A DNA stretch of 64,000 nt from assembly GCA_958295495.1 (NCBI GenBank), contig OY282352.1:4968049-5032048 (forward strand). Reading direction: 5' to 3'. Below the pieces are notes generated by a model that saw nothing but the letters and a program-made list of their open reading frames with translations, searched no databases and was not told where the DNA came from. Made by a program: the position numbers and the translations under genes. This DNA is from an uncultured Latescibacterota bacterium. GTDB taxonomy: Bacteria > Latescibacterota > UBA2968 > UBA8231. Every line of letters begins with the position of its first letter. Positions within the stretch are counted from its first letter, which is position 1. Positions 1 through 64,000 of this stretch are shown here, one piece after another.

Positions 1-1
1 T

Positions 2-766
2 TGGTTGTCCTATGCGCGCGACTGGCTGGTCATCGGCCTCGGCAACCTAGCGGGCCAAGACCTAATCCAGCGCAGTCTTTCCAGCCGAGACGAAAAAGTG
101 GCTTACCGCAGCGCTTACCTCGCTGGACTCCTTTATATAACGGTCGGGCTGTTGCCCGTTTTTCTCGGCATGGCGGGTGCAGTCGTCCTCCCGGATTTGG
201 CCGATCCCGATCTAGTTATGATGGCCCTAGCACTAGAGTACCTCCCGGATCTGGCCTTGATCCTCTTTATGGGTGCCCTCGTCTCGGCCCTCCTGTCCAG
301 CGCCGACAGTGCCCTCCTTGCGCCAGCGAGCGTCATTGGCTGGGATCTCCTGCGCTACTTCAAACCCGATGCCGAAGAGCGGTCGTCCCTGCGCGTGACG
401 CGCTTATCCGTCCTCCTCTTGGGCGCGGTATCGCTACTGCTAGCCCTGCGGACCGCTTCGGTTTACGACTTGATGGTCAACTCTTGGTCTGTGCTCCTCG
501 CCTCGCTGTTCGTCCCGCTAACTGCTGGCTTGTGGTGGCCCAAGAGCAATGGCCCCGGAGCCCTAGCCTCCATAGGGGTCGGCCTGTGCGCCTGGCAGGC
601 ACTGAAGGCGCTTCCCGTGGATTTGCCGGCCGACCTTTTGGCCGTGCCTTTTTCCGCCCTCGCTTTAGTAATCGTCAGCTTACTAACCCAAAAGAAGGCA
701 CCGCCGCAGCCCTTACTCGATGCTGAGGGACGCCCCTTGGCCTATGAAAACCGCTTGGGCATTTAA
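2..766 (+). CDS. Sodium/solute symporter (SSS family), C-terminal part
   Basis: The frame is open at the left edge, so only the last 254 residues are visible. They hold about six hydrophobic segments, and one carries the small-residue/serine stretch LVSALLSSADSALLAPAS, typical of the sodium-site helix region of SSS transporters. The family couples sodium entry to uptake of sugars, amino acids or organic acids in the inner membrane; the substrate cannot be read here. A short polar tail ends the protein. The downstream aldehyde dehydrogenase and the reverse-strand amidohydrolase/isomerase operon suggest a catabolic setting, but co-function is an inference. The true start lies outside the window. 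Confidence 0.85.
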   Translation, partial: WLSYARDWLVIGLGNLAGQDLIQRSLSSRDEKVAYRSAYLAGLLYITVGLLPVFLGMAGAVVLPDLADPDLVMMALALEYLPDLALILFMGALVSALLSSADSALLAPASVIGWDLLRYFKPDAEERSSLRVTRLSVLLLGAVSLLLALRTASVYDLMVNSWSVLLASLFVPLTAGLWWPKSNGPGALASIGVGLCAWQALKALPVDLPADLLAVPFSALALVIVSLLTQKKAPPQPLLDAEGRPLAYENRLGI

Positions 767-777
767 TCTAAACTCGC

Positions 778-805
778 TTGACAGGTAGAAGCGCACACTT
801 AACTT
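778..805 (+). promoter_or_regulatory. Possible sigma70-type promoter for the aldehyde dehydrogenase
   Basis: A perfect -35 hexamer TTGACA at 778-783 is followed 16 bases later by a weak -10, TAACTT (800-805). Transcription would start about 33 bases before the ATG at 845. The weak -10 keeps confidence low. Confidence 0.35.
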
Positions 806-844
806 GTTGACTACTTACCGCTCACCTTAAAAAGGAATTTGATC

Positions 845-2254
845 ATGAAGATGTACATTGCCGGAGAATGGGTTGACAAAGCCGCGACCATGGACGTCGT
901 CAACCCCTATGACGGCTCGGTCATCGATACCGTCCCACGGGGCGCCGCCGCAGACATTGACCGCGCTATTGATTCGGCCGAGCGCGGTGCCAAGGTCATG
1001 GCCGCAATGAGCGCTTATGAGCGCTACCAGATCATCCATCAAGCGGCGGATCTAATGCTAGAGCGGCTCGACGACCTAGGGCGCACGATTACCCTCGAAG
1101 AGGGCAAAGTGCTCGCCGAGGGCATGGGCGAGGCATCCCGTGCCCAAGAGACCATCGTCCTCTCTGCCGAGGAAGCCAAGCGCCTGACTGGCGAAACGCT
1201 CGACCTGAGCGGCGCCTCTAACGGGGCGGGCAAATTCGGCTTTACGCTGCGGGTTCCCTGCGGCGTGGTAGCTGCCATTACGCCCTTTAACTTCCCGCTC
1301 AACCTCGTCTGTCACAAAGTCGGCCCCGCGCTGGCCGCCGGTAATTCGATCGTCATCAAACCGGCCAGCGACACCCCGCTTTCGGCACTCAAACTGACCG
1401 AGATTTTTCTCGACGCGGGTCTGCCGGAGGAAGCCATTCAATGCGTCACGGGTTCGGGCGGCGTCATTGGCGACGCGATCAGTTCCAATCCCAAAGTCCG
1501 CAAAATCAGCTTTACGGGCAGCCGCGATGTGGGCGAACACATCTGTCAGGTCGCCGGTCTGAAGAAAGTGACGATGGAGCTAGGCTCCAATGCTCCGCTG
1601 ATCGTCATGCCGGACGCCGATCTCGAAAAGGTCGCCGCGGCCACCGCCAATACCGGCTTTGCCAACGCCGGCCAAGTCTGCATCTCGACTCAGCGAGTAT
1701 TCGCCAGCAGCGAGGTGTACGGGGATTTTATAGACGCGCTCAAACCCGCCGTCGAGGCCCTGACGACCGGCAATCCCCTCGATGACGACGTCAAGATGGG
1801 GCCTATGATCCGCGTTCAAGACGCTGAGCGCGTCGAATCTTGGGTCCAAGAAGCCGTTGGGTCTGGGGCTAGCATCGTCACCGGCGGGACCCGTGAGGGC
1901 ACGATGTACGCCCCGACCATCCTAGCCGATGTAGCACCAGAGATGAAGGTCTCCTGCGACGAGATTTTCGGACCGGCGCTCGGCATCAGCCGGATCGACG
2001 ATATCGACCAAGCCATCGCCATGGCCAACGACACCAACTATGGTCTTAGCGCCGCAATTTTCACCGAGAACCTCAACTGGGCCCTCCAGTTTGCCCAGCA
2101 GGTGGAATCGGGCAATATCCACATCAACTGGGGCACTCAGTGGCGCGCTGACCTAATGCCCTATGGCGGCCTCAAGGAAAGCGGCATGGGCAAGGAGGGG
2201 CCCCGATACGCAGTCGAGGAAATGACCGAAACCAAGATGGTCGTCATCCATTAA
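845..2254 (+). CDS. NAD(P)-dependent aldehyde dehydrogenase
   Basis: A 469-residue aldehyde dehydrogenase that oxidises an aldehyde to an acid in the cytoplasm. The family landmarks are present: the N-terminal cofactor region with TPFNFPLNLVCHKVGPALAAG, the general base Glu about 245 in VTMELGS, the catalytic Cys about 279 in NAGQVCIST, and a C-terminal PYGGLKESGMGKEGP oligomerisation segment. It resembles the lactaldehyde/succinate-semialdehyde/phosphonoacetaldehyde branch; the substrate is unknown. I chose the ATG at 845 because AAGGA lies eight bases upstream; an in-frame TTG at 839 is less likely. A strong hairpin terminator follows the stop. It may work with the preceding symporter. Confidence 0.9.
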   Translation: MKMYIAGEWVDKAATMDVVNPYDGSVIDTVPRGAAADIDRAIDSAERGAKVMAAMSAYERYQIIHQAADLMLERLDDLGRTITLEEGKVLAEGMGEASRAQETIVLSAEEAKRLTGETLDLSGASNGAGKFGFTLRVPCGVVAAITPFNFPLNLVCHKVGPALAAGNSIVIKPASDTPLSALKLTEIFLDAGLPEEAIQCVTGSGGVIGDAISSNPKVRKISFTGSRDVGEHICQVAGLKKVTMELGSNAPLIVMPDADLEKVAAATANTGFANAGQVCISTQRVFASSEVYGDFIDALKPAVEALTTGNPLDDDVKMGPMIRVQDAERVESWVQEAVGSGASIVTGGTREGTMYAPTILADVAPEMKVSCDEIFGPALGISRIDDIDQAIAMANDTNYGLSAAIFTENLNWALQFAQQVESGNIHINWGTQWRADLMPYGGLKESGMGKEGPRYAVEEMTETKMVVIH

Positions 2255-2277
2255 AAACCTCTAGCGACAACGCAAAA

Positions 2278-2310
2278 GGGGGGACGCGCCTGTTGGGCGT
2301 CCCCCCTTCT
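2278..2310. terminator. Bidirectional intrinsic terminator
   Basis: A perfect ten-base-pair stem (GGGGGGACGC at 2278-2287 with GCGTCCCCCC at 2297-2306) is followed on the plus strand by TTCTATTTT and preceded by an A-rich run that serves the minus strand. It lies between two convergent genes (aldehyde dehydrogenase ending 2254, transaminase ending 2330) and can stop both. Confidence 0.85.
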
Positions 2311-2329
2311 ATTTTGTACCCCTGCCCTT

Positions 2330-3181
2330 TCAGGTCGAATCCAGTGATTCCAGAAACGCGGCGCGGATCTGCCGCGTAATCGGCCCCGGTGTACCTTCGC
2401 CGATAACGGCACCATCAATCTGTACTACCGGCATCGCTTCAGTAGTAGTACCGGCGAGAAAGACCTCGTTGGCTCCCTTAAATTGCTCCAGCGTACAAAA
2501 TTTCTCGTCAATAGGTATGCCAAGCTCGCGGGCCAAAGCGAGAAGAATCCCTCTGGTGATACTCGGCAGGATATGAGGGCCAATAGGCGCAGTACACAAT
2601 TGCCCCGCCTGTACGCAGAAGGCAGTGGTCGAAGCCCCTTCGGTGACCCGTTTTTCCGCATCGACTAGCAGCGCCTCAAAAGCGCCCACTTGCGCCGCCG
2701 CCTGTTTGGCCAAGATGTTGGGCAGCAAGGCGATGCTCTTGATATCGCAGCGCTTCCAGCGCAAGTCTTCGGTGCTAATGACCTCGACGCCGCGGTCGTA
2801 AAGGTCCTGCGGCAGGCGACGCAATTCCTTAAACGTCATTACGACGGTGGGCGCGATCGGGACAGCAGGGAACTCGTGATGCCTTGGGGCGACCCCGCGC
2901 GTAACTTGGATATAGACCAACGTCTCGCCAAAACCGCTCCGCTCAATGCCCTCCATTAGCTTGGCCCTAAGGCCATACTCGCGGATATCCAACGGCAAGT
3001 GCAGCACTTTTAGGTTGCCTTGAAGGCGCACCAAGTGCGGCTCTAAGGCATAGGGGCACCCGTCGTAGGTCGCAACGACCTCATAGACGCCATCGGCGAA
3101 CTGATAGCCCCGGTCCTCAACCGACACCACGGCTTTGGCCAGTGGACAGAAGCGACCGTTGACATAGGCGATCTCAGGCAT
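2330..3181 (-). CDS. dat: D-amino acid transaminase-like PLP class IV aminotransferase
   Basis: A 283-residue fold-type IV PLP enzyme. The N-terminus reads YVNGRFCPLAKAVVSVEDRG, as in D-alanine aminotransferase, and the PLP lysine is about K148 in CDIKSIALLPN. EGASTTAF and GTTTEAMPV match the cofactor-phosphate and substrate regions. The family interconverts D-amino acids and 2-oxo acids; some members are branched-chain transaminases or aminodeoxychorismate lyases, and the motif set favours the D-amino acid type. The ATG follows GAGGGGG. It is last in an operon with a TIM-barrel isomerase (ten-base gap) and an M20 amidohydrolase, so it could process an amino acid released by the hydrolase. 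Confidence 0.85.
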   Translation of the reverse strand: MPEIAYVNGRFCPLAKAVVSVEDRGYQFADGVYEVVATYDGCPYALEPHLVRLQGNLKVLHLPLDIREYGLRAKLMEGIERSGFGETLVYIQVTRGVAPRHHEFPAVPIAPTVVMTFKELRRLPQDLYDRGVEVISTEDLRWKRCDIKSIALLPNILAKQAAAQVGAFEALLVDAEKRVTEGASTTAFCVQAGQLCTAPIGPHILPSITRGILLALARELGIPIDEKFCTLEQFKGANEVFLAGTTTEAMPVVQIDGAVIGEGTPGPITRQIRAAFLESLDST

Positions 3182-3191
3182 CGCCCCCTCG

Positions 3192-3956
3192 CTAGCGTTT
3201 GGCGAGGGCCTGCCACAAGGCCCGATAATAACGCATCAAGCGCAGAGGCTCTGGACTTTCGGGGATTTCGGCGAGACAATAACCTGCGTAGCCGCTGTGT
3301 CGCAGCAGGGTAAAGAGCCGCTCCCACGGGTAATCGCTCCACAATTCGGTAATGTGGACCAAGGCAATGGCGTCCTGCAAGGAGGCGAAACTGCCGTCGA
3401 TAGAGCCGTCAACTAGATCCGTCGCATTGGAATTCCAGCAGACGAAGACGTTGTCGTGGTCGGCGTAGTCAATGATCTTGCGGATGTTGGCTGGATCCGA
3501 GGTCGTGCGGCCGTGGACCTCCAAGCGGATCTGCACCCCTAGGTCGCGGGCAAATTCGCCGCACTCGCGCAAGCTGACGCCGATCTGCTCCAAGGTCTGC
3601 TCAATGGGAATCCCCTCATCCACGTGTACGTTGTTCGGGCGCACCTTAACTCCGCCGACCCCGAGATCGCGGGCCAAGCGCACGTACTCTTTGGTCCCGT
3701 CGATGTGACTTTGGAGCACCTGCGGATCGACGGCGTCGTATTCAAAGGCGCTGCCCAACCCCACCAACTCGACCGCCGAGTCAGCAAAGCGCCTCTTGAC
3801 CTCGGCCCGCTCAGTTGCACTGAGAGACACTTCAACTCCGTGGGCATGCGTAGTTCGCAGCTCAACCCCAGCCAAACCAGCTTCTTCGCAATGGGCAATC
3901 AGCGTCTCTAAATCCCAATCGCGGCCCAAGTTGTAGGTCACCATACCGAGTTTCAC
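3192..3956 (-). CDS. Sugar phosphate isomerase/epimerase-like TIM barrel
   Basis: A 254-residue protein of the xylose isomerase-like TIM-barrel superfamily (AP_endonuc_2 type). The N-terminus MKLGMVTYNLGRDWDLETLI and the motifs GVELRTTHAHGVEV, LEVHGR and VHITEL resemble the metal-binding Glu/His positions of such barrels. Members act on sugars, inosose or hydroxypyruvate; the substrate here is unknown. The start is GTG, preceded by GGGAGGA eight bases away, and overlaps the stop of the upstream amidohydrolase (GTGA), so translation is probably coupled. It is the middle gene of a three-gene operon. Confidence 0.8.
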   Translation of the reverse strand: MKLGMVTYNLGRDWDLETLIAHCEEAGLAGVELRTTHAHGVEVSLSATERAEVKRRFADSAVELVGLGSAFEYDAVDPQVLQSHIDGTKEYVRLARDLGVGGVKVRPNNVHVDEGIPIEQTLEQIGVSLRECGEFARDLGVQIRLEVHGRTTSDPANIRKIIDYADHDNVFVCWNSNATDLVDGSIDGSFASLQDAIALVHITELWSDYPWERLFTLLRHSGYAGYCLAEIPESPEPLRLMRYYRALWQALAKR

Positions 3957-5308
3957 GTTGTATTCCTCCCTGCTTGATCACCGGCGAAGAGCTCCCGGTG
4001 AAAGAGCGCCTTTTGCTGTTGGAGATAGTCGCCCTTGCTCATGTTGGGCGCATGGGTTTGCAGGATGCCTCGGGCCGCAGACGCATCGCCGTACAGCAGA
4101 TCAATGGCCATCATGGCCAAGACCTTGGCCGGAGCCAGATACCCAGCGGCCGGATCGGCGATGCTCCAATCGGGTCCGTGGATCACGCCGCTGGCCCCGG
4201 TCATAGCCGGGTGCAGCACGGGCATGAGCTGACTGAGGTCGCCAGCGTCGGTGGAGCCGCCGCCGTGGGGATAATCCCGGTACTGATCGGGGCCGAAAAT
4301 CCGCGCGGCGTTGTCTTTGAAAAGTTGCCCTAAGTCGGGATCATTGCACAGCGGCAGGTATCCGGGCACAGTTTCGATCTCAACCGAACAGCCGAGGGCA
4401 ACCGCCGCCCCCCGCAGCGCCCGATCGACCTTGTGAGACGCATCGCGTATCGCCTCAGAGGTGCGGGCGCGGACGTAGGTTTCCAGCCGCACCTCCGCCG
4501 GGATGATATTGACCAGATCGCCCCCCTTCGTGATGATCGGATGCACCCGCACGCAGTCCTGGTCGCGGAAGGTCTCGCGCTGGGCGTCAATCGCACTGAG
4601 GGCCAGCGTCGCCGCGCTGAGCGCGTTGACCCCTTTCTCCGGCGCGCCTCCGGCGTGGGCGGCGCGGCCAATGAAACGCACGTTCTTGGCCAAGAAGCCA
4701 TTGGACGACCGAGCGATCCCCACTGCTCCCTTGGTTTGCACCGAACTGCTGGTGTGGATCATCACGGCCATATCTACGTCGTCGAAGTGCCCCAATTCGA
4801 CCAGCTCGGGCTTGCCCCCGAGAAACGCGATCTTGCCTTCCTCGACAAGTCCTAAGCGGTAGTCTATCTCGACGTATTCTTCTGCGGGCACGGCGAAAAA
4901 CGCGATTTCCCCGGCCAGCTCTTCGCTGACACCGGCCTCTACAAGCCCATAGGCGGCCCCTACCATCCCGGCGATCTGGGCGTTGTGGCCACAGGCGTGT
5001 GCCGCCCCGGTCGCCGGGTCGGCGCGCGGGTGGTCGGGCACGATGAGTGCGTCGAGTTCGCCCATCAGTGCCACAGTCGGGCCTGATTGTCGCCCCTTGA
5101 ACCAGGCCTTCACGCCGGTCAGTGCCAAGTCTCGCTCGTACTGCAATCCGAGATCGGCAAAACTTTTGCAGACGCGGCGGGCCGTCCGTTCCTCCTTAAA
5201 GCCCAATTCGGGTTGGTCCATGATGGCTTCTCCCAGCCCGATGATCCGCTCGCGCTGCCGCTCAATGGCCGCGCAGACTGCGGCCTTTAATTCCTCTTTG
5301 CTCCGCAT
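3953..5308 (-). CDS. M20 family amidohydrolase/peptidase (AbgB-like)
   Basis: A 451-residue zinc hydrolase of the M20 family. Visible landmarks are GELDAL followed by AAHACGHNAQIAGM (metal ligands Asp and His), the PAEEYVEIDY segment with the catalytic Glu pair, and the lid-domain motif GRAAHAGGAPEKGVNAL. HPAMTGASGVIHGPDW near the end supplies a later histidine. It is closest by eye to the aminobenzoyl-glutamate utilisation B and aminoacylase types, which cleave N-acyl amide bonds. I start at the ATG at 5308 because GGAG lies about five bases upstream; the frame is open further upstream but without coding character. It is first in the operon with the isomerase and transaminase. Confidence 0.85.
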   Translation of the reverse strand: MRSKEELKAAVCAAIERQRERIIGLGEAIMDQPELGFKEERTARRVCKSFADLGLQYERDLALTGVKAWFKGRQSGPTVALMGELDALIVPDHPRADPATGAAHACGHNAQIAGMVGAAYGLVEAGVSEELAGEIAFFAVPAEEYVEIDYRLGLVEEGKIAFLGGKPELVELGHFDDVDMAVMIHTSSSVQTKGAVGIARSSNGFLAKNVRFIGRAAHAGGAPEKGVNALSAATLALSAIDAQRETFRDQDCVRVHPIITKGGDLVNIIPAEVRLETYVRARTSEAIRDASHKVDRALRGAAVALGCSVEIETVPGYLPLCNDPDLGQLFKDNAARIFGPDQYRDYPHGGGSTDAGDLSQLMPVLHPAMTGASGVIHGPDWSIADPAAGYLAPAKVLAMMAIDLLYGDASAARGILQTHAPNMSKGDYLQQQKALFHRELFAGDQAGRNTT

Positions 5309-5389
5309 AAATCTCCGTCTTTTTAGGTCGGCCAGTATAGCCGACGTCCATGGGGTTGTCAAGCAATTCCCCAGCTTGTGCAGATCTAG

Positions 5390-5566
5390 CGCACTCCTTT
5401 TGCGAGTCGCTCGCCCGACAACACCAAGGTCATCGCCAGGCGCTCATCCGACGACCTGCAGGAGGTGCTGCAAGCCCTCAAGGAATGTCCCGTCTTTTAC
5501 AAGCCCTTTTGCGGCGCGGACGCCCGCGCCGCCCGCGCCGCAGAATTAGTGCCGCATAAGACCTAA
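5390..5566 (+). pseudogene. Truncated 3' end of a gene, possibly UDP-GlcNAc 2-epimerase-like
   Basis: An open frame of 58 codons without a start codon begins just after TAG (5387-5389) and ends TAA at 5566. Third positions are overwhelmingly G/C, as in the neighbouring genes, which suggests real former coding sequence. The peptide (DNTKVIARRSSDDLQ, then KPFCGADARAARAAELV) loosely recalls the C-terminus of hydrolysing UDP-GlcNAc 2-epimerases, where PYGDGxAxxRI is usual. That identification is weak. It looks like a remnant left by deletion, next to a sugar-nucleotide-type epimerase gene on the other strand. Confidence 0.35.
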
Positions 5567-5569
5567 GCC

Positions 5570-6547
5570 TCAGCCGTGCGGTAACACCCCGAGGTCCTCG
5601 CCGCGCTGATAGTTGAGCGCATCGACGATCATCTGCACGATGTCGTAACTAGGGCTGAATCCTAAGTATTCCTCGGCCTTGTGCAGGTTGAATTCGTAAA
5701 AGGTGGGAGTGGCCTTTACAGCCGCTTCGACGTGGGGCATATCGCGCAATTCGGCGAGCCGGTAACTGACTTCGTCCCAAGTGAACGGGCGCGGCCCAGC
5801 TAGCTGGAAGGTCTCGCCCAACGCCCTTTCTTTGCCCAAGGCACAGAGGCACCCATGTACGATGTCGCGCACATCGACGATGTGCTTTTTGAAGGGACGG
5901 TCGCGCTGGTCTTTGAGCAGCACCGCACACTCCTCACCCTGCCACAGGGCGGCTAGTTCCGGGTGTACCTCCTTCATCTTGCTCAGGTAGAACTGCGGGA
6001 ACTGCAAAATTTCGTCCGCCGCCCGCACCATGGCGAAACGCAGGATCGTCGTCGGCACTTGGTAGCCCTGCCAATAGCCGTTGCACAATTCCTCGCCTAA
6101 CGCCTTAGTCAAAGCATAGGCTCCCTTGGGCACGCACGGCGTCTGTTCGTCAATGGGCGCGCTCATGCCGCCGGGGACGTACTTGTCGTAGAGCGCGTCC
6201 GAGCTGGCGAACAGGAATTGACCCATCCCCTGCACGCGGCGCACGGCTTCCAACATGTTGAAGGTGCCGCGCACGTTGATTTCAAAGAACTCCTCGTCGG
6301 TAAAGGGGCCACCACCCTGAAAGGCCGCTCCCAAGTGATAGACGACCTCAACCCCCTCGACCGCTTGCTCAACTGCGGCCGGCTCGGTCAAACTCCCCTC
6401 AACTAGTTCGACCTGCATCTTCTTGAGGTTTTCCACTCGCGGATCTCGGGGCCAGACCAACCCGCGCAGATGGTGGCCGCGCTCGAGGAGCTGTTTGGCC
6501 AAGTTGGCACCAATGCGACCGGTAATGCCAGTAATCAATATCCTCAC
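5570..6547 (-). CDS. NAD-dependent epimerase/dehydratase (extended SDR)
   Basis: A 325-residue extended short-chain dehydrogenase. The Rossmann motif GITGRIGANLA is at the N-terminus, with FASSDALYD as the serine region and YALTK as the YxxxK catalytic pair. The C-terminal part matches substrate-binding domains of nucleotide-sugar epimerases and dehydratases. It probably remodels a sugar nucleotide or related substrate in the cytoplasm. The frame is open upstream to 6667, but the GTG at 6547 has an excellent ribosome site (GGGAGGT) seven bases away and begins exactly at the Rossmann strand. It is divergent from the Usp/EIIA gene. Confidence 0.85.
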   Translation of the reverse strand: MRILITGITGRIGANLAKQLLERGHHLRGLVWPRDPRVENLKKMQVELVEGSLTEPAAVEQAVEGVEVVYHLGAAFQGGGPFTDEEFFEINVRGTFNMLEAVRRVQGMGQFLFASSDALYDKYVPGGMSAPIDEQTPCVPKGAYALTKALGEELCNGYWQGYQVPTTILRFAMVRAADEILQFPQFYLSKMKEVHPELAALWQGEECAVLLKDQRDRPFKKHIVDVRDIVHGCLCALGKERALGETFQLAGPRPFTWDEVSYRLAELRDMPHVEAAVKATPTFYEFNLHKAEEYLGFSPSYDIVQMIVDALNYQRGEDLGVLPHG

Positions 6548-6706
6548 GCAAACCTCCCGGTTGAATTGCCAACAACCAATCGCACCGCACCACCGCTGGC
6601 AACCCCACCGCGACGGGAAAGAAGGCTGGAAAAGATGGCGACCTGTTTTATATTTAATGGATAGCACTACTTGGGATGGTCCTCGGTTTGATGCCTCACA
6701 ACGAAG

Positions 6707-7987
6707 ATGTCACCTGCTCAACTTCGCATTCTGGTCCCCCTCGAAAACCCGCACCAAGAACACAATCTCGTCGACTTGGCTGCGACCCTCGCCCCTTCGC
6801 CTTGGGGCGAGCTGCACTTGACCCACATACTGACGCCCGACGCTGCGCCCCAGCCCAACATAAAACAGGCACTCCAAGTTTCGGCCGACCGGGCCATGGC
6901 CCACGACATCGGTGCTATCGCGCATTTGGAAAAAGACGAGGACGTGACGAGCGGAATTCAGCGGGCTGTTCGCCGCTGGAGCTGCAATATGATGCTCATG
7001 GCCTGGAATGCCAATGTCGAGCGCGACGCGATCCTATCTGCGCCCAACCGCGCCCTGACCAAGGACATTGACGTCGATACCTTGATTTTTAAGGAAAAGA
7101 AAAGCGGGCCGGTGCGCCGGATTCTCGTGCCCTTCGGCGGCGGCAATCACGCGCTGGTAGGCGTGCAGGTCGCCTACGATCTAGCCCAAACTTGGGGCGC
7201 TGAACTGGAAATTCTCCGCATCGTCCGCGACACCCGCGACCCTTCCGACCCGATCCTCCAGCGCTACTGTTCGCAGTTAGCCGCAGACACGCGCTTGCAG
7301 CTAGAACTATTGAAGATCGACGCACCGTTGACTATGGTCCCGGCGGTCGATGTGGTCCCGGCCATAGTCGAACGGGCACAAAACCACGATTTGATCGTCC
7401 TCGGCGCCTCAAACGACTGGCGCCAAGAGGAACACCTCGCCGGCTCCATCCCGGACGAAATCGCCTATCAGGTGCCCTGTTCGGTGCTGATGGTCCGCTC
7501 GGCTGCGGCCAACGACCTGCAGCTAAGTCGCATTTTCTGGGAGCACACCATCCGCTTGGACCTCACCCCCAAGGACAAGTGGGATGCCATCGCCCAGATG
7601 GTCGATGCGTTAATCGAAGAAAAACAAATCCCCGCCAGCGAACGCCAGACCGTACTCGCGGCCGCGCTCGACCGCGAGCGCAAAGGCTCGACCTCGCTGG
7701 GGCACGGCACGGCCATCCCCCATGCGCCCATCCCCGAGCTGGACGGGATCATCGGCTGCTTGGGGATTTGCCAACAGGGCATCGACTTTGAAGGCCCTAC
7801 CCCTGAGCCGGTACACTTCATTTTTCTGCTATTGACCCCGGAACAAAACTACCGCAGTTACATCCCAATCCTCGCCCAGATCGCGACCTTGATGCACGCC
7901 GACACCACCCACCACGACATGCTCGCCTCGCAGACGCCAGCGGAAATAACCGCCGTCCTCAAGCGCCTGCCGCAACCGCGCCGCTAG
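6707..7987 (+). CDS. Universal stress protein tandem fused to a PTS EIIA domain
   Basis: A 426-residue three-domain protein. Residues about 5-130 and 138-265 are two UspA-like domains; the second has LVPFGGGNHA and IVLGASNDWRQEE leading to PCSVLMVRS, the usual Usp ending. Residues about 275-420 are a PTS EIIA domain of the fructose/PtsN type, with the phosphorylatable histidine about H339 in GHGTAIPHAPI. EIIA domains accept phosphate from HPr; fused to Usp modules this is more likely a regulatory sensor than a sugar porter, which is an inference. There is no membrane segment and no other PTS gene nearby. It overlaps the end of nth by four bases on the opposite strand. Confidence 0.85.
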   Translation: MSPAQLRILVPLENPHQEHNLVDLAATLAPSPWGELHLTHILTPDAAPQPNIKQALQVSADRAMAHDIGAIAHLEKDEDVTSGIQRAVRRWSCNMMLMAWNANVERDAILSAPNRALTKDIDVDTLIFKEKKSGPVRRILVPFGGGNHALVGVQVAYDLAQTWGAELEILRIVRDTRDPSDPILQRYCSQLAADTRLQLELLKIDAPLTMVPAVDVVPAIVERAQNHDLIVLGASNDWRQEEHLAGSIPDEIAYQVPCSVLMVRSAAANDLQLSRIFWEHTIRLDLTPKDKWDAIAQMVDALIEEKQIPASERQTVLAAALDRERKGSTSLGHGTAIPHAPIPELDGIIGCLGICQQGIDFEGPTPEPVHFIFLLLTPEQNYRSYIPILAQIATLMHADTTHHDMLASQTPAEITAVLKRLPQPRR

Positions 7988-8634
7988 GTCCGCTCAATCT
8001 GGCTGGCAAAATAATCGCAATGTGGCATGAGCACACACTCGTCGCACAGGGGCTTGCGCGCCTTGCACACGTAGCGGCCGTGCAAGACCACGCGCTGTCC
8101 AAAAGCCGTCCACTCCTCGGCCGGCAAAAGCTGCGCCAAGGCCATTTCGACCTTGACCGGATCCTTTTCTGCGGTCAACCCCAAGCGCCGAGTCACCCGG
8201 CCCACGTGTGTATCTACGACGATGCCGGGCACGCCATATACGTTGCCGAGGATGACATTGGCACTCTTGCGGCCAATGCCAGGCAAGCGGGTTAAGGCGT
8301 CCATTTGCCCGGGGACTTGGCCGTCGTGCTCGGCGATGAGCATCGCCATTGCCGAGCGGATGTTTTTGGTCTTTTGCCGGTAGAAGCCAGTCGAGCGGAT
8401 ATCCTTCTCTAGCTCTTCTGCCGCCACCGCCACGTAGTCGGCTGCACACTGGTATTTTTTGAATAGTACTGCGGTGACTTCGTTGACCTTGATATCCGTG
8501 CTCTGCGCCGCGAGCACAGTCGCCACCATCAACTCCAAGGCATTGCTGTACTTGAGTTCCACTCTCGCTTTGGGAATGGTCTTCTTTAATTCCCTACAGA
8601 CGATCTGTGCCCGCTCGACTTCGCGCTCCCCCAC
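7984..8634 (-). CDS. nth: Endonuclease III, base-excision repair glycosylase/AP lyase
   Basis: A 216-residue endonuclease III, which removes oxidised pyrimidines and nicks the abasic site. The helix-hairpin-helix LPGIGRKSANV holds the catalytic Lys (about K123), and VDTHVGR holds the catalytic Asp (about D141). The C-terminus has the [4Fe-4S] pattern with spacings 6, 2 and 5 (from CKARKPLC to PHC). The start is GTG at 8634 with AAGGA seven bases upstream, inside the 14-base gap after the glycosyltransferase. It is last in the glycan operon, probably only by location. Confidence 0.95.
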   Translation of the reverse strand: MGEREVERAQIVCRELKKTIPKARVELKYSNALELMVATVLAAQSTDIKVNEVTAVLFKKYQCAADYVAVAAEELEKDIRSTGFYRQKTKNIRSAMAMLIAEHDGQVPGQMDALTRLPGIGRKSANVILGNVYGVPGIVVDTHVGRVTRRLGLTAEKDPVKVEMALAQLLPAEEWTAFGQRVVLHGRYVCKARKPLCDECVLMPHCDYFASQIERT

Positions 8635-8648
8635 TTCGACTTCCTTCT

Positions 8649-9845
8649 TTAGCGCCGGGACGGCTGGGATACCTCGACGTTAGGGCTGGCCCCGCGCACG
8701 CGCCGGCCCCACAGGTGGACGCGGCCCTTCCAGCGAAAAATCCCTAGGCTTCCCAAGCTGCCGACCAAAACTACATGCAGGGGCTGCAACAAGGCCCAAA
8801 GAGGAAAATAGCGGCGCAACTCGCGCCGACCCGATAGCACTATTCCGCCGTTAAATACACCCCACTCGCCCCCCACTTTTGCCCCCACCGCACCCAAGGC
8901 CCACAGGGGCTCTAGCAAGCCGATCCAGCACAACAAGGGCGCCATGAGCATCGCCCAACTCAAAACGTAGGTGAGCAGCATATAGCCAAAAAAGAGCGGA
9001 TCTAAGCCGGCGAGGGTCGGGGCATTGGAGGCCCAGCGACTGCGCTGGCCGAATAACCCGCCCCAAGACCCGGCCACTGGGTGCCGCACAAAGGTCGTTG
9101 GCTGGTTGGCAAAGACAATGGACCACCGGCCTGAGCGGCGCATGGTCTGCATGAGCAGCACATCGTCTCCAGAAGCCCGGTGCATGACTTTTTCGTAGCC
9201 ACCAACGTCCAAAAACGCCTCCCGCAAAAAGGCCAAATTCTGCCCGGAAGCCGCCATGGGATGGCCCCATCCGGCGCTGCCCCATATACAAGCCATCAAG
9301 CAGGTGAAATCAGCGGCCTCGTATCCTTGGCGCCACCCCTTGATCGCGGACGGCGAACCGATTTGCGAAAAGCCGATGACCATGCCCACCCCGTCGTCAA
9401 AGTGCGACAACATGCCGCGGATCCATCCCGGAGCGACCTCGCAGTCGGCATCCGTGGTGAGAATCACCTCCCCCCGCGCTTTGGTGATCCCCAAGCTGAG
9501 CGCGGCCTTCTTGGAACCCGACCCTTCGGTGCGCAGCAAGCGCACGGACGCAGTTTCCCCGCTGAACTCGCGCACGATGTGGCCCGTGCCGTCGGTGGAG
9601 CCATCGTCAACGACGATGATTTCGTAGCGATCTTGGGGATAATCCTGCGCTAGCAGGGCGCGCAGGCAGCAAGCGATGTGTGCGGCTTCGTCGCGGGCGG
9701 CGACAACGACCGAGACCCACTGGACGCGCTCGGCATTGGCATTGCCGGGACGACGGCGCATCCCGGCGACGAACCAACAAGCCCCGAGCAAGTAGGCCAG
9801 CGCACAGAACGCCAAGAGGTATTCGGGCGCGTAGAGCGCGGGCAT
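8649..9845 (-). CDS. Membrane glycosyltransferase, family 2
   Basis: A 398-residue inner-membrane GT-A glycosyltransferase. An N-terminal membrane helix is followed by the GT2 domain: VSVVVAARDEA, VVDDGSTDGTG (nucleotide binding), TTDADCE (the DxD-like metal site) and the C-terminal QRSRW acceptor motif. Several membrane helices follow near the C-terminus. This layout matches processive or lipid-linked sugar transferases. The ATG at 9845 overlaps the upstream stop (TAATG), so translation is coupled to the radical SAM gene; a longer frame upstream lies inside that gene and is rejected. A paralogue sits two genes upstream. Confidence 0.9.
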   Translation of the reverse strand: MPALYAPEYLLAFCALAYLLGACWFVAGMRRRPGNANAERVQWVSVVVAARDEAAHIACCLRALLAQDYPQDRYEIIVVDDGSTDGTGHIVREFSGETASVRLLRTEGSGSKKAALSLGITKARGEVILTTDADCEVAPGWIRGMLSHFDDGVGMVIGFSQIGSPSAIKGWRQGYEAADFTCLMACIWGSAGWGHPMAASGQNLAFLREAFLDVGGYEKVMHRASGDDVLLMQTMRRSGRWSIVFANQPTTFVRHPVAGSWGGLFGQRSRWASNAPTLAGLDPLFFGYMLLTYVLSWAMLMAPLLCWIGLLEPLWALGAVGAKVGGEWGVFNGGIVLSGRRELRRYFPLWALLQPLHVVLVGSLGSLGIFRWKGRVHLWGRRVRGASPNVEVSQPSRR

Positions 9846-10912
9846 TAGCCCTTGATTTCCTTGATCAGTGAGAACATGCCCCGATAGCCTTCGGAACAGT
9901 TGCGGCACATGTCGAAGCTAGTGCGGTCGGCGAGGACCTGACGACGAAAGTCCATATAGGCCCGGCTGCGCCAGATCTCGTCAAAAGAACGGTCGGCGAA
10001 GGCCTGCCCCATCTCAAAGTCAACATCCTTGTCGAAACAGCAGGGCGCGACTGCTCCGTTCCAATTGACCATTGAGCTGTACCATAGCACCTTGCAACCG
10101 CGCGCCGGCTGCCCCTTGACCACCAATTCGTCCTCTGCTTGCTCGTAACGGCTGTACTGTTCGTCCTCGGGCAAGAATTCCTCTGCGTCCGCCGCCGTGT
10201 AAATTTGGGCAGTTTTGACCAAAAATTTGTCGACGTGCAAGTCCTTGGCCAGCGCTTGGGCCGTGGCCAGATCGCGCTCGTTGTGCTTCATAACGATGAA
10301 TTGCAAGTTGATCAGCGGCGTCTGCGACCCCAGTGCCTCTTTGGCCGCGACCAGCAGGCGGACCCCGGAGAAGACGCGCTCGATCTGGCCGCCGACCCGG
10401 TACCGTTCGTACGTGGCTTGGTCAACCCCATCCAGCGAGACGATCATCTCGTCCAGTCCGGATTCGACAATGGCCTGCGCTTGCTCCGGGCTGCGGACGA
10501 AGTGGCCGTTGGTACTGGTGAAGGTGAAGATGCCGCGGTCGCTGGCGTAGCGCACCATCTGGTTGAAGCACTTGTTGATATACGGCTCGCCTTGGTTCCA
10601 CAGCATCATCATAAAGACCTCATCGCCGAGCTCGTCAACCAGCTTTTTGAAATCCTCCAAGCCCATAGTGCCCCTAGGGCGGCGCATCTGGCCGTTGCCC
10701 GAAGGGCACAAGGGGCACTTGAGGTTGCAGAAATTGGTCGGCTCGACCATGAGCATAAAAGGACGCCCCCACACAATGGGCCGGCGGGTCATCCACGACA
10801 GCCCCATAGAGGCCAAAACGGCGAGAAAATTAATCAACCGCTTCCAAGAAAATACGCGAGCGTAGCGCCGGGCGTAACTCGGCAGTGCTTTGGGCGTGAT
10901 TAGGTAGGCCAA
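9845..10912 (-). CDS. Radical SAM/SPASM domain protein
   Basis: A 355-residue radical SAM enzyme. VEPTNFCNLKCPLCPSG gives the CxxxCxxC cluster site, and WNQGEPYIN is a SAM-contacting segment. The C-terminus is SPASM-like, with GCKVLWYSS, APCCFDKD and MCRNC able to bind auxiliary clusters. Such proteins modify peptides, sugars or other small substrates; the target is unknown. The start is TTG at 10912, chosen because AAAGGAG is five bases away; a nearby ATG is out of frame. It lies between two GT2 genes and shares a one-base overlap with one, which suggests action on the same glycan or lipid product. Confidence 0.85.
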   Translation of the reverse strand: MAYLITPKALPSYARRYARVFSWKRLINFLAVLASMGLSWMTRRPIVWGRPFMLMVEPTNFCNLKCPLCPSGNGQMRRPRGTMGLEDFKKLVDELGDEVFMMMLWNQGEPYINKCFNQMVRYASDRGIFTFTSTNGHFVRSPEQAQAIVESGLDEMIVSLDGVDQATYERYRVGGQIERVFSGVRLLVAAKEALGSQTPLINLQFIVMKHNERDLATAQALAKDLHVDKFLVKTAQIYTAADAEEFLPEDEQYSRYEQAEDELVVKGQPARGCKVLWYSSMVNWNGAVAPCCFDKDVDFEMGQAFADRSFDEIWRSRAYMDFRRQVLADRTSFDMCRNCSEGYRGMFSLIKEIKG

Positions 10913-10952
10913 ATCATCTCCTTTATCTGTCTGCCTTTAGGCTTGGGAGTAG

Positions 10953-12068
10953 TCAACAGGTTTTCCAGCGAAACCATCCCCAACGGCCGACGACTGTAAA
11001 AATCAGCACGTATGGAATATACAAAACTTCCACTAGCGGCAAATGGCGCAGGAGCGCGCGCTCTTCGGGCGCAGCCATCCGCTTGAGCAGCAAAAAGTCA
11101 ACGGCCCAGCGCATAAACCACACCCCTGCTACCCAACCATCCCAGCTTTGGGTCCAGAGCATCTGCACCAGCCCCCAAGCGAGAAAGCCGTGGAACAAAT
11201 AGACGCCTACGGCCAAATAGAATGCGCGGCCCTTGTAGTGGCCTCCTTTGGCCGCATGCCTCAGCTTTTGCTGCACCGCGTCCGCAAGCTTAGCCGGCGG
11301 CGGCTGCGAGAGGACGACAGCCCGGCGGTTAAACGCCATAGCCCACCTGCCTTGGGCACCCACCAGGCGCATGAAGTACACATCGTCGCCCCCGATCAGA
11401 TGCCCGATCCGCCCGAAGCCGCTCAACTCGTCGTACACTTGGCGGCGGTAGCCCAAATTGCGGCCCGTACACGACAGCGGGTGCCCCATGCCAAAGCTGC
11501 CCGCCCCCAGCGCCCCGACCCCGATATTGTCCACAGCCAAGACCTTGGCCAACGCGCCGGAGACCGGATCGGGCCGCGCGTACCCGGCGACTAAGCCGAC
11601 CCCCGGTGCAAAGTGCGCCACCATCGAGCGCACCCAATCTGCGGGCGGGCGGCAATCGGCGTCGGTAAAGAGCAATATCTCCCCACTACTTGCCTCAATC
11701 CCCTCGGCTAACGCGCTTTTCTTTGGGCACTTAAACCGCCCGTCCGGCCCGGCTTGCACGCCCTTGAGCATCGGCCAAGTTGCCGCCTTTGCGGCAATGA
11801 GGTCCCAAGTGCGGTCGCGCGAGCGGTCGTCCACGACGATCACTTCAAACGCCCCCTGATAGTCCTGGCCGGCGAGCGCGTCCAAGCAGTGCGGCAAGGT
11901 TGTCTCCTCGTTGCGCGCGGCAACGATGGCGCTGACCGAGGGCCGATCCCTGACTAGAGCCGGGCCCGAGCACCGCCCGCTCAAGCCGCGCCACAGCCAG
12001 AGCACACTGCCCACGTAGATCGCACCGCTTACGAGCAAACCCGCCTTTTGCAGCTCCATAAGCTCCAT
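10953..12068 (-). CDS. Membrane glycosyltransferase, family 2
   Basis: A 371-residue GT2 enzyme with an N-terminal membrane helix, VSAIVAARNEE, VVDDRSRDRTWD and FTDADCRPP, then C-terminal membrane helices. It shares the layout of the GT2 gene at 8649-9845 and is probably a distant paralogue. The start at 12068 has GAGG seven bases upstream, just after the stop of the Wzi-like gene; a second ATG nine bases downstream is possible. It is likely to build an exported or surface polysaccharide or glycolipid together with its neighbours. Confidence 0.88.
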   Translation of the reverse strand: MELMELQKAGLLVSGAIYVGSVLWLWRGLSGRCSGPALVRDRPSVSAIVAARNEETTLPHCLDALAGQDYQGAFEVIVVDDRSRDRTWDLIAAKAATWPMLKGVQAGPDGRFKCPKKSALAEGIEASSGEILLFTDADCRPPADWVRSMVAHFAPGVGLVAGYARPDPVSGALAKVLAVDNIGVGALGAGSFGMGHPLSCTGRNLGYRRQVYDELSGFGRIGHLIGGDDVYFMRLVGAQGRWAMAFNRRAVVLSQPPPAKLADAVQQKLRHAAKGGHYKGRAFYLAVGVYLFHGFLAWGLVQMLWTQSWDGWVAGVWFMRWAVDFLLLKRMAAPEERALLRHLPLVEVLYIPYVLIFTVVGRWGWFRWKTC

Positions 12069-12077
12069 GAGGCGGCC

Positions 12078-16332
<4,255 letters not shown>

Positions 16333-16340
<8 letters not shown>

Positions 16341-17187
16341 CGCCTGCTTCGCCCGTGTATAAATCGGGATTGCCCAGTTGGGAGAAGCCCTCGTCAAGCC
16401 CGTGGCAAAATTTTTCCACAGCCGACTCGCCCAGCTTGACGACCTTCTCGTAGACTTGGTCTGAGGGCAACAGCGGACGGGTTAAGGCCGCGCCATCCTT
16501 AAAGCGGGCCCAGTGCTGGAGCCAATCCCCAAGGACTTTGCGCCCTAGATGGGCAAACGCCAATGTACATAGGGGATTAGGGCGGCGGCCGGCCACGCGG
16601 ATGTGTCCGCCCCACCAGAGAATTTTGGGAATTCGCTGCAGCCACCGGGCGGTGGCTTCCTCCCCTCGTTCCAGCAGGCTCTCGTCGGCATCGCGGCCGT
16701 AGAAAGCCTCTCCCACTTCCCCCAGCAAGCTGCGGCCATCAGCACGGCGGGGAAAGTGCAAGCGAGCGCACCACAGCCCGTCCATCCCCTCGCTGGCCAG
16801 TAAGCGGCAATCAATCCCCCATTCCAAACGCAGGTGCCACAGGTCAGGCGAGGCTGGCCGAGTACCCTCGCGCAGCAATGCGGCCACGCGGGCCTCAACC
16901 CAAGGATGCACGGCTATATCCGCATAGACGTGAAGCCCCCAACCCGCTGCAAACGCCCGCTCGGTAGGGCTAGCGGCCCCTTGGATCAGGGCGCGTAAAA
17001 AGTCGCCGCACCGCTCCAGATGCGCGCGATGCGACAAGGCCGCCGGACCGCCGGGGAAAAAACCAATATCCGGGCCTACGGAACCAGCGGCAAAGGCCGC
17101 CGGCATTGCTTCTTCCCCCGCGCAGTCACCAAAAACTAGGGGAAAGACCCGATCGGCCAGCCACAAGTGAAAAAAGCTGCCCGCCAA
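16333..17187 (-). CDS. Zinc-dependent phospholipase C-like protein
   Basis: A 284-residue protein resembling the Zn_dep_PLPC family. Features are the N-terminal FFHLWLADRV, then AAGSVGPDIGFFPGG, SHRAHLERCGDFLRAL and GWGLHVYADIAVHPWV, whose His and Asp residues suit a trinuclear zinc site. There is no signal peptide, unlike secreted clostridial phospholipases, so it may act in the cytoplasm on an unknown phosphoester. The start is TTG at 17187, directly after the ssb stop, without a convincing ribosome site; the start is uncertain. The gene sits between ssb and the antiporter-like gene. Confidence 0.7.
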
Positions 17188-17190
17188 ACT

Positions 17191-17673
17191 TTAGAACGGC
17201 AGGTCGTCGTCGTCGCCACCCGGCGGCGGAGGCGCGACGGGCTGGGCGGCCGGGCCGGTGTTTTGCCCGCCGGCCGGACGGTCAGTGAAATTGCGGCCGG
17301 CATCTCTGCTGCCGTCACCGCTGCCGCCACTCTCACCGCGAGAATCGAGCATCTGCATGTCGTTGACCACGACCTCGGTCATATAGCGCTTCTGGCCGCT
17401 CTGGTCGTCCCAAGAACGGGTCTGCAACTTGCCCTCGACATAGATTCTAGCACCCTTTTTGAGATACTGCTGGGCGATCTCGGCCAGCTTGCGCCAGAGC
17501 ACGAGTCGATGCCACTCAGTTCGCTCTTGGCGCTCGCCCGTATTGCGGTCGTTCCAGCTTTCAGAGGTGGCCAAGTTGAAATTGGCTACGGGCGCACCGT
17601 CCGGCGTGTAGCGCACTTCGGGGTCGCTGCCCAAATTGCCAATCAAAATTACTTTGTTTACCCCACGGGCCAT
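17191..17673 (-). CDS. ssb: Single-stranded DNA-binding protein
   Basis: A 160-residue SSB. The OB-fold begins [22 protein letters not shown] and includes [12 protein letters not shown] and [11 protein letters not shown] Gly/Ser/Pro-rich linker leads to the acidic tip DDDDLPF, which recruits repair and replication partners. The longer upstream frame is rejected: the ATG at 17673 has AAGGAG seven bases upstream and starts the fold. A near-consensus promoter lies 70-95 bases upstream. It is followed by a zinc phospholipase-like gene. Confidence 0.97.
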
Positions 17674-17740
17674 ACATTCGCTCCTTTCTGCGGGCACGCC
17701 GCAAGCGCGTACGCACCCATTAATGTTCGCAATTTCGCTT

Positions 17741-17769
17741 ATCTTAGGCGCAAGCTTTGGCCCAGTCAA
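17741..17769 (-). promoter_or_regulatory. Sigma70-type promoter for ssb
   Basis: Read on the minus strand, TTGACT (17769-17764), a 17-base spacer and TAAGAT (17746-17741) form a good promoter, with a leader of about 60 bases before the ssb ATG. Confidence 0.75.
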
Positions 17770-17795
17770 GGCCAGCCCCCACCCCTCCGGTGGGC

Positions 17796-17824
17796 TTGAC
17801 TTTCTGCGGCGGCTTCGCTATTCT
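17796..17824 (+). promoter_or_regulatory. Sigma70-type promoter toward ftsA
   Basis: TTGACT (17796-17801), a 17-base spacer and TATTCT (17819-17824) face the ftsA gene. The resulting leader would be about 200 bases long and contain the hairpin at 17898-17924. Confidence 0.65.
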
Positions 17825-17897
17825 TTCATATCCTTAACTATTAATAAGGGCTTACGGTCAGCCGACTTCCCCCTTTGTCTGGCGTTGTAAGCACTGG

Positions 17898-17924
17898 TAA
17901 TTTGGGGTTGAGCACCCCAAATTA
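17898..17924 (+). promoter_or_regulatory. Leader hairpin or operator upstream of ftsA
   Basis: A perfect inverted repeat with an eleven-base-pair stem (around AATTTGGGGT / ACCCCAAATT) and a five-base loop. No T-run follows on either strand, so it is not a simple terminator. It could be an RNA leader structure or a protein-binding palindrome. Confidence 0.5.
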
Positions 17925-18031
17925 TCGCATCGTTGCCGCGACGGTAGCTTTTCTCCCCTCCCTGTATGTCCTCGCCTTGATCCTACTGCGCTGCATTTCG
18001 CGGCTGCGCTTAGAAAGAAGGTACGCCAACC

Positions 18032-19246
18032 ATGGCTGGATCCCCCGTCGTCGTTCTCGATGTTGGTGCCTCAAAAGTTCTATGCCTAGTCGGCGAGGTA
18101 CAAAACAATTCCCAAGTCAAGATCTTGGGCCTAGGGCAAAGCCCCTGTACCGGCCTGCGCCGCAGCGCCGTCATCGACATGCCCCAAGTAGCAGAGTCCA
18201 TCCGCACGGCCCTCGCCGAAGCCGAGCGCTCGACCGGCCTCAAAATCGCCGGAGCCTATCTCGGCATGGCCGGCGAAGGCATCAGCGCCCAGACGAGTCC
18301 GAGCACGGTAGGCATCTCCGGCTCCTCAAACCCCATCTCCGAAGAGGACCGGGACCGTGCCCTACTCGCCGTCGCGCAGGAACAGATCGCCGAAGACCAG
18401 ACCGTGATACACCGCTTCGTCCAGAGCTATGCCGTCGATGGCGAGCCGGTACAAAATCCGCTCTGGCTGCACGGCAACCGCCTGTCAATCGAGGTGTTGA
18501 CCGTTTCCGTGGCCGAGCATCTATGCACGGCCTTTCGCCACGCGGCCTCCAAAGCCGGCGTTGAGATCGCCGGCGTCGTCCTCGAAAGCGTCGGCGCAGC
18601 CCACGCCACCTTGTCCCAAGACGAGCGCGACATGGGCGTTGCCCTGCTCGATCTCGGTGCCGGCACCTGCGACCTAGCCGTATTCCAAGGTCCGATGCGG
18701 CACGTGGAGGAAATTCCGCTGGGGGGCGACGATATAACGCGCGATCTATCGGTCGTCTTAAGCATCCCAATCCGCGAAGCCGAGCAGCTCAAATGCCGCT
18801 TTGGCAGCGTTAGCTGTCCCGGGGAAGACGGCGACCAGACCGTCACGTACCACACAACCGCCGGCCGCGCCTGTACCTTAACCAAGCAGCAGGTCAGCAT
18901 GGTCATCGAAGCCCGGCAGCGCGAGATTTTTGAATACGTGCGCCAAGCCCTCGTCAACACCCCGTACAACGAGCACTTGGCCGCCGGCATCGTGCTCACC
19001 GGCGGCGGGGCCTCGCTCAACCAGATCGCGCCGCTCGCCGAGGAGGTGTTCGGCCACCACGTCCGCATTGGCGTCCCCCAAGACGTGATCGCCCCGGTCG
19101 CGGTCAACGACCCCAGCTATACCACCGCGATCGGGCTGTTGCGGTTTGTCGCCGGCGGACACAGCACCCCAGCCGAGTCGCCCGACGACGACCGGACCCG
19201 CAACGGCTTTGCCCACGCGCTGGGCAAACTGTTCAATTTCTTTTAG
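18032..19246 (+). CDS. ftsA: Cell division protein FtsA
   Basis: A 404-residue actin-fold ATPase that anchors FtsZ to the membrane. VVVLDVGASKVLCLVGEV is the phosphate-1 strand, LLDLGAGTCDLAVF the phosphate-2 strand, and GIVLTGGGASL the adenosine segment. The C-terminal FAHALGKLFNFF is an amphipathic membrane-targeting tip. Length is normal. The ATG has AAGAAGG upstream. It stands alone here: no ftsZ, ftsQ or mur genes adjoin it, only ssb (divergent) and a tRNA. A cytoplasmic FtsA paralogue such as PilM is less likely because of the C-terminal tip. Confidence 0.88.
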   Translation: MAGSPVVVLDVGASKVLCLVGEVQNNSQVKILGLGQSPCTGLRRSAVIDMPQVAESIRTALAEAERSTGLKIAGAYLGMAGEGISAQTSPSTVGISGSSNPISEEDRDRALLAVAQEQIAEDQTVIHRFVQSYAVDGEPVQNPLWLHGNRLSIEVLTVSVAEHLCTAFRHAASKAGVEIAGVVLESVGAAHATLSQDERDMGVALLDLGAGTCDLAVFQGPMRHVEEIPLGGDDITRDLSVVLSIPIREAEQLKCRFGSVSCPGEDGDQTVTYHTTAGRACTLTKQQVSMVIEARQREIFEYVRQALVNTPYNEHLAAGIVLTGGGASLNQIAPLAEEVFGHHVRIGVPQDVIAPVAVNDPSYTTAIGLLRFVAGGHSTPAESPDDDRTRNGFAHALGKLFNFF

Positions 19247-19271
19247 TGCGCGACGTAGATCGGGGCGGTTC

Positions 19272-19300
19272 TTGACACCGTAGCTGGCCCCGCCTAGTTT
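19272..19300 (+). promoter_or_regulatory. Promoter for tRNA-Thr
   Basis: TTGACA (19272-19277), a 17-base spacer and TAGTTT (19295-19300), placed about 15 bases before the mature tRNA 5' end. Confidence 0.6.
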
Positions 19301-19315
19301 CTACTTCACAGCATG

Positions 19316-19391
19316 GCCGCCATAGCTCAGCTGGTAGAGCAACTCACTCGTAATGAGTAGGTCCCCGGTTCAAGTCCGGGTGGCGGCTCCA
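19316..19391 (+). tRNA. tRNA-Thr (anticodon CGT)
   Basis: A 76-base cloverleaf folds fully: acceptor stem GCCGCCA/TGGCGGC, D stem GCTC/GAGC, anticodon stem ACTCA/TGAGT with loop CTCGTAA (anticodon CGT, reads ACG), and T stem CCCGG/CCGGG with loop TTCAAGT. The CCA end is encoded. It has its own promoter and a downstream hairpin. Confidence 0.96.
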
Positions 19392-19399
19392 CAACACGA

Positions 19400-19460
19400 C
19401 GAGGGCTTGCACACCAGTCGGCTCCAGTACTGAGGCCGGACGGCTCGCAAGCCCTCGTTT
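19400..19460 (+). terminator. Long hairpin after tRNA-Thr, probable terminator
   Basis: An eleven-base-pair perfect stem (CGAGGGCTTGC at 19400-19410 with GCAAGCCCTCG at 19447-19457) encloses a second near-palindrome around CCAGTACTGAG. It is followed by TTTACATT. The T-run is short, so termination efficiency is uncertain. Confidence 0.5.
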
Positions 19461-19486
19461 ACATTGGTCCCCTTCCCGTTCAACCT

Positions 19487-19900
19487 GTGTCTGTTCTAGA
19501 GCTTCCCACGCTAAACGCCTGCCTCAACACTCTGTGCCTGCTTTTGCTCGTGCGCGGCTTCCTGCAAATCCGCCGCGGCGCACGCCAAGCCCACCAAAAG
19601 TCCATGTTAAGTGCCCTCGTCTGCTCTGCGCTCTTCCTCTGTTCGTATTTGGCCTACCACGTTCAGGTAGGTTCAGTGCCCTATCCCCACTACGACTGGA
19701 CCCGCCCTCTCTACTTCGCCGTGCTCATACCCCATGTGGTCCTCGCCGCGCTTATGGCTCCTTTCGTGGCCCTCGTCGTCTGGCGCGCTTACAACCAAGA
19801 TTTCGCCCGCCACCGCCGGCTGGCCCGCTGGGTCTGGCCGGCATGGATCTTTGTCTCGGTTAGCGGCGTGGTGGTCTATCTAATGCTCTACCGGCTTTGA
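19487..19900 (+). CDS. DUF420 family membrane protein
   Basis: A 137-residue inner-membrane protein with four hydrophobic segments. The pattern (N-terminal helix, RRGARQAHQKSMLSALVCS, a second helix, YDWTRPLYFAVLIPHVVLA, then HRRLARWVWPAWIFVSVSGVVVYLMLY) matches DUF420, with its conserved His residues in HQK and PH. Family members are linked to cytochrome oxidase assembly (CtaM in staphylococci). No oxidase genes are visible here. The start is GTG at 19487; the ribosome site is weak, so the start is approximate. It converges on an ABC transporter gene with a two-base gap. Confidence 0.85.
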   Translation: MSVLELPTLNACLNTLCLLLLVRGFLQIRRGARQAHQKSMLSALVCSALFLCSYLAYHVQVGSVPYPHYDWTRPLYFAVLIPHVVLAALMAPFVALVVWRAYNQDFARHRRLARWVWPAWIFVSVSGVVVYLMLYRL

Positions 19901-19902
19901 AG

Positions 19903-20667
19903 TCAGGGACCGCGGCTGCGGGCCACCATCCAAGCGGCCCCGGCGGTCGTCAGCACCGTCCAGCCGCCGGTGACCAGCAGAGCGCACACAAACGCCTCAT
20001 CAGCTATCAGTTGGGCCGGTGCTACGTAGAACGCCTTGCGCAAAACGACTAGCGCGTAGGTCACGGGATTGCACTGCATCACCCACTCGAGCCAAGGCGC
20101 GGCCCCCTCAATGGGAAAGAGCGCACCGGAAAGGAACCACAAGGGGATGAGAACGACGCTCATCACCGCGTGATAGCCAGCCACTGAATCCAACTTCCAC
20201 GCGACCACGAAGCCCAAACCCGTAAAGCCCATGCCGATCAACGCGCAGAGGGCCAAGAGCACCAAGATCATCTCCGCAGCCAAGCCAATGCCGGCCACCG
20301 GCGCCAGCAGCAAAAATACAAGCACCTGCAAGAGGGCGATGAGCGTACCGCCGACCAGCTTGCCCAGCACCACGCTCAGGCGCGGCACCGGGGCTATTAG
20401 CACGCCTTGCAAAAATCCGACGCTGCGGTCTTCGATGAGGGTAATGGTGGAAAAAATCGCCGCGAATAGCAGGAGCATCAGCACGACGCCCGGATAGAAG
20501 AATTCTCCGTAGCTCAACTCGCTGCCCCCGCTGCTGAAGCTGTCGGCAAAACCCGAGCGCATGAAAAACCACAGCATCAGCGGCTGCACCAAGCTCCCCA
20601 AAAGCCGAGAGGGCTGGCGGAGAAAGCGCAGCACTTCGCGCCAGGCCAGAATCCAGACGCCGTTCAA
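19903..20667 (-). CDS. ABC-2 type exporter permease
   Basis: A 254-residue permease of the ABC-2 (DrrB/NodJ-like) type with six membrane helices. WREVLRFLRQPSRLLGSLVQPLMLWFF is the family's opening, and ALFPIEGAAPWLEWVMQCNPVTYALVVLRKAF is the typical late loop. It pairs with the ATPase directly upstream to export a lipid, glycan or drug-like molecule. The start is TTG at 20667, overlapping the ATPase stop (TTGA) with GGAGGG upstream; the much longer open frame reaching 21219 is antiparallel-free shadow inside the ATPase gene and is rejected. Confidence 0.88.
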   Translation of the reverse strand: MNGVWILAWREVLRFLRQPSRLLGSLVQPLMLWFFMRSGFADSFSSGGSELSYGEFFYPGVVLMLLLFAAIFSTITLIEDRSVGFLQGVLIAPVPRLSVVLGKLVGGTLIALLQVLVFLLLAPVAGIGLAAEMILVLLALCALIGMGFTGLGFVVAWKLDSVAGYHAVMSVVLIPLWFLSGALFPIEGAAPWLEWVMQCNPVTYALVVLRKAFYVAPAQLIADEAFVCALLVTGGWTVLTTAGAAWMVARSRGP

Positions 20668-21617
20668 GCGGCGTTTCCCTCCTCGAGGTGCTGGCCGGTG
20701 TGGCGCACGAACACATCGTCGAGCGAGGGAGGGGCCAGCGATAGCGAGCGGATTTGGGGGCCGAAGCGCTGGAACACCTCGTCGAGGCTGATGTCGCTTT
20801 TGAGCGGGACGCGCAGGTCTTGATTGACGACTAGGCCCTCTAGGCCCATGGCGCGGCGCAGTGCGGCTTGCAGCGCGGCCGCATCGTCGCTGTGCAGGGT
20901 GAGGATTTCGCGCCCCAACTGGCGCTGCAAGACCCTTGGGGGGCCGCAGACGAGCAGTTGCCCTTGGTGCAAAATGGCAACTCGGTCCGCGCGCTCGGCC
21001 TCGTCTAAAAGGTGGGTTGAGACCACCACCGTGAGTTGTTCGTCCGCCCGGATGGCCTCCACTTGGTTCCAGAAGCCCTGGCGCGCCACTGGATCCAACC
21101 CGGTCGTCGGCTCGTCGAGCACGAGAATGGCCGGTGTCGGCAGCAGCGCTTTGGCCAACTCGACGCGTCGCCGCATGCCCCCAGACAGCTTCTCCACCCG
21201 CTCGTTGCGCCGCTCCCACAAGCCGACGGTCTCCAGCAGCCGTTGGCTGCGCTGGCGCACGGCGCGGCGGCCCATGCCGTAGAGCAAGCCCGCCATCCGC
21301 AAGTTTTCGCCGACCGTCATTTTCCCGTCGAGCGCGGGATGTTGAAAGACCACTCCCAATTGGCGACGCACCGCCGACGGATTTTGCCCCAAGAGCGCAC
21401 CGCCGATTCGCACCGCACCCGAGGTCGGCACCAGCGCAGTGGTCAGTACGCGCAGGAGCGTGGATTTACCACTGCCATTAGGCCCCAATAGAGCCATCGT
21501 CTCCCCGGAGCGAATGTCGAGATCGATCTCTTGGAGCGCGCGGCGGCCCTTTTTCTTGCGCGTACCCGCATAGACGTGGGAAAGTTGCGAGATGCTGATG
21601 AGCACTTGGGGGTCCAA
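20664..21617 (-). CDS. ABC exporter ATP-binding protein
   Basis: A 317-residue ABC ATPase. Walker A is GPNGSGKST, the Q-loop region is VVFQHPALD, the signature is KLSGGMRRRVELAKAL, Walker B is ILVLDEPTTGLDP, and STHLLDEAE holds the switch histidine. A C-terminal extension of about 90 residues is typical of the DrrA/CcmA-like branch. The start is TTG at 21617 with GGAG seven bases upstream. With the permease it forms a two-gene exporter; the substrate is unknown. Confidence 0.92.
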   Translation of the reverse strand: MDPQVLISISQLSHVYAGTRKKKGRRALQEIDLDIRSGETMALLGPNGSGKSTLLRVLTTALVPTSGAVRIGGALLGQNPSAVRRQLGVVFQHPALDGKMTVGENLRMAGLLYGMGRRAVRQRSQRLLETVGLWERRNERVEKLSGGMRRRVELAKALLPTPAILVLDEPTTGLDPVARQGFWNQVEAIRADEQLTVVVSTHLLDEAERADRVAILHQGQLLVCGPPRVLQRQLGREILTLHSDDAAALQAALRRAMGLEGLVVNQDLRVPLKSDISLDEVFQRFGPQIRSLSLAPPSLDDVFVRHTGQHLEEGNAA

Positions 21618-21725
21618 CTGAAATCTCCTGAAGCCGCGCCGCTAAGGCCGGGCGCGTTGAGGCGACGAGACAAAAAGTTGGGAAATTAACCGGATTCCCA
21701 GCCGGCGTCAAGAAAGCGGCGCAAA

Positions 21726-21754
21726 TTGACACTGCTTGCCTTTGCGTCTAAATT
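21726..21754 (+). promoter_or_regulatory. Promoter for the mltG-helicase-mtaB-miaB chain
   Basis: TTGACA (21726-21731), a 17-base spacer and TAAATT (21749-21754). Transcription would begin about 130 bases before the mltG ATG. Confidence 0.65.
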
Positions 21755-21892
21755 TTACTTTCAGCCTTGGTAGTAAAAAATCCCGATCCATACTTTCTAT
21801 CTTTTGCGCTAGTTAGTTTGCAGCCCGCGTCCTTTGGGGATGGGCGCGAAGCTCGGCACACCCGAATCACCTCTTTAGGTAGGGCCGACAGT

Positions 21893-22924
21893 ATGTCAAC
21901 TCAAGCCAAGTCTGCGCGTTGGTATCGCGCGCTCTTACTCGGCGCGGCTATCGCGCTGGTGGGGGCGGCGTTGCCGCTTGGGGCGTTGTGGTATTTGAAC
22001 CAACCGACCTACGAATACCCGGCGCGCCTGATCCACATCCCCCAAGGCGCGAGCGCCCGCTGGATAGGCCAGTTATTAGAGCGGGAAAACCTGATCCACA
22101 ACGCGCACGTCTTTGCCTGGACCGTCCGACTCAAGGGCCTCGGTCATCAGCTCAAAGCGGGAACCTATCAGCTCGACGGCATCGGCACGACAGCCGCCAT
22201 AGCCCAAGCCCTGCTCAAGGCCCCCATCCAGACCCAGCCCGCCACGATCCCCGAGGGCCTGAATCGCCACCAGATTGCGGGCCAGCTACAGGCCGCGGGC
22301 GTGGCCGACTCGGCCCGCTTTATCGCCGCCACCGCAGACCCGCACCTCATTCGCCAGCTCGGCGTGGCCGCGTCCAGCCTCGAAGGCTACCTCTTCCCCG
22401 AGACGTACTTCTTCGACCCAAACGCCGATGAACGCGCCATCGCCTCCCGCATGGTCGGCCAATTTCACCGCGTATTCACCGACTCCCTGCGCCGGCGGCT
22501 CAAGGCGCATGGTCTTTCGCTACACCAAGTCGTGACGCTGGCCTCGATCGTCGAGCGCGAAGCGGTGGCCGTTGAGGAGCAGCCCATTATCTCCGGCGTC
22601 TTTCAGCGCCGCCTCAAGCTCAACCGCCGCCTCGAATCCTGTGCGACGGTCAACTACGCTCTCGGCACGACCAAGAAGCGGCTGACCTATGCCGACTTGG
22701 AGGTGGATTCGCCCTTCAACACCTACCTCCACCGTGGCCTGCCCCCCGGCCCCATCAGCAACCCGGGCCGCACGGCCCTCCTCGCCGTACTCTACCCCGA
22801 GGAGACCGAGTATCTCTACTTCGTCGCCCGCGGCGATGGCACCCACATCTTCAGCCGCACCAACAAGGAACACGAGCGCGCCAAGCGCCGGATCAAGTTG
22901 GCCCAGCGCCTACAGACGAACTGA
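21893..22924 (+). CDS. mltG: Endolytic murein transglycosylase MltG
   Basis: A 343-residue membrane-anchored lytic transglycosylase that cuts nascent glycan strands in the periplasm. An N-terminal membrane helix (ALLLGAAIALVGAALPLGALWYL) is followed by a LysM-like region (IPQGASARWIGQLLEREN) and the YceG core: GYLFPETYFF, and LASIVEREA with the catalytic Glu about E221. LPPGPISNPG and FVARGDGTHIFSRT complete the family pattern. The ATG at 21893 gives the correct short cytoplasmic start; an upstream in-frame extension has no coding character. It is two bases from the helicase gene. Confidence 0.95.
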   Translation: MSTQAKSARWYRALLLGAAIALVGAALPLGALWYLNQPTYEYPARLIHIPQGASARWIGQLLERENLIHNAHVFAWTVRLKGLGHQLKAGTYQLDGIGTTAAIAQALLKAPIQTQPATIPEGLNRHQIAGQLQAAGVADSARFIAATADPHLIRQLGVAASSLEGYLFPETYFFDPNADERAIASRMVGQFHRVFTDSLRRRLKAHGLSLHQVVTLASIVEREAVAVEEQPIISGVFQRRLKLNRRLESCATVNYALGTTKKRLTYADLEVDSPFNTYLHRGLPPGPISNPGRTALLAVLYPEETEYLYFVARGDGTHIFSRTNKEHERAKRRIKLAQRLQTN

Positions 22925-22926
22925 GG

Positions 22927-25143
22927 ATGTCCACACTAGACGCCCTCAATCCAGAGCAACGCCGCGCCGCCGAGGCCGAGGGTGGCCCGCTGTTGATCCT
23001 CGCCGGGGCTGGCTCGGGTAAGACCCGCGTCCTCACCCATCGCATCGCCTTCCTCATCGAAGAAGCCGGCGTGGCCCCGTGGCGCATCCTCGCCGCGACC
23101 TTTACCAACAAGGCTGCGGGCGAAATGCGCGAGCGCCTTGAGCAGCTAGTCGGGCCGGCGGCCACCGAACTATGGATTGGCACCTTCCACTCGATCTGTG
23201 CGCGCATCCTGCGCCGCCAAGCCGAGGAGTTTGGCTTAGATCCCAACTTCTCCATCTACGACGAAGACGACCGCCGCGCCACCATCCGCCGCGTCCTCAA
23301 CGCCCATCAAATCGACGAGCGCGAGCTCGCCCCGCGCGCCGTTATCAGCCAGATCAGCCGTGCCAAGAACGCCATGCTCGACCCGCTGGAATTCGCGCAC
23401 CAAGCGAGCGAGCGCCAACGGCAAATCGCCGAACTCTACCCCGACTACGAGCGCGAACTGCGCCGCAACCAAGCCCTTGATTTCGACGACTTGCTCGTCG
23501 AGGTCGTGCGCCAGTTCGACCGCCACCCGGACATTCTGCAAACCTACCAAGAGCGCTTTGAGCACCTGCTCGTCGATGAATACCAAGACACGAACCGGCC
23601 CCAGTACTTGCTCTGCCGCCAGCTAGCGGCTCGCCACCGCAACATCTGCGTGGTCGGGGACGACGACCAGTCGATCTACCAATTCCGCGGCGCTGACATC
23701 CGCAACATCCTCGACTTTGAGCGCGACTACCCGGACGCCCGCAGCGTACGGCTGGAGCAAAACTACCGCTCCAGCGGCCGCATCCTCGCCGCGGCCAACG
23801 CCGTCATCGGCCACAACCAAGGCCGCAAGGGCAAAGAGCTATGGACGGCCGGCCCCGCGGGCGATCCGGTCGCGGTCGTCGAATGCGACTCGGACCGCCG
23901 CGAGGCCCGCCACGTCGTCGATACCATCCGCCGCTACGACCGCTTGGGCCGCTATGGCCTCGGGGACGCGGCCGTGCTCTACCGCACCAATGCCCAGTCG
24001 CGTCCCTTTGAAGAGGAGCTACAGCGCGCTGGCCTCCCTTATGTAATCGTCGGGGGCATCCGCTTTTACGATCGCCGAGAAATCCGCGACGTGCTATCCT
24101 ATTTGCGCCTGTTGATCAACCCGGCCGACGACATTGCCCTGCGCCGCATCGTCAATACGCCCCGTCGCGGCATTGGCGATGCCTCCCTCGCCCGCTTGCA
24201 GGCTTTCGCCCAAGCCAAGGGCTGGAGCCTCTCCACCGCGCTCGAACACCTCGACGACGTACCCGACCTCAGCGGCCGCGCGCAAAAGAGCCTCGCGGCC
24301 TTCGCCGACTTGCTCGGCGAACTGATGGCAGCCACCGAAGCGCACTCCCTGCCCGAGTTGGGCTTTGCCGTCGTCGAAAAGAGTGGGTACCGGGCGATGC
24401 TCACGGCTGAAAACACCCCAGAAGCCGAGGCGCGCTTGCAGAATCTCGACCAGTTACTGGCCGAGATGACCGAATACGCGGACGCGAACCCCGACTCGAC
24501 GTTAGCGACCTATCTCGAAGAAAAGTCGCTGCTGACCTCGGCAGACGAAAGCGACAGCCACGACAACGCCATCACTTTGATGACCCTGCACAGCGCCAAG
24601 GGCCTAGAGTTCCCCTTGGTCTTTGTCTGCGGCCTCGAAGAAAAGCTCTTTCCCACGGCGCGGGCCGTCGGCGATCCCCAAGCCATTGAAGAGGAGCGCC
24701 GGCTCTGCTACGTGGGCATGACCCGTGCCCAAGAACAGCTCAGCCTCACCTATGCCCTGCGCCGCTATGCGTACGGCTCGCTGCTAACGACCCAACCCTC
24801 GCGGTTTTTGGGCGAAGTCCCCGCCGAGCTGACGGCCCAGAGCTACGAGTTGGACCGCGGCTTTGCCCGCGCGCGGCAGCGCATAGAGCCGCCGCGCCGC
24901 AAAAAGGCTCCCCAAGCCCAAGGCGTCCACTACGAGTGGGAGGCCGAGCAGTCGCCCGGCTTCGACGAGTTCGTCGCCCAAGACGACTTCCTCGCCGTTG
25001 GCCAGTGGGTGCGCCACCCCCAATGGGGGCGCGGCCAAATCGTCAGCCGCGAAGGGCACGGCGAAAAGATGAAGCTCTCCATCCGCTTTCAGACGCAGAT
25101 CAAACGCATTGCCGTTGCCTACGCCCAGCTCGAACCCGCCTGA
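22927..25143 (+). CDS. UvrD/PcrA family superfamily 1 DNA helicase
   Basis: A 738-residue 3'-5' DNA helicase. LNPEQRRAAEAEGGPLLILAGAGSGKT supplies the Q motif and Walker A. Then come TFTNKAAGEMRER, GTFHSICARILRR, VDEYQDTN (Walker B), VVGDDDQSIYQFRGAD, LEQNYRSS, TLMTLHSAKGLEFPLVFVCGLEE and YVGMTRAQEQLSLTYA. A C-terminal Tudor-like segment (VGQWVRHPQWGRGQIVS) is typical of PcrA. It acts in repair and replication restart. The ATG lies two bases after the mltG stop with GAGG overlapping it. Confidence 0.95.
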   Translation: MSTLDALNPEQRRAAEAEGGPLLILAGAGSGKTRVLTHRIAFLIEEAGVAPWRILAATFTNKAAGEMRERLEQLVGPAATELWIGTFHSICARILRRQAEEFGLDPNFSIYDEDDRRATIRRVLNAHQIDERELAPRAVISQISRAKNAMLDPLEFAHQASERQRQIAELYPDYERELRRNQALDFDDLLVEVVRQFDRHPDILQTYQERFEHLLVDEYQDTNRPQYLLCRQLAARHRNICVVGDDDQSIYQFRGADIRNILDFERDYPDARSVRLEQNYRSSGRILAAANAVIGHNQGRKGKELWTAGPAGDPVAVVECDSDRREARHVVDTIRRYDRLGRYGLGDAAVLYRTNAQSRPFEEELQRAGLPYVIVGGIRFYDRREIRDVLSYLRLLINPADDIALRRIVNTPRRGIGDASLARLQAFAQAKGWSLSTALEHLDDVPDLSGRAQKSLAAFADLLGELMAATEAHSLPELGFAVVEKSGYRAMLTAENTPEAEARLQNLDQLLAEMTEYADANPDSTLATYLEEKSLLTSADESDSHDNAITLMTLHSAKGLEFPLVFVCGLEEKLFPTARAVGDPQAIEEERRLCYVGMTRAQEQLSLTYALRRYAYGSLLTTQPSRFLGEVPAELTAQSYELDRGFARARQRIEPPRRKKAPQAQGVHYEWEAEQSPGFDEFVAQDDFLAVGQWVRHPQWGRGQIVSREGHGEKMKLSIRFQTQIKRIAVAYAQLEPA

Positions 25144-25212
25144 GCCGCCCATTGCCCCAGAGAGGGTCAACTTTTAATTTTTACAGCTTATCTCATTTCC
25201 CTTTCCAGACTT

Positions 25213-26532
25213 ATGGGCACTCCAACATCCGAAAACACGCGCGTGGCCCTGCAAAACGTGGGTTGCAAGCTCAATGCCTACGAGGTAGAAGCCCTCGCCC
25301 ACCGCCTAGCCGAGCGCGGCTATGCGATCGTGCCCTTCGGCTGTGAGGCCGATGTGTACGTGGTCAATACCTGCACGGTCACCGGCGCGGGCGATGCGGA
25401 CTCGCGCAAGGCCGTGCGCCGCGCCCGGCGGCGCAATCCAAGCGCCGAGATCGTCGCCACCGGCTGCTATGCCCAGCGGCGGCCGGCAGCCCTTGCAGCG
25501 GCCGGTGCCGACTTGGTCGTGGGCAATGACCAGAAGGCCCAACTCGTCGAATTGCTCGAAGCGCATCTAACCGGTGCCGAGGTCCCTGCGCCCGCGGCGA
25601 CGAGACCGCGCACTGAGCAATTCCTCGCCATTGACGGCGCAGTGCCCCAAGGCCGCACGCGCGGCAGCCTGCAAATCCAAGACGGCTGCGACGAGCACTG
25701 CACCTATTGCATCATCCCAGCGGTGCGCGGACACAGCGCGAGCCGCCCAGCCGCCGAAGTAGTAGCCCAAGCCCAGCGCATGGTCGCGGCCGGCTACCGC
25801 GAGCTCGCCCTGACCGGCGTCCACACGGGCCGCTACGGGTTCGACCAAGGCCGGCCCGAGGCCCTCGTCGAACTGCTCGCAGCACTGGAGCAAATCAACG
25901 GCTTGGAGCGCATCCGCCTCAACTCCATTGAGCCAGGTTATGTCACCGACGCCCTGATCGACCAAGCCGCGGCTTCCCCAGCACTCTGCCGCCACTTCCA
26001 CGTGCCCTTGCAAAGCGGCGACGACCACATTCTCAAGCGCATGGGGCGGCGCTACACCCGCGCCTATTACGCCGCGCGAATCGAGCGGATCGCCAGCCGC
26101 ATCCCCGATTGCGCCATTGGCGCCGACGTCATGGTCGGCTTCCCCGGGGAAACCGACGCACATTTTGCCCAGACTCGCGCCTTATTAGCCGACCTGCCGC
26201 TGACGTACCTCCACGTCTTTTCGTACTCCCAGCGCGAAGGCACCCCGGCCGAACGCCTGCCCGGGCACCCAGATGCCGCCGTCAAAAAGGAGCGCGCCCA
26301 AGCACTCATCGCCCTCGGTGCAGCCAAGCGACTCGCCTTCCACCAGCGCTTTGTCGGCCGCTCGCTCCAAGTCCTCGCCGAAGGGCGTCTAGACCCAGCC
26401 ACCGGCTTGCAGGTCGGCTTGAGCGACAACTACATCAAGGCCCTCTTCGCCGGCCCAGCTACACCCAACGAGTTCGTGAATGTGCAAATCGAGCAAGCCC
26501 GCGAAGAGCTAACTTTTGGAGTACGCCCATGA
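25213..26532 (+). CDS. mtaB: tRNA (t6A37) methylthiotransferase MtaB
   Basis: A 439-residue radical SAM methylthiotransferase that adds a methylthio group to t6A37 of tRNA. The UPF0004 domain has three cluster cysteines (VGCKLN, NTCTV, TGCYAQ). The radical SAM site is CDEHCTYCIIPAVRG, and a TRAM-like C-terminus follows (RFVGRSLQVLAEG). The shortened TCTVTGAGDADSRK region and the GVHTGRYG motif fit MtaB rather than MiaB. The ATG at 25213 has no clear ribosome site, so the start is set by length. It overlaps miaB (ATGA). Confidence 0.93.
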   Translation: MGTPTSENTRVALQNVGCKLNAYEVEALAHRLAERGYAIVPFGCEADVYVVNTCTVTGAGDADSRKAVRRARRRNPSAEIVATGCYAQRRPAALAAAGADLVVGNDQKAQLVELLEAHLTGAEVPAPAATRPRTEQFLAIDGAVPQGRTRGSLQIQDGCDEHCTYCIIPAVRGHSASRPAAEVVAQAQRMVAAGYRELALTGVHTGRYGFDQGRPEALVELLAALEQINGLERIRLNSIEPGYVTDALIDQAAASPALCRHFHVPLQSGDDHILKRMGRRYTRAYYAARIERIASRIPDCAIGADVMVGFPGETDAHFAQTRALLADLPLTYLHVFSYSQREGTPAERLPGHPDAAVKKERAQALIALGAAKRLAFHQRFVGRSLQVLAEGRLDPATGLQVGLSDNYIKALFAGPATPNEFVNVQIEQAREELTFGVRP

Positions 26533-27905
26533 ACTTGCCCCTCCTCGAAGCGACCGAATACCAGCCCGTGGCAACGCGCCCTGGTCCGGCGGGTCGCCGC
26601 GTGTACATCGAGACCTACGGCTGCCAGATGAACGTAGCCGACAGCGAACTAGTGGCCAGCATTCTCGCCGACGCCGGGTTTCAGATTACGGAACGCGCCG
26701 AGCGGGCCGACATCATCCTGCTCAACACCTGCGCGGTGCGCGAGCACGCCGAGGAACGAGTCATTGGCCGCGTCAGCCAGCTCAACGGCCTCCGCGCCCA
26801 TCGCCCCAACCTCACCTTGGGCATCCTCGGCTGCATGGCCCAACACCTGAGCAAGACCTTGCCAGCGCGTGCCCCTTTTGTCGATTTGGTCATGGGTCCT
26901 GATTCCTACCGCCGCCTGCCCCAGCTTCTCGCCCAATCCAGCGACGACGCGCTCTTAGACGTGCGCCTCGACCGCTCTGAAAACTACAGCGGCGTCCACC
27001 CCCAGCGCACAACCGGCACCAACGCGTGGGTGACCATCATCCGCGGTTGCGACAAATTCTGCACCTTCTGCATTGTGCCCTTTGTGCGCGGCCGGGAGCG
27101 CAGCGTACCCGCCGACGATGTAGTGCGCCAAGTCCAACGCATTGCCGCCGAGGGTTTTAAGGAAGTTACCTTACTCGGCCAGACCGTTAATTCCTACCGC
27201 GCCGGCAACGTGGACTTCGCAGAGCTCTTGCGGCAGGTCAGCCAAGTTGAGGGCATTGCGCGGGTGCGCTTCACTTCGCCCTATCCGGTTGACTTTACCG
27301 ACCGCGTGATCAACGCCATGGCCGCGGTTGGCCCGGTGTGCCCGAGCCTGCACCTGCCGGTGCAGAGCGGCTCAGACGAACAGCTCGCCCGCATGCGTCG
27401 CGGGTACACGGTCGATCAATACCGCCAGCTCGTGCAGAAGCTGCGCACCGCCCTGCCCGACCTCGCCCTGACGACCGACATCATCACCGGCTTTTGCGGC
27501 GAGACCGACGCAGACTTTCGCCAGACCTGCGATCTAATGGAAGAGATCCGCTACGACTCGGCTTTCATGTTCAAGTACTCCGAGCGCGAGGGCACCCACG
27601 CCCACAAGAAGCTGCCCGACGACGTCCCCGAAGCCGTCAAGGGCCAGCGCCTCCAGCACATCATCGCCCTGCAAGAGGGGATCTCGCGCCAGGTCAACCA
27701 GCAGCAAGTCGGCCGCACGGTCGAGGTCCTCGTCGAGGGCCTCTCCAAGCGGCCGGCCGCCGACGGCCAGCCCCGCTACTACGGCCGCACCCCGCAGGGC
27801 AAGACGGCGATTTTCCCACAAGCAGCAGAGAGCAACGCGCTCGTACCTGTCCGCATCACCCGCGCCACCTCGCACACGCTTTTTGGCGAGCGGATCGTCG
27901 GCTAA
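26529..27905 (+). CDS. miaB: tRNA-2-methylthio-N6-dimethylallyladenosine synthase MiaB
   Basis: A 458-residue radical SAM enzyme that methylthiolates i6A37 of tRNA. The N-terminal motifs are ETYGCQMNVADSE, NTCAVREHAEERV and LGCMAQ; the radical SAM site is GCDKFCTFCIVPFVRGRERS. The typical MiaB segments LHLPVQSGSDEQLARMRRGYT and TDIITGFCGETD precede a TRAM domain. The ATG at 26529 overlaps the mtaB stop and has GGAG eight bases upstream; the open frame beginning at 26109 is a shadow within mtaB. Two different methylthiotransferases are therefore translationally coupled. Confidence 0.95.
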   Translation: MNLPLLEATEYQPVATRPGPAGRRVYIETYGCQMNVADSELVASILADAGFQITERAERADIILLNTCAVREHAEERVIGRVSQLNGLRAHRPNLTLGILGCMAQHLSKTLPARAPFVDLVMGPDSYRRLPQLLAQSSDDALLDVRLDRSENYSGVHPQRTTGTNAWVTIIRGCDKFCTFCIVPFVRGRERSVPADDVVRQVQRIAAEGFKEVTLLGQTVNSYRAGNVDFAELLRQVSQVEGIARVRFTSPYPVDFTDRVINAMAAVGPVCPSLHLPVQSGSDEQLARMRRGYTVDQYRQLVQKLRTALPDLALTTDIITGFCGETDADFRQTCDLMEEIRYDSAFMFKYSEREGTHAHKKLPDDVPEAVKGQRLQHIIALQEGISRQVNQQQVGRTVEVLVEGLSKRPAADGQPRYYGRTPQGKTAIFPQAAESNALVPVRITRATSHTLFGERIVG

Positions 27906-27975
27906 CCCCAAGCCTTCAACGCCCGACTATGGGACGTGCTGCGGACACAGAGGCCCTGAAAAAAGAAAGGGGCTT

Positions 27976-29328
27976 ATGGACCTTGAGTTGAAAATTGAGA
28001 ACTTTGGGCCAATCAACGAGGCGACCGTCCAAGTTGGTCCGTTCACGGTATTCGCCGGGCCGAACAATACCGGCAAGACGTTTGTGTCGAAGATGCTGTA
28101 TTCGACGCTTGATACGAGGAACGCCAATCATGCCCTAGTGTCTTTTGAAGCATTTTCTAATTTGATTACCTCTTTCTTCAAATTGAATTTGCAACGCCAT
28201 TATGGCGAGCGAGGAGAACACTCCTCGTCCGCCGTTAGAAAAGGGATAGAAAAGATCAACTCTATCCTGCAGGCGGTGCGCCCAAGTCATCCGAGCCAAA
28301 GTGAACTCGACGCGCTCAAGGCGGTACAGCCTGCATTGGTAGCTGAGATCGAGGAAATAAAGAGCCATCTGCACACCCTCGAAAATGACATTAAAACAAA
28401 AAAAGCCGGTGGCTATTCACCTTATATGCTCAGCCTCCTCGCAAACATCATAAATTATTTGGAAGAGGGCTTCAGCGACGCAGAAACGGCAATTCACCTC
28501 GGATGGTTTTACAAGTTTCGCCAGAATGTATATGGAAATTTTCAAGTGCCTGATTTTTCAACTCTCAAAGGGGATGGCGATTCTCCCTTGTATTTTAGCG
28601 TCCAAGGAGTAGGCGAATTACGCGGAGAGGAGGACTTCAAGTTCATGCCCAGCCCGCAAATCGTTGAGAACGTGCAATCATTCCCCGAAGTCTTCTATTT
28701 AGAATCTCCGCTTTATTGGAAACTGAAAAACCCTCTGGAGTCGATTAAGCTCGACTCGCGTTCCCCTTTAGGGCCTTCTCTGAACGGCGTCCCAGCGTAC
28801 TTCTACGACCTAGCCGCCGCCCTCCGAAGGACGCATATAGACCATCATCTCACCGGAATCCACAACAGTTTGCACCATGCGATTGGCGGAAAAATTGCGC
28901 TGAGCGAAGCAGGCGATCTCGAATTCCAAAAAAACGGCAAGTCCATTCCGCTCTCCCTCGCGTCAGCGGGCGTTGCAAACATGGGCATGCTGGCCCTGTT
29001 GATTGAACGAGGGGCCTTAGACCGAGGCTCTTTTCTCTTTATCGATGAACCTGAGTCCAATCTCCATCCGGCTTGGCAAGTTGAGATGGCGGCGATTCTC
29101 TTTGATTTAGCCCGTCAGGGAGTCAACGTGGTCGTCTCTACCCATAGCATGACGATCCTCAAGTGGCTTGAGGTGCATGTAAAGGAAAAACCGGAATATC
29201 GGGAGTTGGTCAGGTTGAATAAGTTTCCGCCGGACGCCGAATGGAACGACGACATGGATGCGGTGATGGCAGAAGTCAAACAGTCGTTGACTAAGCCTTT
29301 CTCCGATCTCTACATCAGAGGGCTGTAG
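27976..29328 (+). CDS. AAA ATPase (AAA_21/OLD-like), candidate defence effector partner
   Basis: A 450-residue SMC/OLD-like ATPase. MDLELKIENFGPINEATVQVGP leads to Walker A GPNNTGKT (residues 28-35). Residues about 110-150 form a helical, possibly coiled insert. LSLASAGVANMGMLALLIERG is the signature-like region and LFIDEPESNLHP is Walker B (D357, E358), followed by VVVSTHSMTILKWL. There is no Toprim or other nuclease domain in the chain. Codons are more A/T-ending than in neighbouring genes, a sign of transfer. The ATG has AAAGGGG upstream. The next gene begins one base after its stop, so the two form a unit. Known defence systems pair such ATPases with nucleases. Confidence 0.85.
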   Translation: MDLELKIENFGPINEATVQVGPFTVFAGPNNTGKTFVSKMLYSTLDTRNANHALVSFEAFSNLITSFFKLNLQRHYGERGEHSSSAVRKGIEKINSILQAVRPSHPSQSELDALKAVQPALVAEIEEIKSHLHTLENDIKTKKAGGYSPYMLSLLANIINYLEEGFSDAETAIHLGWFYKFRQNVYGNFQVPDFSTLKGDGDSPLYFSVQGVGELRGEEDFKFMPSPQIVENVQSFPEVFYLESPLYWKLKNPLESIKLDSRSPLGPSLNGVPAYFYDLAAALRRTHIDHHLTGIHNSLHHAIGGKIALSEAGDLEFQKNGKSIPLSLASAGVANMGMLALLIERGALDRGSFLFIDEPESNLHPAWQVEMAAILFDLARQGVNVVVSTHSMTILKWLEVHVKEKPEYRELVRLNKFPPDAEWNDDMDAVMAEVKQSLTKPFSDLYIRGL

Positions 29329-29329
29329 A

Positions 29330-29875
29330 ATGCCCTTATCCCAATTCGCCGAGTCAATAGGCGGCGGCTTCAAAGCGTATCGGATGGACAGCACGGCGAA
29401 AGAATCCGACATGCGTCGTGCTGCCAAGCTCGGGACCTGCGAGTGCTGCGACTATGTAACGGTCAGCAAGGATAAACAAAGCGTCATTCTTATCGAGGAA
29501 ACCAAATTGGAAGGGACAATCGCTGCCTTCAAGCAAAAATACGCTTACCTCAACGACAACGACCAAAAAGCCTTGCTCTACGATGAATTTCGTAAAGAAA
29601 ACCGTCTCAAGCTGTACGGGTCAATGTTGGTCTTGTGCCGCCTGGCGAGCTCGCGGGACGAGGTGAGAAAGTTTCTGCCAGAGAACAAGTTTCAATTCTG
29701 GCTCGTGGCGACCACAGCTTCGCCGGATTCTGTTATGCTGATGGACTACCTGACAGACAATTTGAGAGGTTTTCTAAAAAGTACATTGACTAAAGAGATG
29801 ATGGATGTGGTCGATATTATCCCGTCAACCGAGTTGGACGAAAAACTATCCGCTCAAGCCATTCAAATAGACTGA
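29330..29875 (+). CDS. Small PD-(D/E)XK-like protein, partner of the AAA ATPase
   Basis: A 181-residue cytoplasmic protein that I do not recognise by family. Residues 41-59 read DYVTVSKDKQ then SVILIEETK: an aspartate, a beta-strand, and E57-T-K59, which fits the D...ExK core of PD-(D/E)XK nucleases. A cysteine cluster (CECC, 37-40) sits just before it. The C-terminal half has a strand-rich FWLVATTASPDSV and then helices. It begins one base after the ATPase stop and has the same A/T-richer codon use. A nuclease or sensor role alongside the ATPase is an inference; a degenerate Toprim-like fold is an alternative. Confidence 0.7.
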   Translation: MPLSQFAESIGGGFKAYRMDSTAKESDMRRAAKLGTCECCDYVTVSKDKQSVILIEETKLEGTIAAFKQKYAYLNDNDQKALLYDEFRKENRLKLYGSMLVLCRLASSRDEVRKFLPENKFQFWLVATTASPDSVMLMDYLTDNLRGFLKSTLTKEMMDVVDIIPSTELDEKLSAQAIQID

Positions 29876-29888
29876 ACTTTCTCGAGCC

Positions 29889-32807
29889 GTGCCCCGAACC
29901 AACGAAATCGCCTTTAACGTCGCCCTGTCGAATGTGCTGCGGACCAAGCATCCGCGTTGGCGCGACCGCACCGGTGCGGAGCAACAGGGCGTCGTCCGCG
30001 AGACCGCGCAGCGGCCGGATATCGTCATTCGTCCTCCGGGCGGCATCCCGGTCGTCCTCGAAACCGAATTTGAACCGGCGCGCAGCGTCGAAGAAGACGC
30101 CCGCAAACGCTTGGGGAAATTCTTGCAGTACCAGGGTGCCCAAATTGAGCAAACCATCGCCGTCCAAATTCCGAAAGCCCTGAGCGAGGTGCCGCAGCAA
30201 GACTTGGAGCGGGCCATCAAGGCGGCCGAGTTCCGCTATTGCACACACGCACTGCAAGCAGCGGACATGGCCATGCGCTGGCCAGCCACGGATTGGCTCG
30301 TCGGCACTATTGATGATCTGGCTAGCTGTGTTGAAAACGTCTCGCTGTCCGAGCGACTGCTGGCCGAGGGAACGCAGATTCTCGAACAGAGCATTGGCGA
30401 TGCCAGCGACGAGTTGCGCGAAACGGCTGGCCCTCACGCGCTAGAGAAAATGGCGCAGTTCCTCCACCAAGAGGACGGCGAGCAAACCTCGCGCATGGCG
30501 ATGGCTATCGTCGCCAACGCGCTCGTTTTTCATACCGCTATTGTTGAAGCGCACAATATCGCCACTATCGACGAATTGCGTATTCCGGGGCGCAACGATG
30601 TCAGCAAGAGCCGGCTGCTGGCCTGTTGGCAGCACATCCTCGATAACATCAACTACTATCCGATCTTTCGCATTGCCTCCGACTTGCTCCTGCCCATTCC
30701 CGACGGCACGGCAAATGCGGTCCTCAACCGCCTCGCGCAGGCCGCCAGCGATTTGGCTGGCTTGGGCGCGACTACCTTGCACGACCTTTCCGGTAGAATG
30801 TTCCAACGGCTCATCGCCGACCGGAAGTTCCTCGCTACATTTTACACGCTGCCGACCTCCGCGGCCCTACTCGGCGAGTTGGCCGTAGCTCGCTTGGAAA
30901 CGGATTGGTCCGACCCGGACGCTCTTACCGGTCTCCAAGTCGCGGACTTGGCTTGCGGTACGGGTGCGTTGCTATCGGCGGCGTATCGCGCTCTATCGGC
31001 GCGGCACCGGCGGACCGGCGGCGACGATCAGACGCTGCATCGGCAAATGATGGAACGCGCCCTCGTCGCGGCCGACATCATGCCAGCGGCCACGCACCTG
31101 ACCGCGTCCATCCTGTCGAGTGCTCATCCGGGGACGACGTTTGGTCACACCCGCGTCCACACGCTGCCCTACGGCCAGCAGAGTCAGGAAAAGCGGCATA
31201 CTATGGCACTGGGGGCACTCGATCTGATTGAGGATGACACCGCGCCGTCGCTGTTTGGGACTGGGGCCACCGTGGCGCAGGGCACGGGCGCGGATGTGGA
31301 AGCCGAGGGGAGCCAAGACATGATCCTCCCCCGCGAAACGGCCGATTTGGTGATTATGAATCCGCCCTTTACGCGACCAACCAATCACGAGAATATCGAG
31401 GGGTCGGTGCCGGTGCCGTCGTTTGCCGGGTTGGGCACGAGTGAAGACGAACAGCGGCAGATGAGCACTCGGTTAAAGGGGATATGCGCCAAGTTAAAAA
31501 AGAGCGGCGACCTAGCTGGCCACGGTAACGCCGGACTAGCCTCCAACTTCATCGACCTCGCCCACGTCAAGCTCAAGTCCGGTGGCGTCCTCGCGCTGGT
31601 GCTGCCAGCGGCGTGTATAAGTGGTGGCTCTTGGGCGAATGCCCGTCGCTTGCTGGAACGCGAGTACAAGGACTTGACCGTACTGACCATTGCGGCGCAC
31701 GGCAATACCGATCGGGCCTTTTCGGCCGACACCGGCATGGCGGAAGCTCTCATAGTAGCTACCAAGCGGTACGCTGGACGAGACGAGGGACAGCATGGGG
31801 AAACGTTGTTCGTCAACCTCCGCCATCGGCCACGCAGCCTCGCGGAAGCCTTTGAAATGGCACGGGCGGTGCGTCGGCTCTCGCCCCAAGCGCGACGGGG
31901 ACGGCTCTGCGTCGGTGCCAGCGAGACCATCGGCACCTACATCCAAGCATCGCTAAGTCAAAGCGGCTGCGCCCTCCTCCGTGAAACCGCCTTAGCCGAT
32001 ACCGCCTTGAGACTGGCGGAAGGGACGCTCCGGTTGCCTCAAGGCTATTCCGTTCCCCTTTCTACGACGTGCCTTGATTCTCTGGGCAAGCGGGGACTTT
32101 ATCACCTCGACATTGCCGGGAAAGCCAGTAATGGCACACCGCGAGGGCCGTTTGACATCATCCCCATTCAAGGGGTGCCAGAGTATCCTGTGCTGTGGGA
32201 ACACGAGGCCGAGCGCGAACGGCGTCTCGTCGTCCCACCCGATAGCGAAGGCGAGGTGCGCCCCGGCTGCGCGGAACGCGCGGTCGCTGTCTGGAATCGC
32301 ACAGCCTCGCGGTTGCACTTCACTCTTGATTTTCAGATCAACTCACAAAGCCTCACCGCCTGCCTCACGCCCGCCAAAGCCATCGGCGGCAGGGCATGGC
32401 CGAATTTTCTCCCAGCCCAAGATGAGTGGAGCCTACCCCTCGTCTTGTGGTCCAACACGACGCTGGGGCTCCTCGCCTTCTGGTGGATCGGAACCCGACA
32501 GCAGCAGGGCCGAGCGTGTCTCACGATCACTCAACTGCCCCGCCTGACGGTCTTAGACCCATGTGCCCTCAGCCCGACGCAACTCGCCCACGCCGAGGCG
32601 ATCTTTGAGCAGTTCAAGGACGCGACGTTCCTCCCAGCCAACGAAGCGTATCGGGACGACGCACGCCAAGCCCTCGACCGCGCCGTCTTGATCGACCTGT
32701 TGCACCTTCCCGAAGCCGCCCTCGAACCCCTCGCCCTTTTGCGCGCCCAATGGTGCGCCGAGCCGAGCGTCCACGGCGGTAAAAAGACGCGGATTGACGC
32801 CTCCTAG
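29889..32807 (+). CDS. Large N6-adenine DNA methyltransferase, type IIG-like
   Basis: A 972-residue protein. The N-terminus contains RPDIVIRPPGGIPVVLETEFEP, a PD...ExE pattern (D44, E58, E60) resembling a PD-(D/E)XK nuclease with the usual lysine replaced. Residues about 350-500 are the methyltransferase: motif I VADLACGTGALLSA (D353) and motif IV NPPF (N491). The C-terminal third probably recognises DNA (LVLWSNTTLGLLAFWWIGTRQQQG onward). It could modify and cut DNA in one chain, or be a modification enzyme of a phage-defence system. The GTG start lies 13 bases after the small PD-(D/E)XK-like gene, so all three genes may be cotranscribed. Its own GC content is closer to the host. Confidence 0.85.
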   Translation: MPRTNEIAFNVALSNVLRTKHPRWRDRTGAEQQGVVRETAQRPDIVIRPPGGIPVVLETEFEPARSVEEDARKRLGKFLQYQGAQIEQTIAVQIPKALSEVPQQDLERAIKAAEFRYCTHALQAADMAMRWPATDWLVGTIDDLASCVENVSLSERLLAEGTQILEQSIGDASDELRETAGPHALEKMAQFLHQEDGEQTSRMAMAIVANALVFHTAIVEAHNIATIDELRIPGRNDVSKSRLLACWQHILDNINYYPIFRIASDLLLPIPDGTANAVLNRLAQAASDLAGLGATTLHDLSGRMFQRLIADRKFLATFYTLPTSAALLGELAVARLETDWSDPDALTGLQVADLACGTGALLSAAYRALSARHRRTGGDDQTLHRQMMERALVAADIMPAATHLTASILSSAHPGTTFGHTRVHTLPYGQQSQEKRHTMALGALDLIEDDTAPSLFGTGATVAQGTGADVEAEGSQDMILPRETADLVIMNPPFTRPTNHENIEGSVPVPSFAGLGTSEDEQRQMSTRLKGICAKLKKSGDLAGHGNAGLASNFIDLAHVKLKSGGVLALVLPAACISGGSWANARRLLEREYKDLTVLTIAAHGNTDRAFSADTGMAEALIVATKRYAGRDEGQHGETLFVNLRHRPRSLAEAFEMARAVRRLSPQARRGRLCVGASETIGTYIQASLSQSGCALLRETALADTALRLAEGTLRLPQGYSVPLSTTCLDSLGKRGLYHLDIAGKASNGTPRGPFDIIPIQGVPEYPVLWEHEAERERRLVVPPDSEGEVRPGCAERAVAVWNRTASRLHFTLDFQINSQSLTACLTPAKAIGGRAWPNFLPAQDEWSLPLVLWSNTTLGLLAFWWIGTRQQQGRACLTITQLPRLTVLDPCALSPTQLAHAEAIFEQFKDATFLPANEAYRDDARQALDRAVLIDLLHLPEAALEPLALLRAQWCAEPSVHGGKKTRIDAS

Positions 32808-33259
32808 GCCGCCCTGCCCTGTCTATTCGACATGAGCATCCGGGCAGACTATATTTGGGCCGGCTGCATGCCGAGGTGTTCACAAGGCCGCCGCGAATGC
32901 CACGGAAACGCATCGGATATGAAGCGTCTATAATCCATAGTCTATCTGTGAAGTATCTGTTGCCAGAGCCGCCGGAGCCGCCTTCAAAAGATGATTCGGC
33001 AGACGTGTATTCGGTAGAAGAGCTACGCAGTGTTTCCCAGTTTGGAGAAGGCTCAGAAGCCGAACTCATACTCCCGAAAACGGCATACGAGGGAGGCCCA
33101 AGGTGGACGTCTCTAATCGTCTTGCCCCAGAAAACAGAACATCCTTCCGGGACATTTTTTGATTACGTACGCTCTTTTGAGCTGGTCGTTAAAAGCCCAA
33201 CGGAAGAAGACGTACCCGCTCCGCTCGCCGATGCCCTTACATCCTGCAGGATAACTACC
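32808..33259 (+). other. Uncertain region: open frame upstream of the small orphan
   Basis: This 452-base stretch has no recognised gene. From 32855 (TTG) the frame is open and continues directly into the small orphan gene at 33260. Its translation (for example RKRIGYEASIIHSLSVKYLLPEP) has plausible amino acid composition but no recognised domain and no good ribosome site. It may be the remains of another gene fused by loss of a stop, or an N-terminal extension. Another start (ATG 32832) in a different frame stops after 33 codons. Confidence 0.35.
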
Positions 33260-33535
33260 ATGCCACTCCAGCAATCCCGCTATTCCGCTGAGGAGACCGC
33301 ACGACGCGGCGACGAACTGTACGAGCGACATATTCGCCACCAAGTGGAAAAGACCCACGCTGGAAAAGTCGTCGCCATCGACATCGACAGCGGCACCTAT
33401 GCCATCGACGACAACGCCCTCGCTGCATCTAAGCGTCTGTTCACCCAATGTCCCGACGCTGAAATCTGGTGCATCCGCATCGGCCAGAGGGCGCTGCGCC
33501 ACTTTGGTGGTCGTCCGTTGCAGGGAAATAGATGA
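33260..33535 (+). CDS. Small hypothetical protein paired with an aspartic protease
   Basis: A 91-residue protein of unknown function. It begins MPLQQSRYSAEETARRGDELYER, then GKVVAIDIDSGTYAIDDNALAASKRLF and CPDAEIWCIRIGQRALRHFG. I recall similar small proteins next to clan AA aspartic proteases in many bacteria, but no function is known to me. The ATG at 33260 has AGGA nine bases upstream; the same frame is open further upstream. Its stop overlaps the protease start (ATGA), so the two are translationally coupled. That arrangement resembles toxin-antitoxin or substrate/protease pairs. Confidence 0.7.
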   Translation: MPLQQSRYSAEETARRGDELYERHIRHQVEKTHAGKVVAIDIDSGTYAIDDNALAASKRLFTQCPDAEIWCIRIGQRALRHFGGRPLQGNR

Positions 33536-33903
33536 TCGCCGGCGTTGTCAGCACCGACTACGAAGCGGTCATCCGCCTTGAAGTACAGGGGCCAGCAGGA
33601 CAAAAGTGCGCGGTGGACGCCGTCGTCGATACAGGATACAACGGCTTTCTCACGTTGCCGCCACATCTCATTGCGGCCCTTGGACTGAGCCGCCAAGGGC
33701 GTGGCCGAGCTACATTAGCCAACGGTAGTGAGGACATCTTCGATATATATGATGTTACGGTGCTTTGGGATGGTCAGCCGAGGGAGATTGAGACGGACTC
33801 GGCGGATACGATGCCCCTCGTAGGCATGGCCTTGCTCAACGGGTATGACCTGTATATTCAAGTCGCTATCGGTGGCCGGATCACTATTGAGGCTCGCCTA
33901 TGA
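33532..33903 (+). CDS. Retropepsin-like clan AA aspartic protease
   Basis: A 123-residue single-domain protein with the active-site motif VVDTGYNGFLTLP (D33-T34-G35) and the later hydrophobic-hydrophobic-Gly flap partner PLVGMALLNGYDL. Length and motif match retropepsin-like enzymes that form the active site as homodimers. There is no signal peptide, so it is cytoplasmic. It is coupled to the small orphan upstream through a four-base overlap. Substrate and role are unknown; the pairing suggests a regulated protease-partner module. Confidence 0.8.
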   Translation: MIAGVVSTDYEAVIRLEVQGPAGQKCAVDAVVDTGYNGFLTLPPHLIAALGLSRQGRGRATLANGSEDIFDIYDVTVLWDGQPREIETDSADTMPLVGMALLNGYDLYIQVAIGGRITIEARL

Positions 33904-33943
33904 ATCACCCAATTTAACTCATACCTCCCCATGAAAGGTCCCT

Positions 33944-35920
33944 ATGTTCATTCGCTATCTACTGCTCGCCGCCCTTTGCTCCACCGCCTATGCCAACCCG
34001 CAAGCCACCCGCGACGACCTTGAAATCCGCCGCGTCCTCAACGTTCCCCGCGGCACGCTCCGCATCGCCAAGGACCCGCGCAACAATGCGCTCTACACCT
34101 TGCGGCAAGACGGCTCAATCGCTCGCATCAACCTAGCGACGGCCGAGCACGCGCCCGCATACTCCAAAGACGATCACGGCATTCGCAGCGGCTTCACTGG
34201 CTTTGCCATCGGGCCGGACGGCTCGTTCTACTTGGCATCCAACCGCCGCGGCCCCCGCGACAGCGGACAATTTGCCCTCGCCCGCGGGCTTTTGCTCGAC
34301 GCCGACACCGGCGAGCGGCAGTGGGAGCAACTCGACCCGGACAACCTGCCCGCCGACGTTCCCCTCGACGACATCCTCGCCGCGACCAGCCTCGGCCGCG
34401 ATCCCACAACCGACACCCGCTACGCACTCAAGACCAACGGCGACATCACTCTCGTGCCAAAAGGTACGGTGTACACGGCCGCCGACCACGACCTCAGCCG
34501 CCCAAGCGCCCTGTTTATCGACGACGCCGGCACCTTTTACGTCCTCAAGCGCATCGACCTATCCAGCTACAACATCGCCACCATCACTAAGGGCGCAGTC
34601 GATCCAAACAGCGGCGAGCGCACCTTTTTCACCCTCGCGGAAACCGCACCCTATGAGCGGTGCGACTGCATCTTCAACCACGAAGTCAACGGACTGGTCG
34701 TCAGCCCGGATAACCGCTCGCTCTTTATCAACAGCGGCTCGCGCACCGATCACGGCGAAGTGCAAGACGGCAAAGGAGCCTTTCCCGACCTGCGCGAAAC
34801 CGCACTCACGGCTATTGTCTTGCGCGTCCCGACCGATGCCCGCGATCTCGTACTGCCCAACGACCGCGACGCCCTCCGCACCCAAGGATTCCTCTTTGCC
34901 GAGGGCCTGCGCAACGCCTATGACCTTGCTTTCGCGCCCAACGGCGCCCTCTTCGCCACGGAAAACGGGCCAGACCGCGACATGGCCGAAGAACTCAACT
35001 GGCTGCGCCAAGGGCATCACTACGGCTTCCCCTGGCGCATGGGTCTCGAAGACACCCCCCAGCAATTTCCCGACTACGACCCGGCCAGCGATTTCCTCCT
35101 CCCCGCCGGGTTCACGGCCGTGCGCGAAGGCTACTACCACGACGATCCCACGTATCCCCCGCCGCCGCGCGCCTTCACCGATCCGGTGATTAACCTCGGG
35201 CCGGACGCCGACGCGTACCGCGACCCAGCCGACGGCCAAATCAAGGACGCCAGCGAAGAAGGCGTACGCTTCGGCACCTTCACCGCGCACCGCTCGCCGC
35301 TCGGGTTGGTATTCGACGCGGATAATGCCCTCGCCGCGCCCTTCCAAGGCGACGGGTTCGTGCTCAGCTGGACCGAAGGCGACCCAGAAGGCGACAGCGT
35401 CAACGGGCCGTTCAACGACCCCAGCCAAGACCTGCTCCACCTCGACTTGGCAAAAGTCGGCGACAATTACGAAGCGCAGGTCACCCGCCTCGTCGGCGGA
35501 TTTTCCAACCCTATTGACGCGGAAATCATCGGCCATCGCATTTTTGTCCTCGAGTGGGGCGGCGGGCGCGGGCTGTGGGAAATCGTCCTGCCGCAAGCTG
35601 CAACCGAGACGGCTGTTGCCGAGGCCGCAGGCGTTGTGCCGGCGGAGTTTGCGCTGGCCCAAAACTTCCCCAACCCCTTTAACCCCAGCACCACCATTGC
35701 CTTCCAACTCGGCCACTCGTCCCCAGTCGAGTTGGCCATTTACAGCAGCAGCGGACAGCGCGTGCGCACCCTCATCAGCGGTTTTCTGCCCGCCGGCCAT
35801 CACCGCCGGCACTGGGACGGCCGCAACGGGCGCGGCGAGCGGGTAGCCAGCGGCGCGTATCTATACCAGCTATCGGCCGGCACCTTTGTCGCCACTCGCC
35901 AACTCACGCTGCTCAAATGA
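33944..35920 (+). CDS. Secreted glucose/sorbosone dehydrogenase-like protein with FlgD/T9SS-type C-terminus
   Basis: A 658-residue exported protein. A signal peptide (FIRYLLLAALCSTAYA) is followed by a beta-propeller resembling PQQ-dependent soluble glucose/sorbosone dehydrogenases: FTGFAIGPDGSFYLASN, EGLRNAYDLAFAPNGALFATENGP and EELNWLRQGHHYGFPWRMG. The last 85 residues are a FlgD-Ig-like or type IX sorting-like domain (ALAQNFPNPFNPSTTI through GAYLYQLSAG). The catalytic status is unproven. The ATG has AAAGGT upstream. It is a tandem paralogue of the next gene; most of the propeller is shared. Confidence 0.8.
   Translation: MFIRYLLLAALCSTAYANPQATRDDLEIRRVLNVPRGTLRIAKDPRNNALYTLRQDGSIARINLATAEHAPAYSKDDHGIRSGFTGFAIGPDGSFYLASNRRGPRDSGQFALARGLLLDADTGERQWEQLDPDNLPADVPLDDILAATSLGRDPTTDTRYALKTNGDITLVPKGTVYTAADHDLSRPSALFIDDAGTFYVLKRIDLSSYNIATITKGAVDPNSGERTFFTLAETAPYERCDCIFNHEVNGLVVSPDNRSLFINSGSRTDHGEVQDGKGAFPDLRETALTAIVLRVPTDARDLVLPNDRDALRTQGFLFAEGLRNAYDLAFAPNGALFATENGPDRDMAEELNWLRQGHHYGFPWRMGLEDTPQQFPDYDPASDFLLPAGFTAVREGYYHDDPTYPPPPRAFTDPVINLGPDADAYRDPADGQIKDASEEGVRFGTFTAHRSPLGLVFDADNALAAPFQGDGFVLSWTEGDPEGDSVNGPFNDPSQDLLHLDLAKVGDNYEAQVTRLVGGFSNPIDAEIIGHRIFVLEWGGGRGLWEIVLPQAATETAVAEAAGVVPAEFALAQNFPNPFNPSTTIAFQLGHSSPVELAIYSSSGQRVRTLISGFLPAGHHRRHWDGRNGRGERVASGAYLYQLSAGTFVATRQLTLLK
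33960..35610 (+). repeat. Tandem duplicated propeller coding region, copy 1
   Basis: This segment and 35960-37610 match at most positions by eye, from the signal-peptide end (CSTAYA) to GLWEIVLP, with differences mainly at third codon positions. It is an older tandem gene duplication. After it the two genes diverge: copy 1 ends in a short C-terminal domain, copy 2 gains a diheme domain. Confidence 0.85.
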
Positions 35921-35938
35921 GCATTGATAAGGAATTCC

Positions 35939-38866
35939 ATGCTGGTCCGTTGCTTCTCGCTCGCCGCCCTCGCCGCCCTCGCTGCCCTTTGCTCCACCGC
36001 CTACGCCGACCCGCAAGCCACCCGCGACGGCCTCGAAATCCGCCGCATCCTCAACGTCTCCCAAGGCACCATCCGCATCGCCAAAGACCCGCGCGACGAC
36101 GCGCTTTACATCTTGCGGCAGGACGGCGCGCTCGAGCGCATTGACCTAGCGGCGGCTCAGCGCGTCCCAGCGTATTCCCACAGCGACCACGGCATCCGCA
36201 GCGGCTTCACCGGCTTTGCCATCGGGCTGGACGGCTCGTTCTACCTTGCATCCAATCGCCACGGCCCCCGCGATAGCGGCCAATTTGCCCTCGCCCGCGG
36301 GCTTTTGCTCGACGCCGACACCGGCCAGCGGCAGTGGGAACAGCTCGACCCAGACAACTTGCCCGCCGACGTTCCCCTCGCCGACATCCTCGCCGCCTCC
36401 ATCTTTGGCCGCGACCCCACCACCAAAAACCGCTACGTCCTCAAGACCAACGGCGACATCACCCTCGTGCCGGCAAGCACGGTGTTCACGGCCGCGGACC
36501 ACGGCTTCATTCGCCCGAGCGCCCTGTTTATCGACGCCGACGGCACTTTTTACGTCCTCAAACGCATCGACCTGTCCATGTACAACATCGCCACCATCAC
36601 CAAGGGCGAGGTCGATCCAAACAGCGGCGAGCGCACTTGGTTTACCCTCGCAGAGACCGAACCCTATGAGCGGTGCGACTGCATCTACAACCACGAGGTC
36701 AACGCGCTAGTCGTCAGCCCGGACAATCGCTCGCTCTTTGTCAACAGCGGCTCGCGCACCGATCACGGAGAGATACAAGACGGCGATGGGCACTTCCCCG
36801 GGCTGCGCGAGACCGCGCTCACGGCCGTCATTTTGCGCGTTCCGACCAGTGCCCGCGACCTCGTGCTGCCCAACGACCGCTATGTCCTCCTCGACCAAGG
36901 CTTCCTCTTTGCCGAGGGCTTGCGCAATGCCTACGACCTCGCCTTCGCGCCCAACGGCGCCCTCTTCGCCACGGAAAACGGGCCGGGCCGCGACATGCCC
37001 GAGGAACTCAACTGGCTGCGCCAAGGGCACCACTACGGCTTTCCTTGGCGCATGGGACTCGAAGACACCCCCCAGCAATTTCCCGACTACGACCCGGCCG
37101 CCGACTTCCTCCTTTCCCCCCGCTCCACGGCCGTGCGCGAAGGCTACTACCACAACGATCCCACGTACCCACCGCCGCCGCGCACTTTCACCGATCCGGT
37201 GATCAATCTCGGACCAGACGCCGACGCCTACCGCGATCCAGCCGACGGCCAAATCAAGGACGCCAGCGAAGAAGGCGTGCGCTTAGGCACTTTCACCGCG
37301 CACCGCTCGCCGCTCGGATTGGTGTTTGATGTGGACCATGCCCTCGCCGCGCCCTTCCAAGGCGGCGGCTTCACACTCAGTTGGACGCGGGGCGACCCAG
37401 AAGGCGACAGCGTCAACGGGCCGTTCAACGACCCCAGCCAAGACCTGCTGCATCTCGACTTGGCAAAAGTCGGCGACACCTACGAAGCACGCATCACCCG
37501 CCTCGTCGGCGGGTTTTCCAACCCTATCGACGCGGAACTTATCGGCAATCGCCTCTATGTGATCGAATGGAGCGGTGAGCGCGGGCTGTGGGAAATCGTC
37601 CTGCCGCCCACAGAGGAATTCCCGCCGGCGCGCTTGGCCGACGCACAGGTTTTCAGCGACCTAAGCACGCAAACGCCGGCAGCCGGCGTGGTGCCGTACA
37701 AAGTCAATGCGCCGTTTTGGTCAGACGGAGCCACAAAAACGCGGTTCATTCGCCTGCCGCCCGGCGAGCGCATTGCCTTTGCCAGCAGCGGGCCTTGGAG
37801 CTTTCCCGACCAGACCCTCCTGATCAAGAACTTTTACCTCGACTTGGTGCGCGGCGATCCGGCCAGTCGGCGCATCATCGAAACGCGCTTCCTCGTCAAG
37901 CGCGTGGAGGCCCCGGGTTGGGACGGGTATAGCTATCTGTGGAACGAAGCCGGCACCGACGCCGCCTTGCTCGCCGATAGCACGACGGTTACATACGTGA
38001 TTGACGACCCGCAAGATCGGGTGGGCTTTCTCTTGCAGGAGTACTACTTTCCCGCCCGCCAAGACTGCGAGGTCTGCCACACCAAGGGGGCGGGCTACGT
38101 CCTCGGCGTCCACGCGGCCCAGCTCCACGCGGGCGCGGAACCAAACCAGTTGCACGCCCTCGCCCAACAGGGTCTTTTCACCGGGGAGCTGCCAGCCGAC
38201 TTGGCTTCCTTGCCCCGCTTGCCCAACCCCTTCGACCCCAGCGTCCCGCTCGACCAGCGCGCCCGCTCGTACCTGCACGTCAACTGCGCGCCGTGCCATC
38301 GGCCCGAGAGCGTCGGCCGCACCATCCTCGACCTGCGCTACGACACGCCCTTGGCCGCAACCAATACTATCGGGGCTTTCCCCACGCTCGGCGATTTGGG
38401 CGAGCCAGCAGCCCTCATTCTCACCCCTGGGGCCCCGCAGCTTTCCACGCTCTACCTGCGGATGCTGACGCTGGGCACCTTTCGCATGCCCCCGCTGGCG
38501 TCGTCAATCATCGACGAGCGCGGGGCCGACCTCATCGCGGCATGGATCGCCAGCCTAGACCTCGCCGCTGCCAAAGAGACCACGCCAGCTACCTTTGCCC
38601 TCGCCCAGAACTACCCCAACCCCTTCAACGCGGCCACGACCATCGAATTCCAGCTAGCAGCCCCGACCGCCGTCGAATTGGATATGTACGACGCGCTCGG
38701 CCAAAAGGTCCGCACCTTGGTCGCCCGCCACTTGGCGGCCGGCCGCTATCGCACCCAGTGGACCGGGCGCGACGCCGCCGGTCACGCGGTCGCCAGCGGC
38801 ACCTATTTCTACCGCTTGCGCGCCGGGGCCTATTTAGCCACTAAGCAACTGACCCTGCTCAAATAA
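35939..38866 (+). CDS. Secreted sugar dehydrogenase-like protein fused to a diheme domain and FlgD/T9SS-type C-terminus
   Basis: A 975-residue exported protein. The signal peptide and propeller (to about residue 560) repeat those of the upstream gene. Residues about 565-885 match SO2930/HNE_0200-type diheme proteins: APFWSDGATKTRFIRLPPGE, FPDQTLLIKNFYLD, YSYLWNEAGTDA and two heme sites, CEVCH (C710) and CAPCH (C783). A type IX sorting-like domain (ALAQNYPNPFNAATTI) ends it. It could oxidise a sugar and pass electrons to its own hemes; that is an inference. The ATG at 35939 has AAGGA seven bases upstream. Confidence 0.85.
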   Translation: MLVRCFSLAALAALAALCSTAYADPQATRDGLEIRRILNVSQGTIRIAKDPRDDALYILRQDGALERIDLAAAQRVPAYSHSDHGIRSGFTGFAIGLDGSFYLASNRHGPRDSGQFALARGLLLDADTGQRQWEQLDPDNLPADVPLADILAASIFGRDPTTKNRYVLKTNGDITLVPASTVFTAADHGFIRPSALFIDADGTFYVLKRIDLSMYNIATITKGEVDPNSGERTWFTLAETEPYERCDCIYNHEVNALVVSPDNRSLFVNSGSRTDHGEIQDGDGHFPGLRETALTAVILRVPTSARDLVLPNDRYVLLDQGFLFAEGLRNAYDLAFAPNGALFATENGPGRDMPEELNWLRQGHHYGFPWRMGLEDTPQQFPDYDPAADFLLSPRSTAVREGYYHNDPTYPPPPRTFTDPVINLGPDADAYRDPADGQIKDASEEGVRLGTFTAHRSPLGLVFDVDHALAAPFQGGGFTLSWTRGDPEGDSVNGPFNDPSQDLLHLDLAKVGDTYEARITRLVGGFSNPIDAELIGNRLYVIEWSGERGLWEIVLPPTEEFPPARLADAQVFSDLSTQTPAAGVVPYKVNAPFWSDGATKTRFIRLPPGERIAFASSGPWSFPDQTLLIKNFYLDLVRGDPASRRIIETRFLVKRVEAPGWDGYSYLWNEAGTDAALLADSTTVTYVIDDPQDRVGFLLQEYYFPARQDCEVCHTKGAGYVLGVHAAQLHAGAEPNQLHALAQQGLFTGELPADLASLPRLPNPFDPSVPLDQRARSYLHVNCAPCHRPESVGRTILDLRYDTPLAATNTIGAFPTLGDLGEPAALILTPGAPQLSTLYLRMLTLGTFRMPPLASSIIDERGADLIAAWIASLDLAAAKETTPATFALAQNYPNPFNAATTIEFQLAAPTAVELDMYDALGQKVRTLVARHLAAGRYRTQWTGRDAAGHAVASGTYFYRLRAGAYLATKQLTLLK
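35960..37610 (+). repeat. Tandem duplicated propeller coding region, copy 2
   Basis: Second copy of the duplication described at 33960-35610, in direct orientation and about 2.0 kb downstream. Confidence 0.85.
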
Positions 38867-38949
38867 AAAGACGCCGGGGAATTTGCTACCTAACGTTGTC
38901 TAACCCCCCTATCTTCTCACCTAGCCCCCAACGCCCAATTCACCAAGCT

Positions 38950-41121
38950 ATGAACCCCTGCGCCATCGCCCCCTTGGTTTTCGCGCTAGCCAGTTGCGCT
39001 GCCGATCCCTACCAGACGCCCGGCACCCAGCGCATGGCCGAGCAATTAGCCGCCCTCGCCGCCCATGCCAACGCCGCGGACAACATCTATTTGAGTCAGC
39101 ACCGCGTTGACTGGCTGCGCCGCCAGCCCGCGCCAGACGACCCTCTGCAACAACTCAGCCAGCAGGTCGAACTGGCCAAAGAGCTGCTGCGCGCCGGCGC
39201 GTCCGCTCGAGCAGCCGCCCTCTTTGAGCAGGTGCGCGGCCAAGCTGCTGCCCATCGCTTCCGCACCCGGCCGAGCCTCGAGGAAATGATCGCTCTCGCC
39301 TACTTGCGGCTCGGCGAGCAGCAAAACTGCATCGACGGCCACAACCTCGCTTCCTGCCTGCTGCCCATCGCCGCTGAGGGAGTTCACAAAGCGCAAGACG
39401 GATCGCGGGCGGCCATCGCCTATTACCGAGCAATTTTAGAAAAGACGCCCTACGACCTGACTTCGCGCTGGCTGCTCAACATCGCCTATATGACCGTGGG
39501 CGAATATCCGCACCAAGTGCCAGCCGCCCATCTCATTCCCCCGGAGGTCTTCGCCGCTGACGCCGATATCGGCCGCTTTTCCGACCAAGCCCCCGCCCTA
39601 GGGCTGGATGTCCTCGGCTTGGCCGGGGGCGGCATTATGGAGGACTTTGACAACGACGGCTTCCTCGACATCATCGCCACCTCGTGGGGCCTCAGCGATC
39701 CACTGCGCTACTTCCGCAACCAAGGCGACGGCACCTTTGCCGAGCGCACCGCCGCTGGCCTGACCGGCCTAGTTGGCGGCCTCAACGCCGTGCAGACGGA
39801 TTTTGACAACGACGGCTTCGCCGATGTGCTGGTCCTGCGCGGCGGCTGGTTTGGTGCCGACGGCCTCCATCCCAACTCGCTGTTGCGCAACCAAGGCGAC
39901 GGCACCTTTGCCGACGTAACTGCGGCGGCTGGACTGCTCACTTTACATCCCACCCAGACGGCTGCTTGGGCCGACTTTGACAACGACGGCTGGCTCGACC
40001 TGTTCGTGGGCAACGAGTCCTCCGCCCAACAGCGGCATCCCTGCGAGTTGTTCCGCAACCAAGGCGATGGCACCTTCGCCGACGTAGCACCGGAAGTCGG
40101 CTTGGACGTGGAGGGCTTCGTCAAAGGGGTGGCGTGGGGCGACATTGACAACGACCGCCGGCCCGATCTCTACATCTCCCGCCTCGGACAGCCCAATCTG
40201 CTCTTCCACAACGACGGCCCAGACGCCCAAGGCCGCTGGCGTTTCTCCGACATCACCGCCGGCGCCGGCGTGAGCCAACCGACGTTCAGCTTCCCGGTGT
40301 GGTTTTGGGACTACGACAACGACGGCTTCCTCGACCTGTTCGTCTCTGGCTACAAGGCCGACGCTGGCGATGTCGCCGCCGATTACTTGGGCCTGCCGCA
40401 CAAGGGCGAGCCGCCCCGCCTCTACCGCAACCAAGGCGACGGCACCTTCGCCGACATGGCCCAACAAACCCACAGCGACAAAGTCCTCTACACGATGGGC
40501 TGCAACTTCGGCGACCTCGACAACGACGGCTGGCTCGATTTCTACGCTGGCACCGGCGACCCAGACTACCGTTCGCTAATGCCCAACCGCATGTTCCGCA
40601 ACGCCGCCGGGCAGCGCTTTGAGGATGTGACCACTTCCGGCGGCTTCGGCCACCTGCAAAAAGGACATGGCGTCGCCTTCGGCGATATCGACAACGATGG
40701 CGATCAGGACATCTACGCGGTGGTCGGCGGGGCCTATTCGGGAGACGTGTACACCAATGTGCTCTTTGAAAACCCCGGGCACGGCAACCATTGGATCACC
40801 CTCAAACTGGAGGGAACTAAATCCAATCGCGCCGGGATCGGCACGCGCATCAAGGCCCGAGCGGGGACGCGGACGATTCACGTCCTCGCCGGCACGGGCG
40901 CGAGTTTTGGGGCTTCGACTTTACAACAGGAGATCGGGCTGGGGGAAGCTGAAGTACTCGACGCGCTGATTTTGCACTGGCCTTCGGGCGCGGTGCAGAC
41001 CTTTACAGACGTGCCAGCCAATGGGATGTACCGGGTCCGCGAGGACGCCACGGCCTTAGAGCGTTTGGAGGTCTATCCCCTCGCGCTGGCTACTGACGGT
41101 CCCAGAGCGCATCGCCATTAG
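38950..41121 (+). CDS. TPR / FG-GAP / UnbV lipoprotein
   Basis: A 723-residue lipoprotein. The lipobox is LASC within APLVFALASCAAD. Residues about 30-200 are helical and TPR-like (ELAKELLRAGASARAAALFEQV). From about 215 there is a FG-GAP/VCBS beta-propeller with repeated calcium-binding loops, such as DFDNDGFLDI and DIDNDGDQDIY. The C-terminus is an ASPIC/UnbV domain (NHWITLKLEGTKSNRAGIGTRIKARAG, then LHWPSGAVQTF). CRTAC1-like proteins of this kind are cell-surface binders. The ATG at 38950 places the signal sequence correctly. It converges on the membrane-TPR gene. Confidence 0.85.
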   Translation: MNPCAIAPLVFALASCAADPYQTPGTQRMAEQLAALAAHANAADNIYLSQHRVDWLRRQPAPDDPLQQLSQQVELAKELLRAGASARAAALFEQVRGQAAAHRFRTRPSLEEMIALAYLRLGEQQNCIDGHNLASCLLPIAAEGVHKAQDGSRAAIAYYRAILEKTPYDLTSRWLLNIAYMTVGEYPHQVPAAHLIPPEVFAADADIGRFSDQAPALGLDVLGLAGGGIMEDFDNDGFLDIIATSWGLSDPLRYFRNQGDGTFAERTAAGLTGLVGGLNAVQTDFDNDGFADVLVLRGGWFGADGLHPNSLLRNQGDGTFADVTAAAGLLTLHPTQTAAWADFDNDGWLDLFVGNESSAQQRHPCELFRNQGDGTFADVAPEVGLDVEGFVKGVAWGDIDNDRRPDLYISRLGQPNLLFHNDGPDAQGRWRFSDITAGAGVSQPTFSFPVWFWDYDNDGFLDLFVSGYKADAGDVAADYLGLPHKGEPPRLYRNQGDGTFADMAQQTHSDKVLYTMGCNFGDLDNDGWLDFYAGTGDPDYRSLMPNRMFRNAAGQRFEDVTTSGGFGHLQKGHGVAFGDIDNDGDQDIYAVVGGAYSGDVYTNVLFENPGHGNHWITLKLEGTKSNRAGIGTRIKARAGTRTIHVLAGTGASFGASTLQQEIGLGEAEVLDALILHWPSGAVQTFTDVPANGMYRVREDATALERLEVYPLALATDGPRAHRH

Positions 41122-41134
41122 GCAGGACCGCCGC

Positions 41135-43009
41135 TTACAGCCGGGCCAACAGCCGCGCGGCCGTGGCGTGGTTCGGCTCCACCGCCAACAACTGCTGCAA
41201 GGCCTGCCGCGCCGCGGCGCGGTGGCCCAGCCGCTGGTAGGAAAGCGCCATGCTCAAATAGGCTTTGACGTGGCGTGGCTCTAAAGAGAGCGCCGCGGCA
41301 AACGCAGCGACTGCCCGTTCGTTCTCTCCGGCCTTCTGCAAGGCCAACCCCAAGTTGAAGTGGTGCGAGGCATCGGCCCGGTCGAGCGCGACGGCCTTTT
41401 CGTAGGCCGCGAGCGCCGCTGAGAAGTTTCCCATCTGCAAATAGGCCGTGCCGAGGTTGTTGTGCGCCGGGGCGTAGTCGAACTCGTCGAGGGCCTCGCG
41501 GAAGCGTTTTTCCGCCTTGGCGAATTCGCCCCGCTGCAAAAAGACCAAGCCCTGCGCGTTGAGTGCTTCGACGTAGCGCGGCTTGCGGTCTATGGCCTGC
41601 TGGTAGTGGATATGCGCCTTGTCGAGCGCACCCTGCCGCGCGTAGAGTAGGCCGAGGTTCTTATGCGCCTCATAGGCCCCCCCGTCCAGCTCCAGTGCCC
41701 GCCGATACTGGCCAGCAGCCTTTTCCCAATCGCCCTGCCGCGCGTATAAGACGCCGAGGTTGTTGTGGGCACCGGCCAAATCCGGGAACAACTCGACCAT
41801 CTTCTCCCGCGCCTCGGCCTCGTTGGCCGTCCAATAAAACTGGAAAAGCGAGAGCGCCATCACCGGCAGCGCAAAATAGGCCACTTGCCGGCCGGCCTCG
41901 CGCCAGTACGCGGCCAAGCCGCTTGGCAATGCCTGCAAGCCAATGCGGTTGGACCCTTCCGCGGCGTTGATCCCCAGATTGGCTTGGTTTTTGCGGTCGC
42001 GGATTTTCCAGATGAACCCATCGAAGTAGTAGTGCAAAAGCGTCGAGGTGATGACGAAAATCTCGACCATTTTGATCGCCTGCTCGGACTTGAGGAAGCC
42101 CTCCATCATGTTGATGCTGCCGTAGGCGAAGCAGACTAGCACATAGGCGATCAGTATCGGCAAGGTGCGCGTGGTGAAGAAGGTGCGCAGGAGCTTGGTC
42201 GTGCGCTCCTGCCTTTTGACGAGGTTGTTGTTGTAGATCCAGACAATGGCGAAGTACTGGATATCGTGGAAAACGGCAAAGGCTGCGTAGCCGATGACGA
42301 GGTCGTTGATATGTATCCAGCCATAGTAGATGATAAACACGGTCGTCGCCATCACCGCGACCTTGGGCAGGCTTATCTTCTGACCGGTGACCGCCCGCTG
42401 GACGATATTGGCCAAGTAGGCCGCGAGCACGGCCAGCGTACAATAGAACAGCACCTTTTTGAGCAGGAACGTCAATTCGGCCGACGGGAAGGGTACGCCA
42501 ACGCGCTGATTGTGGTCGAGGATGCGGTGGAAGTATTCGGGGCTATAGATGACCACCGTTACAAAGGCGCACAAGGTCAACAGCCAGTCGAGTCGGGAAT
42601 TGAGCTTGGAGAAAATTTTGTTTTTGGCATCGTAAATACGCATGATGCCGTAGTGCTGCATAAAGAGGTGCCAGATCTCCCACACTAGGACCACCAAGAA
42701 AAGCCCGTGCAGGGTGTTGAATTGCGCCAGCGCCGTCACCACGAGCACGACAATTGGCGCGACGATGAACTTCTCCTTGAAGGTGCTGAATAGCTCTGGG
42801 TCGCCGTAGGCGCGCATAAACCCGGGCAGGTGATGCCCGGTGGCAAACAATGCCAGCGCGTAAAAGGCAATGGTCTGCGAGTCGAACACGGCCCGCAGGG
42901 GCAGCATGGTCACCAAGCACAAAAGCGGCGTACCAATAAAAAAGAACAGGTCGCCAAAGGGCGAGATGATCCACTTCTGCTCGCGATACACAGCTCGAGC
43001 GACAGTCAT
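41135..43009 (-). CDS. Multi-pass membrane protein with C-terminal TPR array
   Basis: A 624-residue protein. Residues 1 to about 400 hold roughly eight to ten membrane helices with conserved-looking histidines (TGHHLPGFMRAYGDPE, LFMQHYGIMRIYDAKNK, VFHDIQYFAIVWIYNNN). From about 420 there are five or six TPRs (GAHNNLGVLYARQGDWEKAAGQYRRALELD and so on). I do not know the family; the histidine pattern faintly recalls Brp/Blh-type or desaturase-like membrane enzymes. The ATG at 43009 has GAGG six bases upstream and lies nine bases after the preceding surface-protein gene, so it is probably the last gene of the array. Confidence 0.75.
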   Translation of the reverse strand: MTVARAVYREQKWIISPFGDLFFFIGTPLLCLVTMLPLRAVFDSQTIAFYALALFATGHHLPGFMRAYGDPELFSTFKEKFIVAPIVVLVVTALAQFNTLHGLFLVVLVWEIWHLFMQHYGIMRIYDAKNKIFSKLNSRLDWLLTLCAFVTVVIYSPEYFHRILDHNQRVGVPFPSAELTFLLKKVLFYCTLAVLAAYLANIVQRAVTGQKISLPKVAVMATTVFIIYYGWIHINDLVIGYAAFAVFHDIQYFAIVWIYNNNLVKRQERTTKLLRTFFTTRTLPILIAYVLVCFAYGSINMMEGFLKSEQAIKMVEIFVITSTLLHYYFDGFIWKIRDRKNQANLGINAAEGSNRIGLQALPSGLAAYWREAGRQVAYFALPVMALSLFQFYWTANEAEAREKMVELFPDLAGAHNNLGVLYARQGDWEKAAGQYRRALELDGGAYEAHKNLGLLYARQGALDKAHIHYQQAIDRKPRYVEALNAQGLVFLQRGEFAKAEKRFREALDEFDYAPAHNNLGTAYLQMGNFSAALAAYEKAVALDRADASHHFNLGLALQKAGENERAVAAFAAALSLEPRHVKAYLSMALSYQRLGHRAAARQALQQLLAVEPNHATAARLLARL

Positions 43010-43017
43010 GGCATACC

Positions 43018-45387
43018 TCAATAGGCTACGGCTAGGGTGCGTACTACTTGGCCCTGCCCAGCGTCGGCCCCTGCGTCGATGCGGCACACGTACACGCCGG
43101 GCACCACTCGCGCACCCGACGCATCCAACCCGCCCCAGCTAAACGACTGCAACACGCCCGCACCCGACGAAGCAAGCACCGCCACTTCCCGACCCGCCAA
43201 GTCGAATATGCGCACACTCGGAATCGCATCCACCGCCTTGAACAACGCAAAGTGAATCTGCACGCGGTCGTTGATCCCATCGCCATTGGGCGAAAAAACC
43301 GGCGGCACAACCTGCAAAGCGCCGATCAACCGCTCGCTGCCGGGCAGGTCGGGCAGAAATACCACGTTGGCTTGCCGCTTGGCCGCCTCCACCGACTGCC
43401 ACAGCCCCGGACGCGCTTCTTGCCCCAAGTCGGCGGCAAAAACCGTGGCGTTGTGCAGCACCTTGGTGGTAAATTCCACCGCCAGCGAATCCGTCCGCAC
43501 CGTCTCCGGCAAATCCACCCACAGCAGCGAATCCCCAGCCACGCGCACCGCACTCGCCGCGCGTTCCACGCCGCCAATCCGCAGCCGCACGTCCGCTGCA
43601 TCCACCGCACTCGGCGTGAAAAAGCGCAACCGGTCAAAGCCCGAATCCTCCTCGGCCGCCCTCGTTTGCAGCGCGTAGGTAAACCGCGTCGCCTCGTTGG
43701 GTACGGCATGGCGCGGCGCAATCTGCCCGGTCGCCTGCGCGACCAGTGCGTCCTCAAAATCCAGCGCGAGGGCGTGCAACACCGGCGCGACAGCGGGATC
43801 CTCGGTGGAGAGAATCAGTTCCAATTGAATAAAGCGGCGCGGCGTCTCCGACTTAAACGCCTCGCCGGAAAACTGGTAGAAGTTGCTCCACGCACTCCAA
43901 TCGGCTCCAACGGCGACGGTGGTGTCAATGGGGCCGCGGATGACTTTGGGCAAGCTGTTGTAGCGCGTCTGGGTGACTTCCGCGCCCTTTTTGTCGTAAA
44001 AGGTGTATCGCTCTTGCAGGGTGTTGCCCGTGCGCGAGCGCACCTGCAATCGCGTCGGCTCGGGCGTCGAAGCCTCCCAGCGCAAGCGCTTGATGGCTTT
44101 GGGGCGGTCGTCGCCAGCGAGTTGGCCGAGGTCGATAAAATCCGAGCGCAGCACCACTTGTGCGGGATAGCCCGGCGAGAACAGCATCAACTCCATGGGA
44201 TGGGAAAACCAGCCGCTGTCCTCGTGGCCGTGCCAGAAGATGTAGCGCATCTTGCGCGGCTGAAAAAGATAGCGGATGTGGCGGACCTGCCGTGCGGAGG
44301 CCAACGCCGCGTCAATGGCGATGTCCTCGCGCAGCAGGAAGGCCAGGTCCAAATCTCCGCCCGTAGTGAGCCGCCCGTCTGAGAACAAGATGTTGTAGCC
44401 GCGCCCGTGGTGCAGCCCTTCAAACAAGAAACTCGACGTGCCTTCGCCCCGAGTCTGAAAATATATGAACATCTCGTCAATCCAGAACAGCGCCCCCAAA
44501 TCCACCTGCCACCACAGCCCGCCCTCGCGCCAGCCGCCCTTGGTCCCCCCCGAGGTGAGGATATTGCCGAAGGTGTCCATATTGCCATCGAACATGTTCT
44601 GCGGCTCGCGCGCCAGCAGGCCGTGCTCAAAGCGCCCGCCTCGCTCCAAGGTCCCCAAGCTAACGTTGTCCCCCTCGGCGAGGACCTCGATTTCGGCCAG
44701 AGCTGCATCGCGGCTCTTTTCATCGGCGACGACGCGGATCAGCCGCACCATCTGGAAGTCCTGCTCGGCATTCAAATCAACGCTTCTGTCCGCGTCAATG
44801 ACTCGCGTGGTATCCAGCGCACTGCCCAACAGCGGAATCGCAATGGTAGTCTCGACGTTGGGCTTGGTCGTCTGGAAGATCTTGCGATAGCGGAACACAT
44901 CGTCTTGGGCTTGGATTCGGGCACCCTGAGTGACAAAGACGCTAAACTGCTGCAAGGGACGCACCCCCTCCTCGTCGGGAAACGTCAGCTTAATCTCTCG
45001 CGCCAGCACCGGCCTTCCCAAGTCGATATCGACCGACCAATCAACGAGTTGATCCGCAACATCGGGCTGCCAATAGGTCGTTGGATCGCCATCAATGAGC
45101 TTGGGTGCATCCGCCTCGTTGCTACCGGCACGCCATATCCCCCCAGAGACCTCGCCGCGCTTCTGGGAGGGATGGGTGAAGAGGTGGGCATCGAGGGTGG
45201 CGTTGATCTGCTTGCGAAACTTCTTCAACTTCAGCGAGCCGTCGTCGGCAAACTGGACGATGTCCACTGGCATGTCCCAAGTCGCCCACTCGGCCGGGGA
45301 GTCGAAGCGAATTTCCTCGCCGCGGCTCGGGCCGGGGAGCAACAGGCCCATCAGCAAGCAGTAAACCCCGCGTTTGCTCTGCATCAT
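43018..45387 (-). CDS. Secreted discoidin-like surface protein, FlgD-type C-terminus (paralogue 1)
   Basis: A 789-residue exported protein with signal peptide (VYCLLMGLLLPGPSRG). Two F5/8 type C (discoidin)-like, ligand-binding domains are visible: LIDGDPTTYWQPDVADQLVDWSVDIDLGRPV and, later, MFDGNMDTFGNI with WWQVDLGALFWIDEMFIY. Beta-rich segments follow. The C-terminus is a FlgD/Ig-like domain starting VFSPNGDGINDRVQIHF and ending LAVAY. Such domains bind carbohydrates or are used in surface anchoring or secretion. It is the last of four related genes in a row; its N-terminus and C-terminal half nearly duplicate paralogue 2. Confidence 0.8.
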   Translation of the reverse strand: MMQSKRGVYCLLMGLLLPGPSRGEEIRFDSPAEWATWDMPVDIVQFADDGSLKLKKFRKQINATLDAHLFTHPSQKRGEVSGGIWRAGSNEADAPKLIDGDPTTYWQPDVADQLVDWSVDIDLGRPVLAREIKLTFPDEEGVRPLQQFSVFVTQGARIQAQDDVFRYRKIFQTTKPNVETTIAIPLLGSALDTTRVIDADRSVDLNAEQDFQMVRLIRVVADEKSRDAALAEIEVLAEGDNVSLGTLERGGRFEHGLLAREPQNMFDGNMDTFGNILTSGGTKGGWREGGLWWQVDLGALFWIDEMFIYFQTRGEGTSSFLFEGLHHGRGYNILFSDGRLTTGGDLDLAFLLREDIAIDAALASARQVRHIRYLFQPRKMRYIFWHGHEDSGWFSHPMELMLFSPGYPAQVVLRSDFIDLGQLAGDDRPKAIKRLRWEASTPEPTRLQVRSRTGNTLQERYTFYDKKGAEVTQTRYNSLPKVIRGPIDTTVAVGADWSAWSNFYQFSGEAFKSETPRRFIQLELILSTEDPAVAPVLHALALDFEDALVAQATGQIAPRHAVPNEATRFTYALQTRAAEEDSGFDRLRFFTPSAVDAADVRLRIGGVERAASAVRVAGDSLLWVDLPETVRTDSLAVEFTTKVLHNATVFAADLGQEARPGLWQSVEAAKRQANVVFLPDLPGSERLIGALQVVPPVFSPNGDGINDRVQIHFALFKAVDAIPSVRIFDLAGREVAVLASSGAGVLQSFSWGGLDASGARVVPGVYVCRIDAGADAGQGQVVRTLAVAY
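43052..44201 (-). repeat. Near-identical C-terminal half shared with paralogue 2, copy 1
   Basis: About 1.15 kb matches 46136-47285 in the same orientation with only scattered single-base differences. The match stops sharply near 44202, just upstream of the codons for GWFSHPMELMLF. Recent duplication followed by gene conversion is the likely cause. Confidence 0.9.
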
Positions 45388-45423
45388 ACCGTTTTAACAG
45401 GTTAGCAGGAACGCCTTTATCAC

Positions 45424-45648
45424 CTACATCAATTCTCGAAACTTTTCTTCGTCAATTCCCGTCTGTCGCAGCATTTCATAAAACAGCCACCGGGGAATGT
45501 CGCGGCCATGTTGGTGGCTGATGCGAACGCGCAAGATCGTTCCGTTTGCGAGCACTTTACGCCAAGTCTCGTGTTTTCGAGAGCGAACTTTTTCAAATCC
45601 CAAAACCCGTAACACTTTGCGAAATTGATCAAACCTGTATCCGGCCAT
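45424..45648 (-). CDS. hicA: HicA-like mRNA interferase toxin
   Basis: A 74-residue HicA-type toxin. It has the double-stranded RNA-binding-like fold pattern: FRKVLRVLGFEKVRSRKHETWRKV with the catalytic His (about H26), then ILRVRISHQHGRDIPRWLFYEMLRQTGIDEEKF. HicA cleaves mRNA in the cytoplasm unless held by HicB. It overlaps the upstream antitoxin by 20 bases. The ATG lies within the end of hicB. The order is antitoxin first. Confidence 0.85.
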   Translation of the reverse strand: MAGYRFDQFRKVLRVLGFEKVRSRKHETWRKVLANGTILRVRISHQHGRDIPRWLFYEMLRQTGIDEEKFRELM

Positions 45649-45958
45649 GTTTAATTTCGATTAGCATTCGAATATCCCAAGCATCTTTACACGCTGCAAT
45701 CGCCTCGATGTAAGGCAAGTGATGGTCTCGCTTGGGACAGTTTTGATAGATTTCCAACTCCTCTAGATATTCCTCAGCATAATCCTGCATGGCTTCCAGC
45801 ATATCTTCCAAGGCTTCATTAGGCGTTGCCATTTCGGTCACCAGATCCAACTCAGGACAGAAAGCGCATACCAATCCTTCATCTCGCGCAAGAATCATTG
45901 TCAATCGTTTTTCAGACAATGAAATTTTCGGTGGTAAGTTAGAGGTATCCAACGTCAC
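45629..45958 (-). CDS. hicB: HicB-like antitoxin
   Basis: A 109-residue HicB-type antitoxin. LTMILARDEGLVCAFCPELDLVTEMATPNEALEDMLEAMQDYAEEYLEE has the degenerate RNase H-like HicB core. No obvious helix-turn-helix is seen in the C-terminal tail (YIEAIAACKDAWDIRMLIEIKHG), so autoregulation is uncertain. The GTG start has GGAG seven bases upstream. Its base composition is more A/T-rich than the flanking surface genes, in keeping with insertion. It is coupled to hicA by overlap. Confidence 0.85.
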   Translation of the reverse strand: MTLDTSNLPPKISLSEKRLTMILARDEGLVCAFCPELDLVTEMATPNEALEDMLEAMQDYAEEYLEELEIYQNCPKRDHHLPYIEAIAACKDAWDIRMLIEIKHGRIQV

Positions 45959-46101
45959 TTCAGTTCTCCAATTGATGAGAAGCGGCCTAGGCGGCCTCTC
46001 TTAGGGTGCGCGTGAAACCAGCCTTGTTCGCCGATTTTTCGCTTGATCTTGGGGCGCACCGAGAATTTTCAGAGGCTTCTATCTGCCTCTGACAAGCTCC
46101 T

Positions 46102-48453
46102 TTAGTACACCACTGAAACCACCCGTACCATTTCCCCCTGCCCAGCGTCGGCCCCTGCGTCGATGCGGCACACGTACACGCCGGGCACCACTCGCGCACC
46201 CGACGCATCCAACCCGCCCCAGCTAAACGACTGCAACACGCCCGCACCCGACGAAGCAAGCACCGCCACTTCCCGACCCGCCAAGTCGAATATGCGCACA
46301 CTCGGAATCGCATCCACCGCCTTGAACAACGCAAAGTGAATCTGCACGCGGTCGTTGATCCCATCGCCATTGGGCGAAAAAACCGGCGGCACAACCTGCA
46401 AAGCACCGATCAACCGCTCGCTGCCGGGCAGGTCGGGCAGAAATACCACGTTGGCTTGCCGCTTGGCCGCCTCCACCGACTGCCACAGCCCCGGACGCGC
46501 TTCTTGCCCCAAGTCGGCGGCAAAAACCGTGGCGTTGTGCAGCACCTTGGTGGTAAATTCCACCGCCAGCGAATCCGTCCGCACCGTCTCCGGCAAATCC
46601 ACCCACAGCAGCGAATCCCCGGCCACGCGCACCGCACTCGCCGCGCGTTCCACGCCGCCAATCCGCAGCCGCACATCCGCTGCATCCACCGCGCTCGGCG
46701 TGAAAAAGCGCAGCCGGTCAAAGCCCGAATCATCTTCGGCCGCCCTCGTTTGCAGCGCATAGGTAAACCGCGTCGCCTCGTTGGGTACGGCATGGCGCGG
46801 CGCAATCTGCCCGGTCGCCTGCACGACCAGTGCGTCCTCAAAATCCAGCGCGAGGGCGTGCAGCACCGGCGCGACAGCGGGATCCTCGGTGGAGAGAATC
46901 AGTTCCAATTGAATAAAGCGGCGCGGCGTCTCCGACTTAAACGCCTCGCCGGAAAACTGGTAGAAGTTGCTCCACGCACTCCAATCGGCTCCAACGGCGA
47001 CGGTGGTGTCAATGGGGCCGCGGATGACTTTGGGCAAGCTGTTGTAGCGCGTCTGGGTGACTTCCGCGCCCTTTTTGTCGTAAAAGGTGTATCGCTCTTG
47101 CAGGGTGTTGCCCGTGCGCGAGCGCACCTGCAACCGCGTCGGCTCGGGTGTAGAAGCCTCCCAGCGCAAGCGCTTGATGGCTTTGGGACGGTCGTCGCCA
47201 GCGAGTTGGCCGAGGTCGATAAAATCCGAGCGCAGCACCACTTGCGCGGGATAGCCCGGCGAGAACAGCATCAACTCCATGGGGTGGGAAAACCAGCCCG
47301 TATCGGTCAGCGAATGCCAGAACAGGTAGCGAATTTTGCGCGGAGCAAATACGTAGCGGTGGTGGCGCAAGGCCCACTCCTCGCTGCTGACCGGCCTTGG
47401 CTCGAAGATCAGCGGCGTGTAGTCGATGTCGCCGGCAATGGTGCGCCGGCCATCGGAAAAGAGGATTTGGTAGCCAGTACCGGCCTGTAACCCCTCGAAC
47501 AGGAAACTCGACTGGCCCTCGCCGCGATGCTGCCAGTAGATAAATGCCTCGTCGAGCCAGAACAGCGCACCTAAATCAACAGCCCACCACACCCCGCTCT
47601 CGCGCCAGCCGCCCTTGGTCTGGACGGTGAATATATTGCCGTACGTGTCGGTGATGCCGTCGAACATGTTTTGCGGCTCGCGTGCCAAAAGCCCGTTGTC
47701 GAAGCTCCCTCCGCGCGCCAAGACCCCGAGGCTTATGTTGTCGCCCGCGGCGGTCACCTCCACTTCGGCCAAGGCCGCGTCCGCACTCTTTTCGTCGGCG
47801 CGTACGCGCACAAAACGCACCATGCGGAAGGTGTTCAGCGCGGCCGGCTCCAGCCCGAGGCTCGCGTCGATGACCCGCGTTATGTCGCGCTCGCCGACTA
47901 GCTCAATATCGACGACCTGCTCTTGGTTGGGCTGGGTCGTCTGAAAGGCTTGGCCGAATTTGAAGACATCGTCCGCGGCTTGGATGCGCGCACCATTGGC
48001 CGTAAAGACGCTGAATTGCCGCAAAGGACGCGCCCCCGTGCGGTCGGGAAACACCAAGCGAATGCGCTCGGCTAACACGGGCCGCCCCAAATCAATGGTC
48101 ACCACCCAATCGACCAGATCGTCGGACGGACTAGGCCGCCACACCGTCTCCATATCCCCGTCCATGATGCGCCGGGCCGCCGTCGGATTGGAGCCTACCT
48201 GCCAGATCCCCCCGGAGACCTCGCCGCGCTTCTGGGTGGGCTGGGTGAAGAGGTGGGCATCGAGGGTGGCGTTGATCTGCTTGCGGAACTTCTTCAACTT
48301 CAGCGAGCCGTCGTCGGCAAACTGGACGATGTCCACTGGGATGTCCCAAGTCGCCCACTCGGCCGGGGAGTCGAAGCGAACTTCCTCGCCGCGGCTCGGG
48401 CCGGGGAGCAACAGGCCCACCAGCAAGCAGTAAACCCTGCGTTTGCTCCACAT
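46102..48453 (-). CDS. Secreted discoidin-like surface protein, FlgD-type C-terminus (paralogue 2)
   Basis: A 783-residue exported protein, paralogue of the gene at 43018-45387. The signal peptide (VYCLLVGLLLPGPSRG) and about 80 N-terminal residues are almost the same. The middle (about residues 80-390) is clearly diverged, with discoidin-like segments IMDGDMETVWRPSPSDDLVDW and MFDGITDTYGNI. From GWFSHPMELMLF to near the end the two are nearly identical, including SPNGDGINDRV; only the last residues differ (VRVVSVVY). The ATG at 48453 lies one base after the upstream stop with GAGGTGG ahead of it; a GTG-type start further upstream would overlap paralogue 3. Confidence 0.8.
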   Translation of the reverse strand: MWSKRRVYCLLVGLLLPGPSRGEEVRFDSPAEWATWDIPVDIVQFADDGSLKLKKFRKQINATLDAHLFTQPTQKRGEVSGGIWQVGSNPTAARRIMDGDMETVWRPSPSDDLVDWVVTIDLGRPVLAERIRLVFPDRTGARPLRQFSVFTANGARIQAADDVFKFGQAFQTTQPNQEQVVDIELVGERDITRVIDASLGLEPAALNTFRMVRFVRVRADEKSADAALAEVEVTAAGDNISLGVLARGGSFDNGLLAREPQNMFDGITDTYGNIFTVQTKGGWRESGVWWAVDLGALFWLDEAFIYWQHRGEGQSSFLFEGLQAGTGYQILFSDGRRTIAGDIDYTPLIFEPRPVSSEEWALRHHRYVFAPRKIRYLFWHSLTDTGWFSHPMELMLFSPGYPAQVVLRSDFIDLGQLAGDDRPKAIKRLRWEASTPEPTRLQVRSRTGNTLQERYTFYDKKGAEVTQTRYNSLPKVIRGPIDTTVAVGADWSAWSNFYQFSGEAFKSETPRRFIQLELILSTEDPAVAPVLHALALDFEDALVVQATGQIAPRHAVPNEATRFTYALQTRAAEDDSGFDRLRFFTPSAVDAADVRLRIGGVERAASAVRVAGDSLLWVDLPETVRTDSLAVEFTTKVLHNATVFAADLGQEARPGLWQSVEAAKRQANVVFLPDLPGSERLIGALQVVPPVFSPNGDGINDRVQIHFALFKAVDAIPSVRIFDLAGREVAVLASSGAGVLQSFSWGGLDASGARVVPGVYVCRIDAGADAGQGEMVRVVSVVY
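46136..47285 (-). repeat. Near-identical C-terminal half shared with paralogue 1, copy 2
   Basis: Second copy of the repeat described at 43052-44201, offset by 3,084 bases in the same orientation. Confidence 0.9.
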
Positions 48454-48454
48454 G

Positions 48455-50905
48455 TTAGTAGGCCACCTCAACTACGCGCAACTCAATAGCATCGCCTGAG
48501 TCCGCGTTTACGTCTATGCGCCAGAGATAGATGCCTGGGGGAACGGTCGCGCCAGCTAAACTTTGGCCATCCCATCTAAAGCGGCGGGTCGGCCCCTCTG
48601 CGGCTGGCGTCAATTGGGCCACTGACCGGCCGACCAAGTCGCGCACCTCAACCATGGGCACGGCATCTTGGGCCTTGAGGACGACGAAGCTCAGTTCCAC
48701 AAAGTCGTTGACTCCATCGCCATTGGGCGTGAGCACCCGGCTCGAAAGCTGCAAGTCGCCAATCAAGCGGTCGCTGTCGGCTAACTCGGGCAGGAACACC
48801 ACGTTGGAGCGGCGCGCGGCCGGCTCGACGTCCTGCCACAGACCGGGCGCGTCGCTCAGGCCCAAATCGGCTTCTACGACCGCAGCATTCCTCACCAGCC
48901 GAGTGGTAAAAGCAACCTGCACGGAGTCGCCTTGCACCACCTGCGGCAAGGCGATCAGCAGCGAATCCGCGGCAATGTCCATAGCAGTCGGCACAACGCT
49001 CTGACCGGCGACCCGCACCTCGACCTCAGCGGCCCGCACCAAGTCGGGCACGACCAAGCGCAGGCGGTCAAAGCCCGTGTTTTCTGGGACCACAGACGGC
49101 CACAGCATATAGGTGAAGCGGGTATCCTCGTTGGGCTTGGCTTGGCGCGGCAGAATTGACCCGTGCGCCTCGTTGACCAGCGCATCGACGAACTCCAACT
49201 CGACCGAGCGCACCACCGGGGCTACCTCCGGGTCTTCCGTGCTCATAACCAACTCTAGCTGCACGAACTTGCGCGGCGAGTCCGACTTAAACGGCTCGCC
49301 CGACAGCTTGTACACGTTGCTCCACTCGCTCCAATCCTCCCCGACGACGACCGAAGTATCCACGCGGCCCCGCAGCACCTTGGGCGAGCTTTTCCACTTT
49401 TCCTCGGTGACAACCTCGCCGATCTTGTTGTGAAAGGTGTACACCTCGCCCATCGCATTGCCCGAGCGGGAGCGCAACTCAATCTGGGTATTGGGCGGCA
49501 AGTCAGCGTCGTAGTGGAGGGCCTTAAGTACCTTGGGCTGCCCGTCGCCAGCGAGCGCACTCAGGTCCAAAAAGTTCGATTGGATCGCGACTTCGGCTGG
49601 GTAGCCCGGAGAAAACATCTGTAGCTCCATGGGATGGGCGCGCCAGCCCAAGTCGTGCAGGGCCAGCCAGAAGATGTGCCGCACCTTGCGCGGATTGAAC
49701 AAATAGCGGTAGTGCCGCTTGTATTTCTCGCGTTCATTGGTCCACTCTGGTTCAAAAATCCACGAGTCAAAGTCGATGTCGCCGGTCAGGGTCTGGGTGC
49801 CGTCGGAAGAGAAAAAGGTGTACCCCGTGCCGGCGTTGTTGGTGCCCAAGCGGAAGTCGGCGAGGCGCTCGCCGGCCTTTTGCCAATAGACAAACGCGTC
49901 GTCGATCCAATAGGTCGCCCCCAGATCCACCTGCCACCACAAGCCCCCTTCCAAGGCCGTGCCGCGCGACTCGGTAAACTGCTGATGCACCTCAATGACC
50001 CCGTACGTATTGAGGTTGCCGTCGAGCCAGAAGAAGGGGTCGGTCGCCCGCGATCCATTGATGTACGTGCCGCCCTTTTCCTCGATCCCAAGGCTGATGT
50101 TGTCGCCGACGGCAATGACCTCGATTTCGGCGAGCGCCCCGTCGAGCTGGTGCTCATCCACGAGGAAGCGGATGAACTGGATCATCTGCCACTTGGAGTT
50201 GACGGCCACCCGCGAACCCACTGGGCCGGTCTCCGGTGGCTCGTTGCCGTCCCCGGTGGCAGCGGTGTTGGCCTTGAATCTGAATAAGTCAACGGTAAAA
50301 TCGTCGCGACCGCTGACATCGCTCAGTTGCTCCACGGCGCGGGTGGTATCCTCCACGGCCGGCTTGAACCCCAAGCTGAGATACGCGTCTAAGTTGGGCT
50401 TGGTCGTGCGGTAGATCGGCGCGAAGCGATATACGTCCTCTAAAGCCGCCACGTGGGCACCTGTAGAGGCAAAGACGCTAAACTGGCGGAAGGGTGTAGC
50501 CCCTTCTTCATCGGGAAAGTGGATGCGGATCTCTCGGGCCAATACCGCGCGGCCCAAGTCGATTTGCACGATCCACTTGTCGAGCGGGTCGCCGCCGGCT
50601 GGCTTCCAAAAGGTGGCGGCATCCCCGTCGATGATCAGGGGGGCGTCGTTTGGGTTGCTCAGCGCAGACCAGATGCCGCCGGCCACATCCCCGCGCTCGT
50701 TCGTCGGGTGGACGAAGAGATGGGCGTCGAGCGCGGCGTTGATGTCCTTGCGAAACTTGACCAGCCCCAAGTGCCCCTGGGGGGTGAAGATGTTTAACTG
50801 CGGCTTGAGCGACCAGTTGGCCTCCCAAGCCGCTTGGCTGTCGAAGGTGAGGAACTCGGCGTAAGCCCCACAAGGTAGGAGCAAGGCCAGAGCAAGTATG
50901 TGCAT
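48455..50905 (-). CDS. Secreted discoidin-like surface protein, FlgD-type C-terminus (paralogue 3)
   Basis: An 816-residue exported protein of the same family. The signal peptide is ILALALLLPCGAYA. Discoidin-like parts include IIDGDAATFWKPAGGDPLDKWIVQIDLGRAV and the later WLDGNLNTYGVIEVHQQF with WWQVDLGATYWIDDAFVYW. An extra loop of about 25 residues (NTAATGDGNEPPETG region) is not in paralogues 1 and 2. The C-terminus has VLTPNGDGVNDFVELSF and ends EVAY. It is diverged throughout, with no near-identical blocks. It follows paralogue 4 by about 97 bases of A/T-rich sequence containing a small inverted repeat (50948-50965). Confidence 0.8.
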   Translation of the reverse strand: MHILALALLLPCGAYAEFLTFDSQAAWEANWSLKPQLNIFTPQGHLGLVKFRKDINAALDAHLFVHPTNERGDVAGGIWSALSNPNDAPLIIDGDAATFWKPAGGDPLDKWIVQIDLGRAVLAREIRIHFPDEEGATPFRQFSVFASTGAHVAALEDVYRFAPIYRTTKPNLDAYLSLGFKPAVEDTTRAVEQLSDVSGRDDFTVDLFRFKANTAATGDGNEPPETGPVGSRVAVNSKWQMIQFIRFLVDEHQLDGALAEIEVIAVGDNISLGIEEKGGTYINGSRATDPFFWLDGNLNTYGVIEVHQQFTESRGTALEGGLWWQVDLGATYWIDDAFVYWQKAGERLADFRLGTNNAGTGYTFFSSDGTQTLTGDIDFDSWIFEPEWTNEREKYKRHYRYLFNPRKVRHIFWLALHDLGWRAHPMELQMFSPGYPAEVAIQSNFLDLSALAGDGQPKVLKALHYDADLPPNTQIELRSRSGNAMGEVYTFHNKIGEVVTEEKWKSSPKVLRGRVDTSVVVGEDWSEWSNVYKLSGEPFKSDSPRKFVQLELVMSTEDPEVAPVVRSVELEFVDALVNEAHGSILPRQAKPNEDTRFTYMLWPSVVPENTGFDRLRLVVPDLVRAAEVEVRVAGQSVVPTAMDIAADSLLIALPQVVQGDSVQVAFTTRLVRNAAVVEADLGLSDAPGLWQDVEPAARRSNVVFLPELADSDRLIGDLQLSSRVLTPNGDGVNDFVELSFVVLKAQDAVPMVEVRDLVGRSVAQLTPAAEGPTRRFRWDGQSLAGATVPPGIYLWRIDVNADSGDAIELRVVEVAY

Positions 50906-51002
50906 GGTGTGGTCTCGCTTATGATAGGGGTAAACAGACGCAGCGCGATTCTCTCAAGAGAGAATAGAATATAGTGAATAGTGAATACTGGAATAAGTAA
51001 AT

Positions 51003-53048
51003 CTAATATGCGATGCCGACCGCCCTCAATTGCAGATCGCCGGCGTCTTCGGCTTCAATCCCGATGCCCAAGAGATACACCCCTGGAGCGAGCGTCTCAC
51101 CGCGCTGGTCGCGGCCATCCCAGTGCAAGCGCTGGGGGCCGGATCCTTGCTGGCCGCGCTCGACTTGAGCCACCCGGCGGCCGTCCAGCGCAAACACCTG
51201 CAACTGTACAGGCACTGATTGCGGCAGCGCGAAGAGCGAGTAGGAAAGGACCAACTCGTCGTTGACCCCATCGCCGTTGGGGGTGACCACGCGGCTGGAG
51301 AACCGCACATCCTGCACCAGTTGCGGATTGGCCGCGCTCGCAGCCAAGACCCGCAGGCTATTGGTGCCGACCGCGTCGCTGACGTCCCCGCCCTCGACCG
51401 GCTGCGGCAGGTCTGCGCTGCCGACGTTGAAAACCTCGCCCTCAAAGGTGCGCGCAAAGTCGAAGACCTCGGCGGAAAAGGTCACCCGCAAGCTCGGGTT
51501 GTAGGCGCGGCTTATGCGCTGCGGTAGCTGCACGACAAAGCCGTCGTCCGCAACCGCGACCCCGGCCGGATCCGCGGCGACCCCATCCACTTCCAGCCCC
51601 TTGAACTCGGTCTGCGCACTGCCGGTGCTAATCCGCAGGGCGTCAAAACCCACCTCCCCAGCCGCGAAATCCGCCTTGATGTCGTAGGTGAAGTCCGTCA
51701 TCTCGCCCAAGGCGACCTCGGCCACGCCGCGCGCCGGGTTGGGCTGGCCGAGCTGGGCTATCTCGGCTACGACGCGGCGGGCCAAGATCGGCGAGGTCTC
51801 AATCCACAGGGAATCGAGGCGCACGAACTCGTCGAACCGCTCGCTGTGCAGCACCACCTTGATCTGCAAATGCGACCCTCGATTGAGGTTGAGGGGCCGG
51901 TCGGACTCGGTCGTCGGAAAGGACCAGAACGTCCAGTTTTGTTGGTCGTACTCAATGCCAGCGCGGAGCCCCGGCTTGGGCCGGGTGGAAAGGGTCAAGG
52001 TTCCGCCCAGCCCGTCGGCATTGGTAATGGCCGCACTCTGGTTTTTCAGCACGCCCTGATAGCGGGCCTGCTCGACGACGACGCGCGTCCCCATATCCGT
52101 AAACTCGTAGTAGATGTCTGGATCCGCGTCGATCCCGGTGCGCGCTTCGACCTCGATCTGTACGTTGGCGTCCGGGGCTTCCTCGGCCACGCCGTCAACT
52201 AGGCGCATGGGCGTGGCCTTCCAGAACAACCGCCCGAAGTTGACGACCGTGCCGAGGTTGAAAATGACCGTCTTGTACGTAGCCCGCTTGGGGATTCCCT
52301 CTCCCCAGAGGAAGAATTCGGCCACCGTCCCCTTGCGCGCCGTGCCCGAATGCCCAGACGACTGATTGGTCGCCTCGTCGAGGATCGAATTCTTGCGCTT
52401 GTAGCGCACGTAGCGCACATATTGTAGGGGAAAGTCAGCCGCGATCTTGGAGATGACATTCTCGCGCGCCTCCGCGATGATTTCGCCGATGGGATTGGAC
52501 GTATTCAGCACATCGTTGTTGGTATCCGCGGCGATCGACACCTCATAGGCCGGGATGGCGTCTTCCTCTAGCGGGGTCCCATCTGAACGGTAGAATCCCT
52601 TGTCTGGCGTGCTCATGGCAAAGCGAAACAGCGGCACCGGGGCCCCCAAATCAATGGTGTAGTACTCGCTGGTAATGCTGTTGCTGGTCACCGGATTGTA
52701 CGTCGCGCCGCTGCCGTCGATGAGGTTGAGCGCGTTGTCAACCGTCGAAGAGGTCCCGCAGCAGCCCTTCCAAGCACGGGGCCGTTCCCCATCGACAAAA
52801 CCCAGCTCGTCTGGGTCCCTCTTAGGCGACCAGTTGGCGAGCAGGGGAAAGACCGTCGTATCCGCGCTGACCAGCACCGGCTGGATCGAGTTGTGCGGAC
52901 CGGCAAAGTCAATCATTACTTGGGCCGAGTCGCTAGCGGCCCAGCCGAGGCCGCTCCCGCCGATCTGCCAAAAAGAAATGTCCGCCGCCGCGCTCGTAGC
53001 CGCTGCAGCGGCGAGGAACCAAAGCCACAAATCCAATGGACGTTTCAT
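51003..53048 (-). CDS. Secreted surface protein, FlgD-type C-terminus (paralogue 4, diverged)
   Basis: A 681-residue exported protein. The signal peptide is LWLWFLAAAAATSAAA. A discoidin-like segment (NLIDGSGATYNPV, then YYTIDLGAPVPLFRFAMST) and the repeating SPILARRVVAEIAQLGQPNPARG module relate it to its neighbours, but it is the most distant of the four. The C-terminus has VVTPNGDGVNDELVLSYSLF and ends VGIAY. The ATG at 53048 has GGAG eight bases upstream; a GTG nine bases earlier overlaps that ribosome site and is rejected. A cysteine pair (GCCG) near residue 100 is unusual for the family. Confidence 0.78.
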   Translation of the reverse strand: MKRPLDLWLWFLAAAAATSAAADISFWQIGGSGLGWAASDSAQVMIDFAGPHNSIQPVLVSADTTVFPLLANWSPKRDPDELGFVDGERPRAWKGCCGTSSTVDNALNLIDGSGATYNPVTSNSITSEYYTIDLGAPVPLFRFAMSTPDKGFYRSDGTPLEEDAIPAYEVSIAADTNNDVLNTSNPIGEIIAEARENVISKIAADFPLQYVRYVRYKRKNSILDEATNQSSGHSGTARKGTVAEFFLWGEGIPKRATYKTVIFNLGTVVNFGRLFWKATPMRLVDGVAEEAPDANVQIEVEARTGIDADPDIYYEFTDMGTRVVVEQARYQGVLKNQSAAITNADGLGGTLTLSTRPKPGLRAGIEYDQQNWTFWSFPTTESDRPLNLNRGSHLQIKVVLHSERFDEFVRLDSLWIETSPILARRVVAEIAQLGQPNPARGVAEVALGEMTDFTYDIKADFAAGEVGFDALRISTGSAQTEFKGLEVDGVAADPAGVAVADDGFVVQLPQRISRAYNPSLRVTFSAEVFDFARTFEGEVFNVGSADLPQPVEGGDVSDAVGTNSLRVLAASAANPQLVQDVRFSSRVVTPNGDGVNDELVLSYSLFALPQSVPVQLQVFALDGRRVAQVERGQQGSGPQRLHWDGRDQRGETLAPGVYLLGIGIEAEDAGDLQLRAVGIAY

Positions 53049-53112
53049 GGTTCTCACTCCCGCTTAGTGTAGAAATAGTAAAAAAGTACCAAAGGCGTTG
53101 CCGTTTTCTCCA

Positions 53113-54852
53113 TCAGGGATTGGCCAGCGCGTACTGGGCGAGCGCATCGCCGTTAATGCCCCATGCAGGGTGCCACTTGGCGCGCAACTGAAGGTTGAGG
53201 GCGCGCAATTCGCGCTGCTGCTTTGCTTGGCGGGCTAAGTAGTGGGCCTTCTGTTGGCTCAAGTCGTATTCTTGCACTCGCTTGGGCCGGTGCTGCAAAA
53301 CCTTGAAGATCGAAAAGGCCCTTGCCAAGGGCTGGGGGTCGCGCAGGGAAGACGGCACGGGGCTGACCAGTTCAATCGGACCTTGCAATTCCCTTTCGGG
53401 CGCGGTTACGGCCGCGTCCATCAGCTCCTTGTAAACGATCTTTTCAAATGCGCGCAGCGCGTAGAGGCCGCCGTTTTCGTCCGCGTCGCGCCGGATGCTG
53501 TGCTTGGTCGCCAGTGCGCCCATGTCGGCCCCATTGCGAATTTGCTCCAGCAACCTTTGGGCGAGCGACTCGTCGGCAACCATGATCTCTTGGATGACGA
53601 TTTCTTCCGGTGCCCAGTACATCTCGGGATGCGCCTCGTAGTGGGCGCGCGCTTCTTCTTCGCTCACGGCTAGGGTGCCCTCAAGTACCTCTTCCCACAG
53701 CCCTTGGAGGAGCAGCCGCTCCCTTTCGGCTTGCACCTTCTCCTGCACCTCGGGCTGCTTGGCGTATCCACCGCGCTCGGCGGCCAAACCCAAAAGCAGG
53801 TCTGGTGCCCCGCGGCGGCGCACGCGATCGTCGAGCAAGGCACTGTCGATTCGGGCGCGACCCAGCCGCGTATTGTGCAGCAGATAACTGCCCTGCTGCA
53901 TGGTGATGACGCCGCCGGCGTACTCGTAGAGCGGGGCGTCCCACTCCTCGGGCGCAAGCTGCGGGGTGCCAGGCTGTTGGTTCCAAGCCGCGACAAAGCG
54001 CCGCACCTGCTCCCCCACCGGGCGCAAGCCGCTTTCAGCGACCAGCTTGTCGATGTGCTCGCTGCGCAAGTTCTCGATTTTTTCGAGAAAGGTTGCCCGC
54101 TGGATCACCGAGCGATACTGCTCAAAAGGCACCAATTTCTTATCGACCACCTTGGCAATCTCCCAGCCTTGCGGCGTGCGGAAGGGTGGGCTGACCTCGC
54201 CTGTATCCAACGAAAACACGCGCTCGTACACTCGGTCTGAGACCCGATCGAAGGCATAGTACGAGGCAAACCAGCCCCCAGCGGCCGCGGTTGCCGCGTC
54301 CAGCGAATGCTTGCGCGCCATGTCCTCAAAGGTCGTCCGGCCAGCCTCGATTTCCGCGTAGATGGAATCGGCGCGGGCGCGGCTGTCGAGCAGGATGTGC
54401 GCCCCGCGCACGGCGTGGCGGGCCGGATGCGCGGCAAAATTGGCCCGCAGCTCGTCTTCGGAAATCTCGATCTGTAGGCCGACCTGTTCGCGTATATAGG
54501 CTTCGACCATGGCCTTGTGCCGGGCGAGCTTCACGGCCTTGATCCATTCGGGATTTTTGTCCAGTCCCCGCGCGTACGCCTCGCGCACCATGAGCTTGAT
54601 GTCGATCAAAGTCAGCAGGTGCTCGCGGTGCTTTTCCACGCCTTGGGCTAGCGAGAGGTGCTGCGATTGGATCCGGGCTTCGTACCGACGAAATTCGCGC
54701 TCGTCAATTGGATCGTCGCCGACTTGGGCCAAGGCAGTACCCGTCACCACCAAGCCGCCCCCCTCTGCGACCGGGGCCGCCGGCTCTTGGGTGCAACACA
54801 AAAGAAACGCACCGGCTATAAGCCCGGCCCATTTTCTCGCATTATTGGTCAT
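53113..54852 (-). CDS. PpiC/SurA-type peptidyl-prolyl isomerase lipoprotein
   Basis: A 579-residue lipoprotein (lipobox LLCC in GAFLLCCTQEP). After a SurA-like helical N-terminal region (DEREFRRYEARIQSQHLS), residues about 145-245 form a parvulin domain: RGAHILLDSRARADSIYAEIEAG, FEDMARKHSLD, GGWFASYYAFDRVSD and VSPPFRTPQGWEIAKVVDK. A second, less regular parvulin-like unit follows (IVIQEIMVADESLAQRLLEQI, LATKHSIRRDADENGGLYA). Such proteins fold exported proteins in the periplasm. It overlaps the upstream TPR gene by eleven bases and directly precedes the four surface-protein genes, so these are probable clients. Confidence 0.85.
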   Translation of the reverse strand: MTNNARKWAGLIAGAFLLCCTQEPAAPVAEGGGLVVTGTALAQVGDDPIDEREFRRYEARIQSQHLSLAQGVEKHREHLLTLIDIKLMVREAYARGLDKNPEWIKAVKLARHKAMVEAYIREQVGLQIEISEDELRANFAAHPARHAVRGAHILLDSRARADSIYAEIEAGRTTFEDMARKHSLDAATAAAGGWFASYYAFDRVSDRVYERVFSLDTGEVSPPFRTPQGWEIAKVVDKKLVPFEQYRSVIQRATFLEKIENLRSEHIDKLVAESGLRPVGEQVRRFVAAWNQQPGTPQLAPEEWDAPLYEYAGGVITMQQGSYLLHNTRLGRARIDSALLDDRVRRRGAPDLLLGLAAERGGYAKQPEVQEKVQAERERLLLQGLWEEVLEGTLAVSEEEARAHYEAHPEMYWAPEEIVIQEIMVADESLAQRLLEQIRNGADMGALATKHSIRRDADENGGLYALRAFEKIVYKELMDAAVTAPERELQGPIELVSPVPSSLRDPQPLARAFSIFKVLQHRPKRVQEYDLSQQKAHYLARQAKQQRELRALNLQLRAKWHPAWGINGDALAQYALANP

Positions 54853-56233
54853 CTTTTTGCTTTCTAATCAAGGCCGCGGCCATGCGTTTGTGTTCTTCGC
54901 TTTTGGCGATCTGCCCCAGCCGCTTGTAGGCCGCGGCCAAGGCTTGGTGGGCACCGAGCCAGTTTTCGTCGAGTGCGAGGGCGCGGTTGAGCATGGCGAT
55001 GGCCTCATCCGTGCGCTGTTGGTTCAAGTAGGCTTGCCCGAGCGCGGCAAAAGCAGCTACGTGCTCGGGCTGTTGCTGGATAATCTGCTGATAGGCCGCG
55101 GCTGCTTGATCAAAATGGCCAGTGCGCAAGTAGATGTTGCCCATGTTGTTCAGCGCCCGCACGTGCCCGGGATTGATCCGCACAGCTTGGGCGTAGTGCG
55201 GTAGGGCCACGCCGGTAAATCCCAAGCGATTGTATATAAACCCCAAGCTGTAATGGGCTTCGGCGTCGTCTAAGTCGCTCCGCAGCCGCTCGCGGTAGCA
55301 CTGGATATCCCCCTCGACCTGCTTGATTTTTTCGTAGGCAGCAAGGGATTTTTCTCCGGCTGCCTCGCGGCCCTGCCGCAGGTGGATTTGACCGAGCAGC
55401 CGGAAGGACTCGGCAAGCCCGGGTTCGATTAGGATGGCCCGGCGGAAGCGGTCGGCTGCAGCCGTCAGGTCGTTTTGGCGCAGCTGGATCCGCCCCAGTT
55501 GCAGATGCGCCTCCGCGTAGGTAGTGTCGGCCGCCAGCGTGCGCTCAAAGTACTCGGTCGCCCCGTCGTCGTCGCCCTCTTGCAGCCGGATCTCCCCCAT
55601 CGCGTAGAGCGCACGCGCGTTCTGCGGTGCTGCCACCAAGACCTGTTGCAGGACCTCGCTGGCGTCTGCATAGCGGCCCAAGCCGGCGTACACCAGCCCG
55701 AGGTTGAAGCGGGTGTGGAGGTGCTCGGGCCGCAGCACCAAGGCGCGCTCGTATTCGTGGGCCGCGTCGCCTAACCGCCCTTGCTTGCTGTACACCGCCG
55801 CCTTGTTGCGCCGCGCTGGCGCGTAGGTCGAGTCCAAGGCCAAGGCCGCGGCAAACGTAGCGTGGGCTTCGTCGTAGCGGTTCAGCTTCAGATGCACATT
55901 GCCCAAGGCCACCAGCCATTCGGGTTGGCCGGATTCGAGGGCCACGGCCATTTCGTAGAATTGGGTCGCCTCTTCGGGCTGGCCCAAGGCCAAGTGGATC
56001 CGGCCCAGCGTGGCCAGCACCTCGCCCGACTGGGGATGGCGCTTCCGCGCTTTTCCGTACACCGCCAGCGCGTCCGCGTAGCGCTTCTGCCGCAACAAGG
56101 CGCGCCCGATCAGCAGCGGATCCTCCACCGGGGGCGGCTGCACAGCGGGGCGGGCCGGCGGAGCTTCCGGCTCAGTGCCGCAACCCAATGCCAGCACCGC
56201 GCCCAGCGCGCATGACACCCATTTAATCACCAA
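54842..56233 (-). CDS. TPR lipoprotein
   Basis: A 463-residue lipoprotein (lipobox LALGC, about residue 18). A short Pro-rich linker precedes about ten TPRs, such as GEVLATLGRIHLALGQPEEATQFYEMAVAL and AEAHLQLGRIQLRQNDLTAAADRFRRAIL. TPRs form protein-binding superhelices, here probably facing the periplasm. It overlaps the upstream UnbV gene by eleven bases and the downstream foldase gene by eleven bases. The role is likely to be a scaffold for assembly of the surface proteins, by context only. Confidence 0.85.
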   Translation of the reverse strand: MVIKWVSCALGAVLALGCGTEPEAPPARPAVQPPPVEDPLLIGRALLRQKRYADALAVYGKARKRHPQSGEVLATLGRIHLALGQPEEATQFYEMAVALESGQPEWLVALGNVHLKLNRYDEAHATFAAALALDSTYAPARRNKAAVYSKQGRLGDAAHEYERALVLRPEHLHTRFNLGLVYAGLGRYADASEVLQQVLVAAPQNARALYAMGEIRLQEGDDDGATEYFERTLAADTTYAEAHLQLGRIQLRQNDLTAAADRFRRAILIEPGLAESFRLLGQIHLRQGREAAGEKSLAAYEKIKQVEGDIQCYRERLRSDLDDAEAHYSLGFIYNRLGFTGVALPHYAQAVRINPGHVRALNNMGNIYLRTGHFDQAAAAYQQIIQQQPEHVAAFAALGQAYLNQQRTDEAIAMLNRALALDENWLGAHQALAAAYKRLGQIAKSEEHKRMAAALIRKQKDDQ

Positions 56234-57851
56234 CTAGCACCTCCTCTAGGTCCACGTATTGCCGCCTGGGCAGGTCCTCTAGGACTTGGACGACACCGGA
56301 CGGCCAGCGAATCTCAACCCGCTCGACGCCCTCGGCGTCCCCGAGGCCAAAAAGTACGCGGGGGTCGTTCGACGACAGATAGCTCGCATTGCGGCGCACC
56401 TCGCGCACGAGGGTGCGGCCATCGGCCGTCAGTGCGATCTGCGCCCCAATGGCGTCGCGGTTGCTCGCCGCACCCCGCAACCTAAGCCCCAACCACCCGC
56501 CGGCCGCTGCGTCGTTGCGCAACAAGGCCGGCTGGTCATTGGAGTTGTTCACCGCAATATCCAAGTCGCCATCGCTGTCGAGGTCGCCGAATGCAGCCCC
56601 GCGACTGACCTGTACCAGCGCGAGGCCCGGGCCGCCGGCCCCGCGCTCTACAAAAGTACCTGCACCGACGTTTTCGAGGAGCTGATTGCGCTGCGCGTAC
56701 TCAGCCGCCCGATCGACCTTTTCCACGTTGTCGTACACGTGGCCGTTGGCCACGAACAGGTCGAGGTCGCCGTCGAGGTCGCCGTCGAAAAACCCCGTGC
56801 CAAACCCTAAAAAGGCCATGCTGGCGCGCGTGATTCCCGACGCCACGGTCGCGTCGGCAAAAAAACCCCCGCCCAAATTGCTGTACAGGGTGTTGCTCTC
56901 CCACTGGAAGTTGGTCACGAACAAATCCAAGTCTCCGTCGCCATCTGCATCGGCCATATCAACGCCCATCCCGGCCTCGACGCCCCCCGCGCCGTTGAGG
57001 CTGGTGCCGCTGGCCAGCCCCCGATCGACAAAGTGCGCGCCGTCGTTGCGGTAGAGCAGGTTGGGCACGAGGTCGTTGGCCAAGTACAGGTCGGGATCGC
57101 CGTCTTGGTCGTAGTCGCCAAAGACGACCCCCAACTCCTTGCCGGCCGTGCTGGCGAGGCCGTACTCAGCGGTGCGGTCGGCAAAGGCGCGGCCCTCGTT
57201 GATATAGAGGCGATCGACTTGGCCGTCGAACTTGCGCGGGTCGCAGTAGAGCCGCTCCTCGCTGTTGCCGATCCGACACACGAGCGGGTCTTTGGTCGGA
57301 TAGTCGAGGTAGTTGCCGACGAATAGGTCCAAATCCCCGTCGAGATCCACGTCGGCAAAGGCCGCGCTCGTCCCCCACCCCGGGCAGCCGACGCCGGTTG
57401 GGGCCGTGACGTCGGCAAAGCGGCCTTGGCCGCGATTGTGGAAGAGCGCGTTGGCCCCAAAATTGGTGACGTAGAGGTCGGCCCAGCCATCGTTGTCGTA
57501 GTCGCCGACAGCCGCGCCCATGCCGTAGCCGCCATCGCCGACGCCCGCCCGCGCCGTTTGCTCTGAGAAGCGGCCCGTACCGTCGTTGCGAAAAAGCGCG
57601 TTGGCCGCTGCGGGTGCGTTCGATAGCTGCGGCAGCCGCCCGGAGTTGACCAAGTAGAGGTCGAGCGCGCCATCGCCGTCGAAATCCAAAAACGCAACGC
57701 CAGAGCCGTAGGTCTCGGGCAAATAGCGCGCGCCGAGTGCGCCATTGCGGTGGACGAAATCGACCCCAGCAGATTGCGCGATATCGACAAAGCGCGATTC
57801 CGCCGCCGCACTGCAATACAGCATCAGGACCATCCCGTAGTGCGCCTTCAC
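56223..57851 (-). CDS. FG-GAP/UnbV (CRTAC1-like) secreted protein
   Basis: A 542-residue exported protein with a short signal peptide (VLMLYCSAAAES). FVDIAQSAGVDFVHRNG and ETYGSGVAFLDFDGDGALDLYLVN open a beta-propeller with repeated DxDxDG calcium loops (DYDNDGWADLY, DVDLDGDLDLF, DYDQDGDPDLY, DLDSDGDLDIAVNN). The C-terminus is ASPIC/UnbV (WLGLRLRGAASNRDAIGAQIAL, then IRWPSGVVQVLEDL). It overlaps the upstream relative by four bases (ATGA). Confidence 0.88.
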   Translation of the reverse strand: MKAHYGMVLMLYCSAAAESRFVDIAQSAGVDFVHRNGALGARYLPETYGSGVAFLDFDGDGALDLYLVNSGRLPQLSNAPAAANALFRNDGTGRFSEQTARAGVGDGGYGMGAAVGDYDNDGWADLYVTNFGANALFHNRGQGRFADVTAPTGVGCPGWGTSAAFADVDLDGDLDLFVGNYLDYPTKDPLVCRIGNSEERLYCDPRKFDGQVDRLYINEGRAFADRTAEYGLASTAGKELGVVFGDYDQDGDPDLYLANDLVPNLLYRNDGAHFVDRGLASGTSLNGAGGVEAGMGVDMADADGDGDLDLFVTNFQWESNTLYSNLGGGFFADATVASGITRASMAFLGFGTGFFDGDLDGDLDLFVANGHVYDNVEKVDRAAEYAQRNQLLENVGAGTFVERGAGGPGLALVQVSRGAAFGDLDSDGDLDIAVNNSNDQPALLRNDAAAGGWLGLRLRGAASNRDAIGAQIALTADGRTLVREVRRNASYLSSNDPRVLFGLGDAEGVERVEIRWPSGVVQVLEDLPRRQYVDLEEVLVGD

Positions 57852-59527
57852 GGCCTTGGCCCGAACCCCTCGGCGACAAGGCCGGCGCCGCGCCGGATGG
57901 TGATCAGCCGGTTGCCCGCCACCTTGTCGATGCGCTCTTCCATCCCATCGGGCCAGCGCACCACGAGGTAGTCGGCCGCGGTCGCTTCTCCCAAGCCAAA
58001 GTGCAGCCGCAAATCGTCCTGCGACAAGTAGCCCGTGCCCGCACGCACCTCCCGCATCTGTACCACGCCGCCCACGGCGACCGCGACCCGCGCACCAATG
58101 GCGTCTGTATTGCCCCCGCCGTGGAGCAACCTCACCATCAGATAGTTGTGGCGATTGCCCCCGTCGTTGCGCAGCAAGGTCGGCGTGTCGTCGATATTGA
58201 CTACCGCAATGTCCAAGTCGCCGTCGTTGTCCAAATCCCCAAAGGCCACACCGCGACTCGACTTTTCCACCGCTAGGCCCGGGCCGGTAGCCGCCCCGAT
58301 CTCGACAAATGCGCCATCGCGATTTTCAAACAGGTGGTTGCGTTGGGCGTAGCGGGTCCCCAAGTCGCGGTGGTCAACGGCCGGGTACACGTGGCCGTTG
58401 GCCACGAACAGGTCGTCGTCGCCATCGTTGTCGCAATCGAAAAAGCCCGTGCCCCACCCCAAAGAGCTAATGCTCGCCCGGCCTAGGGCCGAGCTAAAGC
58501 TAGCGTCGGTGAAAAATCCCCGGCCATTGTTCTCGTAGAGCGCGTTGTTGTCGTGCGAGAAATTGGTGACAAAGAGGTCGAAATCGCCGTCGCGATCGTA
58601 GTCGCCGGCGGCCAAGCCCATGCCGCCCTGTTCGCGGCCGTCCTCGCTGTACGCAGTTGCCGATAGGAGCGCTACGTCAACAAACGCGCCGCGATCGTTG
58701 CGGTAGAGCACATTCGGCGTCGAATCATTGGCAATGTAGATATCCAAGTCGCCGTCCCCATCCCAGTCGCCAGCCAGCGCGGCAAAACCATAGTACTCGT
58801 AGTCGGCAATGCCAAAGGCCGCGCTGGCCTCGGCAAAGGTCCAACCCGCGCCAGGGCCATCGTTGCGATAAAACCGATCCCGCTCGCCCGGCATCCCGCG
58901 TGGGCCGCAGAACACGTCCAGCCCGCGCCAAGTGCAATAGCTCGGATCGACCGGGCGAAACGCCGGGTCAAAGTCGATGTAGTTGGCCAAGTAAAAGTCC
59001 AAGTCGCCGTCGAGGTCGTAGTCGCCAAAGGCCACAGACGAGCTCCAGCCACTAAAGTCCACGCCCCGCTCGGCCGCCACCTCGACAAACGTGCCGTCGC
59101 CCTCGTTTTCGTATAGGGCATTGGGGCCGTAGTTGGCCAAGTACAGGTCGGGCCACCCGTCGGCATTGTAGTCGGCCGCCGCCGCCCCCATGCCCCAGCC
59201 GGCGTGCGCGACGCCAGCCTCGCGGCCAACACCTGTAAAATGCCAAGCGCCGTCGTTGCGGTACAGCTCGGCGCGGGGTTCGCGGCCCGGGGCGTACCCG
59301 GCGAGGCGCGCGCCGTTGACGATAAAAATATCCACATCCCCGTCTAAGTCATAGTCGAAAAGGGCCGTCCCACCCGTGTTGCATTCGACGATGTGCTCTT
59401 TTTGCGGCGTCCCGGACACCGTGCGCAAGCCAACGCCCACTTCGTCGGCCACATCGACGAAAAGGGGCCGAGCCTCCTCGCTCCCGCATCCTACCAACGC
59501 CCCAATCACGGCTAGTACAAACCACAT
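57848..59527 (-). CDS. FG-GAP/UnbV (CRTAC1-like) lipoprotein
   Basis: A 559-residue lipoprotein (lipobox LVGC). FVDVADEVGVGLRTVSG and NTGGTALFDYDLDGDVDIFIVNG begin a propeller with at least six calcium loops (DYNADGWPDLYLANYG, DYDLDGDLDFYLANY, DWDGDGDLDIYIAND, DYDRDGDFDLFVTN, DNDGDDDLFVANG). The UnbV domain ends it (YLMVRLLHGGGNTDAIGARVAVAVGG, then VRWPDGMEERIDKV). It is a paralogue of the next gene. The ATG at 59527 directly abuts the upstream TPR stop. Confidence 0.88.
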   Translation of the reverse strand: MWFVLAVIGALVGCGSEEARPLFVDVADEVGVGLRTVSGTPQKEHIVECNTGGTALFDYDLDGDVDIFIVNGARLAGYAPGREPRAELYRNDGAWHFTGVGREAGVAHAGWGMGAAAADYNADGWPDLYLANYGPNALYENEGDGTFVEVAAERGVDFSGWSSSVAFGDYDLDGDLDFYLANYIDFDPAFRPVDPSYCTWRGLDVFCGPRGMPGERDRFYRNDGPGAGWTFAEASAAFGIADYEYYGFAALAGDWDGDGDLDIYIANDSTPNVLYRNDRGAFVDVALLSATAYSEDGREQGGMGLAAGDYDRDGDFDLFVTNFSHDNNALYENNGRGFFTDASFSSALGRASISSLGWGTGFFDCDNDGDDDLFVANGHVYPAVDHRDLGTRYAQRNHLFENRDGAFVEIGAATGPGLAVEKSSRGVAFGDLDNDGDLDIAVVNIDDTPTLLRNDGGNRHNYLMVRLLHGGGNTDAIGARVAVAVGGVVQMREVRAGTGYLSQDDLRLHFGLGEATAADYLVVRWPDGMEERIDKVAGNRLITIRRGAGLVAEGFGPRP

Positions 59528-60772
59528 TTACTGTTGAGCCCTCAAGGCCGCGGCCGCGGCGCGGGCCGCACGGCCCTCTGCCATGCGCCCCTGCTGGATC
59601 AGGGCGATGCCCAAGCCATCGAGGGCCGAGGCCATGCCCTGGTCGAGGGCCAAGGCGCGGCGAAACGCGGCGGCCGCCTCCGCGTACTCGCCGAGGGCCA
59701 AGCTGTTGTTGCCTATATTCTCAAAGGCCAAGGCGTAGTCAGGCTTGTGGCGCACCGCCCGCAGCAAAAAGGGCCGGGCGCGCTCGTGTTGCTCTTGTAG
59801 CGAATAGATCACCCCGATGTTGTGGCTGGCCTCCGCGTACGTGGAATCGAGGGCTAAAGCCGCCTCAAACTGCTCTAGCGCAGCCGCCAATTCCTTTCGG
59901 CGCAAATAAACTAGTCCCAAGTTGAAATGCGTGGCCACCCGCTCGTCGGCCGCTAGCGGCACGGCCTGGCGATAGAGCAAGCGGCGGTAGTGATCCTCGT
60001 CCATCGTCGCGCTACTCAACTGCTGGAAAAGCTCAATCATCCGCGCCCCCTCGGCCACGCGGCCTGTGCGCGCATAGAGCGTACCCAAGCTGTAATAGGC
60101 CGGAGTGTAACCCGGATCTGCGGCAATGGTCTGCTCCATGGCCGCCATGGCCCGCTCATCGTCCTGCAAGCGCAAGTACACCAGCGCCAAGTAGTAGTGG
60201 GCGTGGGCCAAGCCGGGGTTGAGTTCAAGCGCCTTGCGCAGCGCGGTCTTGGCGTTTTCATTGTCGCCGCGCGAACACAGCACAAAGCCCAACACGAAGT
60301 GCCCATAGCCGCTCTGCCCGGCCAGTTGCAGCCCCTTTTCGGCTGTTGCAAGTGCCTTGGCGTACCCATCGCCGCGCTCGTTGTACAGCAGTGCCAAGGC
60401 CCAGTACACCTCGGCAAAGGCCGGTGCTTTTTCGCCGGCGCGCTTAAAGGAAGCTATGGCTTCGCTCTTGCGGTGCTCTTTGGCGAGAGCAACCCCGAGG
60501 TAGTAGTGGGCATCCGCGTGGTTGGGCGCAACCGCGACCAACTCGGACAGCACGGCCGCGGCGCTGCGCGTGCGGTCCTTTTGCAAGTAGAGCCACCCCA
60601 AGGCCAAGAGCACCTCCGGGTCTGCCGGGTTTTGCTCGTAGGCACGCTCGTAGAACGCGAGGGGATGGGGCGCAGCAGGTTTTTTGAGGACGTGGCGTTC
60701 CGGGGAACCGCAGCCGATCCCTCCGAGGAGGCCGACCAGTCCTATCCATATCACGGCAAGGCGCATGTCCAT
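59528..60772 (-). CDS. TPR lipoprotein, first gene of the array
   Basis: A 414-residue lipoprotein (MDMRLAVIWIGLVGLLGGIGC). About nine TPRs follow, for example PEVLLALGWLYLQKDRTRSAAAVLSELVAV and AHAHYYLALVYLRLQDDERAMAAMEQTIAA. The frame is open to 60916, but the ATG at 60772 (or 60766) gives the correct signal sequence and follows the terminator hairpin. It resembles the second TPR lipoprotein of the array and is probably a periplasmic scaffold. Confidence 0.85.
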   Translation of the reverse strand: MDMRLAVIWIGLVGLLGGIGCGSPERHVLKKPAAPHPLAFYERAYEQNPADPEVLLALGWLYLQKDRTRSAAAVLSELVAVAPNHADAHYYLGVALAKEHRKSEAIASFKRAGEKAPAFAEVYWALALLYNERGDGYAKALATAEKGLQLAGQSGYGHFVLGFVLCSRGDNENAKTALRKALELNPGLAHAHYYLALVYLRLQDDERAMAAMEQTIAADPGYTPAYYSLGTLYARTGRVAEGARMIELFQQLSSATMDEDHYRRLLYRQAVPLAADERVATHFNLGLVYLRRKELAAALEQFEAALALDSTYAEASHNIGVIYSLQEQHERARPFLLRAVRHKPDYALAFENIGNNSLALGEYAEAAAAFRRALALDQGMASALDGLGIALIQQGRMAEGRAARAAAAALRAQQ

Positions 60773-60785
60773 GCTGTTAGGCAGT

Positions 60786-60825
60786 AAAGCGCCCGGCATC
60801 TCCGCTAGAGAACGCCGGGCGCTTT
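60786..60825 (-). terminator. Hairpin terminator between the barrel gene and the array
   Basis: A twelve-base-pair perfect stem (AAAGCGCCCGGC at 60786-60797 with GCCGGGCGCTTT at 60814-60825) follows the barrel-gene stop. On the minus strand the stem ends in TTTA. The T-run is short, but the stem is strong. It marks a likely transcript boundary just upstream of the array. Confidence 0.65.
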
Positions 60826-60851
60826 GGATCCACGAGGAAATAGTCCAGCCC

Positions 60852-63482
60852 CTACTCTTGGAGACCCGCAAAGACCCGAATGAAGAGCAGGGAGTTGGTT
60901 TCGGTCGCCTCGGCAAAGGCCCGGCGTTCCCAGCGAAAGCCCGTGTTCATGGTCAGTGCATAACCGAGGTACGCCGACTTGTTGGAAAACTGCAAGGCCA
61001 GCACCGAACCCGTGAAGTCATCGACATAGCCTGGCGGCAAAATTTCCGGGCGCTCTTCGAGGTTGCGGAAGAGATTGAGCTCGACGCCGTATTCGATAAA
61101 GGTCCCGGGCAGGATGAAGTACTTTGAAGTCAGCATGTAAAACTGCGACCACTCGGTGATGTCGAGGTCGGTGCTAAAGGTCGGGTTGATCCGGCGGAAG
61201 ACGCTCTTGTAGCGCGGCCAGAAAGACAGGTTGTCGGTAATCGACAGCGGATAATCCACCTTGTTGATCGCGCCAAAAAAGAGGCGATTGTCTTTGACCT
61301 CGGCCTGCTCGCCACGCTGCCTAAACCAGTCGTACTTCACCTTGTTGTAGATGTTCAGGTTTTTGAGACGCAGGTAATCGAGAGTCAGATAGCCGGTCCA
61401 AACAAAGGTGTCTTGGGCGATCAGCGGGTCAATGGCTTCGCGGAATCCATCTGGATCAACCCATTGGATCACATCGTCTTCAATGTCGTCTTGGACCGCG
61501 CGGGCGTATTGGAAAGCCCGGGCCTCGATACCCGGCCAATTCCACTGGCCGGTGAGCACTGCATAGCTCATCTGCGCGCTGCGCTTGGAGCTTATTTCGT
61601 CGGCTGCGGAGTAGCCGAGCGTCAGCTTGATACCTTCGGTCAAGTGAACGCCCCCGTACGCGTTGTAGCCATCGCGGTCCTGTCGGTAGGGATAATCGGC
61701 GAAAGTATCGTTCTCAAAGCGGTCGATAACGTCGTTGTTGTTCATATCAACGCCAAAGAGGAACTCGGGCGGATCGACGTTGTAGCGCAGAAACGGCTCG
61801 GCGAAATCCGGCTGATTGTTGTCGTTTTGGTTGAAGTCCGAGATGAAGTCCGCGTTCTCGTCGTACCCGGGGAAGACCTGCGGGTCGGCTGCACCGCCTG
61901 TGCCAAAAGGCGTTTGGCCAAAGGCATTGTCGCCGTTTTGCCACAGGCGCTTCCAGTCGGCAAAGCGGTCTTGGTCGTCGTTGTCGTCAACCGCTTCAAA
62001 GGAATAGCGCTCTGGATGTTCGTAGTCGATAAATCCCCGCGCATCCGAGATAAACGCATTGGTCTGGTACTCAGGCTCTAGGCGGTAGAATTCTCCATAC
62101 GCGAAAAACGGATACGCGTCCTGTGAGGCCGTCAGGTAATAGGCCAAGCCATCGTCTTGAGCGAGGGGGTGTTTTTGGAAGTTCTGGTTGGGAAAGCGGC
62201 GAAATGCCCGGCTGATAGCAAGCTCCGAGCGCATGTTGAAGCCCTTGATATCGTCTATGTCGAGGTTGAGGCCAATGATGTCCTTGCCGGTGGGCAGGCC
62301 GTATTCAAAGCGGATGAAACGCTGATTGGAGCCATCGCTGACGTTGCCATGGGCGCGCTCGACCTCCAAGAACACCGGCTCGCCCTGGCCGTTGACTTGC
62401 AGATTGGAGGTGATTTCGATTCGGTAGTCGTTGGCGATAACCAATTCAAATTCAATTTCGCGGATCTCCTGAAACGTGGTGATCTCGTCATCGGGCTGTT
62501 GGCGGAAGTCGCGGGCTATGTTGTAGGTCAGCTCCAACGTTTCGGCCCCGTTGGCTTCGATGACGCCCGCACGCCGCACGCCGCCGCGCGGCGAGGGGAC
62601 GATCTCGGGGTGATCGACTCCGTCGATGATAATGCGCTCGGCAAAAAGCTGGGCACCGCCTACGCCATCTTCGGGTGAATCGTCGGACAGCCGCAGGACG
62701 ATCGTCTCGACATTGCCGCCGTTTTGGGCCTCGGTCAACACGCCTTTGAGCGAGTTATCGCCTAGCTTGCGACCCGTGGAAAAGTTGGCAATGTTCAGAT
62801 AGGTAAAGCCCAGCTTGGAGAAATCCCCGAGCTGCACCTTAGTGTGGGCACCGAAGAGATTGGTCATGTCGCCTAGGATTTGGCCGAGCGAATTTTCAAG
62901 CGGCACGGCCGTGCCCGGGGAGGCCAAGCGCGACGCCAAGAGGGTCATCTGGTACTTGTCGGCGGCAAAGTCCCACTGCACCCCATTGAAGGTTGGCTTG
63001 GAAAAGGTCAGCGGCGTCAGGGTGGTGCGCAGGGCCTCGCCAATGGTCATCGACGAGTAAAACTGCCCCTTGGACATGGACGAGACGATCAGGCCATTAA
63101 AAAACCGCGAGTAGTAGAGTCCTTTGCGCACCTCGCTGCCGGAAGTCACCGGGCTATCGACCGCCCAAGTGTACACCTCAAAGCCACGCGTGATGTAGTT
63201 GCCGTACAGATCGTAGGTGCGAAATCCCTCTAGTTCAGTCCCCACGTACCGCTCAAACTTTTCGCGCGCGTAGTTGCTGTATTCCTCGCCGGTCCAGCGG
63301 TAGAAGTGATACAGGCTCTGCGGATATTGCCACTTCCGCTGCGCCGGCGTCATCGCCATCTCATAGACATCCACGCCTCTCGGTTCGCGTCCGGTGAGAA
63401 AACCGACCCGCTGGGCAAAAGCCTCATCGCCTAGGAACGCGACGCCGGCCGTGACAACTGCTGCGTAGAGCATGCGCCTCAC
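60852..63482 (-). CDS. Large exported protein, probable outer-membrane beta-barrel
   Basis: An 876-residue exported protein. A signal peptide (MLYAAVVTAGVAFLGDEAFA) precedes QRVGFLTGREPRGVDVYEMAMTP. The middle includes a galactose-binding-like strand region (AERIIIDGVDHPEIVPSP and IEFELVIANDYRIEI). The last 300 residues alternate aromatic/polar strands with EF-hand-like acidic loops (DFNQNDNNQPDF, DMNNNDVIDRFENDTF), and end LFIRVFAGLQE. This suggests a porin- or SprA-like surface barrel; the family is not recognised. The ATG at 63482 is the clear start. Confidence 0.7.
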   Translation of the reverse strand: MRRMLYAAVVTAGVAFLGDEAFAQRVGFLTGREPRGVDVYEMAMTPAQRKWQYPQSLYHFYRWTGEEYSNYAREKFERYVGTELEGFRTYDLYGNYITRGFEVYTWAVDSPVTSGSEVRKGLYYSRFFNGLIVSSMSKGQFYSSMTIGEALRTTLTPLTFSKPTFNGVQWDFAADKYQMTLLASRLASPGTAVPLENSLGQILGDMTNLFGAHTKVQLGDFSKLGFTYLNIANFSTGRKLGDNSLKGVLTEAQNGGNVETIVLRLSDDSPEDGVGGAQLFAERIIIDGVDHPEIVPSPRGGVRRAGVIEANGAETLELTYNIARDFRQQPDDEITTFQEIREIEFELVIANDYRIEITSNLQVNGQGEPVFLEVERAHGNVSDGSNQRFIRFEYGLPTGKDIIGLNLDIDDIKGFNMRSELAISRAFRRFPNQNFQKHPLAQDDGLAYYLTASQDAYPFFAYGEFYRLEPEYQTNAFISDARGFIDYEHPERYSFEAVDDNDDQDRFADWKRLWQNGDNAFGQTPFGTGGAADPQVFPGYDENADFISDFNQNDNNQPDFAEPFLRYNVDPPEFLFGVDMNNNDVIDRFENDTFADYPYRQDRDGYNAYGGVHLTEGIKLTLGYSAADEISSKRSAQMSYAVLTGQWNWPGIEARAFQYARAVQDDIEDDVIQWVDPDGFREAIDPLIAQDTFVWTGYLTLDYLRLKNLNIYNKVKYDWFRQRGEQAEVKDNRLFFGAINKVDYPLSITDNLSFWPRYKSVFRRINPTFSTDLDITEWSQFYMLTSKYFILPGTFIEYGVELNLFRNLEERPEILPPGYVDDFTGSVLALQFSNKSAYLGYALTMNTGFRWERRAFAEATETNSLLFIRVFAGLQE

Positions 63483-63561
63483 GCTGGAATCCTCCCTTTT
63501 GAATTTTTGCCGGTCAGCACTGCTTCACCTCGCTTCAGGCGTGAACACCTACACCTAACCA

Positions 63562-64000
63562 TCAATAAGCCACGCCAACGACGCCGACTCGCCTGAAGTG
63601 GCCGACCCCGCTGTCAACCGAGAGCGAGACCACGTAACTGCCCGGGGGCACGGCCTCGTCGGCATCGCTCCGCCCATCCCACATCTCGGTGTAAATCCCG
63701 CCGGTCTGCTCGCGATCGGCCAGCACGCGCACTAGCCGACCCGCTAAGTCGTAAATGGCCACCTCAATGGGCTTAGGCTCGGAAATCTGAGTTACCGTGT
63801 ACTGGATGGCGACGTGGTCGTTGATACCATCCCCATTCGGCGTAAAGACCGAAGGATTAAACTCTATGGCGCGGACGATTTCGCCCACGGATTTCTGGGT
63901 CAGGGCCACGCGCAGCGAGTTGGTGCTGACGTCGAAATTGGCATCGCCCTCGAGCACGGGCTGGCCGAGAATATCGGACTGGGTATCCCAGACCGTGCCG
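63562..64000 (-). CDS. C-terminal part of another FlgD-domain surface protein
   Basis: The frame is open to the right edge (about 145 residues visible), so the start is outside. NTDF-type strands precede VFTPNGDGINDHVAIQYTV, IYDLAGRLVRVLADREQ, WDGRSDADEAVPPGSYVVSL and VGVVGVAY. This is the same C-terminal module as in the four array paralogues; the preceding STNSLRVAL stretch resembles paralogue 4 (GTNSLRVLA). It is therefore a fifth related surface protein, next to the barrel gene. Confidence 0.8.
   Translation of the reverse strand, partial: GTVWDTQSDILGQPVLEGDANFDVSTNSLRVALTQKSVGEIVRAIEFNPSVFTPNGDGINDHVAIQYTVTQISEPKPIEVAIYDLAGRLVRVLADREQTGGIYTEMWDGRSDADEAVPPGSYVVSLSVDSGVGHFRRVGVVGVAY

Follow-up and report, generated by a model that had tools for sequence, protein, structure and literature searches.

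The window analyzed here is a 64,000-nucleotide stretch of DNA (G000:C1:4968049-5032048) from the 5.97-Mb, single-contig genome of an uncultured Latescibacterota bacterium. The host bacterium is probably sponge associated, and the isolate names of some relatives suggest sponge or coral hosts. From position 60772 down to position 41135, the window carries an array of ~20 kb in which all genes, as read from the open reading frames (ORFs), lie on the minus strand. The array begins with a TPR lipoprotein (TPR1, 59528-60772; lipobox GIGC), an FG-GAP/UnbV_ASPIC lipoprotein (UnbV1, 57848-59527; lipobox LVGC), a second FG-GAP/UnbV_ASPIC protein recognized by Pfam (UnbV2, 56223-57851), and another TPR lipoprotein (TPR2, 54842-56233; lipobox ALGC). 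Then comes a PpiC-type peptidyl-prolyl isomerase with two rotamase stretches (53113-54852), a probable lipoprotein with ~30 paralogous loci in the genome. Downstream are four large proteins that we refer to as clients: client a, CHU1 (51003-53057; CHU_C/FlgD_ig-type tail ending VGIAY), and three copies of client b, namely, CHU2 (48455-50905; CBM32/F5-8C-type domains and a tail ending VEVAY), CHU3 (46102-48471; a discoidin-type domain and a tail ending VSVVY), and CHU4 (43018-45387; C-terminal half nearly identical to that of CHU3). The last gene of the array encodes a multi-pass membrane protein with C-terminal TPRs (41135-43087) and is found in orthologous loci that reach that end.

ORF reading and Pfam matches (TPRs, FG-GAP with UnbV_ASPIC in two proteins, PPIC rotamase, F5/8C-type domains, and CHU_C/FlgD_ig tails) bear out the ORFs, strand, and gene order of the original prediction. 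Its spacings also hold: 0 bases from TPR1 to UnbV1, −4 between UnbV1 and UnbV2, −11 between UnbV2 and TPR2, and −11 between TPR2 and PpiC. It had described the clients as four discoidin/FlgD-domain proteins; all four carry the tail, but discoidin-type domains occur in three, and the protein at 51003-53057 has the tail alone. The designation of PpiC as a lipoprotein fits the orthologues, which have a lipobox, but in this genome the start of the protein has no canonical one. The placement of the start of the unit at 60772 was wrong, because two genes precede it on the same strand: one for an 876-amino-acid outer membrane beta-barrel of a new family with a signal peptide (60852-63482) and one for a fifth client, CHU0, whose C-terminal end (63562-63999) has a CHU_C-type tail ending VGVAY and whose gene runs past the window. 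Outside the window, the next two genes of the series encode a 270-amino-acid protein and a 308-amino-acid CBM9-like protein (24.3 bits) at locus L061, where sugar-ABC-permease-like sequences, read by eye, lie divergently upstream.

A 109-amino-acid PHD_like antitoxin-type ORF (45629-45958, minus strand) lies between CHU3 and CHU4; it is missing at the corresponding place in the relatives examined and is probably not part of the system. The C-terminal halves of CHU3 and CHU4 are 96% identical in DNA sequence (longest identical run, 270 bases), compared with 72% for the N-terminal halves, and each C-terminal half matches its own orthologue at only ~85% identity. This pattern of identities, which recurs in weaker form in relatives, is one of concerted evolution. 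Convergent with the array, on the plus strand at 33944-41121, are genes for two glucose/sorbosone-dehydrogenase-like proteins with FlgD_ig-type tails and one TPR/FG-GAP/UnbV protein. These neighbors are kept beside the array in relatives, where the tails of the dehydrogenase-like proteins end in LLK and belong to the basic class described below.

The array order is conserved. The sequence barrel-TPR1-UnbV1-UnbV2-TPR2-PpiC-client a-client b-(client b)-membrane TPR was found in all genus members read (L070-L078 and L096-L098) and, less complete, outside the genus in L079 and in L093-L095, which represent another two genera of the family, giving three genera in all; client b copy number differs among these relatives. 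Such retention within the genus and in two genera beyond it makes the order more than a chance arrangement. In more distant families, a core of clients and barrel remains, often with the membrane TPR protein (L099-L102 and L104).

AlphaFold2 predicts the 876-amino-acid protein to be a large outer membrane beta-barrel (pLDDT 70, pTM 0.67) with an inserted beta domain at approximately residues 260-390 and a conserved Asp/Asn-rich loop at approximately residues 500-600; its N-terminal stretch is highly conserved and poorly modeled. Family members span ~880 to 980 amino acids, and the genome encodes 41 of them, 34 close and 7 divergent. Some divergent barrels form a separate subfamily in tandem triplets with few clients (G000:C1:3633514-3651464 and 5530259-5543273; L114 and L113). 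Searches of 30 homologues detected no Pfam family in any of them, including the TonB plug, receptor, and SusC families, and Pfam likewise found no POTRA or usher domain in the barrel. The barrel matched no NCBIfam model, among them the PorP/SprF family model TIGR03519; a genome-wide search with TIGR03519 also gave no match, with its positive control likewise silent. A plasmid search located no copy on plasmids. Assignment to a family in the PDB was rejected, as there was no sequence match and Foldseek on the model returned generic outer membrane proteins alone at low TM-scores, with ushers appearing as a generic barrel at a TM-score of ~0.2. The barrel showed no sequence relation to PorV or PorU. 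It was also rejected as a relative of SprA (hhalign probability, ≤2%; E = 0.025 over a single stretch of 90 residues when the two were compared one to one). Barrel residues 139-235 and residues 198-299 in the N-terminal part of SprA have a weak profile similarity (E = 0.025, one-to-one), which might hint at a distant common origin.

As predicted, the clients share one C-terminal class, of the CHU_C/FlgD_ig type. The four clients of the array score 24 to 26 bits against CHU_C, under the cut-off of 27, and CHU0 scores 40.1 bits; the tails score under the cut-off of 35 for TIGR04131. Genome-wide, we count ~150 CHU_C-like domains, of which ~85 exceed the CHU_C cut-off, together with 35 PpiC-type matches in ~30 loci and 51 UnbV matches. 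In Foldseek searches, the best matches of the clients include galactose- and GalNAc-binding CBM32s, and this modeled likeness to CBM32/discoidin domains suggests a role in adhesion or glycan capture.

The array is one of ~26 related barrel-containing cassettes in this genome. A CHU_C match lies within 10 kb of 40 of the 41 barrels (shifted controls, mean 10.6 and maximum 26; 0 of 5,000 as high), and a PpiC match lies within the same distance of 26 of the 41 (shifted controls, mean 4.1; 0 of 5,000 as high). We read the 26 barrel-containing clusters gene by gene. All 26 encode a tail protein, 25 encode client a, 22 encode client b, and 21 encode PpiC, so that the proposed foldase does travel with its clients throughout the genome. 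Other components are the CBM9-like protein (14 clusters), UnbV proteins (11), TPR lipoproteins (10), a mannosyltransferase-like TPR protein (9), and a DUF6785 protein (9). Given this composition, the core consists of the barrel, the clients, and usually PpiC, whereas UnbV and TPR genes are optional. The TPR lipoproteins and UnbV proteins that stood out in the original prediction are thus not the core (10/26 and 11/26 clusters), and UnbV genes, which also cluster only weakly with barrels, were rejected as core parts. Over 20 cassettes, the farther two barrels have diverged, the greater the distance between their tails (r = 0.74) and between their PpiC proteins (r = 0.67), with a Mantel P of 1e-4. 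Duplication of whole cassettes, without physical contact between the proteins, could be behind part of these correlations.

The array had been proposed to serve an export and display system that matches no named secretion system, and a search for type IX genes elsewhere in the genome does not support this. The genome encodes a PorU sortase (NF033707; 629 bits versus a cut-off of 420) and a single detected SprA/Sov translocon (TIGR04189; 617 bits versus a cut-off of 200). Adjoining PorU is a PorV/PorQ-family protein (238 bits versus a cut-off of 90) that falls under the cut-off of the stricter PorV equivalog model (158 versus 250). For the client tail itself, the match is to CHU_C, the type IX signal domain in Pfam. 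GldM (TIGR03517), the sole motor or ring component searched, gave no match, and its control was silent too. Of ten genomes examined for SprA_N and C25 peptidases, every one has both, and two of the ten belong to a family that lacks the barrel.

Handling of the tails by a standard type IX system with no link to these genes had been named as grounds against the original prediction, and only half of this applies: such a system is there, but the -V(A/V)Y tails are strongly linked to a dedicated barrel family that the prediction had missed. Reading the C termini of the CHU_C matches gave 96 tails ending in -V(A/V)Y or similar, 48 that are basic or of other types (with ends such as KxLLK and KTTKLP), and 6 that were unreadable. 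Within 10 kb of a barrel lie 70 of the 96 -V(A/V)Y tails versus 5 of the 48 basic tails (Fisher P = 4e-13), and within 30 kb the counts are 84/96 versus 18/48; the other 12 members of the -V(A/V)Y class have no barrel within 30 kb. When 64 genomes of the phylum are compared, the barrel is distributed in the same way as strong CHU_C tails. The barrel occurs in 39 of these genomes, a presence that follows families (six with and four without, one incomplete genome apart) and hence does not amount to 64 independent events. The best CHU_C E value is at most 4e-7 in all 39 barrel-positive genomes and at least 1.6e-6 in all 25 barrel-negative genomes. Type A tails are found in 64/64.

These observations can be compared with known systems. 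In Bacteroidota, type B clients emerge from SprA in complex with cognate PorP/SprF carriers, whose genes are often adjacent and which afterwards anchor them (PMC12618676, PMC9143113). The extended translocon of the type IX secretion system (T9SS) comprises SprA, PorV, SkpA, SprE (a TPR lipoprotein), and a peptidyl-prolyl isomerase (PMC10994853). By analogy with both, we lean modestly toward a model in which the T9SS serves as the exit for the clients, which are then picked up and anchored by a barrel belonging to their cassette; PpiC and TPR lipoproteins would assist. Clients with glycan-binding-type domains and a CHU_C-like -V(A/V)Y tail would cross the inner membrane via Sec, as their signal peptides indicate. 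In the periplasm, the PpiC of the cassette, plus TPR lipoproteins where present, may keep them competent for export, in parallel with the isomerase and SprE of the T9SS. They would then cross the outer membrane through the single SprA translocon detected. Finally, the cassette barrel would take the -V(A/V)Y tail and hold the client on the surface, as PorP/SprF does for type B clients; genetic linkage and the co-divergence of barrel and tail would be in keeping with such binding. Multiplication of the cassettes within one Latescibacterota family may have given rise to many sets of adhesins or glycan receptors. The cassettes may thus amount to a purpose-built carrier system added to an established secretion apparatus. 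Weighing against a carrier role are the size of the barrel, 876 amino acids versus 292 positions in the PorP family model, and the lack of sequence relation to PorV, PorU, or SprA. We put at even chances the broader proposition that this undescribed family of large barrels, with ~40 genes per genome, and the -V(A/V)Y tails constitute a dedicated, client-specific export and anchoring pathway, one that replaces PorP/SprF at the T9SS exit or, in its strongest form, exports without SprA.

Type B systems with PorP/SprF, as in Flavobacterium johnsoniae and Porphyromonas gingivalis, resemble the cassettes in having CHU_C-type tails on adhesin-like clients, a barrel gene beside the clients, several cognate sets per genome, and an SprA translocon in the genome. 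The cassettes differ in that the barrel is ~880 to 980 amino acids long without a PorP/SprF family match and has ~40 genes per genome, the tails end in -V(A/V)Y, each barrel has several clients, and PpiC and sometimes TPR lipoproteins are cassette encoded. Like the T9SS extended translocon, the array has an isomerase and TPR lipoproteins on its parts list, and their role here may be analogous. In contrast to that translocon, the isomerase and TPR genes are cassette specific and multicopy, and the likeness of the window's TPR proteins to SprE/PorW is one of protein type.

Many copies per genome of an outer membrane barrel with surface glycan-binding-type proteins also bring to mind the SusCD loci of Bacteroidota, and the barrel might be a nutrient channel for glycan capture and uptake, with the discoidin/CBM32 clients as surface receptors that supply it and are merely sorted to the surface through their tails by an ordinary T9SS. 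CBM32/F5-8C-type domains in the clients, the CBM9-like protein recurring in 14/26 clusters, the sugar-ABC-permease-like sequences upstream, and a barrel gene number like that of glycan-foraging bacteria all fit such a function. The cassettes, however, lack a TonB plug and any match to the SusC or SusD families, and their clients have T9SS-like tails and are not SusD-type lipoproteins. No carbohydrate-active enzymes were identified inside the cassettes, the flanks of which have no systematic annotation. With several clients per barrel and a tail class that itself tracks the barrel, we consider this explanation rather unlikely.

Less probable still is T9SS-independent two-partner export, in which the cassette barrel would itself be the translocon of the -V(A/V)Y clients and PpiC their dedicated periplasmic chaperone. 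As in chaperone-usher and two-partner secretion, the barrel, a chaperone-like protein, and the clients are encoded together; the tight linkage and co-divergence of barrel and clients agree with this idea, as does the distribution of barrel and strong tails, which does not follow that of the T9SS core. But the cassettes have no recognizable usher, POTRA, or pilin domains, their tails fall instead in the CHU_C type IX class, and SprA is present. Least of all do we expect the cassettes to be mere duplicated surface-protein operons, in which the neighboring genes have no export role, are co-inherited for one function such as adhesion, and leave export to a plain T9SS with PorV. The optional UnbV and TPR genes and the weak clustering of UnbV with barrels fit such operons, yet the basic-tailed T9SS-type clients of this same genome are unlinked to barrels, and genomes without the barrel lack strong CHU_C tails even though they keep type A tails and SprA.

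Most work on type IX secretion concerns Bacteroidota. In our literature search, no paper combined Latescibacteria with type IX secretion, and published Latescibacteria and PAUC34f genome papers make no mention of such a system in the terms searched. Type IX tails were noted earlier in sponge-associated Poribacteria, with the export route not known (PMC3909097). If the carrier model is true, a barrel family that partitions tail classes within one genome would allow carrier specificity to be tested beyond Bacteroidota. It would also account for the surface display of dozens of sets of glycan-binding-type proteins by a lineage that is uncultured and probably symbiotic. Beside several of the clusters (L048, L053, L059, L068, L117, and L119) lies a repeated ORF ending AFRHLLDADE or similar, which probably represents a mobile or multicopy family.
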